Source: a virus
Virus record (IMG/VR): IMGVR_UViG_3300036766_000088
Location: 1-33,562 of that record
DNA: 33,562 nt
Reading direction: 5' to 3' (one strand)
Both the position numbers and the translations under genes were made by a program. Positions 1 through 33,562 of the stretch are shown here, piece after piece (positions within the stretch are counted from its first letter, which is position 1; every line of letters begins with the position of its first letter). The notes below the pieces were generated by a model. The model was not told where the DNA came from. It saw only the letters and a program-made list of their open reading frames with translations, and ran no database searches.

Positions 1-288
1 TTGTGTGCTTCTTTGACCGTATCCTATGCTTAGAAGGCCAAATGTAATTAGCCCTGCGATTATTCCCGTAAGTAATACTGATGTATGAACCCATGCCACA
101 ACTAAGACAGGGATTCCCAAACGCCGCCAAATCTTTGTTCCCCATAATCCCATCCCTCCAAGTCTATAAAGTACCCCTGTAACCACCCCAAGCAACACCG
201 CCCACCATCCAATCGCCCAGAAGAACCCTAGACCGAGAATGAAGCCGAGGAACCATTCTTCCAATTGGTCTTTAAGCCATTGAATCAT
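1..288 (-). CDS. Membrane protein, partial (runs off left edge)
   Basis: The minus-strand frame is open for 96 codons from an ATG at 288 to the window edge, so the C-terminus is missing. The protein begins MIQWLKDQLEEWF. It then has a hydrophobic segment rich in Gly, Phe and Trp (about residues 15-40), a basic stretch with KIWRRLG, and a second hydrophobic segment (about 65-90). An AGGAG site lies 5-6 nt before the ATG. The start overlaps the stop of the preceding gene as ATGA, so translation is probably coupled. A small phage inner-membrane protein is likely. I do not recognise the family, and a lysis role is only a possibility. Confidence 0.6.
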   Translation of the reverse strand, partial: MIQWLKDQLEEWFLGFILGLGFFWAIGWWAVLLGVVTGVLYRLGGMGLWGTKIWRRLGIPVLVVAWVHTSVLLTGIIAGLITFGLLSIGYGQRSTQ

Positions 289-551
289 AGGACTCCTAGG
301 GAACCATGCCAATCACCAATCTCTTTCCTCAAACTCTCGATGAGTGACATAGTTTTATCTTTCACTTTCTCCAACGGGGCTTGAATACCTGTAAACCCAC
401 AAAACGCTTGACTTAGTTGACCCCATCCAGCAGTATTTGCGATAATAGATTGTTGAGCTAATTGACCGCCATACCACATATTCGCTGGAACTGTGCTATC
501 TAAATAAATCATATTTCCTGGTGTACAATTTGTATAATTTAAACTAGCCAC
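285..551 (-). CDS. Hypothetical phage protein, 88 aa
   Basis: The GTG start is chosen because AAAGGA lies six bases before it. The protein has no recognisable motif. The N-terminal half is uncharged and rich in Asn, Gln and Gly, and the C-terminal 35 residues are charged and probably helical. It overlaps the preceding coiled-coil gene by 8 bp and the following membrane protein by 4 bp, so the three probably form one translationally coupled set at the end of the leftward operon. Function unknown. Confidence 0.55.
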   Translation of the reverse strand: MASLNYTNCTPGNMIYLDSTVPANMWYGGQLAQQSIIANTAGWGQLSQAFCGFTGIQAPLEKVKDKTMSLIESLRKEIGDWHGSLGVL

Positions 552-909
552 GAGATTTCCTTTCGATTTCCATATTGACGTTGGGTAGACGCTTCATAAT
601 CTCAGCGTAAACAGCTTGAAGATTCTTCTGTTCCTCAATAAACCTACCAGTCAGGTCTTGCTGATATTTCTTAAGAAGTGTCATCTCCTTCTCAGCAAAC
701 TCCTTCTGCATAGCTACAACTTGCTTCTCAAGTTCTATAGCGTTCTTCTCTTCCTTCATCTTAACCAAGTGCTTAATCTCGGCTTCCTCAATGCGCTTCT
801 TGAGCTTCAAATCCTCAAGTTCATCCTTAAGACGCTTTCCCTCTGTTGCATAAGGCTCCGAAACCACTTCTTTAATAACCTTCCTTAACTTATCTAGTCC
901 TATCCACAT
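544..909 (-). CDS. Coiled-coil protein, 121 aa
   Basis: A clear AAGGAGGATAT site stands in front of the ATG. Nearly the whole protein (about residues 20-105) is rich in Lys, Glu and Leu with heptad-like spacing and almost no Gly or Pro until the end, as expected for a long coiled coil. No enzymatic motif is visible. It follows a mini zinc protein and precedes two small genes in the leftward operon. It could be a scaffold or partner protein in replication or host takeover. The function is not known. Confidence 0.6.
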   Translation of the reverse strand: MWIGLDKLRKVIKEVVSEPYATEGKRLKDELEDLKLKKRIEEAEIKHLVKMKEEKNAIELEKQVVAMQKEFAEKEMTLLKKYQQDLTGRFIEEQKNLQAVYAEIMKRLPNVNMEIERKSRG

Positions 910-921
910 ATATCCTCCTTG

Positions 922-1062
922 TTAACCTTTATAAACCGTCCCATCTGTCTCATCAGTGAACCCCTCATCTACTTTGTTAACCACAGTCCTTAGTGGCTCA
1001 TTCTTTAAGGGGCAATCCTTCAAATGCTCTCTTGCTTGGCTACACCAACGGCATTGACTCAT
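922..1062 (-). CDS. Mini zinc-ribbon-like protein, 46 aa
   Basis: This short ORF reads M-S-Q-C-R-W-C near its start, with a third Cys at residue 17, so a small metal-binding knuckle is likely. GGAGGAGCT precedes the ATG. The start overlaps the stop of the NinG-like gene as ATGA. The tail is acidic and probably disordered. It sits among several similarly small Cys-rich genes of the early arm. Function unknown. Confidence 0.5.
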   Translation of the reverse strand: MSQCRWCSQAREHLKDCPLKNEPLRTVVNKVDEGFTDETDGTVYKG

Positions 1063-1469
1063 AGCTCCTCCAGAATCTGTTCATAGCGTGGTATTAAAGA
1101 TTCGTAGTATGTATAGGCTTCTTTTGATGAAACATCGAATCTCCTTTCACGAAAAATTTGGTCTACATATTCCTGACCTTCTCTTATAATCATTTTTCGC
1201 ATAAACTCTGCCCCGTTTCCACCAAGGTCGTAGTTACACCTCATACACTGTGGTCTAAGAACTCTTAAATCGTATTTAAGGTAAGGGTCTAAGATTGCCT
1301 TCGGGATAAAATGACCAGTTTGCCAATTCGAACCAACTAGGTTTTTCTGAGTACAGGTGTAACATTCATTACCGTATTTTTTTCTGGTGATTTCCTTACA
1401 GAGCTTCCAGATTTTATTCTGTAAAGTCTTTGGGGACTTTTTTTTAAAACGGCGTTTGGGTGTCTTCAC
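1059..1469 (-). CDS. ninG: NinG/Rap-like recombination protein
   Basis: The 136-residue protein has the layout of the lambdoid NinG (Rap) family, which processes recombination intermediates such as Holliday junctions. It has a very basic N-terminus (residues 1-31), a CxxC pair (C36, C39), the motif QTGHFIPKA with H53, then PQCMRCN (C75, C78) followed by GGNGAEF. Spacing and order match the family's zinc-containing HNH-like core. The start is a GTG after GAGGAAG, and the gene overlaps its upstream neighbour by 26 bp. It is encoded with a RecB-type nuclease upstream, which supports a recombination role. Family membership is recognised by motif only. A generic HNH nuclease is the alternative. 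Confidence 0.7.
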   Translation of the reverse strand: MKTPKRRFKKKSPKTLQNKIWKLCKEITRKKYGNECYTCTQKNLVGSNWQTGHFIPKAILDPYLKYDLRVLRPQCMRCNYDLGGNGAEFMRKMIIREGQEYVDQIFRERRFDVSSKEAYTYYESLIPRYEQILEEL

Positions 1470-1869
1470 TTACTTCCTCTTGTTGTAATGGTGGAAAGTT
1501 CTCTTTCAGGATTGCTAGGATTTGGTCTATTTTGCGTTCAATCCCGACACCTACAATGCCTGTTTTAGTGGCATTTTGAGGCTGTGGTTGCGTTTGTTGA
1601 GCCGAACCCTTAGTGGTTAGCTTGTACTTCCCGTCCGGTGTCATACAGCCGTTTAAACACTCATTCGCTACCCACGGGCCTCTTGGACCTTTAGGAACGG
1701 TCCTTGGTGAAGTAGGTTTTCCACATCCACTACATAATATAGCCATTAATTCCTCCTTATGTTTTTTACAGACCTTAAACTCTTGTAATATCCAACTCGC
1801 TTCACATTCAACAGAGTTCTCATCGGGATTTTTCTCATTCCAGCAACAGGCACAGTTTTTAATGGACAC
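1444..1869 (-). CDS. Cys-rich zinc-binding protein, 141 aa (or 100 aa from an internal start)
   Basis: Two Cys clusters are visible: C-A-C-C with a later C-K-K-H in residues 6-37, and CSGCGKP with a later CxxxC in residues 46-75. A Gln/Pro-rich linker and a helical C-terminus follow. The long form uses a GTG at 1869 that lies in the edge of the hexamer-repeat cassette and has no Shine-Dalgarno site. An ATG at 1746 in the same frame is preceded by AAGGAGG at ideal spacing and would give a 100-residue protein starting with the second cluster. The upstream part still looks protein-like, so both forms are possible. Function unknown. Confidence 0.5.
   Translation of the reverse strand: MSIKNCACCWNEKNPDENSVECEASWILQEFKVCKKHKEELMAILCSGCGKPTSPRTVPKGPRGPWVANECLNGCMTPDGKYKLTTKGSAQQTQPQPQNATKTGIVGVGIERKIDQILAILKENFPPLQQEEVSEDTQTPF
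1746..1757 (-). promoter_or_regulatory. Strong internal ribosome-binding site and ATG
   Basis: On the minus strand AAGGAGG is followed after six bases by ATG (1746-1744), the best initiation signal near this gene. It decides between a 141-residue and a 100-residue product, or allows both to be made from one frame. Confidence 0.55.
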
Positions 1870-2035
1870 ATTATACCGACCCCGACCTAGACCCCGACCC
1901 CGACCCCGACCACAACCACGACCCCGACCTCGACCACGACCACCACCTCGACCCCGACCCCGACCACGACCTCGACCTCGACCACGACCTCGACCCCGAC
2001 CCCGACCACGACCTCGACCCCGGCCTATACCATAA
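1862..2035 (+). other. Possible Arg-Pro repeat ORF, cassette 1 (57 aa)
   Basis: The frame starts at an ATG and reads MDTLY followed by Arg-Pro dipeptides, with single Gln and Pro replacements, ending in IP and a stop. There is no Shine-Dalgarno site, and all neighbouring genes run the other way. Most codon variation in the array (CCC/CCA/CCT and CGA/CGG/AGA) is silent only in this frame. That hints at coding, but slippage could also explain it. It is recorded as an ORF, not as a confident gene. Confidence 0.2.
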
Positions 2036-2054
2036 CTCGTACCCTGAAATTAGC

Positions 2055-2282
2055 ATGGACACATTATACCGACCCCGACCACGACCCCGACCCCGACCAC
2101 GACCTCGACCACGACCTCGACACCGACCCCGACCACGACCCCGGCCCCGACCCCGACCACGACCACCACCCCGACCTAGACACCGACCCCGACCTCGACC
2201 CCGACCACCACCCCGACCTAGACCCCGACCCCGACCTCGACCTCGACCCCGATCTAGACCCCGACCCCGGCCTATACCATAA
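2055..2282 (+). other. Possible Arg-Pro repeat ORF, cassette 2 (75 aa)
   Basis: Same design as cassette 1: ATG, MDTLY, a longer Arg-Pro run with two His, several Pro and one Ser replacement, then IP and stop. It has no visible ribosome-binding site. The N- and C-terminal peptides are identical in the two cassettes although the arrays differ in length, as expected from duplication followed by repeat slippage. Confidence 0.2.
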
Positions 2283-2313
2283 CTCGTACCCTGAAATTAG
2301 CATGGTTCGCCTA

Positions 2314-2652
2314 TTATTTTTGTTCAGTCGGTAAAGCGTGTTTCCATGGAAAGAAATCGGTGACGCTATTGGTGTTTACGAAAGCAGAACCGCAAGGTTC
2401 GACTTCGTTTAGTTTTCCAGTTTTCAAAGCATCGGCAAACCTTCCAGAATCCGCAATCCAAGCGGCATCTTCGAGTTCTAAAATTGAGCCAATAACCTTC
2501 CTTACTTTTCCAGTCAGGTGATAGGTCAATGTTCGGAAAAAGAACTTCTTTCCAACCATATCTTGAAGGTTGTTTATTTCTGTATAACCATCACTTACCA
2601 GCTGGTCTTTCAACTTCTCAAAGCACTCATCACTTATTTGTATCTGTTTCAT
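2314..2652 (-). CDS. Conserved phage-type protein of unknown function, 112 aa
   Basis: The ATG is preceded by AGGAG. The centre of the protein reads YHLTGKV followed by LELEDAAWIADSGRF and ADALKTG, ending in a Glu-Val-Glu-Pro region. From memory this EDAAWIADxGRFADAL pattern recurs in small proteins of phages and mobile elements, but no biochemical function is known to me. One base separates it from the upstream gene, so the two are probably co-translated. It is the last gene before the hexamer-repeat cassettes. Confidence 0.6.
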   Translation of the reverse strand: MKQIQISDECFEKLKDQLVSDGYTEINNLQDMVGKKFFFRTLTYHLTGKVRKVIGSILELEDAAWIADSGRFADALKTGKLNEVEPCGSAFVNTNSVTDFFPWKHALPTEQK

Positions 2653-2653
2653 T

Positions 2654-2998
2654 TTATTCTCCTATTATGTTACGGGTTGCTTTTTCAAGTGAACTTAGAC
2701 TTCTTAGGGCTTCAAAACTTGCTCGCCACTTCTCATAAATTGCTTTTGCGATATTTTCCTGACGAATCATTTCGGCAGTTTCTTTGACGTATTGTTTGTA
2801 CCCAGGAGAGGATTTCGCAGCAAGCTCTTTGACGTTCATAGCCATGTCGGATTGAAGTGAAGCCATTTCCTGAGACATAACAGCGTACTTAAGCTCCTGA
2901 CTCTGCCATGAAAGAGCTTTTTTTTCTGCATAGTCCTTACCGGACTTTTCTATTTCCATGATAACTTTCCTAAATTTATCCTCGAAGTCTAAGTCCAT
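2654..2998 (-). CDS. Helical phage protein, 114 aa
   Basis: The protein is charged and almost wholly helical. It has the segment QSQELKYAVMSQEM and a C-terminus with KWRASFEALRSLSSLEKA. Similar small helical proteins with an Arg-Ser-Leu-x-x-Leu-Glu-Lys-like end are common next to phage recombination genes, which fits the nuclease and NinG-like neighbours. Its start overlaps the stop of the preceding gene by one base (TGATG). No catalytic residues are visible. Function unknown. Confidence 0.55.
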   Translation of the reverse strand: MDLDFEDKFRKVIMEIEKSGKDYAEKKALSWQSQELKYAVMSQEMASLQSDMAMNVKELAAKSSPGYKQYVKETAEMIRQENIAKAIYEKWRASFEALRSLSSLEKATRNIIGE

Positions 2999-3168
2999 CA
3001 GTCTTTTTCTTTCCCCATGTGGTTTATAATCATCATTCGTTGTCCTGGAGTCTTCTTTTCTTCGGAATCTATCATGGCTTTTACAATCTGGTAGTAAGTA
3101 CCGCCTTTTTTAGTGTGATACTCTAGCCAATCAGCGTAGGTCGTTCCTTCAAATAGTTTAAACTCCAT
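2998..3168 (-). CDS. Small hypothetical protein, 56 aa
   Basis: An ORF beginning MEFKLFEGTTYADW and ending MGKEKD lies exactly between the nuclease gene (11 bp overlap) and the following helical protein (stop TGA shares a base with the next ATG). Its placement and overlaps support it more than its weak ribosome-binding site does. It is soluble and charged, with no motif. Function unknown. Confidence 0.5.
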   Translation of the reverse strand: MEFKLFEGTTYADWLEYHTKKGGTYYQIVKAMIDSEEKKTPGQRMMIINHMGKEKD

Positions 3169-3985
3169 AAACTTTTTTGAACTCCTTACGTTTATATAGA
3201 AACAACTCGAAATACTTGTCTATATCACTCGATATAATCGGCTTGCTAAATCCCTGCTCGGTTTTGTCGTTAAGGGGAATTATAATCATCTGCTTGACTT
3301 CTTCTTTGCTGGCTTTGGCGTATGCGGACATTTGCATAAAGTTCTTTGTTTTTTCTTGGGTTCGCTTGATGTCAAAGATTGAAGGTATTCCAAGGTAGAG
3401 TCCGTAACCATCAGGCAGACCTGCGTACCGTTCTTTGTCATTAAAAACTTGTTCACCATTCTTTAGTTTCTCCATTGGGTACTTATTTAGGAACGCTAGG
3501 AAATCCCACCCATCTAGCGATAATTGAAGGCTTCCGGTCTTTAGGATGAACAAATCGGCGGTAGTTCCTTCAATATCTTTTGGGTTTTTCCACTGTCCTG
3601 TAGTGATATACTCGGCTACCTGAGCGTGAATTATGTTTCCCTGGCTAGCGTATTGTTTTAGCTCGTCATCAGCTATCAGGAAATCCGAATCATAATTTAG
3701 GATACTGGTTACGCTTGGGTACTCTTGACCGTCTTTTAGATAGAATCTAAAGTCCTTTCGGTCATTTTTAATCTTTACAATTTTTTCCTGTTCGGCTACA
3801 TTGTCGAACTTGTCTCTACATATTCGGTAAAGTTCTTCTTGCATGACTTCTACTGCTAACGTGACTTCTTCTTTGGTATCCACTTCAAACTCCACCTCGG
3901 CATTGAAGCTAGGACGGGAATTTTGGAACGAGCCTGTAGGTATAACACCTTGAAAGCCACTAGATACCTTAATCTTGTGTTTCAT
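3158..3985 (-). CDS. PD-(D/E)XK nuclease, RecB/Cas4-like
   Basis: The 275-residue protein contains the ordered motifs of a RecB-family exonuclease core: GNIIH (H120), GLPDG (D192), FDIK (D205 and K207) and QMSAY (Q218). These correspond to the His, Asp, (D/E)xK and Gln residues that bind metal and DNA in this family. Residues 1-75 form an N-terminal part with no motif that I recognise. The ATG follows AAGGAG with seven bases of spacing and overlaps the upstream gene. Together with the NinG-like gene it points to phage recombination or DNA end processing. There is no iron-sulfur Cys set of the Cas4 kind. Confidence 0.75.
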   Translation of the reverse strand: MKHKIKVSSGFQGVIPTGSFQNSRPSFNAEVEFEVDTKEEVTLAVEVMQEELYRICRDKFDNVAEQEKIVKIKNDRKDFRFYLKDGQEYPSVTSILNYDSDFLIADDELKQYASQGNIIHAQVAEYITTGQWKNPKDIEGTTADLFILKTGSLQLSLDGWDFLAFLNKYPMEKLKNGEQVFNDKERYAGLPDGYGLYLGIPSIFDIKRTQEKTKNFMQMSAYAKASKEEVKQMIIIPLNDKTEQGFSKPIISSDIDKYFELFLYKRKEFKKVYGV

Positions 3986-4178
3986 GTACCAACTCCTTCG
4001 CTTTAGATTTCATCAGACAAAACTCCGCATGAGACATACACTCCGCTTCCCATAACTTTGTAAACATAAATCCGTCACAGATACGTCTCGCCATAAAGAA
4101 GTGTTCGTGGCAAGTTTCGCAACGGAAATGCTTAAATACTTCCCACCTACCGAAGTTTAGGATTGTTCTTATTGTCAT
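3969..4178 (-). CDS. Small Cys/His-rich protein, 69 aa
   Basis: It contains CETCHEHF near residues 19-26 and three more Cys plus a His further on, so metal binding is likely. It overlaps the upstream zinc-finger gene by 32 bp and the downstream nuclease by 17 bp, a compact arrangement typical of this operon. The initiation region is only purine-rich (GAAGAG). No family recognised. Confidence 0.45.
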   Translation of the reverse strand: MTIRTILNFGRWEVFKHFRCETCHEHFFMARRICDGFMFTKLWEAECMSHAEFCLMKSKAKELVHETQD

Positions 4179-4329
4179 TTTTTTTCTTCTCTTCTTTTAG
4201 GTCAACAGACTTGTCCAAAATCCATCCCTTTGTCTTGCATTTATCCGAACAATAATCATGCCATTTAGTGTTCTTTACGAACTTAATCCCACAGAATTTA
4301 CACCTATCAACATTTGAGAGACTTCCCAT
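4147..4329 (-). CDS. Zinc-finger protein, 60 aa
   Basis: A single finger is clear: CKFCGIKF, then YCSDKCK, giving C10, C13, C27 and C31 with aromatic and basic residues between, as in FCS-type treble-clef fingers. The tail after residue 40 is Lys- and Asn-rich and probably disordered. It is the first gene after a strong promoter, so it should be well expressed. It may bind nucleic acid, but its role is unknown. Confidence 0.6.
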   Translation of the reverse strand: MGSLSNVDRCKFCGIKFVKNTKWHDYCSDKCKTKGWILDKSVDLKEEKKKNDNKNNPKLR

Positions 4330-4374
4330 ATATCCTATTTAGCTCCTTCCTACCAGTAAACTTAAGATAACGTA

Positions 4375-4403
4375 AGTATACGGATACTATAAAAGGAAGT
4401 CAA
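4375..4403 (-). promoter_or_regulatory. Sigma70-type promoter with palindrome over the -10
   Basis: On the minus strand TTGACT (4403-4398) and TATACT (4380-4375) are separated by exactly 17 bp, one mismatch each from consensus. The -10 lies in the imperfect palindrome AGTATCCGTATACT (4375-4388), a possible operator. The -35 overlaps the stop codon of the preceding gene. It would drive the operon of zinc-finger, nuclease and recombination genes. Confidence 0.75.
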
Positions 4404-4798
4404 GAGAAATCTTTTCCCTCAAACTCCCGAATCTTTTCGTTGTATTTAGATTTTGCTACGAAATCACTTTCTGGGATACAGGCTAAAAACTTCCTGAGAT
4501 TTGAAACTACTGATTTGTTTTCGTTCTTTATCAGGAATTTATTATCAAGGTATTCTTTAATATCAGACATTAACCAGAAACTATTCGGCACTTCTTTCTT
4601 TTCATATATGTCCATCGAAGCATAATTACGGTATCTATCCGGTGGAGTAGGATAAGGCTTTGGGTAAATTTCCGAAAAGCACTCTAAGTACCAGTAGGCA
4701 CATTCCGTGTCCAATTCAGTCATAGTAATTTCACGATTGGCATATTGAGTCGAAAGCTGTTTCATCTTCTCGTTTGGAAACTCCATTATCTGTGTCAT
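4400..4798 (-). CDS. Hypothetical protein, 132 aa
   Basis: It directly follows the replication initiator with an ATGA overlap, so it is probably translated together with it. The protein is soluble, with an acidic helical N-terminus, a Pro-rich centre (YPKPYPTPPDRYR) and a Lys-rich C-terminal half. The position after the initiator is where many phages place a helicase loader or a similar partner, but no P-loop or DnaC motif is present. Function unknown. Confidence 0.5.
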   Translation of the reverse strand: MTQIMEFPNEKMKQLSTQYANREITMTELDTECAYWYLECFSEIYPKPYPTPPDRYRNYASMDIYEKKEVPNSFWLMSDIKEYLDNKFLIKNENKSVVSNLRKFLACIPESDFVAKSKYNEKIREFEGKDFS

Positions 4799-5472
4799 TT
4801 TTTCATCAGCTCCGCTATTTTGTTTTGTGTTTCATTTACTGGGTTTGAAATCGGGGATATAATCCAATCTCGCCAGTTATTAAACCAAGTCGATCCATTT
4901 TTAATATAACCTTTTTTAACTCTATCGCTGGCTAGGTAATTTTTTAGGGCCAGCTGGATATCGTCACGGTCTTTGTCGCTAGTGACCGACTTTAGAAAAT
5001 GAACAACAGCTGACTTTTTGCCGTCTTTACTAGGATACTTACTCCATAAAAAATCAAACAACTCAAGATCACTTGTATTATCTTTACTTAACTTATCTTC
5101 TATTATATTAGGGTCGAGGCTTCGTCGAACACTCGTCGAACACTCGTCGAGTTGAGGCGGTGTTGGTAGTTTGCTAGGAGTTGGTCTGTCTATCCTCTGA
5201 TATTTATTAAAGTTACGAATATATCCATATTGCAAATATTCATGTTCATACCACAAAACCTTACTTCCAATATCCATTTTAATTTCTTCAAAATCTATCT
5301 TTTCGTCATAAGGGAATATTTGAGCCTTTAGGAGCGATAGATTTGCTTTGAACCTACCGCTATCATCAGCAAAATTCCATAAACCGATGTAAAATAATCT
5401 GGAAGCAAATCCCCAATTCCCAATAGCCTCATCAGTCCAAAATTCAGGGTCTATCATTCTTTTTCTTGGCAT
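4795..5472 (-). CDS. Phage replication initiator (replisome organizer)
   Basis: The N-terminal domain (residues 6-95) has the pattern RMIDPEFWTDEAIG, then RLFYIGLWNFADDSGRF and KAQIFPYD, well known in phage replication proteins with a winged-helix origin-binding role. A linker (about 96-135) follows. The C-terminal domain has FLWSKYPSKDGKKSA and GSTWFNNWRDW, typical of helicase-loading ends. The ATG at 5472 is chosen because AAAGG stands six bases upstream. A GTG at 5502 in frame has no such site. The linker region of the gene contains an 11-bp periodic block that may be the origin. A strong promoter and a structured leader lie upstream. Confidence 0.75.
   Translation of the reverse strand: MPRKRMIDPEFWTDEAIGNWGFASRLFYIGLWNFADDSGRFKANLSLLKAQIFPYDEKIDFEEIKMDIGSKVLWYEHEYLQYGYIRNFNKYQRIDRPTPSKLPTPPQLDECSTSVRRSLDPNIIEDKLSKDNTSDLELFDFLWSKYPSKDGKKSAVVHFLKSVTSDKDRDDIQLALKNYLASDRVKKGYIKNGSTWFNNWRDWIISPISNPVNETQNKIAELMKK
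5060..5155. repeat. Iteron-like 11-bp repeats beside an AT-rich tract (candidate origin)
   Basis: GTCGA occurs at 5113, 5124, 5135 and 5146, each exactly 11 bp apart. The middle two units are identical (GTCGAACACTC). About 50 bp of strongly AT-rich sequence (5062-5110) lies directly beside them. Because 11 is not a multiple of three, the periodicity cannot come from a peptide repeat. The arrangement, iterons inside the linker of the initiator gene with an AT-rich flank, is like the lambda origin within gene O. Confidence 0.55.
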
Positions 5473-5502
5473 AATTACCTTTCGTAAATAAAATTGCCCC
5501 AC

Positions 5503-5646
5503 CTGCTGACCGATCAGAGTCTGACCTACTTTGTAGGTGTGTGGGTTTCACAGGCAGATGGGGGTAAAACTTCCTAATGGGATTTTTTATTTCAGGCATG
5601 AAAATACCCACATCTTTTTTCTGATCGGATTTTTATTCATGCGAGA
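5503..5646 (-). promoter_or_regulatory. Structured 5-prime leader of the initiator mRNA
   Basis: Between the promoter at 5647 and the initiator ATG lie about 170 transcribed bases without a convincing gene. Two 9-base arms, 5620-5628 and 5510-5518 (CCGATCAGA on one strand and its complement), can pair across about 100 bases. Inside is a tight 6-bp hairpin (5524-5538, ACCTAC-AAA-GTAGGT). Only short unsupported ORFs are present (17 and about 54 codons). Confidence 0.45.
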
Positions 5647-5675
5647 ATTCTACGCCTAAAAACTTTTCATGTCAA
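5647..5675 (-). promoter_or_regulatory. Near-consensus sigma70 promoter
   Basis: On the minus strand a perfect TTGACA (5675-5670) and TAGAAT (5652-5647) are separated by 17 bp. This is the closest match to consensus in the window and reads toward the replication initiator. It lies just after the stop codon of the preceding small gene. Confidence 0.8.
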
Positions 5676-5677
5676 GC

Positions 5678-5863
5678 TTATTCGTTTTTCCCTTTAAACA
5701 TTCCCATCTTACTTTGGAATTTGCTATCACCTCTAACACGGGGGGCTTTATCTTTCTTTGGAATTTCCGTAAGCGATTTGTGCTTATCACACCGTCCTCC
5801 TCCGGTGTATTTCATACATAAGCCTAAATTTACTCTTCGGAAATCGCAAAAGTTATTTGTCAT
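5678..5863 (-). CDS. Small Cys-containing protein, 61 aa
   Basis: C6, C16 and the group C-D-K-H (C25, H28) could form a zinc site. The C-terminal half is Lys- and Arg-rich. A GGAAGGG stretch precedes the ATG, and the gene overlaps the upstream one by 11 bp. It is the last gene before the strong replication promoter. Function unknown. Confidence 0.5.
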   Translation of the reverse strand: MTNNFCDFRRVNLGLCMKYTGGGRCDKHKSLTEIPKKDKAPRVRGDSKFQSKMGMFKGKNE

Positions 5864-6035
5864 TCAGCTTGCCCTTCCTTTTCAAATAACACTTCGAGTT
5901 ATACCTTGCCTGCCTAACCCTGCACTTCTCGCACAAGCCCTTCGCTGGCTCATTGCACCCCCCATTAAGACATAATCCCTTGAGAGCTTTGTTAATCCTA
6001 TACCTGACTATGTAGCAATACCCTGCCCGACTCAT
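5853..6035 (-). CDS. Zinc-ribbon protein, 60 aa
   Basis: It contains LCLNGGCNEP and GLCEKCR, a C-x4-C...C-x2-C ribbon, in a strongly basic protein (many Arg and Lys), suggesting nucleic-acid contact. GGAG stands seven bases before the ATG, and the start overlaps the previous stop. Such ribbons with Gly-Leu-Cys-x-x-Cys recur in phage mini proteins. No specific function is known. Confidence 0.55.
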   Translation of the reverse strand: MSRAGYCYIVRYRINKALKGLCLNGGCNEPAKGLCEKCRVRQARYNSKCYLKRKGKLNDK

Positions 6036-6184
6036 CTAGTTCTCCGCTCATGGGTATCAAGCACATAGTTTACCTGATTGAGTAACCCAATAGCCTTCTT
6101 AATCTGTTCTCTGGTGCTGTCAGGATGGTTTTCAATCCTATCTTTCAAATTACATATTAAAACGTATAAAGTGATGTTGTTCAT
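6032..6184 (-). CDS. Hypothetical protein, 50 aa
   Basis: A short ORF (MNNITLYVLICNLKDRI at the start, ending in HERRTR) lies exactly between two genes with ATGA overlaps at both ends. Helical and charged, with no motif. The tiling of overlaps is the main support. Function unknown. Confidence 0.45.
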   Translation of the reverse strand: MNNITLYVLICNLKDRIENHPDSTREQIKKAIGLLNQVNYVLDTHERRTR

Positions 6185-6333
6185 ACTTTCACCCTATCTT
6201 TCTTGGTGCAATTTCTTTGAGCAGTCCAAGTGGACTTGAATGACTCCTCATAACTCAGCCCCTGGTTAACCCCATCCTGTATCATGTCTAAAACCGTCTC
6301 TACTCCATCATTAAACGCCTCTGTAAGTGTCAT
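6181..6333 (-). CDS. Hypothetical protein, 50 aa
   Basis: This short ORF begins MTLTEAFNDGVETVLDM and ends KKDRVKV. GGAG lies about ten bases before its ATG. It is linked to both neighbours by ATGA overlaps. The sequence is that of a small helical soluble protein, with no motif. Function unknown. Confidence 0.45.
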   Translation of the reverse strand: MTLTEAFNDGVETVLDMIQDGVNQGLSYEESFKSTWTAQRNCTKKDRVKV

Positions 6334-6521
6334 GTGATAATATCTCCTTTTTCGTTGTAGTATTCCTCTCTAATTATATCTACGCTAAAATCCCTATTAC
6401 ACGTATCACACGTTCCCGATAGGTAACATGGATGGTCACCAAGATTTTCTAGCTGTTGTCCTGTGGAATTACAAAACGGGCATTTTATGTCCATCATTGG
6501 CAATCTGTTTGGCTCTGACAT
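6330..6521 (-). CDS. Zinc-ribbon protein, 63 aa
   Basis: The ATG at 6521 is chosen because AAGGAGA stands six bases upstream. A longer in-frame version from 6563 has no such site and would overlap the HNH gene by 95 bp. The protein carries CPFC followed by CDTC, a four-Cys zinc ribbon, then an acidic C-terminus. It overlaps the end of the HNH gene by 53 bp. Function unknown. Confidence 0.55.
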   Translation of the reverse strand: MSEPNRLPMMDIKCPFCNSTGQQLENLGDHPCYLSGTCDTCNRDFSVDIIREEYYNEKGDIIT

Positions 6522-6939
6522 GATGTCTCCTTTCAGATACTTTTTTAATGCTAATTCTGTCAAAGTGTTTTCTACAACACGCTGTCGAACAGAACTGTTT
6601 TAATTTATTCCATGTGAATGATGTTTTCCCACATTCTCTACAAATAAATTCTATGTCATTTTTGCTTCTAAATACTTTTAGAGATTTTATAATATTATCA
6701 AGCCTCCCATCTTTTTTCATGTGACATTTTCGACATAGCCACTCATAATCATCTATATCACGTTTATACTCTTGGCTTATATTCGCCAAATCATAAGGAG
6801 TTTTCAACCCGCAACATTCACATAATTCAGGTTTTGGCTTATTGTATTTTACCCATTGGTGCAAACTGATATAGCTAACACTATCTCCTTTCCACATACC
6901 ATTATTGTTTCCAACATTAATACCCTTTATTCCAGTCAT
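6469..6939 (-). CDS. HNH endonuclease with extra zinc finger
   Basis: The N-terminal part (residues 11-80) follows the phage HNH pattern: NNNGMWKGD, a conserved LHQWV (H27), CECCG (C40, C43), N53 in place of the usual Asn or His, and LCRKCHMKKDGR (C69, C72, H73). A separate FCS-like finger (C100, C103, C117, C121) and a basic tail follow. Free-standing HNH enzymes of this kind are often homing endonucleases. The tail runs 53 bp into the next gene, and the gene interrupts a row of tiny ORFs, both consistent with insertion. Its start overlaps the preceding stop (ATGA). Confidence 0.75.
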   Translation of the reverse strand: MTGIKGINVGNNNGMWKGDSVSYISLHQWVKYNKPKPELCECCGLKTPYDLANISQEYKRDIDDYEWLCRKCHMKKDGRLDNIIKSLKVFRSKNDIEFICRECGKTSFTWNKLKQFCSTACCRKHFDRISIKKVSERRHHVRAKQIANDGHKMPVL

Positions 6940-7064
6940 TCCTCAAACTCATCTCTGCATATTCTGCATACACCTTTCTTGTCAAGATCGTGTCCGTCCT
7001 CTTCGCAATTCCAGCAAGCCCTTTCTATATCCTTATTCGATACCCCCCACGGAAGATTATCCAT
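6936..7064 (-). CDS. Mini zinc-ribbon protein, 42 aa
   Basis: A TAAGGAGGT site precedes the ATG. The protein has CWNC (C17, C20) and CRIC (C33, C36) separated by an acidic loop, a complete four-Cys ribbon in only 42 residues. The stop overlaps the HNH start as ATGA. It may act as a small protein- or nucleic-acid-binding module. Confidence 0.6.
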   Translation of the reverse strand: MDNLPWGVSNKDIERACWNCEEDGHDLDKKGVCRICRDEFEE

Positions 7065-7472
7065 TTAAACCTCCTTATAAAAATGTGTTTGGCCTATGTA
7101 ACAAGTCTCCCTCATCTTAAACCGCCAAGCCATACGACTTGGTTTACAGTGTTTTAGGTCATAATCCGAGAGCCAATGCGTAGCACCTTTGGTTATATCC
7201 TTCGTAAAGGCACTTTTTACCCATGTTTCCTTCGTTTTAAGCCACTCTTTGATTGGGATTGGTCTATCTACACGCAATCCGTAAACGCCTCTTAAATCGC
7301 CTATTTTGACGTATCTATTGCGTAATGCGTGGCACATGGCATCAAGCGATACTGAGTCATGCAATGCTTCATTGTATACTGCCTTAACTGCTAGATTGTC
7401 CGGTATCTGCCCCGCTAACGCCAGCTCACATCTCGCCAAGCACAAGGCAAGGCATAGAATAATAGCTCTCAT
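7065..7472 (-). CDS. SleB/CwlJ-like cell-wall hydrolase, secreted
   Basis: Residues 1-20 form a signal peptide (Met-Arg, hydrophobic core, ALA before Gly21). The mature part has AVYNEALHDS (E35, the likely catalytic acid), then MCHALRNRY, a VYGL segment, GATHW (96-100) and IGQTHFYK near the end. This is the order of landmarks in the SleB-type hydrolase fold, which cleaves peptidoglycan glycan strands. The usual family Gly and Asn of the first motif are altered, so activity is inferred. It lies in the early arm, not in the late lysis module, and could act as an endolysin or wall-modifying enzyme. Its ATG overlaps the previous stop (TAATG). Confidence 0.6.
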   Translation of the reverse strand: MRAIILCLALCLARCELALAGQIPDNLAVKAVYNEALHDSVSLDAMCHALRNRYVKIGDLRGVYGLRVDRPIPIKEWLKTKETWVKSAFTKDITKGATHWLSDYDLKHCKPSRMAWRFKMRETCYIGQTHFYKEV

Positions 7473-7633
7473 TATTTAACCCTCTTATAAAACTCTGCCA
7501 GGTCTTCGTTACTCATAATCGCCTTAAGAGATTCTAAATCCTTCTGCTTATCCCTTGCCACCGTTCCCAGGTAATACCCTCTCTCAAGGCATATCGCTAG
7601 ATTGACGGCTTGGGTTAGTGTTTCGCTTGTCAT
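7472..7633 (-). CDS. Hypothetical protein, 53 aa
   Basis: The ATG at 7633 is preferred because a GGAGG site lies about ten bases upstream. The same frame is open to 7690, but the upstream part has no initiation signal and would overlap the preceding gene. The protein is helical (SETLTQAVNLAI at the start, ending YKRVK). Function unknown. Confidence 0.45.
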   Translation of the reverse strand: MTSETLTQAVNLAICLERGYYLGTVARDKQKDLESLKAIMSNEDLAEFYKRVK

Positions 7634-7664
7634 GTTATTCATACCTCCGTTGTTGTGGTGGTGG

Positions 7665-7829
7665 TTAAGCCAGTATTTCGTAAGGGTCATAAAAAACTAT
7701 GGCAGTTTTTGTCCTAAATACCATAGCTTCCATTAATTGCTGTTCTTTGCTGTATGTCCATAATTCCCCATGAGAGATTAGCCAATCAACACACTGGTCA
7801 ATCGTGGTAAAACTTTTAATTGTTTTCAT
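7665..7829 (-). CDS. Hypothetical protein, 54 aa
   Basis: A strong GAGGAGGGAAG site precedes the ATG. The protein reads MKTIKSFTTIDQCVDWLI at its start and has an aromatic centre and end (IVFYDPYEILA). It looks like a small folded domain. No motif recognised. Confidence 0.5.
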   Translation of the reverse strand: MKTIKSFTTIDQCVDWLISHGELWTYSKEQQLMEAMVFRTKTAIVFYDPYEILA

Positions 7830-7859
7830 TTTCACTTCCCTCCTCGTTTGTGTTCGTGA

Positions 7860-8222
7860 TTAACTTCTCCCCGCCTTGATATTATCCCCGTGCCTCTTCT
7901 TCCTATTAACATAATCAACCCCACGTTGAACTACGGTTCTAGGCACTCTAATGCCCAATTCTCGCATTGTTAGAGTAGCAAACGCTTCGGCTCCTGCTTC
8001 ACGCTCAAAGCTTCGCTGTCCGATCTCATCATTGATACAGTGCCCGATCTCATGCAATCCCCGATGTAGAGATTTCCGTTGAGCAATTTGACTATCAAGG
8101 TGAACCGTCTTTTTATCCTTATTCAAAACAAATCCACGCTTATGTCCTCGATACGCTTCACATCCTTTGCACCAATTCAATCCATGTTTCTTAATTTGAT
8201 TCTCGAATATCTCTTTGAACAT
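7860..8222 (-). CDS. ImmA/IrrE-type zinc metallopeptidase
   Basis: The motif LHEIGH (residues 56-61) is a classic HExxH zinc site, followed by EREAGAEAFA (E75, E79), which supplies the third ligand in this family. CxxC (C18, C21) occurs earlier. ImmA/IrrE peptidases cleave or inactivate repressors in phages and mobile elements. This one is the first gene of the leftward operon, beside a divergent promoter region with repeated operator-like sites, which fits a role in a genetic switch. No repressor gene is visible in the window. AGGAGA precedes the ATG. Confidence 0.75.
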   Translation of the reverse strand: MFKEIFENQIKKHGLNWCKGCEAYRGHKRGFVLNKDKKTVHLDSQIAQRKSLHRGLHEIGHCINDEIGQRSFEREAGAEAFATLTMRELGIRVPRTVVQRGVDYVNRKKRHGDNIKAGRS

Positions 8223-8249
8223 TTTCGTCTCCTATTTAAATACCCCTTT

Positions 8250-8284
8250 AGTATAAAGGATAAGATTTAATAAGTAAAGGATAA
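8250..8284 (-). promoter_or_regulatory. Leftward promoter with two direct-repeat operators
   Basis: On the minus strand TTTACT (8278-8273) and TATACT (8255-8250) are 17 bp apart. On the plus strand TAAAGGATAA occurs at 8254-8263 and 8275-8284, start-to-start 21 bp or two helical turns, covering the -10 and the -35. This suggests a repressor or activator binding on one face of the DNA. Confidence 0.65.
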
Positions 8285-8317
8285 TATATAAAATAATTTA
8301 AGCCTCAAAAATAGTCG

Positions 8318-8346
8318 TTGACATACCCTACCAAAAGGGTTATATA
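8318..8346 (+). promoter_or_regulatory. Rightward late promoter with small inverted repeat
   Basis: TTGACA (8318-8323) is followed after 17 bp by TATATA (8341-8346), with a TATAAT a few bases later. The spacer holds ACCCT-ACCAAA-AGGGT, a 5-bp inverted repeat that could be an operator. It faces away from the leftward promoter and drives the terminase operon. Confidence 0.7.
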
Positions 8347-8353
8347 TAATAAT

Positions 8354-8968
8354 ATGCTCACTACATTGGAAGCTAACTTCGTTCAAGAGTATAAGCAAGT
8401 CGGAAGTCCCACCAAAGCACTTCGCAATGCAGGGTCTAAAGCCAAAGAAAGCTCTTTACCAGTACTAGCTTATAGATTAATGAGAAAGCCTGAGATTAAA
8501 AAAATCATTGATGACTACACTGTTAATCTTGTTAATGAGGTGGCAAAGCCCGTGTTATCATCTGTCAACCCTATGATAACTAACGTCAATCCTATTAAGG
8601 TTATTAATATACCTACTCGTGAACAGTATGCAGAAACAGCTTGGAAACGCTCTAGTGATGAGAGTAAACTCAAGGACGATCTTAAACATAAATATTATGA
8701 GACGACTGGCAAGGTATTAAAGTATATCGGAAACGATGCCGGAGACACGCAGCAAGGTAACACATTCAATGTGATGTGTGCCGAGTTGAGAATCAGTCTC
8801 AATGCAGAAGGTCGGCCAATACTTGAAGAGATCGGCGCAGTCCATCCATCCCTCCCGCCAAGCAATACACCATCTGTACCTATTGATAATATACCAAATA
8901 ACAATATGACTAATAATCAAATTGATTTGACGCATGAGAATAAATCCAGTGACCCAGCCACCGAGTAG
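8354..8968 (+). CDS. terS: Terminase small subunit
   Basis: The start is the ATG at 8354. An upstream TTG frame start lies inside the promoter and is rejected. The N-terminal domain (residues 1-60) reads LTTLEANFVQEY, KALRNAG and LAYRLMRKPEIKKIID, the helix-turn-helix pattern of terminase small subunits that bind the packaging site. The C-terminal 60 residues are Asn- and Pro-rich and disordered. The ATG lies about 7-8 bases after the -10 and lacks a Shine-Dalgarno site, so the message is probably leaderless. Three genes separate it from the large subunit. Confidence 0.75.
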   Translation: MLTTLEANFVQEYKQVGSPTKALRNAGSKAKESSLPVLAYRLMRKPEIKKIIDDYTVNLVNEVAKPVLSSVNPMITNVNPIKVINIPTREQYAETAWKRSSDESKLKDDLKHKYYETTGKVLKYIGNDAGDTQQGNTFNVMCAELRISLNAEGRPILEEIGAVHPSLPPSNTPSVPIDNIPNNNMTNNQIDLTHENKSSDPATE

Positions 8969-9063
8969 GCACACCCCCAGCCGGGGGGGAGTTATAAGTA
9001 TAAGACCCCTCACTAAATTTTTTACCATTTTAAACTATGTTAAGAGTAAGTCGAAAGGTAGTT

Positions 9064-9387
9064 ATGCAGCAACTTCTTGAGTTGGTGATTATTTTCAAAG
9101 ACAACTCGATGGTTTTGCAGCTTAACTCTGGCTCTGAGGAAACAATCTTAAACTTAATAAATGATTCTGTCAGAAAAGTATGGGAAACAAAAGAAGTAGT
9201 CTTTATAAACTTTGACGCTGCTTCTGGAAAATCAATGGTTATCGCAAATTTAATTCTAGGTTACTATGTAAGACCTTCTTCTGAATCAGCAAATGAAGAT
9301 TTTAAAAAGAAAATAATAGAATTGACTGAGAGACAAGTTAATGCTGCAGAAAAACAAATTGGGGAAAATGAGGGATGGAAACAATAA
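9064..9387 (+). CDS. Hypothetical protein, 107 aa
   Basis: The ATG at 9064 has GAAAGGT upstream. An earlier ATG at 9037 does not. The protein has a mixed alpha/beta N-terminal region with FINFDAASGKSMVIANLILGYYV, which looks P-loop-like but lacks a true GxxxxGK[ST], then a charged coiled-coil tail. It is small for any ATPase. Function unknown. Confidence 0.5.
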   Translation: MQQLLELVIIFKDNSMVLQLNSGSEETILNLINDSVRKVWETKEVVFINFDAASGKSMVIANLILGYYVRPSSESANEDFKKKIIELTERQVNAAEKQIGENEGWKQ

Positions 9388-9845
9388 TGGAAGGCGTCTC
9401 TGAGGTCGTCCTTGTCCGCTTCAATCCTGCGCAAAATTCTACCCTAGAAAACAATCTCAAAGAGTTTTATCACCTTGAAGTCTCTCCGAAATGTTCCAAA
9501 GACCTATTCGTGACCAAAGAGTCCTACCAGAAATTCCTCAATGGGAAAATGAAGGAGAGGACACCCTACGAACCAATTAAAAGTCTTGAGAATAACTTCT
9601 CATCCTTCGGGTTTGACGAGACCAACTATCCCTTTTTAGTTTCTTATACCAAGATTCAGTTCAAGTTTCCATCAGGTCGCACAATGTCACTAACAGAATA
9701 CTTAGATAAGCCTAACGGCATTACAAAATCGGTTGAGCTTGTGGACACTGGTGGAACAAATTTGAGTTTAACCTCATACATCCAAGCCGAGGGAGAAGTG
9801 GTTGACCGTTTCCTCGCAGAAATCTTACAGAAGGAGAAAGTTTAA
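9387..9845 (+). CDS. Hypothetical protein, 152 aa
   Basis: The ATG at 9387 overlaps the preceding stop as TAATG, the linkage seen repeatedly in this operon. An ATG at 9375 in frame is less well placed. The protein is a mixed soluble domain (Phe/Tyr-rich centre, KIQFKFPSGRTMSLTEYL). It ends immediately before the fibre-like gene. No motif recognised. Confidence 0.5.
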   Translation: MEGVSEVVLVRFNPAQNSTLENNLKEFYHLEVSPKCSKDLFVTKESYQKFLNGKMKERTPYEPIKSLENNFSSFGFDETNYPFLVSYTKIQFKFPSGRTMSLTEYLDKPNGITKSVELVDTGGTNLSLTSYIQAEGEVVDRFLAEILQKEKV

Positions 9846-10861
9846 TGGGAGTCTTAGGAGCAGGGTACAGCTTTGGTGCGACCGAACAATGTACAGCGGC
9901 AAAATTCGCTACTTTAGTCAATTCTGGTACTGTAGGTTCGATAGTAAACGCCGATATAGACGCTGCTGCGGCGATAGCCAACAGTAAACTTAACCTAGCC
10001 TCTATCGCTCAAGCTGTTGCGTTGACTGGGGGGCTAACCTTAAGTTCAAATCCTCTTGTAATGACTACTCAGCCAGTCAATATGGCAAAGGGTGCAGATA
10101 TTGCCTCCGCAACTCCAGACATCGGGGCGGCGACTGGTAATTATATTGATGTGACAGGGACTACAACCATCACTGCTTTAGGAACTGTCCAAGCTGGAAC
10201 ACAACGAGTAGTCAGATTCACCGGAATCCTTACCCTTACCCACAATGGAACAAGTCTTCTTCTACCCACAGCCGCAAACATTACTACAGCTGTCAATGAT
10301 GTAGCTGGCTTTGTCTCTCTAGGCTCAGGAAACTGGAAGTGCCTGTGGTATCAACGCTATGATGGGACATCTTTGGTTGCGTCTACTGCCGCAACAGCTC
10401 TTTCTGGGAGTGTGATTCAGGTTGTTAACACTGAGACTGGAGCTGTCGCTTCCGGAACAACACTTATTCCTCTTGATGATACAATTCCTCAGAATACCGA
10501 AGGCGACCAGTACATGACATTGGCTATTACACCCAATGCAACTACTAATAAATTAAAAATTCATGTAGTTTGTGTTTTAGGGGCTAGTAATGGAAGTGGT
10601 AGTTTTGCTGTATGTTTGTTTCAAGACTCGACAGCGGGTGCTTTAGCGGTAGTTTCTGCGGTAGACCCCTCTGTTAATAATTATAACAACACAGTAGCTT
10701 TTACTCATTATATGACAGCTGGAACTACCTCATCTACAACTTTTAAAGTTAGAGCTGGATTATTTTTTGCAGGCACATTAACTTTTAATGGGGTAGCAAG
10801 TGCTAGAAAATTTGGTGGAGTCATGGCTTCTTCAATTACTATTGAGGAAATAAAGGCTTAA
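9845..10861 (+). CDS. Fibre-like structural protein, 338 aa
   Basis: The N-terminal part contains IVNADIDAAAAIANSKL, a common trimeric tail-fibre stem repeat. The central beta-rich domain (about residues 95-175) carries TTTITALGTVQAGTQRVV and FVSLGSGNWKCLW, well known from phage fibres and spikes. The C-terminal 140 residues form a second beta-rich domain (TEGDQYMTLAITPNA, then KLKIHVV) resembling a jelly-roll tip. It is rich in Thr, Ala, Gly and poor in charge. It is unusual to find it between the terminase subunit genes. It could be a fibre or head decoration. Confidence 0.65.
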   Translation: MGVLGAGYSFGATEQCTAAKFATLVNSGTVGSIVNADIDAAAAIANSKLNLASIAQAVALTGGLTLSSNPLVMTTQPVNMAKGADIASATPDIGAATGNYIDVTGTTTITALGTVQAGTQRVVRFTGILTLTHNGTSLLLPTAANITTAVNDVAGFVSLGSGNWKCLWYQRYDGTSLVASTAATALSGSVIQVVNTETGAVASGTTLIPLDDTIPQNTEGDQYMTLAITPNATTNKLKIHVVCVLGASNGSGSFAVCLFQDSTAGALAVVSAVDPSVNNYNNTVAFTHYMTAGTTSSTTFKVRAGLFFAGTLTFNGVASARKFGGVMASSITIEEIKA

Positions 10862-12418
10862 GTGGTAAAGACAAAACTAGACCCAGAGTTTAAAGCTAAA
10901 GTTAAACAGAAGTATAAAGACTGCTTCTATTCAACTGAGGAATTCTGCAACTTCTTTCTAAAAGATGATGTAGAGGACAAGGTGGATTTTACTGTCCCTA
11001 CCCGCAATCATCGAATTATTAAAGATGTACCAGAATTCCAATCCAAGATATTTAAGGAACTGGATAATATCTGGGACACCCATAGACTCGCTCTCGCCTC
11101 TCCTCGTTCGTTTATGAAGTCCACGACCTGTTCTTTCGAGTTCCCACTAAAACTCGCCTGTTATGGAATTTGCAAGGAAATCCTCATTGTCTCAAACAGT
11201 GAGAACCTAGCTATCAACTTCCTTCGCCTTATTAAAATCAACCTAGAATCCAATGAGAGAATCATTCGCTATTTCTCCCAACTTTGGTCAGATAAGTGGA
11301 CGGAGAATCACATTATCTTGAAGAACGGAGTGAGTATTCGTGCGGTTGGTTGGGGTGCGCAGATAAGAGGTTTCCGTCCTGACCTCATCATCATGGACGA
11401 TATTGAAAGTGATGAGACTGTAATAAGTGAAGATGTCCGAAAGAAGATGAAAGAATGGATATTGAAAGCCGCTATCAACTCTCTCTCCATCTATGGCAAC
11501 ATGGTTTGGGTAGGAACTCTCATCAACCGAGTTTCTCTCCTACACGAATGGATACACACTCCCCCTAAAGGATGGAAGTGTCTTTTCAACCAAGCCTACA
11601 AAGATGGCAAGCAGGAAAAAGGTATGGAACTCTGGCCTGATGTCTGGCCTCACGAAAGACTCCAACAGAGAAAGAGTGAGATTGGTTCAGCAGCCTTCTC
11701 TTCTGAGTTTATGAATGACCCTTTACCCCCAGAAGGAAATGCCTTCAACCCTTCGACTTTTGAGTATTATGAAGAAGAAGAGATTCCAAAGGATTATGGT
11801 GTCTACATCGCTATCGACCCTGCGTTCTCAGAACTCAAGACCGCAGACTATGGTGTAATCATGGTAGCTTTTCACACATCAGATGACAGAATCTATATTC
11901 ACAGTTACTATCGCCAACACACCAACTCCCGCAAGATGATAGATGAGTTTGAGAGAATCTATAGAATCTATGCTTCAAGAGTACGAGCAGTAGGAATAGA
12001 AGAAGTTGGGCCGCAGAAATCCTTCTACCAACAATTAGTGAGTGAGATAAATCAGAAGGGTCTCTATCCACCCTTCCAGAAACTCACAGGAATGATTCAA
12101 ACCTCAAGAGGGGTAGCTCACAAGAAGGAACAGAGAATCATTTATAGTCTCCAACCTCGTTTCGAAGCCCACAAGATATTCTTAAGACAGGAACAAACAG
12201 ACCTCATAGACGAGTTAATCTTATTCAGTGAGTCTGGAAACAAACATGACGATTTAGTTGACTGCATGGCTTATATAACTTCCATGCTTCAACCTTTCTC
12301 GGATTACTCGGAAGAATCTCAATCATTCAGCTTTGAAAACGAGCCTTTTATCGAAGAAAGAGGCGTAACAGGTTATGGAGAGAATAATGGCAAAGAAAAA
12401 GTCTTACAGTACTACTAA
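10862..12418 (+). CDS. terL: Terminase large subunit
   Basis: The 518-residue protein has the two domains of the DNA-packaging motor. The ATPase has a P-loop-like ASPRSFMKST (residues 79-88), Walker B LIIMDDIE (175-182) and the coupling region VGTLINR (217-223). The RNase H-like nuclease has IAIDPAF (D319), VGIEEVG (E380-E381) and HDDLVD (D463-D464) as its acidic triad. It starts at GTG one base after the previous stop, with AAAGG upstream. Its end overlaps the portal gene. The P-loop is of the degenerate large-terminase type. Confidence 0.9.
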   Translation: MVKTKLDPEFKAKVKQKYKDCFYSTEEFCNFFLKDDVEDKVDFTVPTRNHRIIKDVPEFQSKIFKELDNIWDTHRLALASPRSFMKSTTCSFEFPLKLACYGICKEILIVSNSENLAINFLRLIKINLESNERIIRYFSQLWSDKWTENHIILKNGVSIRAVGWGAQIRGFRPDLIIMDDIESDETVISEDVRKKMKEWILKAAINSLSIYGNMVWVGTLINRVSLLHEWIHTPPKGWKCLFNQAYKDGKQEKGMELWPDVWPHERLQQRKSEIGSAAFSSEFMNDPLPPEGNAFNPSTFEYYEEEEIPKDYGVYIAIDPAFSELKTADYGVIMVAFHTSDDRIYIHSYYRQHTNSRKMIDEFERIYRIYASRVRAVGIEEVGPQKSFYQQLVSEINQKGLYPPFQKLTGMIQTSRGVAHKKEQRIIYSLQPRFEAHKIFLRQEQTDLIDELILFSESGNKHDDLVDCMAYITSMLQPFSDYSEESQSFSFENEPFIEERGVTGYGENNGKEKVLQYY

Positions 12419-14558
12419 TCAAACTGCTATCTCACCTCCAGTCATAGGTCAGATAACCACCGAGGCAACTCAGGTTGATTCAAGCAAGCCTTATGATGAA
12501 GTCACTAAAGACTTACTTAGCTACATAGCAGACGCAAATAATGTAAAGTCCAAGTGGTCACAGAAACTAGACTTCTATTATCGCCTTCGCTATAGACTCC
12601 GTAGGAATAAAGACTGGCCATTTTTTGGGTGTAGTAATCTGGGACTTCCAACCATCGAGAAGTTCTTGCGCAAGATAAAGGCTAATCTCTTTAATGTGAT
12701 TTGGGGGATTAGACCTCGCTCAATCATTATCCCTGAAGGTGCGAAGTCCTTTGACCTTGCCATGCGTATGGAACACTATCTTGATTGGTTACTTGAAATC
12801 AAGATTAAGTTCGCCAAGAAACTCTCTATCGCCCTAGACAAGATGTTGGAAAAAGGCTTTTGTGTCCTTGAACCTCTTTGGGTAATTAAGGACGAAAAGA
12901 GAAAGTTCGACATAGACCTGCAAGGTCTCCCTAAAGATATGTTGTCTCTTATCTTCTCCGCAATAGACACCGAGGACGAAACAATCATAGGTCAGATAGC
13001 CAATATGTTTGGCATAGATATGAGCGAGACAGTCAAGGAAGAGAATGTTGCCTCGATTAAGGCCGCCCTTACAAAACTTCGTAGCGGTCAGGATAAAGTC
13101 CAAATCACCGTAGCAGACGAAACCTATAACAATGTGGATATTCTAATCCACGACCCAGAGAACGTATTTGTACCTGCAGACTCAGGAATAGACCCTCAAG
13201 ACTGCCGCTTTGTCGCTTATGAAGTTTATGAGTCTTGGGACATAGTAAAGCAGAAAGCAAACTCTGGTATCTACGATAAGGAAGCCTTTAGTGATATGGA
13301 GTCCTACAAGGAAATAGGAAAGACCACACCCTCTCAAGGCAAGGACTCTTTCAACCCTTCTCGCACTACCGACATTCTTAAAGACCAACGTGAGGGAATA
13401 GAACGGGCGAACAATCAATCAAGGGCAGTCAAACTTTATCGCACCTACGCTTGGTATGACCTTGATGGAGACGGGATAGAAGAAAGAAATGTCTTTATCC
13501 TAGCCCCAGAATGGAACAAGTGTTTGAAAGCATTTCCATTCCCATACTCTCATCGTAAATGGCCTTGTATCCGACTAGACGCAGAAGTCACGGATGACCG
13601 TTGGTACTCTCCTCGTGGTATCCCTGAGATGCTTGAGGACATCGCCAAAGAGATTGACACCCAACACAACCAGAAGATTGACCAACAGACTATCCGAAAC
13701 GTACCGATGTTCGCCTATCGCTCAGGCGTAGTCAACTCTCGCTTTGTTAAATTTATCCCAGGTCAAGCTGTCCCTGTAAATGGACTTACTCCCCTAGAGG
13801 ACGCAATCAAGGTTCTTAGGAATGAATCGAGTAATGCTGAGTATTCTTATCGAGATGAGGAGATGTTGCTTAAACTTGAAGTCTCCGAACTTTACGGGGT
13901 AACTGATTATGGCACACAGTCTGTAATCAATAGGAGACAACCTCGTACTGCTTCCGAGGTCATGGCTCAACAGCAATCTGGTTCTGTCATATTCTCTCTT
14001 GACAGTTTACTTCTCTCAGACAGTATCTCAGAACTCTTTACCCAAGTAGTCGGTCTAACCCAACAATATCTTCCTGATGAAGTATTCTTCTCAATCGCAG
14101 GAGAAGGTGCTTCGGCTAAACTTACAAGAGAAGAAATTCAGGGAAGCCACTTAATCAGAACTCGTGGTAATGACATTAACACCAACGCCCAGAAGAGACT
14201 TGAAATGGCACAGGCTAAAATCCAGATGTTAGCCAATCCATTCGCAATCCAATCAGGTATGTACACTCCCGTCAACCACTACAACGCCATGAAAGAATAT
14301 TTACAGTACACAGGTGACGCAAACTGGCAAGCCAAAATAAGTATGCCTCAACCTCCCCCACCCCCTGCTCCGCCGCCAGCCATCACAAACATCAAGACCA
14401 ACTTTGATGAGTTGACTGACATTGAGCAAGCTCAAGTCTTGGCTTCGGCTGGGATTAAACCCGATATGCAAGGTAGGCTCATGCACCGCCAAGAGGACAT
14501 TGTAGAGAAAATGTCCGAACCTAAACCTCAAACCAACGGAGCTTCGAGTGTCAAATAA
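12387..14558 (+). CDS. Portal protein
   Basis: A 723-residue protein directly after the large terminase, of the size of P22/podovirus-like portals. Landmarks are WPFFGCSNLGLPTIEKFL near residue 85, a long helical centre, ITDYGTQS-like and RQPRTASEVMAQQ segments near residue 520 typical of the portal wing and stem, and a Pro-rich run near 665. The ATG at 12387 is preferred, since GGAGA lies six bases upstream. An ATG at 12375 in frame lacks a site. The portal forms the dodecameric DNA gate and binds terminase. Assignment rests on size, position and motif memory. Confidence 0.75.
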   Translation: MAKKKSYSTTNQTAISPPVIGQITTEATQVDSSKPYDEVTKDLLSYIADANNVKSKWSQKLDFYYRLRYRLRRNKDWPFFGCSNLGLPTIEKFLRKIKANLFNVIWGIRPRSIIIPEGAKSFDLAMRMEHYLDWLLEIKIKFAKKLSIALDKMLEKGFCVLEPLWVIKDEKRKFDIDLQGLPKDMLSLIFSAIDTEDETIIGQIANMFGIDMSETVKEENVASIKAALTKLRSGQDKVQITVADETYNNVDILIHDPENVFVPADSGIDPQDCRFVAYEVYESWDIVKQKANSGIYDKEAFSDMESYKEIGKTTPSQGKDSFNPSRTTDILKDQREGIERANNQSRAVKLYRTYAWYDLDGDGIEERNVFILAPEWNKCLKAFPFPYSHRKWPCIRLDAEVTDDRWYSPRGIPEMLEDIAKEIDTQHNQKIDQQTIRNVPMFAYRSGVVNSRFVKFIPGQAVPVNGLTPLEDAIKVLRNESSNAEYSYRDEEMLLKLEVSELYGVTDYGTQSVINRRQPRTASEVMAQQQSGSVIFSLDSLLLSDSISELFTQVVGLTQQYLPDEVFFSIAGEGASAKLTREEIQGSHLIRTRGNDINTNAQKRLEMAQAKIQMLANPFAIQSGMYTPVNHYNAMKEYLQYTGDANWQAKISMPQPPPPPAPPPAITNIKTNFDELTDIEQAQVLASAGIKPDMQGRLMHRQEDIVEKMSEPKPQTNGASSVK

Positions 14559-14874
14559 AACAGAGATGGAACAGGTAATGATGGAAGCCGCCCAAATCGA
14601 GGGTATGACAAACTCCGAGGGGTGGAAGATACTTCGTAAGTATCTCGACAACACTATCAAACTCTCCCATGATACTTGGCTATATACTTCTGACAAGAAA
14701 ATAGGCGAGGACTTGAAGCGTAATGCTAGAACTTATCACGCCATGATAAACCTCGTAGAGAACTTCAAAGAAGAAGGTAAGAAACTCTTTAACCTCTGGG
14801 CTAGAGCGCAAGGGTTTATTCCCTCGGTAACTCTTGATATGGACAACGAATCACCAAAAGTGGAGGAAGATTAA
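14548..14874 (+). CDS. Small helical late protein, 108 aa
   Basis: The GTG start is chosen because CGGAG stands six bases upstream. The gene overlaps the portal end by 11 bp. The protein is almost entirely helical and charged (GWKILRKYLDNTI, later RNARTYHAMINLVENF). Small helical proteins of this type often follow portals. It may be a head-assembly accessory. Function unknown. Confidence 0.55.
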   Translation: MSNKTEMEQVMMEAAQIEGMTNSEGWKILRKYLDNTIKLSHDTWLYTSDKKIGEDLKRNARTYHAMINLVENFKEEGKKLFNLWARAQGFIPSVTLDMDNESPKVEED

Positions 14875-15033
14875 ATGGAGAAGATGAAGAGTTCTATGAA
14901 GACCAAAGACATGCACAAAGAAGGTGCGAATGGCGGGGACATAACTAATTGTAAGAAGATGGATATGTCCACTACCGAGTACAACAGAAAGTGTGGCTCT
15001 GACGGTTTCTCTAAAAATGGCGGGAAATGTTAA
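14875..15033 (+). CDS. Small Lys/Met/Cys-containing protein, 52 aa
   Basis: This ORF begins MEKMKSSMKTKDMHKEG and ends in Gly-Gly-Lys-Cys. It has three Cys. Its ATG abuts the previous stop and is preceded by GGAGGAAG. It is followed immediately by the next start (TAAGTG). The composition is that of a small basic, mostly disordered protein. Function unknown. Confidence 0.5.
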   Translation: MEKMKSSMKTKDMHKEGANGGDITNCKKMDMSTTEYNRKCGSDGFSKNGGKC

Positions 15034-15216
15034 GTGCCTATTCCTGGGGCTACCTATAGATTTAAGAAAGGAAAGAAGGGAAAGTCAGTCAGATTGGCTT
15101 TTGTTAAAGGTAAAGCGGTAGAAGCCACTCCATTTAAGAAGAACACTAAAGGAATTTTGAAGAAGTCTGGTTCGCCATCTATGGTCTCTATGGCGAAAAA
15201 GGCGTTTGGGATTTAG
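15034..15216 (+). CDS. Small basic protein, 60 aa
   Basis: It starts at a GTG directly after the previous stop. The protein is very basic (about one quarter Lys/Arg) with YRFKKGKKGKSVRLAFVKG, so DNA or capsid-interior binding is plausible. No known family. Translation probably depends on coupling because no clear Shine-Dalgarno site is seen. Confidence 0.45.
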   Translation: MPIPGATYRFKKGKKGKSVRLAFVKGKAVEATPFKKNTKGILKKSGSPSMVSMAKKAFGI

Positions 15217-15273
15217 AGACTAAAAACCAAGGGGTTCTCGCTGCTTGAAGCTAAAGCCCCCAAGGAGATGGAA

Positions 15274-16182
15274 ATGGATAATGAACAAAAACAGGACGCA
15301 CAAGTAGACCCGTCCCCTACACCAGAATCACAAACAGACGCTAATAAATCCGAGAGTCAGGAAACAGATTCGTCTACTGTTGATACGACTCAGTCTCTCC
15401 CGTCCCAGCAACAGGACGCTAATAAAGGTGCAGACCCGAATACTGGGCTTCCCCCTAAAGACAATCTGTACGGTGAATTTCGCCGCAAAATCTTTGAGGA
15501 GATTGCCCCAATCATTCAAGGGTCAGTTAGAGAGGCGATGCTTGGAGTTCAGGGTCAACAGCAAACGCAAGTCCAAACACCGGAACTTAAGTATCAGGGG
15601 AAATACTCTACAAATGACCTAGAAGCAATTCTTCGTCACCCTGATGCTATAGAATCCGATAAGCTATTCGCTACGAGAGGTCTAGCTTATATTGAGGCTC
15701 GTCAAGATACCATGAAGGACATCGACCAAAAACAGGAGAAACAAGTCAATCAATCCCGTCAAGGTCAAGCTCTTCAGGGTATTGTCTCCGACTATCCTCA
15801 AGTCTTTAATAAGCAAACGAATCAGTGGAACTTTGCTGACCCGTTATGGCAAAAGACAATGCAAATCTACAATAACAATGACAGATTAAAGTCATTTGGT
15901 AATGAAGGTTTGCGTGTGGCAATGGACTCCGCCTATGCTCAAATGGCTCGTGAAGGACAAGTAACTCTTAAGAAGAAAGAAACTCAGTTAAACTCTAAAC
16001 AACGAGCCATCGACAAGAACCAATCTCAGGCTCTAACCTCTGGCACCTTAACACCTGTCAAAGACAACGGAGCGACAAGCTCCAAATCCAAAATAATGGA
16101 GGCATGGAAGAAAAATCCAGACAGTGAAGATGCCAAGAAAGCCGTATTAAACGGATTAGTTCCGAAGTCGTGGTTCACATAA
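15274..16182 (+). CDS. Scaffold-like protein
   Basis: The ATG at 15274 follows AAGGAG by six bases. The ATG two codons earlier overlaps that site. Residues 1-65 are disordered and rich in Gln, Ser, Asp and Thr. A helical, Gln-rich middle follows, and the C-terminus ends in LVPKSWFT. Low-complexity helical proteins immediately before the major capsid gene are typically scaffolds that template prohead assembly. The position and composition are the evidence. Sequence identity is not recognised. Confidence 0.65.
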   Translation: MDNEQKQDAQVDPSPTPESQTDANKSESQETDSSTVDTTQSLPSQQQDANKGADPNTGLPPKDNLYGEFRRKIFEEIAPIIQGSVREAMLGVQGQQQTQVQTPELKYQGKYSTNDLEAILRHPDAIESDKLFATRGLAYIEARQDTMKDIDQKQEKQVNQSRQGQALQGIVSDYPQVFNKQTNQWNFADPLWQKTMQIYNNNDRLKSFGNEGLRVAMDSAYAQMAREGQVTLKKKETQLNSKQRAIDKNQSQALTSGTLTPVKDNGATSSKSKIMEAWKKNPDSEDAKKAVLNGLVPKSWFT

Positions 16183-16195
16183 GAAGGAAATAGAA

Positions 16196-17104
16196 ATGCC
16201 TCCTATTACAACTAGATACGATACGACAGCAGGCGCACGGGAAGATGTTCTCGATGCGATTATGCAGTTGTCCCCAGAAGAAACGCCGTTACTGTCCCGC
16301 TTGCCCGTTTCAAGTGCCCGTTCAGCTTTCCATTCTTGGCTGACTGACACCTTAAACTCCGCAACCGCAACAGGTGGCGCAACTCCTGAAGGTGCAACTG
16401 CACAGGCTCGTGAAACAGGTGATAGAACTCGTCCCCTGAACTATACCCAAATCACTACCTACACCATTGATATTTCAGGCACTCAAGAAGCCTCTTCAAT
16501 GTACGGGTTGGAATCTGAGTATAGTTATCAGCTTGAAAAAGGTATGAAGATTTTCAAACTGATGCAGGACCAAATCCTCTGGCTTTCTACCTCTGGGTCT
16601 GGGTCTGGTACTGGGACTGCTCGTTCTCTCACGGGTATCATTGATGTAACCCGAACCAATCGTGTGACTGGTTCTGGTCAGTCATGTGCCTTAACAGAAA
16701 CGCTCTTTAACAACCTCTTGCAGTCTATCGCTGAAACAGGCGGTGGAACTCCGAACATCGTGTTCGCAAAAGGTTGGAATAAGAGAAGGATTTCTCAGTT
16801 TGCTACAGCAAATACGAGAACCTTAGAAGTCGGTCAGTCTGGTAAAGTTAGTAACCGAGTCGATGTGTATGATTCAGACTTCGGTACGCTAGAAATCATC
16901 TTCGAGCGGTATATTCCTGCCGCAACAGTCGCAGTGATGGATATGAAGTCATGGGCAGTTGCCTACCTTCGTAGACCGTTCATTCTGCCTCTGTCAGTCA
17001 TTGGTGATAGCAAACGTGCTGAAATCATCGGAGAATATACGTTGGAGTACAAAGCAGAACCGCACAATGGTCTCTGCTCTGCCTTTACTACTTCGGGTTC
17101 ATAA
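16196..17104 (+). CDS. Major capsid protein (SU10-like, DUF5309 type)
   Basis: The protein (302 aa) opens with VLDAIMQLSPEETPLLSRLP followed by FHSWLTDTL. This is the signature of SU10-type major capsid proteins of HK97 fold. The beta-rich middle and C-terminus (GTLEIIFERYIP, then YTLEYKAE) match the P- and A-domain pattern of this family. AAGGA precedes the ATG. It follows the scaffold-like gene by 13 bp, and a weak hairpin lies after it. Length is close to the family's usual size. Confidence 0.8.
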   Translation: MPPITTRYDTTAGAREDVLDAIMQLSPEETPLLSRLPVSSARSAFHSWLTDTLNSATATGGATPEGATAQARETGDRTRPLNYTQITTYTIDISGTQEASSMYGLESEYSYQLEKGMKIFKLMQDQILWLSTSGSGSGTGTARSLTGIIDVTRTNRVTGSGQSCALTETLFNNLLQSIAETGGGTPNIVFAKGWNKRRISQFATANTRTLEVGQSGKVSNRVDVYDSDFGTLEIIFERYIPAATVAVMDMKSWAVAYLRRPFILPLSVIGDSKRAEIIGEYTLEYKAEPHNGLCSAFTTSGS

Positions 17105-17115
17105 AGTAGTGAGCT

Positions 17116-17152
17116 TGCTGGCTCCCTCATATATAAGAACCAGCACAATTTT
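17116..17152 (+). terminator. Possible weak terminator after the capsid gene
   Basis: TGCTGG (17116-17121) can pair with CCAGCA (17140-17145) over an 18-base loop, followed by CAATTTT. The stem is short and the T run only four, so it may attenuate rather than stop transcription. Confidence 0.25.
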
Positions 17153-17161
17153 GGGAGGCTT

Positions 17162-17605
17162 ATGGAATTTCAAGGGTTAGAAGAAGTCATAACGGAAGAA
17201 AATAAGAAGGCTGAAATAACTTATCGTAAGAATCACTTTAAGATATTGGCAGACCTCTTTCGTGATGGAACCGCTGATATATCCAATGACCCAAAGTGGG
17301 TCGCTATGCTCAACAAACCAAGAGGGTTCGAATCTAACCCAAAACTTACTCTTGAACAATACATGAATCTATTTCCAGAAGACTGCCAAGACGCCATGCA
17401 AGCCGCAAAGTACAACAAAGATAGTTTGATGAATGATGGGATAAACCGAAAGTCCCTTGCTTTCTATAGTTTCTTGGGTTGTCCACCCGATTGTATCTCC
17501 AAACTATTTGGAGAGGTCTACCCAGAAGCAGGAGACCGTAAAAAGGCATGGTATAGATTCTTTAAAGAATTTCCTGCGTTTAAAGTAACACAGAGACCTT
17601 TATGA
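17162..17605 (+). CDS. Hypothetical protein after capsid, 147 aa
   Basis: TTGGGAGGCTT precedes the ATG. The protein is soluble and mixed alpha-helical, with LSFYSFLG-like aromatic patches and a basic C-terminus. It overlaps the following GNAT gene by 4 bp (ATGA). It could be a head-completion protein from its position, but no family is recognised. Confidence 0.5.
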   Translation: MEFQGLEEVITEENKKAEITYRKNHFKILADLFRDGTADISNDPKWVAMLNKPRGFESNPKLTLEQYMNLFPEDCQDAMQAAKYNKDSLMNDGINRKSLAFYSFLGCPPDCISKLFGEVYPEAGDRKKAWYRFFKEFPAFKVTQRPL

Positions 17606-18171
17606 AAGTTGACCTAGAACCCGTAGAAGTTCGACACCTTACCTGGCTCAAGAACCTTCGTAATGAACCAGAGGTAATGGATTTCTGTCGTCAACCCTAT
17701 CAACTCACCTCTCAAAATCAAGAAGATTGGTATAAATCAATCTCCAAGACTCGTGAGATGATTCCATTCATAGTCTCCGACCAAGACCTTGAAAGAGAGA
17801 AGCAATGGGTCGGATATGTCGCCCTCTCTCACGTTGACCCTATAGCAGACAAAGCGGAGTGTTCCTATGTCATTCATCCATCTCATAGAGGAAAAGGTTA
17901 CGGTATTGAGGCTATCTTTCAAATACTTTATTATGGATTCTTCATCTTGGGTCTACAAAAGATTTATTCGGATACTTTTGAGTATAACGGGGAAGAGGTA
18001 GAAATAAATAAGTCTTGCGGTTTTACGGTAGACGGATACCTACCTCGCCACTACTTCAAGAGAGGAAAATTCTTGGGTTCAATCCCAATGAGCATATTAA
18101 GAGAAAACTTTGAAGCAAAGTGGTCAGATAAACTCTCCAAGATTAAATATGCAGGGAGTAAACCTCTGTGA
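17602..18171 (+). CDS. GNAT-family N-acetyltransferase (PseH-like)
   Basis: The 189-residue protein shows the acetyl-CoA loop RGKGYG (residues 96-101) after a beta strand (ECSYVIHP), the hallmark of GNAT motif A, and a later KSCGF (137-141) that matches motif B. Members of this layout acetylate amino sugars (PseH and sugar N-acetyltransferases) or ribosomal proteins. Its setting, beside a glycosyltransferase and downstream sugar-nucleotide genes, favours a sugar substrate. It is ATGA-linked to the gene before and GTGA-linked to the glycosyltransferase after it. Confidence 0.7.
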   Translation: MKVDLEPVEVRHLTWLKNLRNEPEVMDFCRQPYQLTSQNQEDWYKSISKTREMIPFIVSDQDLEREKQWVGYVALSHVDPIADKAECSYVIHPSHRGKGYGIEAIFQILYYGFFILGLQKIYSDTFEYNGEEVEINKSCGFTVDGYLPRHYFKRGKFLGSIPMSILRENFEAKWSDKLSKIKYAGSKPL

Positions 18172-19235
18172 AAGCATACATCTCTGACTTCAACAATATT
18201 CTCTTAAATGTAAGAAGGCGTGTAGAAACTGTCTCTGACCCTCGTCAAGCTGACATTCTAATCCTTTGGCAAGATGTCCGAGGAGCTATGAAAACTCTAT
18301 GTGATATAAATAAGAACTATACCAACAAACCAGTAATCATAGTCCAACATGGACGAGGAGCGACAAGAGATTATCTGCCTCCAAATAGTTTTCCTCTATT
18401 AGCTGACAAGATATGTGTTTGGGGAGAAACAGAAGCTGAGAGAGTAAGACAAGCTGGCTACTCTAATGACCGCATAGCAATCACAGGTTCGCCGCTAACC
18501 TTCTACACTCGTAATCCAATAGCTCGCCAAGATTCTGCCAAGGGTAAGAGGATTATTACCTACACCCCAGTCATTACCTCGCACGAAGAAGTCTTCAACA
18601 TTGAAGTCGCCCTAGAACTTCGTAAGATTGAGTACACAATCGCCCAAGAAACTTTAAGAAAAAACTATGGTAGTCTCAAGAATATGTGGCACTCATGGTG
18701 TGTTGACCCAGAAGTAGCGACAGAAAACCAAATCCCATTTGAACTTCTCCATAAAGACTTCTACCCTATTCACAAGTTGACTGATATTCACGATGAGAAA
18801 CTCTATCACGGTGAGCACATTAAGACTACCGTAACTCATGCCAAGCACCTTGAAACCTCACATATTATCCTAAGCAACTCCGACTGTGTTCTCGGAATAG
18901 AAGAGGGAACCTTTCAGCTTATGGCAACTGCCATGGGTATCCCTACAGTCATAGTAGACGGATTTGAGTACGGCGACTACGGTGGAGTAAAAGATTATAA
19001 GGTAGAAAAGATTCACACAGAAGCCACAGCCTTCTGCCAACTACAAGATTTAAGACAAACCATAGAAGATGAACTAAATCATCCAGAAAAGCGCAAAGAC
19101 GCTCGGGAATCGGTCACAAGAAATGAGTTCGACCCCTACCCAGACAAAGACCCTATTGAACTCATCATTGACGAAGCGTGTAAACTTGTCAACGCCGACA
19201 TCAGAATCAAATCTCAACTAATGGAGGTAGCCTAA
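18168..19235 (+). CDS. GT-B-like glycosyltransferase or epimerase-like protein
   Basis: The protein (355 aa) has the Rossmann-type landmarks of the GT-B or UDP-GlcNAc 2-epimerase superfamily: PVIIVQHGRGATRDYLP and VWGETEAERVRQAG, then IAITGSP in the first half, and IEEGTFQLMATAMGIPTVIVDG in the second, where sugar-nucleotide binding occurs. CDP-glycerol transferases share this pattern. It starts with GTG in the stop of the GNAT gene. It ends in TAATG with the first decoration-like gene. The precise donor and acceptor are unknown. Confidence 0.6.
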   Translation: MKAYISDFNNILLNVRRRVETVSDPRQADILILWQDVRGAMKTLCDINKNYTNKPVIIVQHGRGATRDYLPPNSFPLLADKICVWGETEAERVRQAGYSNDRIAITGSPLTFYTRNPIARQDSAKGKRIITYTPVITSHEEVFNIEVALELRKIEYTIAQETLRKNYGSLKNMWHSWCVDPEVATENQIPFELLHKDFYPIHKLTDIHDEKLYHGEHIKTTVTHAKHLETSHIILSNSDCVLGIEEGTFQLMATAMGIPTVIVDGFEYGDYGGVKDYKVEKIHTEATAFCQLQDLRQTIEDELNHPEKRKDARESVTRNEFDPYPDKDPIELIIDEACKLVNADIRIKSQLMEVA

Positions 19236-19612
19236 TGGCTATTCTACAACTAGGAAACGAATCAGCTACTAATCTAGCTTACGTTTTCTCGAATAAGGCT
19301 TTAAAGATTAACCAGGCTTATAGCTGGTATCAACTGGCTTCAGCTTCTGCTACTGCAATCATAGCAGGTGGTCCTGGGATTCTTCACGCAGTAATTTTCA
19401 ACGATTCAGCAACCGCTACTACAATTATGTCACTCACAGACAGTGCAACTGTTGCTAATCAGATTGGTGATACGAGTGCTGGGTGCGTAGCCCAGTTTGG
19501 AACGATTGCCAAGAACCTCTTTCAATTCAACCTAGTTTTCAATAGTGGGTTATGTGTAAGGGTCTCTGGTTCAATCAATCCAACAACCATCATCTATTCA
19601 CTCGCATCTTAA
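19235..19612 (+). CDS. Decoration-like structural protein, paralogue 1
   Basis: The 125-residue protein is Ala/Ser/Thr-rich and beta-strand-like. It shares with the next gene NESA-type openings, SNKALK-like and GILHAVIF segments, DSATATT and the end IYSLAS. Such small proteins often decorate capsids or tail structures. It has no Cys pattern or enzyme motif. It is TAATG-linked to a glycosyltransferase-like gene, which suggests that it could be the sugar acceptor, but this is only inference. Confidence 0.55.
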   Translation: MAILQLGNESATNLAYVFSNKALKINQAYSWYQLASASATAIIAGGPGILHAVIFNDSATATTIMSLTDSATVANQIGDTSAGCVAQFGTIAKNLFQFNLVFNSGLCVRVSGSINPTTIIYSLAS

Positions 19613-19624
19613 AAGGAGAAACTA

Positions 19625-20005
19625 ATGTCTATTTTTCAGGTTTCAGACGAATCAGTAGGTAATATCGCAAGTGTCCTATCAAACAAAGGTCTAAAGGTAT
19701 CTCAAGCCTATAGCTATGTATTCTTAGCTTCAGGTGCGGCGACTGGGAATATCGCCCCAAGCCCTGGGATACTCCATGCTGTAATCTTCCAAGACTCAGC
19801 CACAGCTACAACCTATCTAGGGTTGTATGATATGTCTGATACGGCTTCTGCGCAGGTTTTGGGGAATTCTGCCTCCGCAATCGCCGTATTCGGCACTATC
19901 ACGAAGAATACATTTCCTATGAATGTAATCTTCAATAAGTTGAACTACAGAGTCAGTGGTTCAGCAATAGGGCCAACGACCATCGTTTATTCTTTGGCTT
20001 CATAA
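19625..20005 (+). CDS. Decoration-like structural protein, paralogue 2
   Basis: A tandem relative of the preceding gene (126 aa) with matching segments SNKGLKVSQAYS, GILHAVIFQDSATATT and YSLAS at the end. A shared ancestor by tandem duplication is the simplest explanation. AAAGGAGA lies 6-7 bases before its ATG. Its stop overlaps the next gene (TAATG), a methyltransferase. Confidence 0.55.
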   Translation: MSIFQVSDESVGNIASVLSNKGLKVSQAYSYVFLASGAATGNIAPSPGILHAVIFQDSATATTYLGLYDMSDTASAQVLGNSASAIAVFGTITKNTFPMNVIFNKLNYRVSGSAIGPTTIVYSLAS

Positions 20006-20478
20006 TGACCGTTGAGAACTTCTTTGGGGAATGGAGTATCGACCAAAAAGTCTTTGGGTGGATATTATCCAACCTTCAAAGAGATTCTCACATATTAGAA
20101 CTTGGTAGCGGGTACGCAACTGGAGAGCTTGCCCGCTACTATAATATGCACTCAATCGAACAAGACAAATCATTTATTGATAATCATAAGTCCCATTATA
20201 TTTATGCCCCAATAGTCAATGATTGGTATGACATTAAGATTCTACAAGAAGAACTTCCAAAGATTAAATATGACCTATTACTTATTGATGGGCCTAACAG
20301 TTGCAACAGGTTGAAATTTATGGATAACATTGGGCTGTTCAATATGTTCGCAAAGATAATCATAGACGATTGCCAAGAAACTCACATAAAAGATATGGCA
20401 GATAAGCTCTCTCACGATTTAAATAGGCCAGGAATAATACTATATGGCACTAAGAAAATGGCTATGGTGATAGCATGA
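20005..20478 (+). CDS. Class I SAM-dependent methyltransferase, paralogue 1
   Basis: The 157-residue protein carries ILELGSGYATGEL (motif I, residues 29-41), an acidic SIEQDK after the next strand, and LLIDGP (residues 91-96). It is a minimal Rossmann methyltransferase. Its neighbour has the same layout. Substrate likely a sugar or a surface molecule, given the setting, but a protein or nucleic acid cannot be excluded. Confidence 0.65.
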   Translation: MTVENFFGEWSIDQKVFGWILSNLQRDSHILELGSGYATGELARYYNMHSIEQDKSFIDNHKSHYIYAPIVNDWYDIKILQEELPKIKYDLLLIDGPNSCNRLKFMDNIGLFNMFAKIIIDDCQETHIKDMADKLSHDLNRPGIILYGTKKMAMVIA

Positions 20479-20969
20479 GTTTTGCGACAGGAGAAAATTA
20501 TCCCCCAATCGGTCAAGGACTCTTTAACGCCATGAGACTTGTATTACCTAAAGGTGGAACAGTCCTAGAACTCGGTTCTGGTGATGGAAGCACAACAGAA
20601 CTTAAAGGTGCTGGTTATACCGTCTACTCAATAGAACACAGCCCACATTATCTCCATAGATGGAACACTCCAGAGTTTACTATTCATGCCCCATTTGATG
20701 ATACAGGGTTTTATGACATGAACAAAGTTAGAGCTGGTATCCCCAAAAACTATGACATTCTTCTGATAGATGGTCCAGACACAGAGAATAGAGTCATTCG
20801 ATTCTATGAACACGCCATAGACTCTTTCAACCCAAAAGTCCACTGGTTCTTTGATGATTGGGGAAGTGAGATGTCAATAGGCATCAAAGCTGTGGCGAAG
20901 AAAACCGAGAGAGAACTCCTTGTTTTCGAGGACAAAATCAAACAATACGCAGTCTTACTCCCATGCTAA
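20475..20969 (+). CDS. Class I SAM-dependent methyltransferase, paralogue 2
   Basis: A second methyltransferase-like gene (164 aa) with VLELGSGDGSTTEL and DILLIDGPDTENR, in the same order as the preceding gene, so the pair probably arose by tandem duplication. It is ATGA-linked to it. C-terminal FFDDWGSEM may line the active site. Substrate unknown. Confidence 0.65.
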   Translation: MSFATGENYPPIGQGLFNAMRLVLPKGGTVLELGSGDGSTTELKGAGYTVYSIEHSPHYLHRWNTPEFTIHAPFDDTGFYDMNKVRAGIPKNYDILLIDGPDTENRVIRFYEHAIDSFNPKVHWFFDDWGSEMSIGIKAVAKKTERELLVFEDKIKQYAVLLPC

Positions 20970-22192
20970 AAGTCTATTTCGCAATCAACGAGTCAGGGGT
21001 CAACTACTGGCGTGGAAAGATACCAGCTTGGGAACTCAAAAGACGCAATCTCTGTGATGTCAAGATGTTCAATATCTATGATTACTCACAAGCTCAAGTT
21101 GAGCAAGAAATGGGGGAAGCTGATGTAATCTATATGCCTTGTGCCGCAGGTATGGAGGCTCTCTTAGAAATCACCGCTCATATTAGGAATAAGAAAGCCG
21201 TAGTGGTTGATTATGATGACAACCTATTTGATTGTCACCCTTACAACCCTGGTTATGCGACTCTAGGGCTTTATCCCGTCACAGTAAACAACTCAGATGG
21301 AACGGTAGTGGAACTTTGGAAAGACCAGAGACATGGTTTTTCTCTCCCAGATAACCGAAAACGCTACTATGCCCATATAGACATTCTCCACACAGCCAAT
21401 CAAGTCACCACAACCACAGAGAAACTCAAATCTGCCCTCTTGGAATATGTCGAGAGAGACACTAGATACTTCAACATAATCCCAAACTCCATAAACTTCG
21501 ACATCTATAAGCCATTTGAAAAACGTATTCATAGTAGAGATAAGATAAGGATTGGTTGGACAGCCTCGGACTCTCATATCGTTGAAGGCCGATACATCAT
21601 GCGAGTCCTTAATGAACTCAAGAAACGAAGAAGTGACTTCGAGTTTGTCATATTGGGAAATGTTGAGAAACTTCGCTGGGTTGAAAAAGAGAGTGGGTTT
21701 AATGTCGAGTGGCATGAGTTCACCGACATCAATGTTTATCCCTTAAAACTCGCCTCACTTGAATTTGACATTGGCATAGTCCCCCTAGAAAACCATTCAT
21801 TTAACCTTTGTAAGTCCGCCCTTAAATGGTCAGAGTATTCTGCCATGAAAATTCCATCAGTAGTCTCTAACCTCGCTCCTTATGACTGTGTAAATGACGG
21901 GATAGACGGGCTTAAGGCAAAGAGTGAAATTGATATGGCAGATAAGATTGAGGCTTTGATGAATGATTCTATCTTAAGAAACAAGATTGCTACCAATGCT
22001 TATGAAAGAAACCGTGCGGACTTCAATATAGAACACACTTGTCTTAAATGGCTTGATGTTTTCGAGAGAGCGCACCTATTGCCTCATCAGGTAATGTACA
22101 AAGGAGAACCTTTGAAAACTCTTGATAACAGAGAACTCATACTTAGCGGACAACCAATGAATGTCCATAGAGACTTAAATGGGAAACGATAA
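20963..22192 (+). CDS. GT4-like glycosyltransferase (GT-B)
   Basis: The 409-residue protein has an acidic DYDDNLFD near residue 95, the linker IRIGWTASDSH opening the second Rossmann domain (about residue 196), VILGNV, and the donor-site region LCKSALKWSEYSAMKIPSVVS (about 285-305), which parallels the E-x7-E-like site of GT4 enzymes. It transfers a nucleotide sugar to an acceptor, possibly on the virion. It overlaps the preceding methyltransferase by 7 bp and the next structural gene by 14 bp. Confidence 0.7.
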   Translation: MLKVYFAINESGVNYWRGKIPAWELKRRNLCDVKMFNIYDYSQAQVEQEMGEADVIYMPCAAGMEALLEITAHIRNKKAVVVDYDDNLFDCHPYNPGYATLGLYPVTVNNSDGTVVELWKDQRHGFSLPDNRKRYYAHIDILHTANQVTTTTEKLKSALLEYVERDTRYFNIIPNSINFDIYKPFEKRIHSRDKIRIGWTASDSHIVEGRYIMRVLNELKKRRSDFEFVILGNVEKLRWVEKESGFNVEWHEFTDINVYPLKLASLEFDIGIVPLENHSFNLCKSALKWSEYSAMKIPSVVSNLAPYDCVNDGIDGLKAKSEIDMADKIEALMNDSILRNKIATNAYERNRADFNIEHTCLKWLDVFERAHLLPHQVMYKGEPLKTLDNRELILSGQPMNVHRDLNGKR

Positions 22193-22496
22193 CAATAAAT
22201 TTCCAACAGCTTTGCTAGAATGTATTGAGTCAACCTCTAATGGTAATTATTTAAGAGTGGCTGGAGATACTTTTTGGCAACAAAGGCTAATCTATCATTC
22301 CGCAAGTGCAGGTGTTGATGGTCAAGTAGAATACATAGGGTTTGCTCGACCAGGCGTAGGCATATCAGCTTCAGGCTGGGCGATTAAACGCCTTACTTAT
22401 GACGCAAGTGGAAATGTAACCCAAATTACTTGGGCAGGTTCAAGCCTAGCAATTAACAAGATATTTGACGATAGAACGGAATATGTTTATGGGTAA
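22179..22496 (+). CDS. Conserved phage structural protein, 105 aa
   Basis: It reads WAIKRLTYDASGNVTQITWA in the middle and ends IFDDRTEYVYG. I recall this combination (WxIKR, then DDR near an aromatic end) from small phage proteins in structural regions, often near tail-fibre genes. It is beta-rich. It overlaps the glycosyltransferase and the long fibre gene. Its exact role is not known. Confidence 0.6.
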   Translation: MGNDNNKFPTALLECIESTSNGNYLRVAGDTFWQQRLIYHSASAGVDGQVEYIGFARPGVGISASGWAIKRLTYDASGNVTQITWAGSSLAINKIFDDRTEYVYG

Positions 22497-25236
22497 GAAA
22501 TTTAATCCATTACTCCCATTAGGGTTAGATATAGCAGGACTTACTTCAAGTAGTGGAGGAAGTTTATTCTTAAAACTCGACCAAACCACACCACAAACTA
22601 TCATAAACGGAACTCCAATATTTAATGCCGGACTTACTTCTAATGATAAAATCAAGTTGTCAGAAATATCAACCCCCGCTACACCATCGGCCAACACTAT
22701 ATTTATATATGCGAAGGATGACGGTTCAGGTACTTCTGCATTTTTTTTCATGGACGATTCGGGAATTGAAACACAAATCGGTAGTGGTGGCGGTGGCGGG
22801 GCAACCACCCTACCAGGCTTAACTGACGTAGACGACACCACTGTCAATACAACTTCCGGTCACGTTCTTCGTGCTACAGGGACCACTTGGATTAATGCAC
22901 AGTTAGCCCACTCAGACCTATCGGGTGTAGGGACTAATACCCACGCTCAAATAGATTCACACATCGGGACAGATATCACAGTCCACGCCTCTGCAACCAA
23001 CCTTATTCATACAACAGGCAACGAGACAATTTCAAGCGGTGTAAAAACTTTTACGGTTCTTCCACAGTCCTCAACCACCCCCTCGGTCGGAAACGATTTA
23101 ACAAATAAAACATATGTGGATTCAGTTGCTCTTGGATTGACAGTCAAGGCGGCCTGCCGTGTAGCAACGACTGCGGCCCAAGTGCTTGCCTCGGAATTTG
23201 AAAATGGTGATACGATTGATGGAGTGGTTCTTGCTACGGGTGATAGGATATTAATTAAAGACCAAGCAGACCAAACGACCAACGGGATCTATACTGTCAA
23301 CGCTTCTGGCGCTCCGACAAGGGCCACCGACTACGATTCATCAGCAGAAGTCGGAGCCGGTACTTTTACAAACATCACAGCAGGAACAGCAAATTCCAAT
23401 AAACAATTTGTTCAAATAACAGCCAATCCAACTTTGGGTGTCAGTAATCTCGTATTCACCCAATTATCTGCCCCACCAACTTACACAGCATCTTTGGGCG
23501 TTCAACTTGTCAGTCAGGATTTTAGGTCCAATCTTTCTGCTTCCGGTGCAATTACTTTGAGCGGTAATTCTATGCAAGTAGCTACTGATGGAAGTTCTAT
23601 TGAAATAACAGCGAACGCTCTAAATGTGAAGGCTCTTGGCGTGACAAATTCCATGCTTGCAGGATCCATAGCCGATTCAAAACTATCTCAGATAACCACA
23701 GCTTCTAAAGTTTCGGGTGCGGCAATCACATTATTAGCATCCCTGCCTTCTGGGGCTGGTTTAGTACCAACCGCTAATCTTGGCTCTGGGACTCCAGACG
23801 CAACGACATTTCTTAGGGGTGACCAGACCTACGCAGTTCCAGCAGGTTCGGGGGCTGGTATTTTCGCACTAACCTATTCCAAAAATCTCGACACTAGCGT
23901 TGCTACCGCTACCATTAGCAATAGTGCCGTTGAAACAACAATTTACAGCTATTCCGTTCCAGGCAATACTCTTAGCACGAACAAGATACTTAAAATAATT
24001 GTCTCAGGGACTTATTTGAATAATTCGGGTGCTAATAGAACTGTTACGGTTCGTCTTAAATACGGTGCTACGACAATTATTTCTGCGGTTACAGGTAACA
24101 TAGGAACCAGTGCCACCACTGGCGAGTTCTATTATGTTTTTTATTTAAACGCTGCCGGAGCGACAAATTCCCAAGAAGCTACATTTGAGGGCAGACATAC
24201 AAGTGGCGGTGGAACAGCACTAACCTTTGGAGATACGGGGACAGCCGCTATTGACAGTACCTCAGCACAAACACTTTTAGTATCTGCTCAGCTAAGTGCG
24301 GCAACTGCTACTCAAACATACACAAAGAAATTTGCAATAACACAACAGGAAAATGGCACAGACAATGTTGGTGCGCCAACCGACGCCTCTTACGTCTGCT
24401 TGGCGGCAAATGGGAATCTAACCAATGAGAGAGTTTTAACCGGAACAGCCAATCAAATTGTCATCACAGATAGTGGTGCTGGTGCGGCTGTTACCCTATC
24501 ATTACCACAGAGTATAGCCACAAGTTCTAACCCACAATTTGCCACTATAGAACTTGGAGCCGCTTCTGACACTACTATGGCTCGTCAAGCAGCTGCGGTG
24601 ATCAGCGTAGAAAACGAAGTCTTAAACGGATTCACTTCCACTGCCACTGCTGCTGGCACGACTACAATGACGATTGCATCTACGAAAATTCAGCAGTTTA
24701 CAGGCACTACTACTCAAACCGTAAAACTCCCGACAACAAGCATTGTTAAAGGGCAACAGTATATTATTCAGAATATTGGAACCTCAACAGCTTGTGTAGT
24801 AACGGTTCAGTCGTCAGGAGCGAATGAAATCCTTATCCTTGGTTATGGTTGTACAGCCATTCTGACATCTACCCAAGCCACGCCAACAACCGCCGCTCAT
24901 TGGACTTTTCAGAAAATTGGTAAAAATGGAATAACTGCTACAAATTATACTACCGATACAGGGACTTCTCTGAATTGTGATTATTATGATTATTTTGAAG
25001 TTACAGCCCAAGCAGGGGCGTTGTTATTTAATAATCCAACAGGAACTCCAAAGAATGGTCAAACTCTTTGGATTTCAGTAACAGGAACAGCAGCTAGGGC
25101 TTTAACTTATGGCACTCAATTTGAATCAAGCGCAGGAGCAGTTATGCCAACTACTACAGTAACAACGGCTATGATAGATATTGGATTCAAATGGAGATCT
25201 GATACTTCTAAATGGCATTGTGTGGCGCAAGCATGA
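22489..25236 (+). CDS. Long tail fibre/adhesin, 915 aa
   Basis: The ATG at 22489 is chosen because CGGA stands eight bases upstream. Other starts in the same frame (22483 or a TTG at 22465) are worse. Recognisable modules in order: an N-terminal LPLGLDIAGL region, a poly-Gly hinge (about 100-108), a fibre module with LTNKTYVDSVALGLTVKAACR and GDRILIKDQADQTTNG (about 205-265), an IADSKLSQI stem, a central beta-rich domain (about 460-600), and an end domain with FNNPTGTPKNGQTLW and ARALTYGTQFES like other fibre tips. It is Thr-, Ser- and Ala-rich with little charge. Likely a host-receptor-binding fibre. Confidence 0.75.
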   Translation: MGKKFNPLLPLGLDIAGLTSSSGGSLFLKLDQTTPQTIINGTPIFNAGLTSNDKIKLSEISTPATPSANTIFIYAKDDGSGTSAFFFMDDSGIETQIGSGGGGGATTLPGLTDVDDTTVNTTSGHVLRATGTTWINAQLAHSDLSGVGTNTHAQIDSHIGTDITVHASATNLIHTTGNETISSGVKTFTVLPQSSTTPSVGNDLTNKTYVDSVALGLTVKAACRVATTAAQVLASEFENGDTIDGVVLATGDRILIKDQADQTTNGIYTVNASGAPTRATDYDSSAEVGAGTFTNITAGTANSNKQFVQITANPTLGVSNLVFTQLSAPPTYTASLGVQLVSQDFRSNLSASGAITLSGNSMQVATDGSSIEITANALNVKALGVTNSMLAGSIADSKLSQITTASKVSGAAITLLASLPSGAGLVPTANLGSGTPDATTFLRGDQTYAVPAGSGAGIFALTYSKNLDTSVATATISNSAVETTIYSYSVPGNTLSTNKILKIIVSGTYLNNSGANRTVTVRLKYGATTIISAVTGNIGTSATTGEFYYVFYLNAAGATNSQEATFEGRHTSGGGTALTFGDTGTAAIDSTSAQTLLVSAQLSAATATQTYTKKFAITQQENGTDNVGAPTDASYVCLAANGNLTNERVLTGTANQIVITDSGAGAAVTLSLPQSIATSSNPQFATIELGAASDTTMARQAAAVISVENEVLNGFTSTATAAGTTTMTIASTKIQQFTGTTTQTVKLPTTSIVKGQQYIIQNIGTSTACVVTVQSSGANEILILGYGCTAILTSTQATPTTAAHWTFQKIGKNGITATNYTTDTGTSLNCDYYDYFEVTAQAGALLFNNPTGTPKNGQTLWISVTGTAARALTYGTQFESSAGAVMPTTTVTTAMIDIGFKWRSDTSKWHCVAQA

Positions 25237-26333
25237 TTTACATTAGATTAAAAGATTTAGTAAAACCCAGAAAACCAACAGATGAAACTGGTTCTGATGA
25301 TAATATTATATCAGACTATGGTTTTATTTACCGAATTCCAGTTGCAAATGGTATGAAAGTCCTTGATGTGGGGTGCGGAACAGGGAGAGACTTAAGGTGC
25401 ATACTCAGAAACTACCCAAATTGTGAATGTGTGGGAATTGACCAATTTAATTTAATACCGCCCGATGAACGACCCGAAATTAAACTTGTTCAAAGTGATG
25501 TTACAAAACTTCCGTTTGAAGATAATTATTTTGATGTAGTTTACGCTAACTCTGTCTTTGATGAAATGACGGACGAGCAAGTAAACGCTGTCTTATCGGA
25601 AATGAAGCGTGTCGGAAAGGACGTGTGGTATACAGAATTGAATGACGACTTTAAAACCTTTGATACCAAGCACCCGAATTTCCACAAAGAGAAGTTTGCT
25701 ATCATCGGTAGTCCTCGCACTGGCACAACTCTGCTTCTGAGGCTTCTTAACAAACAGAACGATATATTTTGTGGCAACGAACAACAGAGTCACGATTACG
25801 CCAATCATCCCGAAATGATCTATACGCTCAAACCAATCGTGGGATTGAAACTTCCGTTTGGTAGTGAATGGCTACTCCAAAATGATTTCTGGAAAGATAG
25901 TCAAATAATATTTACTCACAGAGATCCTGTGGATACTGTTGCTTCTTACGATCTAATGATTATGGGAAACGAACAGAATATGCTCGATAAAATCATTGAC
26001 ACGATAAAGAACTCTACTTCGGACAGTGATTTCTCAAAGACTATGAGTAAGGACTTGGAACTCTTACCAACTTATTCAGACTATCGGGTAGCTTGCGGAG
26101 CTATTTATTACAAATGGCTTATGGGCAGGGAGTCACTTTTCCCAAATCGGCTTGATGTTGTGTATGAAGATTTTGTCACTAACCCCAAGCAGACTATTCA
26201 AAATATTTGTGATTTTCTGGGGGCTAAAATGAATGACTTTGACTCAACTCAAGTTTTCACTAGCTCAATAGGCAAGGGTTACAAACAGTATTCACCCGAA
26301 CAAGTGCAACTGATAAAGGATATTTGTGGCTAG
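25233..26333 (+). CDS. Methyltransferase-sulfotransferase fusion
   Basis: The ATG overlaps the fibre stop (ATGA). Residues 40-140 form a class I methyltransferase: KVLDVGCGTGRDL (motif I), VGIDQF, then QSDVTKLPFED, DVVYANSVFDEM. Residues 154-366 form a PAPS-dependent sulfotransferase: FAIIGSPRTGTTLLLRLL is the 5-prime phosphosulfate loop (about 156-166), IIFTHRDPVDTVAS the 3-prime phosphate site (R230, S238), and VVYEDFVTNP with FLGA follows as in that family. Both halves look intact. The enzyme may methylate and sulfate one glycan. Sulfotransferases are rare in phages. The two domains are joined without a clear linker (about 150). Confidence 0.75.
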   Translation: MIYIRLKDLVKPRKPTDETGSDDNIISDYGFIYRIPVANGMKVLDVGCGTGRDLRCILRNYPNCECVGIDQFNLIPPDERPEIKLVQSDVTKLPFEDNYFDVVYANSVFDEMTDEQVNAVLSEMKRVGKDVWYTELNDDFKTFDTKHPNFHKEKFAIIGSPRTGTTLLLRLLNKQNDIFCGNEQQSHDYANHPEMIYTLKPIVGLKLPFGSEWLLQNDFWKDSQIIFTHRDPVDTVASYDLMIMGNEQNMLDKIIDTIKNSTSDSDFSKTMSKDLELLPTYSDYRVACGAIYYKWLMGRESLFPNRLDVVYEDFVTNPKQTIQNICDFLGAKMNDFDSTQVFTSSIGKGYKQYSPEQVQLIKDICG

Positions 26334-27273
26334 TCAAGGACCATTATATGCGGGAACGGTAGCAGATGACGCTACCATCGGAACGACACCGTGGAGCAAT
26401 CCTACAAACGCTCAAGGCGCAGCTGATGGCGTATTCGCCACAGCTTCTTTTCTAAGCAACGTGGTTACTGATATAAGAGATAATAGTATAAAGATTGTTC
26501 AGGGAGGGACTATTGGGGGGACAGACCAATCAGCGGGAGCTTTGTGGTCTCTTACTTTAGCCTATGTTTCTTTTGGAAGTAGCTCAAACTTGTGGGGTTT
26601 GACTTGGCAACCAGCAGATATTAATTTGAGTACATTTGGAGTTGCTATGGCTTGTCAGTTTACTAAAGGTGTTCCAAGAATTACGCATTATCTAAAAGCA
26701 ACAAACTTTGGATTTACCATTCCAGCTGGAGCCACTATTAATGGAATTTTAGTAGAACAAGATAGAAAATATGACTCGGTGTCATTTGTTGCAGGAACAC
26801 TTATCAGCGCACCTTACGGAGAGATTCCTATTGAGGAATTAGAGAATGGCATGGAAGTCTATGCGTGGGATAAAAATGGCAGAAAGAAAGTTGTTAAAAT
26901 ATTAGCTCTGCGGAAAGGATTCAAGAAGACAGTCATCCTCTCAACGAAATCAAGCCAAGTGGAAGCTACTATCGATCACCCATTTTGGACTAGAAAAAGA
27001 GGATGGCAAAAAGCCGAGAAACTCACTGTTTGGGATGAGGTTTCAGTTTATGGAAAGTGGGAAAGATTACAAAAAATAGAACTGACTGGAAAGATAAAGG
27101 ATGTTTACAATTTGTCTCTGGAATCTCCACACACTTACATGGCTAATGGTTTTGGAGTTCATAATCTTATTACAAGCTCACCGACAACATGGAAGGCTTA
27201 TGTTGATGCAATACGAATTACAGTAACATACACACCATCTCCAACCACAGGTAATTTTTTTAGACTATTTTAA
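26326..27273 (+). CDS. Tail protein with inserted Hint (intein-like) domain
   Basis: The GTG start has AAAGGA six bases upstream. Residues 1-152 and 281-315 resemble a phage tail domain (LYAGTVADDATIG, IKIVQGGTIGG, LWGLTWQPADIN, TNFGFTIPAGATI, YVDAIRITVTYT). Residues 153-280 are a Hint domain: SFVAGTLIS and GEIPIEEL (block A), VEATIDHPFW with T-x-x-H (block B), DVYNLSLESPHTYMANG (block F) and GVHN (block G). Position 1 is Ser-153 rather than Cys, and the residue after the terminal Asn-280 is Leu, as in bacterial intein-like domains. There is no room for a homing endonuclease. Self-cleavage or splicing is possible but not certain. Confidence 0.75.
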   Translation: MASQGPLYAGTVADDATIGTTPWSNPTNAQGAADGVFATASFLSNVVTDIRDNSIKIVQGGTIGGTDQSAGALWSLTLAYVSFGSSSNLWGLTWQPADINLSTFGVAMACQFTKGVPRITHYLKATNFGFTIPAGATINGILVEQDRKYDSVSFVAGTLISAPYGEIPIEELENGMEVYAWDKNGRKKVVKILALRKGFKKTVILSTKSSQVEATIDHPFWTRKRGWQKAEKLTVWDEVSVYGKWERLQKIELTGKIKDVYNLSLESPHTYMANGFGVHNLITSSPTTWKAYVDAIRITVTYTPSPTTGNFFRLF

Positions 27274-27292
27274 CCAATAAGGAACTTAAATA

Positions 27293-27499
27293 ATGGATAA
27301 CAATGAAGTGTATAAAAATAGAGACTTAATGCTTGGTGATATACACAGCACAGTTAAAAAACTAGATGCTTGGTGTGATAAACATGAGGAGAAGGATAAT
27401 AAAAGATTTTTGTTTACCTGGGTAGTGATAGTAATAGTTGCCGCTTGTGCAGGAGTAATTCCCCAACTAGCGGCTTTTGCTTTAGAACACTTTAAATAA
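27293..27499 (+). CDS. Single-pass membrane protein, XhlA-like
   Basis: A charged coiled N-terminal half (DIHSTVKKLDAWCDKHEEK) is followed by a transmembrane segment (about 42-62). The overall form, 68 residues, is like XhlA-type holin partners. AAGGA precedes the ATG. It lies just before the holin-like gene. Confidence 0.55.
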   Translation: MDNNEVYKNRDLMLGDIHSTVKKLDAWCDKHEEKDNKRFLFTWVVIVIVAACAGVIPQLAAFALEHFK

Positions 27500-27514
27500 C
27501 AAGGGAGGTAAATC

Positions 27515-27697
27515 ATGTTAAACGGAAAGAAGACGTACATTTTGGTTGGGTTGGCACTGTTGGGTGCTTTCGCAACCTATTCTGCAGGTGTAGTAAACAA
27601 CGGTTTTGACCTTGGTGAGTTCTGGAAGTTTATTCAGAGCGGAGCTGTGGTTGGTGCATTAGCTACACTTAGGTTGGCTATAGGAAAAAAAGCCTAG
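27515..27697 (+). CDS. Holin-like membrane protein, 60 aa
   Basis: A strong AGGGAGGTAA site precedes the ATG. The protein has two hydrophobic segments (about 8-26 and 40-55) flanked by Lys, as in small holins, and ends RLAIGKKA. Such holins open the cytoplasmic membrane at the end of infection. The last codons before the stop are GGA AAA AAA GCC TAG and include the slippery heptamer A-AAA-AAA, so a -1 product with a 91-residue extension may also be made. Confidence 0.6.
   Translation: MLNGKKTYILVGLALLGAFATYSAGVVNNGFDLGEFWKFIQSGAVVGALATLRLAIGKKA
27685..27691 (+). promoter_or_regulatory. Candidate -1 frameshift site (A-AAA-AAA)
   Basis: The heptamer is in the correct register for a -1 slip (zero frame GGA AAA AAA). 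After the slip the next codons are AGC CTA GAC and the frame stays open to 27966. A hairpin of about 5 bp (CTTCT/AGAAG around 27707-27723) lies about 16 bases downstream, further than is usual. Experimental proof is lacking. Confidence 0.45.
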
Positions 27698-27966
27698 ACC
27701 AGTTAGCTTCTGAAACAAAGAAGATAGCACAACTAATTGGCCTACTAAAAGCTGTCTCAGGAATACATCTTGAGATTGGGAACTTGATAACCCCTGATGG
27801 TACGCCTTACAAGGGCTTTAAAGTTACTGTCGGGGGTGTTCAGGGAGAGGTGAAGAGAAGTTATAAAGAAATTGAGGCAATCTTTAAGTCTAACGAGGTC
27901 AACTTCAAGACCCATGAGGAGCATACTTCTAGTGGAACCTTTAAAAGTTACTCAGTCAGTACTTGA
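27691..27966 (+). CDS. Frame open to holin by -1 shift: 91-residue extension without own start
   Basis: The frame is open from just after a stop at about 27674 and contains no ATG or GTG. The only candidate start is a TTG at 27784 with little support. The sequence looks coding: a leucine-rich helix with KKIAQLIGLLKAVSG, then a folded domain with LITPDGTPYKGFKVTV and VKRSYKEIEAIF, ending SGTFKSYSVST. If read through a -1 shift it gives a fusion of about 150 residues (59 holin residues plus 91). Alternatives: an independent gene with a weak TTG start, or a real frameshift mutation or sequence error. Confidence 0.5.
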   Translation, partial: SLDQLASETKKIAQLIGLLKAVSGIHLEIGNLITPDGTPYKGFKVTVGGVQGEVKRSYKEIEAIFKSNEVNFKTHEEHTSSGTFKSYSVST

Positions 27967-28005
27967 TTGGTTAGACCCAGCGTGGTCTATTTGGGAAGGA
28001 TGGTA

Positions 28006-28296
28006 ATGGAATCAGATTGGGTCAAATTATGCCCTTATTTAGAGGTGATACCGCCTCACCCCCTTTATTCTGAAAAAGATAATGAAATAAAGGAAATTGT
28101 TGAGATAAGAGACTTCTTTACCGAGAGAAACAAAGAGGATTACATGATTCCATTTTTAGACTACTTTCTAAAACTCCCTATGATTCCAAGCGAGAATCAG
28201 TCTAAGATACAACAAGTTTTAAAGTCTATTCGCCTTATGAAAGTAGCGAATAAAGTACAGAAATCTTTAGAGGAAATGGGGGTACAAAGTGCCTGA
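28006..28296 (+). CDS. Small late protein, paralogue A
   Basis: The ATG at 28006 is chosen because GGAAGG stands about six bases upstream. A longer frame from TTG 27967 is less likely. It begins MESDWVKLCPYLEVIPPHP, closely matching the start of another gene 900 bp downstream (SGWVKLCPYLEV, PPHP). The rest is charged and helical (YMIPFLDYFLKLPMIP). The pair flanks a structural gene. Function unknown. Confidence 0.55.
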   Translation: MESDWVKLCPYLEVIPPHPLYSEKDNEIKEIVEIRDFFTERNKEDYMIPFLDYFLKLPMIPSENQSKIQQVLKSIRLMKVANKVQKSLEEMGVQSA

Positions 28297-28888
28297 AAAA
28301 AGATTTGGTGGTGAGTGGACTAAAGGAGACTCTGGGGTTCCTATTCTTGGTATACAAACATCTGCTTCGGCTGCTGCTGCAAGCAACGGACAATACACAC
28401 CTTTACAAATTGATGAATTGGGGCAGTTAAGAGTAGCTGCGCAAGTTTCTATTGGGGCAAACTCATCAGTTAATATCAGTCAAGTTGGTGGAAGTACGAC
28501 TGTAACGGCTTCTGCGGGAATACAGCGTACACAGTCTATAGTTAGTTATGACATTAAGAATATCTATTCTTCTGGTGCGGCTAAAGTTCCTACTTTCTTA
28601 CAAATCTCAGCCTCGGCAAGTGGGAGTAATGTCTTGATAGCTTCCGCAGCTTCTACAACCTATGTAATATTGGGCTATAACTTAATGTCAAATGGTGCTG
28701 TAAACGCCCAACTTTTATCAAGTGCTACGCCTATGGGTGGGATAGTTTATATGCCAACCGCAGGTGTAGGTAAAGTTTGTCCATTCAGCCCAGTAGGTTG
28801 GATGATGACTACGGCAGGACATTCACTTAACCTTAATCTTTCCGCTAACATACCAGTTGGCGGTGAGATTGTTTATATAGCAATTTAG
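28289..28888 (+). CDS. Structural protein, fibre or decoration-like, 199 aa
   Basis: The protein starts with GTG (GGGGGTACAAA upstream). It has YTPLQIDELGQLRV and a beta-rich C-terminal domain with TTYVILGYNLMSNGAVNAQLL and GHSLNLNLSANIPVGG. The composition (Ser, Ala, Gly, Val) is that of virion proteins. It resembles short modules from phage tail and capsid decoration proteins. No enzymatic motif. Confidence 0.6.
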   Translation: MPEKRFGGEWTKGDSGVPILGIQTSASAAAASNGQYTPLQIDELGQLRVAAQVSIGANSSVNISQVGGSTTVTASAGIQRTQSIVSYDIKNIYSSGAAKVPTFLQISASASGSNVLIASAASTTYVILGYNLMSNGAVNAQLLSSATPMGGIVYMPTAGVGKVCPFSPVGWMMTTAGHSLNLNLSANIPVGGEIVYIAI

Positions 28889-28896
28889 GAGAATAC

Positions 28897-28950
28897 ATGA
28901 CCAGATGGGATGTGGATGATGAAAGAGATACTGCCAGACAACTCATTTAA
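28897..28950 (+). other. Possible 17-codon leader ORF
   Basis: An ATG at 28897 is preceded by AGGAG at five bases, the only good initiation site here, but encodes only MTRWDVDDERDTARQLI before a stop. It overlaps, out of frame, the beginning of the next gene. It may be a translational leader or evidence of a frameshift. Confidence 0.3.
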
Positions 28951-29269
28951 CAATGTAGCAGTAGAGTCTGGATGGGTAAAACTATGCCCTTACCTTGAAG
29001 TCAGACCTCCACATCCTATGGCAGCAAGTCAAGACATGAATGCCAAAGATGTCATGGAGATATTTGACTTTTACAAGGGAGAAAACTCAGAGAAACCTTT
29101 TGAGTCTTTTATGGAACACTTTAAACGTATGCCAGTTATTCCGAGGGCAGGAGAGACCAAACTTTCAAGTTTCTTACGCATGATAAGACTACTTAAGATA
29201 GCAAGAAAATCTGGAATGACACCTTACAAAACAACTAGATTTCTTCACAAAGCAGGGATTGAGACATGA
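28910..29269 (+). CDS. Small late protein, paralogue B
   Basis: The protein contains the block SGWVKLCPYLEVRPPHP shared with the gene at 28006-28296, then a helical domain with FMEHFKRMPVIPRAG and a basic C-terminus (KTTRFLHKAG). Possible starts are at 28910, 28916 and 28919, none with a good ribosome-binding site. The strong site upstream belongs to a short overlapping ORF. Its stop overlaps the next gene by 4 bp. Function unknown. Confidence 0.5.
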   Translation: MWMMKEILPDNSFNNVAVESGWVKLCPYLEVRPPHPMAASQDMNAKDVMEIFDFYKGENSEKPFESFMEHFKRMPVIPRAGETKLSSFLRMIRLLKIARKSGMTPYKTTRFLHKAGIET

Positions 29270-29895
29270 AACCGCTTATAGGTTGTATCATTCAAGCTAG
29301 ACTTGGCTCGACTCGGCTTCCAAGAAAACATTTACTCCAGATAGCTGGGAAACCTCTCTTAGAACACTTAGTCAATAGAGTCCATTCTTCTAAACTAATT
29401 GATAAGGTTGTCTTGGCTTGCCCAGAGAACCCAGAATGTTGTCTCAATGAAGAAATCTTTATAGGGAGTGAAAATGATGTCCTTGACCGTTATTATCAGG
29501 TGGCTAAGAAGTATAACTTTGATGTTATTGTACGTATTACTGCTGATTGCCCTCTTATTCCTGTTTACGAGATTGATAGATGTATTCAGGCTTATCTCGA
29601 ATATCATACACACTACTTAACCAATATCCAAACAAGTGGAAGATTTGGATTGCCTGACGGGTGGGACTGCGAAGTTTTCTCATTCCAAGCCCTAGAAATC
29701 GCATGGGAGAACTCAGAAGAAAGAGAACACGTTACAACTTATATGAAATCTAATCTAGGTTTTCACCCAGTATTCCTAGACCCAATAAAGTTATCCGTAG
29801 ACACTCTTGAAGATTATGAAAGAGTAAAAGAGTTTTACCTGTCAGAATGTTCCCAATACCAACTACCTACAACCGAGGGAAGCTATGCTCAATGA
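29266..29895 (+). CDS. SpsF-like nucleotide-sugar cytidylyltransferase
   Basis: The N-terminal motif QARLGSTRLPRKHLL (residues 10-24) and the segment GKPLLEHLVNRV are signature elements of the SpsF/PseF/KdsB-type cytidylyltransferases, which activate an acidic or deoxy sugar with CTP. VRITADCPLIP (about 89-99) is the metal-binding region. The length (209 aa) is near the SpsF type. It precedes a PseB-like gene, as in pathways for pseudaminic-acid-type sugars. Exact substrate unknown. The gene is ATGA-linked to its upstream neighbour. Confidence 0.7.
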   Translation: MKPLIGCIIQARLGSTRLPRKHLLQIAGKPLLEHLVNRVHSSKLIDKVVLACPENPECCLNEEIFIGSENDVLDRYYQVAKKYNFDVIVRITADCPLIPVYEIDRCIQAYLEYHTHYLTNIQTSGRFGLPDGWDCEVFSFQALEIAWENSEEREHVTTYMKSNLGFHPVFLDPIKLSVDTLEDYERVKEFYLSECSQYQLPTTEGSYAQ

Positions 29896-30895
29896 CAAAA
29901 CTATACTAATCACCGGAGGAACTGGGAGTTTCGCCACTCACTTTATCCAGTATCTTCTTACCCAATGCACTCCAAAAGCTATCCGTATTTTTAGTAGAGA
30001 CGAGCATAAGCAGACACAATTCTTGGGGCAATATGGTGGAGTTAAAGGTGAATCAGATATTCCTGTGAGAGGCTTCATCGGAGACATTAGAGACCTAGAC
30101 CGCCTTCGTATGGCTATGGAAGGTGTAGACATCGTTATCCATGCAGCCGCCCTAAAGCAAGTCCAATCCTGTGAGTATAATCCAATCGAAACTGTTAAAA
30201 CCAACATCTACGGAAGCCAAAACGTAGTCCAAGCCGCCCTAGATTGTAATGTAGATAAAGTCTTAGCTATCTCAACGGATAAGGCAGTCAACCCGCTCAA
30301 CTTGTACGGTTCGACCAAAATGGTCATGGAAAGGTTGGTGATAAATGCTAATGCTTATAGAGGGAAAACTAAAAGAACTAAATTCTCCTGTACTCGGTAC
30401 GGTAATGTCGCTGATTCAAGAGGAACGGTCGTACACATCTGGAGGGAGCAGATTAGCAAAGGTAAGCAAGTTTCAGTCACGAGTTGGGAGGCTACGAGAT
30501 TCTGGATTACAATGCGAGAAGCGAATCAGTTTGTTCTTGAGGCTATTCAACTGATGGATGAATTGGATGGAGGAGAAATCTTTTGTCCTCGTATGCCGTC
30601 AGTTAATATCCAGACAATTTACTCTGCTTTGGTTCCGAAAGATTACCCTACAAATACAATAGGAGAACGTATAGGAGATAAACTCCATGAGGATTTAATA
30701 AGGAAAGAGGAGCTTCCTTTCACTACTCTCTATAAAGGCCATTATGTTATTATGCCTCAAGAACCCTCTTGGCCTTATAGGAAACCTCTTATTATTTCAC
30801 CAAACGTCAACCCAAGCGAATCACTAAACAGTGGAAACAATGACAGATACCTTGATGCAGAAACAGTCGGACAAACTCTCAAAGCGAGCGTTTAA
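29885..30895 (+). CDS. pseB: UDP-GlcNAc 4,6-dehydratase, PseB-like
   Basis: The protein (336 aa) is a short-chain dehydrogenase with Rossmann motif GGTGSFA (residues 11-17), GDIRD (66-70) and HAAALKQV (86-93). The catalytic region is STDKAVNPLNLYGSTKMVMERL in form, with T131, D132, K133, Y141 and K145. All match the PseB/FlaA1-type UDP-GlcNAc 4,6-dehydratases, first step in modified-sugar pathways such as pseudaminic acid. GAGGGAAG precedes the ATG. It is followed by a class III aminotransferase, overlapping by about 55 bp. Confidence 0.8.
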   Translation: MLNDKTILITGGTGSFATHFIQYLLTQCTPKAIRIFSRDEHKQTQFLGQYGGVKGESDIPVRGFIGDIRDLDRLRMAMEGVDIVIHAAALKQVQSCEYNPIETVKTNIYGSQNVVQAALDCNVDKVLAISTDKAVNPLNLYGSTKMVMERLVINANAYRGKTKRTKFSCTRYGNVADSRGTVVHIWREQISKGKQVSVTSWEATRFWITMREANQFVLEAIQLMDELDGGEIFCPRMPSVNIQTIYSALVPKDYPTNTIGERIGDKLHEDLIRKEELPFTTLYKGHYVIMPQEPSWPYRKPLIISPNVNPSESLNSGNNDRYLDAETVGQTLKASV

Positions 30896-32093
30896 GAGTA
30901 TAGTTAGTCAGACGCAGACTTACTCCAAACAATCTTGCCGCTATGTAGAAGGGGTCTACCCTCAATACGCCACCTTCGGCTCTGGGGCTTTGCTTTATGA
31001 TACGAATGGGAACTCATTTGTTGACTATGTTTGTGCGTTAGGCACGAATATTCTAGGCTACGCCAATCCTAAAGTAAACGAGGCCGTTATAAACCAGATT
31101 AAACAAGGGACTCTTTACTCTCTTCCTCATCCTAGCGAAATCCATCTAGCCGAGAAGATTAAGTCTATGATACCTTCAATCGAATTACTCCGCTTCTTAA
31201 AGTCTGGGAGCGAGGCTGTCTCGGCAGGAGTTAAGATTGCGAGAGCTTATACAGGGCGAGATATAGTCCTATCAAACGGTTATCACGGTTGGCATGATTG
31301 GTCTACTCCTATTACAGAACAATCTCTAGGAACTCCAAATTCTTTTGAGTCAACCATCATTAAGTTTAATTACAACGATATTCAAGACCTTGAGCAACTC
31401 TTAGCTCATAACAAAGTAGCCTGTGTCGTCCTCGACCCCTACATCTTTGACAAGCCTGATGACCTATACCTAAGTAATTTAATCAAGATTAGTCATAAGC
31501 ATGGGGCACTTGTCTTATTTGATGAAGTAGTAACTGGAATACGATGGGATAAGTATTCAGTCCAGAACTCTTATGGAGTTAAACCCGACCTCACGGCTCT
31601 CGGTAAGTCTCTCGCTAACGGCTTTGCAATCTCATGTATTGGTGGGAAAAAGAAGATTATGAAAATGTTGGATAGTGGTTGTTTTGTATCCTCGACTTAT
31701 GGTGGAGACTTGGTGGGAATCTCTGCGGCGATTGCTTGTCTTGATATAGTTACTTCTGAGAATGTCCCACAGCAATTAGCCGAGTCAGGTTCTATGCTTC
31801 TCGAAGGACTAAAAGAAATAGGGATACAATCTAGCGGGACTCCGTTCAGGCAGAGACTAGACTTTAAGACCCTAGAACACAAAGCTCTCTTTTGGCAGGA
31901 ATGTGTCAAGCGTGGAGTATTCTTTGGCGGTGCTCAACACACATCATTCGCTCACTCAGAAGTCTTAATTAATAAGACAATCGACATAGCCAAAGAAGCT
32001 ATGGATGTATGTAAACTTTATGATGATAACCCTAAACTTGCTTTAGAGGGAAAGATGCCTAAACCAGTATCCACTATTCAAAACTTGAGGTAA
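30840..32093 (+). CDS. Class III (HemL-like) PLP aminotransferase
   Basis: Length 417 residues from the ATG at 30840; a GTG at 30831 in the same frame is possible. Motifs are those of glutamate-1-semialdehyde aminomutase-like enzymes: FLKSGSEAVSAGVKIAR, GYHGWHDW, LFDEVVTGIR with D228, and LGKSLANGFAI with K256 as the PLP lysine. The gene lies between a PseB-like dehydratase and a virion protein, so an amino-sugar role is likely, although the usual PseC enzyme belongs to a different PLP fold group (DegT). Confidence 0.7.
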   Translation: MTDTLMQKQSDKLSKRAFKSIVSQTQTYSKQSCRYVEGVYPQYATFGSGALLYDTNGNSFVDYVCALGTNILGYANPKVNEAVINQIKQGTLYSLPHPSEIHLAEKIKSMIPSIELLRFLKSGSEAVSAGVKIARAYTGRDIVLSNGYHGWHDWSTPITEQSLGTPNSFESTIIKFNYNDIQDLEQLLAHNKVACVVLDPYIFDKPDDLYLSNLIKISHKHGALVLFDEVVTGIRWDKYSVQNSYGVKPDLTALGKSLANGFAISCIGGKKKIMKMLDSGCFVSSTYGGDLVGISAAIACLDIVTSENVPQQLAESGSMLLEGLKEIGIQSSGTPFRQRLDFKTLEHKALFWQECVKRGVFFGGAQHTSFAHSEVLINKTIDIAKEAMDVCKLYDDNPKLALEGKMPKPVSTIQNLR

Positions 32094-32095
32094 CT

Positions 32096-33016
32096 ATGAA
32101 CAATAAAAGGTTCTCAGATATTTATGGTGCGGTTCAGTCGGAAACTCGTGATACCTCATCCTCATTCCAAACTATCGCCAAAAGGTATTGTAATGATGGG
32201 TATGAAGAAATATTAAGGAGACTTATTCAATCGAATGTAGTGGAGCAAAATAGGACATTCTCTCTTACTACAGTGGCTGGAACACGTTCTTACACAGCTC
32301 CCTATGATATGGGTGAGGTAGTCTATTGCTTGGACACTACTAATGGAAAAGAAGTCTCCGTTGGAAACGAAAATGATATTTACTCTAAATATCCAACAGC
32401 TATCAATACCACAGGGGTTCCATTCTTAATCGTTCCCAGAGCAGATAGTAATTTGAGGGTTCAACCTTTAGTTCCAAATACGATTAGGATAGGTTCTGAC
32501 TCAGCTTCTGATACCACCCAATCTGTGTTCTTAAGAGGTATCTCTGGCTCGGCAGAGTTTTATGAGTCTGTAGGATTGAGCGGAACGACTACAGCAACCT
32601 CTGTAAATAGTTATGATTATCTCTTGGAAGCTATTAAGTCAGCCTCTACGGTCGGGAAAGTAACAATAACCTATATCACAGACGCTACTATAGCATCTTT
32701 AATCTCCCCAGAGTCTTTCTTTGAGAGATATAAAGTCTTAGAGTTCTACTATGTCCCTGCTGGCTCATATACTTACACCATTCGTTACCGTAGACAGATT
32801 AAACCCATGTCTCAAGATAATGACATACCTATCGTAGACGTAGCCCAAGGAATAGAGTTCTTCGGTATCGCAAGGGCGTGGGAATATAAAAGACAGTTAG
32901 CAACAGCAACCTATTTTATGAACAAGTTCGAGACTTGGTATACTAATTATGTAACCGACTTAGGAAAGAACCAAGTCCAACAATTTGACATCATGCCTTA
33001 TTCGAGGAATTACTAA
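32096..33016 (+). CDS. Phage head-tail adaptor-like protein
   Basis: The 306-residue protein starts with RFSDIYGAVQSETRD and has a helical stretch followed by beta-rich domains, with IEFFGIARAWEYKRQLATA near the end. This pattern is seen in proteins of the gp6-like or tubular-A-like adaptor family that sit under the portal. GAGG precedes the ATG. The end overlaps the next start as TAATG. Assignment is by general likeness only. Confidence 0.5.
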   Translation: MNNKRFSDIYGAVQSETRDTSSSFQTIAKRYCNDGYEEILRRLIQSNVVEQNRTFSLTTVAGTRSYTAPYDMGEVVYCLDTTNGKEVSVGNENDIYSKYPTAINTTGVPFLIVPRADSNLRVQPLVPNTIRIGSDSASDTTQSVFLRGISGSAEFYESVGLSGTTTATSVNSYDYLLEAIKSASTVGKVTITYITDATIASLISPESFFERYKVLEFYYVPAGSYTYTIRYRRQIKPMSQDNDIPIVDVAQGIEFFGIARAWEYKRQLATATYFMNKFETWYTNYVTDLGKNQVQQFDIMPYSRNY

Positions 33017-33562
33017 TGGCTAGGCTCCTTTCTTGTGGGTTTGAATTGAACTCCTTAACAAATCTTGTCGAGTTTGATTCTACAGTTGTTTCTGGTGGTG
33101 GCTCGGTAAGCATCGTGACTAGTCCCGTTAGAAGCGGAACCTATGCTGCACGTTGTGTAAACACAGGAGCGAATGGGACTGCCATTATACGCCACGCTTT
33201 TGATGGTGCAAATAGAAATGGGCCTTTATACGCAAGAGTTTATTTTTATTTGGTTGATGCTCCAAGTAATTTTAATACCATATTGAATTTTTCGACAGTA
33301 GATTATCTATCCAATAGAGGTCGGATACGATGTAATACAGATGGTTCTCTTCGCCTTGATGATTCGGTTGGACAAATTGGTTCAAACTCATCTGTTCTAA
33401 ATCTTAATCAATGGTATATGTTGGAACTATATTATTTTAATAATACTGTGAGTGGGAAACTTGAATTGGATGCGAGACTAGATGGTGTCTCTTTTGCGTC
33501 AACAACTACAAGTACAAACACTGGAACTGTTGGTGGTCTATCCATTGGTTTTATAGGCAGTA
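33016..33562 (+). CDS. Lectin-like jelly-roll tail protein, partial (runs off right edge)
   Basis: The frame is open for 182 codons from the ATG at 33016 to the edge. It reads SCGFELNSL, GTYAARCV, LYARVYFYLVDAP, WYMLELYYFNN and KLELDARLDGVSF. The alternation of strands and the initial CGFE followed by SGTYA are like the LamG/concanavalin-A jelly rolls in phage tail proteins that bind carbohydrates. C-terminal residues are missing. Confidence 0.6.
   Translation, partial: MARLLSCGFELNSLTNLVEFDSTVVSGGGSVSIVTSPVRSGTYAARCVNTGANGTAIIRHAFDGANRNGPLYARVYFYLVDAPSNFNTILNFSTVDYLSNRGRIRCNTDGSLRLDDSVGQIGSNSSVLNLNQWYMLELYYFNNTVSGKLELDARLDGVSFASTTTSTNTGTVGGLSIGFIGS

Follow-up and report, generated by a model that had tools for sequence, protein, structure and literature searches.

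The sugar-synthesis genes found amid the capsid genes of a podophage group suggest that members of this little-known group cover their virions in an acidic, sialic-acid-like sugar. The window, that is, the whole 33,562-nucleotide stretch of DNA analysed (positions 1 to 33,562 of IMG/VR record IMGVR_UViG_3300036766_000088, an incomplete linear contig), is a fragment of an SU10-type podophage in which nine enzyme genes are interleaved with virion-type genes in the interval bounded by the major capsid protein (MCP) gene and the SU10 adaptor gene. We lean towards reading the capsid–adaptor cassette of the window's group as a late-operon glycan cassette, a trimmed nonulosonate module whose sugar would be attached to a virion protein.

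Results

The SU10-family portal (SU10_portal, 12375..14558; Pfam PF23899, 1.3e-28), MCP (SU10_MCP, 16196..17104; PF17236, 2.8e-69; phrog_1328, 1.4e-60) and adaptor (32096..33016; PF24175, 2e-12) genes occur in that order in the window and, like all genes described here, lie on the plus strand. The MCP and adaptor genes form the left and right borders of a slot and bracket the enzyme island, a feature absent from the initial annotation, which had correctly placed the island itself at 17602-32093, from the start of the GNAT gene to the end of the aminotransferase gene. A 147-aa gene (17162..17605) stands beside the MCP gene also in the viral contigs L143 (22% identity, 4.8e-7, to 3120-3557) and L225 (phmmer, 4e-05).

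The nine enzymes initially named were borne out above the Pfam cut-offs for the GNAT acetyltransferase (17602..18171; PF13302, 1.6e-16), the GT4-like GT-B glycosyltransferase (20963..22192; PF13692, 1.1e-8), the methyltransferase–sulfotransferase fusion (25233..26333, longest ORF from 25212; PF13649, 1.5e-15; PF13469, 5.8e-20), the SpsF-like cytidylyltransferase (29266..29895; PF02348, CTP_transf_3, 4.2e-26), the PseB-like NDP-sugar 4,6-dehydratase (29885..30895; PF02719, Polysacc_synt_2, 1.6e-82) and the class III aminotransferase (30855..32093, longest ORF from GTG 30831; PF00202, 1.8e-45). Both single methyltransferases are weaker: methyltransferase-like protein 1 (20005..20478) has 33% identity to its neighbour at 20475 and no Pfam match, and methyltransferase 2 (20475..20969) matches PF13578 at 3.8e-05, just under the cut-off. 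The PseB-like protein scored 352 bits against TIGR03589, below the 408-bit equivalog cut-off, and the GNAT was rejected as a PseH equivalog, its TIGR03585 score being far under the cut-off (35 versus 93 bits). The catalytic motifs of the island enzymes are intact, and the PLP-lysine motif of the aminotransferase, GKSLANG, aligns with those of its bacterial partners.

The remaining enzyme, g355 (18168..19235; 355 aa), belongs to an undescribed family that is kept in six other viral contigs and had zero matches in the sequence-family scans. Since its AlphaFold2 model (pLDDT 83.6) has a GT-B fold, the claim of two GT-B proteins stands. The model matched a UDP-GlcNAc 2-epimerase (Z 20.3) and TagF (Z 18.9), and structure comparison placed the fold near UDP-GlcNAc 2-epimerases including NeuC (Z 17-20). 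As modelled, g355 resembles 2-epimerases as much as transferases, and it could be a stand-in for a PseG/SpsG-type hydrolase or a hydrolysing 2-epimerase.

Among the virion-type genes, dec1 (19235..19612) is predicted to encode a small beta-sandwich protein (AlphaFold2 pLDDT 74) whose position matches the dec family of L143; the best structural matches of this model, which is of modest confidence, were small uncharacterised phage proteins. Its paralogue dec2 (19625..20005) shares 60% identity with it, the family shows weak likeness across contigs (21-28% identity), and dec1 is a candidate glycan acceptor. A 105-aa ORF (22179..22496) overlaps both its neighbours and precedes a long fibre/head-decoration-type gene (22489..25236, longest ORF from TTG 22465; phrog_30390, 6.5e-31; phrog_2647, head decoration, 4.4e-25). 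Further along lie genes for 109-aa (27967..28296) and 119-aa (28910..29269) paralogues (42% identity, E 2e-28) and a 199-aa ORF (28289..28888; S+T 20%; no family match), virion-type by sequence pattern only. The virion-type protein at 26326..27273, initially described as a fibre, carries an inserted Hint/intein-like domain that had gone unrecorded (PF14890, PF07591 and PF13403 slightly under cut-off; TIGR01443 over cut-off).

The eight junctions between enzyme and virion-type genes comprise overlaps of -4, -1, -1, -14, -4, -8 and -4 nt and one spacing of +2 nt, so that all overlap or abut, as the initial annotation had held of the links between the two kinds of gene. The GC content and codon usage of the enzyme genes match those of the virion genes (r = 0.955), which speaks against a chimeric origin: the island is no foreign insert of that kind. 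Terminator-like sites in the island showed no clear excess (20 seen versus 14.8 +/- 3.6 expected from shuffling). Phage glycosyltransferases often target DNA (PMC12619734), and the enzymes might hypermodify phage DNA with a sugar; this is scarcely credible here, however, because the genes accompany virion rather than replication genes, the scanned window proteins yielded no recognisable base hydroxymethylase, and no DNA-related role is known for sulfotransferase, Maf-type or nonulosonate genes.

Single-sequence scans of viral contigs with the window MCP, PseB and g355 gave no match, and alignment queries were needed. With these, the gene order that the initial annotation had proposed to seek in related phages was found in independent relatives: the SpsF, PseB and class III aminotransferase genes precede the adaptor gene in five diverged viral contigs (L143, L222, L224, L225 and partial L226; SpsF in L222 and L225 detected by tblastn), four of which also harbour g355, the glycosyltransferase and a gene for a small beta-sandwich protein in this slot. 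Between the window and L143, the island enzymes keep their order at 39-63% protein identity, from 39% for the GNAT to 63% over 299 residues for the PseB-like protein, and the window SpsF is 34-47% identical to those of L143 and of bacterial nonulosonate loci. The window MCP shares 41-43% identity with those of L143 and L224, and in the MCP tree the window, L143, L224 and L225 form one clade with support of 100/100. A single origin of all glycosyltransferase-bearing phages, indicated by a first MCP tree, was dropped as a larger tree puts them in at least three places; by this phylogeny a single origin is kept for the island clade only. PseB and aminotransferase matches in 'Staphylococcus' and 'Listeria' phage records were left unused, as they look like bacterial DNA in unannotated records.

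The glycosyltransferase at 20963..22192 is the slot member with the widest conservation, having homologues between the MCP and adaptor genes in many contigs, and in simpler relatives it stands there alone. In 33 of the 35 loci with both genes, the glycosyltransferase gene runs up to or into the adaptor start; an SU10-type MCP gene occurs in 48 of 79 glycosyltransferase loci, and never on the opposite strand. In relatives without this glycosyltransferase, including the complete genomes MW202743 and MW202801, the slot holds other glycosyltransferase, methyltransferase and radical-SAM genes, three of the glycosyltransferases having a GT2-TPR-GT-B architecture. This variation in gene content among relatives is what would be expected if the slot were a hotspot for neutral cargo (morons) that collects host genes with no virion-linked role. 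We regard that as very unlikely, however, given that the content is always of glycan type, the order is kept despite the divergence of the enzymes, and the catalytic motifs and stop/start overlaps are preserved.

Two steps of the nonulosonic-acid pathway are present in the window, namely, the NDP-HexNAc 4,6-dehydratase step (PseB/SpsM type, though under the equivalog cut-off) and the CMP-sugar synthetase step (SpsF type). The window's only aminotransferase is of class III, with no DegT/PseC-type C4 aminotransferase found there; judging from its family, it may substitute for the PseC-type enzyme. No sequence-family match to a PseG/SpsG hydrolase was obtained in the window, and an HMM of three island NeuBs matched nothing in the six frames of this incomplete record (NeuB/PseI/SpsE). 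NeuB is present in three relatives, L143 (9.3e-61), L224 and L225, and is, along with PIG-L deacetylase and formyltransferase genes, an extra in some relatives; neither of the latter two nor a Gfo/Idh gene occurs in the window. A complete sugar pathway in the window therefore did not hold up, with PseC, PseG and NeuB homologues all missing, whereas two other supports of the initial reading of co-regulation and virion glycosylation, late-gene linkage and an order kept in relatives, did.

These absences make the window's own sugar uncertain; the gene content indicates that it is probably a nonulosonic acid in the relatives and, less surely, in the window. In a variant of our explanation, the window enzymes would make a UDP- or CMP-activated amino-deoxy sugar instead, which the two GT-B enzymes would attach to virion proteins. 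The lack of NeuB in the window against its presence in three relatives fits this variant, and a dehydratase, an aminotransferase and an acetyltransferase suffice for an acetamido-dideoxyhexose. We nevertheless think it rather unlikely, as SpsF, whose family of CMP-sugar synthetases is associated with nonulosonate loci, is retained intact beside the trio, and NeuB may be encoded by the host or lie in the rest of the phage genome, of which about 9 kb is probably missing from the record to judge by the 42.6-kb relative MW202743.

Bacterial genes for SpsF and this class III aminotransferase are neighbours or are fused, within PseB-PseC-AKR-SpsF-AT-PseG-PseI operons, and the operons pairing them are nonulosonic-acid (Pse/Leg) loci, one of which (L132) also has PIG-L and formyltransferase genes as in the phages. 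The island is therefore best taken to be a nonulosonate module that was captured, trimmed and put to use in virion decoration. In a phage lineage unrelated to this one (L229 and L231), a GNAT-NeuB(short)-PseB-AKR-SpsF-AT-MptE/Maf domain arrangement lies between the terminase and portal genes; the MptE/Maf domain, PF01973, scores 4.9e-33 in L231 and has no Pfam match in the window glycosyltransferases.

Discussion

From the genes, their coupling, their conserved order and their kinship to nonulosonate operons, we infer late expression, the identity of the sugar, its acceptor and its function, and we propose the following scenario. The late (virion) operon would carry a glycan cassette between its capsid and adaptor genes, built around a soluble GT-B glycosyltransferase that is co-translated with the adaptor. 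Among the phages of the window's clade, this core may have been expanded into a trimmed pseudaminic/legionaminic-like module comprising the PseB-like dehydratase, the class III aminotransferase, the GNAT, the SpsF-type CMP-sugar synthetase and usually NeuB, together with decorating methyl-, formyl-, sulfo- and deacetylase enzymes. The module would make or supplement a CMP-activated acidic sugar inside the infected cell, and the glycosyltransferase and g355 would transfer it in the cytoplasm onto a surface-exposed virion protein, the candidates being dec1/dec2, encoded beside g355, and then the Ser/Thr-rich fibre. Because the window is without NeuB, the condensing step there may come from the host or the remaining phage genome, or the final sugar may be simpler. 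More tentatively, it is conceivable that this podophage group and, convergently, at least one other lineage make their own nonulosonic sugar by means of a captured, trimmed bacterial operon in the virion block, and that phage-specific GT-B transferases of the cytoplasm, g355 among them, then coat the capsid with this sugar.

Alternatively, the island's target late in infection could be the surface of the host, whose LPS, capsule or flagellin sugars it would alter, for instance to block superinfection or to release progeny from debris-borne receptors. Bacterial flagella and polysaccharides do carry Pse/Leg sugars, phages are known to encode acetyltransferases that act on nonulosonic acids of the host capsule (PMC6586298), and surveys of auxiliary metabolic genes (AMGs) class such gene sets as LPS islands. 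However, the genes, that of the glycosyltransferase among them, lie within the virion operon, many contigs show translational coupling of the glycosyltransferase to the adaptor gene, and flippase, polymerase, ligase and membrane-bound glycosyltransferase genes are all absent from the window and the L143 islands. Furthermore, neither an integrase nor a lysogeny gene was recognised in the window proteins scanned, so that lasting serotype conversion is not indicated. The homologous bacterial loci being of the kind used in flagellin glycosylation and membrane glycan genes being absent, virion modification is favoured and the host-surface role appears improbable, although a transferase that is soluble and expressed late could also have a host glycan precursor as its substrate.

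In mycobacteriophages, capsid and tail tube proteins are glycosylated, an activity linked to glycosyltransferases that the phages encode (Freeman et al., 2023; PMC10527164). The window's group likewise has glycosyltransferases of its own; the mycobacteriophages are of a different phage class and, in the accounts consulted, have no nonulosonate synthesis genes described, whereas the group's glycosyltransferase gene is flanked by those for the MCP and the adaptor and shows coupling to the adaptor. In a proposed Rhodococcus case, a methyltransferase was also linked to virion glycosylation. With the flagellin Pse/Leg loci of bacteria (Caulobacter FlmG system, PMC7591256; Shewanella, PMC3765264), the phages share the PseB-type dehydratase and the cytidylyltransferase, as well as NeuB in the relatives, the Maf/MptE domain in the L229/L231 lineage and, presumably, transfer by a soluble cytoplasmic enzyme to a surface protein that self-assembles; the phage versions differ in having a class III aminotransferase and no PseC or PseG homologues, and under the model their acceptor would have to be a virion protein. 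The Bacillus subtilis Sps legionaminic-acid pathway, whose glycan is on a protein shell, the spore crust, shares the SpsF-type cytidylyltransferase and an SDR dehydratase with the window, but is complete, with six enzymes (SpsM, C, D, G, E and F; PMC7439481), whereas the window has only part of the path. SU10-type podophages share the capsid, portal and adaptor families and their order, whereas L003, L004 and L006, the relatives used for reference, gave no strong match to the glycosyltransferase and have a slot annotated with fewer or only fibre-type genes.

Phage-encoded virion glycosylation itself is already known, but we found no prior report of phage nonulosonate synthesis beside virion genes in the open-access literature searched, where the capsid–adaptor nonulosonate cassette appears undescribed. 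In a global-ocean AMG catalogue (PMC11360552), glycosyltransferase, nucleotidyl transferase and nucleotide-sugar epimerase genes mark contigs as 'lipopolysaccharide islands' to be dropped, and such systems may therefore be filtered out of viromics. A glycosyltransferase gene between the MCP and adaptor genes, plus SpsF-PseB-aminotransferase, provides a searchable genomic signature. If the proposed scenario is true, these would be bacterial viruses with a self-made sialic-acid-like coat, tailed phages making for their own particle an acidic nine-carbon sugar whose chemistry is known from flagella, spores and animal cell surfaces, with a bearing on adsorption, particle charge and recognition by the host or by animal immunity.

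RESULTS

The 33,562-base window corresponds to one whole linear IMG/VR record, and part of the genome is therefore probably missing. Its virion block is that of an SU10-type podophage, with terminase, SU10_portal (12375), scaffold-like, SU10_MCP (major capsid protein, MCP; 16196) and SU10_adaptor (32096) genes. Among named phages, its portal is closest to that of MW202743 (30% identity), a podophage from Manatee Spring whose complete genome measures 42.6 kb. The nine enzymes listed by the initial annotation for the island (17602-32093) were all recovered by family matches, a structure model and neighbour comparison, and the linkage of enzyme and virion genes that it described holds, junctions overlapping by 1 to 14 nt or leaving a 2-nt gap before the adaptor gene. 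The 355-aa protein encoded at 18168 (g355) matched no family; its AlphaFold2 model from a seven-sequence alignment has a GT-B fold (pLDDT 83.6), with UDP-GlcNAc 2-epimerases (Z 20.3) and the teichoic-acid polymerase TagF (Z 18.9) as its nearest structural matches. Codon usage in enzyme and virion-type genes of the window is correlated at 0.955, indicating that the island enzymes are settled residents.

The related contig L143 carries, in order, genes for MCP, a 147-aa protein, NeuB, a methyltransferase, DUF4910, GNAT, a formyltransferase, PIG-L, a methyltransferase, g355, a small beta-rich protein, the GT-B glycosyltransferase (GT; window 20963-22192), Gfo/Idh, SpsF, PseB, class III aminotransferase and adaptor. 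Enzymes common to L143 and the window are 39-63% identical and keep their order. The arrangement recurs in L222, L224, L225 and the partial L226 with local differences, the aminotransferase of L224 lying upstream of SpsF and PseB. The MCPs of the window, L143, L224 and L225 form one clade (support 100/100). A six-frame search of the window found no NeuB, PIG-L, formyltransferase, DUF4910 or Gfo/Idh; either NeuB is supplied by the host or the unsequenced part of the genome, or the sugar is simpler. The window also encodes additional methyltransferases, and a methyltransferase-sulfotransferase fusion, without counterpart in L143, which suggests that its final decoration differs.

Scanning with an alignment of the window GT recovered 79 loci whose GT gene was usable. 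They were selected by GT similarity and include near-duplicates, so that the following counts describe position and not prevalence: an SU10-type MCP gene is present in 48 of the 79, never on the opposite strand; GT lies ≤2 kb from MCP in 29 of 32 loci with MCP and enough upstream sequence; and of 35 loci with a downstream adaptor, 33 have a GT stop codon that overlaps the adaptor start or directly adjoins it. The relatives nearest the window carry GT homologues: in L009, L010 and L019 GT has MCP and adaptor as its immediate neighbours, and in L011, whose contig ends inside GT, it immediately follows MCP. Outside the GT-bearing group, most of the 79 MCP relatives, many of them short fragments, lacked a strong GT match, as did reference phages L003-L006. 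GT-bearing phages occupy at least three places in the MCP tree; GT was therefore either ancestral with later losses, or acquired repeatedly at one position.

Other glycan genes fill the same interval elsewhere. A large GT2-TPR-GT-B fusion directly follows the capsid gene in L007 (10084-12456), L028 (10854-13223) and MW202743 (7108-9393), accompanied by further GT, methyltransferase or radical-SAM genes; TPR repeats are similarly joined to a GT-B domain in the flagellin glycosyltransferase FlmG (PMC7591256). The complete genome MW202801 has two GTs, PhyH, methyltransferase and NodB there (product names as deposited).

Three further features lie inside the island. The virion-type protein at 26326-27273 contains a Hint/intein-like insert (TIGR01443 above cut-off, TIGR01445 just below) that starts SFVAGTLI and ends VHN followed by Leu; since the +1 residue is not Cys, Ser or Thr, the insert looks bacterial-intein-like and may cleave rather than splice. 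Two small holin-like proteins at 27293-27697, midway along the island, with a hydrophobic stretch assigned by eye in the first and by computed hydropathy in the second, mark a possible lysis gene position. The paralogues at 27967-28296 (109 aa) and 28910-29269 (119 aa), 42% identical and flanking a Ser/Thr-rich 199-aa protein, point to a local duplication.

DISCUSSION

Across 398 genomes of one bacterial phylum, the best SpsF matches often adjoin, or are fused with, an aminotransferase of the same class as that of the phages; fusion of SpsF and class III aminotransferase into single proteins of ~680-790 aa, seen in bacterial genomes L112, L113, L114 and L118, supports a shared metabolic step. 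Extended bacterial regions run PseB, DegT-type PseC, aldo/keto reductase, SpsF, aminotransferase, PseG and PseI (PseC, PseG and PseI assigned by sequence pattern, PseI also by HMM), and the L132 operon additionally encodes the PIG-L and formyltransferase most similar to those of the phages. Bacterial operons pairing SpsF and aminotransferase are nonulosonic-acid loci. The CMP-legionaminic acid route of B. subtilis needs SpsF (PMC7439481), and in Vibrio one nonulosonate cluster may use an SpsF domain instead of NeuA (PMC7371886). PseC and PseG homologues are absent from the island phages, in which the aminotransferase and g355 could replace them.

In L229 and L231, which together with L233 represent an unrelated lineage and have a PF04466 terminase and P22-type portal, GNAT, a short NeuB-like protein, PseB, aldo/keto reductase, SpsF, aminotransferase and an MptE-like protein (PF01973) are encoded between terminase and portal. 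The PF01973 domain also occurs in Maf flagellin transferases. The same chemistry in two virion blocks argues for virion-linked use. In a third viral contig, L252, PseB, SpsF, aminotransferase and GNAT (4992-9607) lie just upstream of terminase and portal.

The proposal that the virion is glycosylated is partly supported. The glycan cassette lies within the capsid-adaptor interval, in relatives as in the window; the main rival, that the island alters the host surface, still stands but is weakened because the island has no membrane glycan genes and GT is coupled to the adaptor gene. DNA modification by the island enzymes and a neutral cargo region both fit the gene content poorly. In flagellar systems, soluble transferases link such sugars to protein in the cytoplasm (PMC7591256; PMC3765264). 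The first candidate acceptor, argued from position, is the pair dec1 (19235-19612) and dec2 (19625-20005), which adjoins g355 where L143, L222, L224 and L225 have the small beta-rich gene. In its structure model, dec1 forms a beta-sandwich (pLDDT 74) that resembles small uncharacterised phage proteins, and dec1, fibre and MCP are Ser/Thr-rich (S+T 20-26%).

Virion glycosylation by phage GTs is known from mycobacteriophages, as reported by Freeman et al. (2023); within the literature searched, the capsid-adaptor arrangement and the sugar class look new. Our results partly support the capsid-adaptor interval as a built-in glycan cassette, which in the window's clade would hold a trimmed nonulosonate module.
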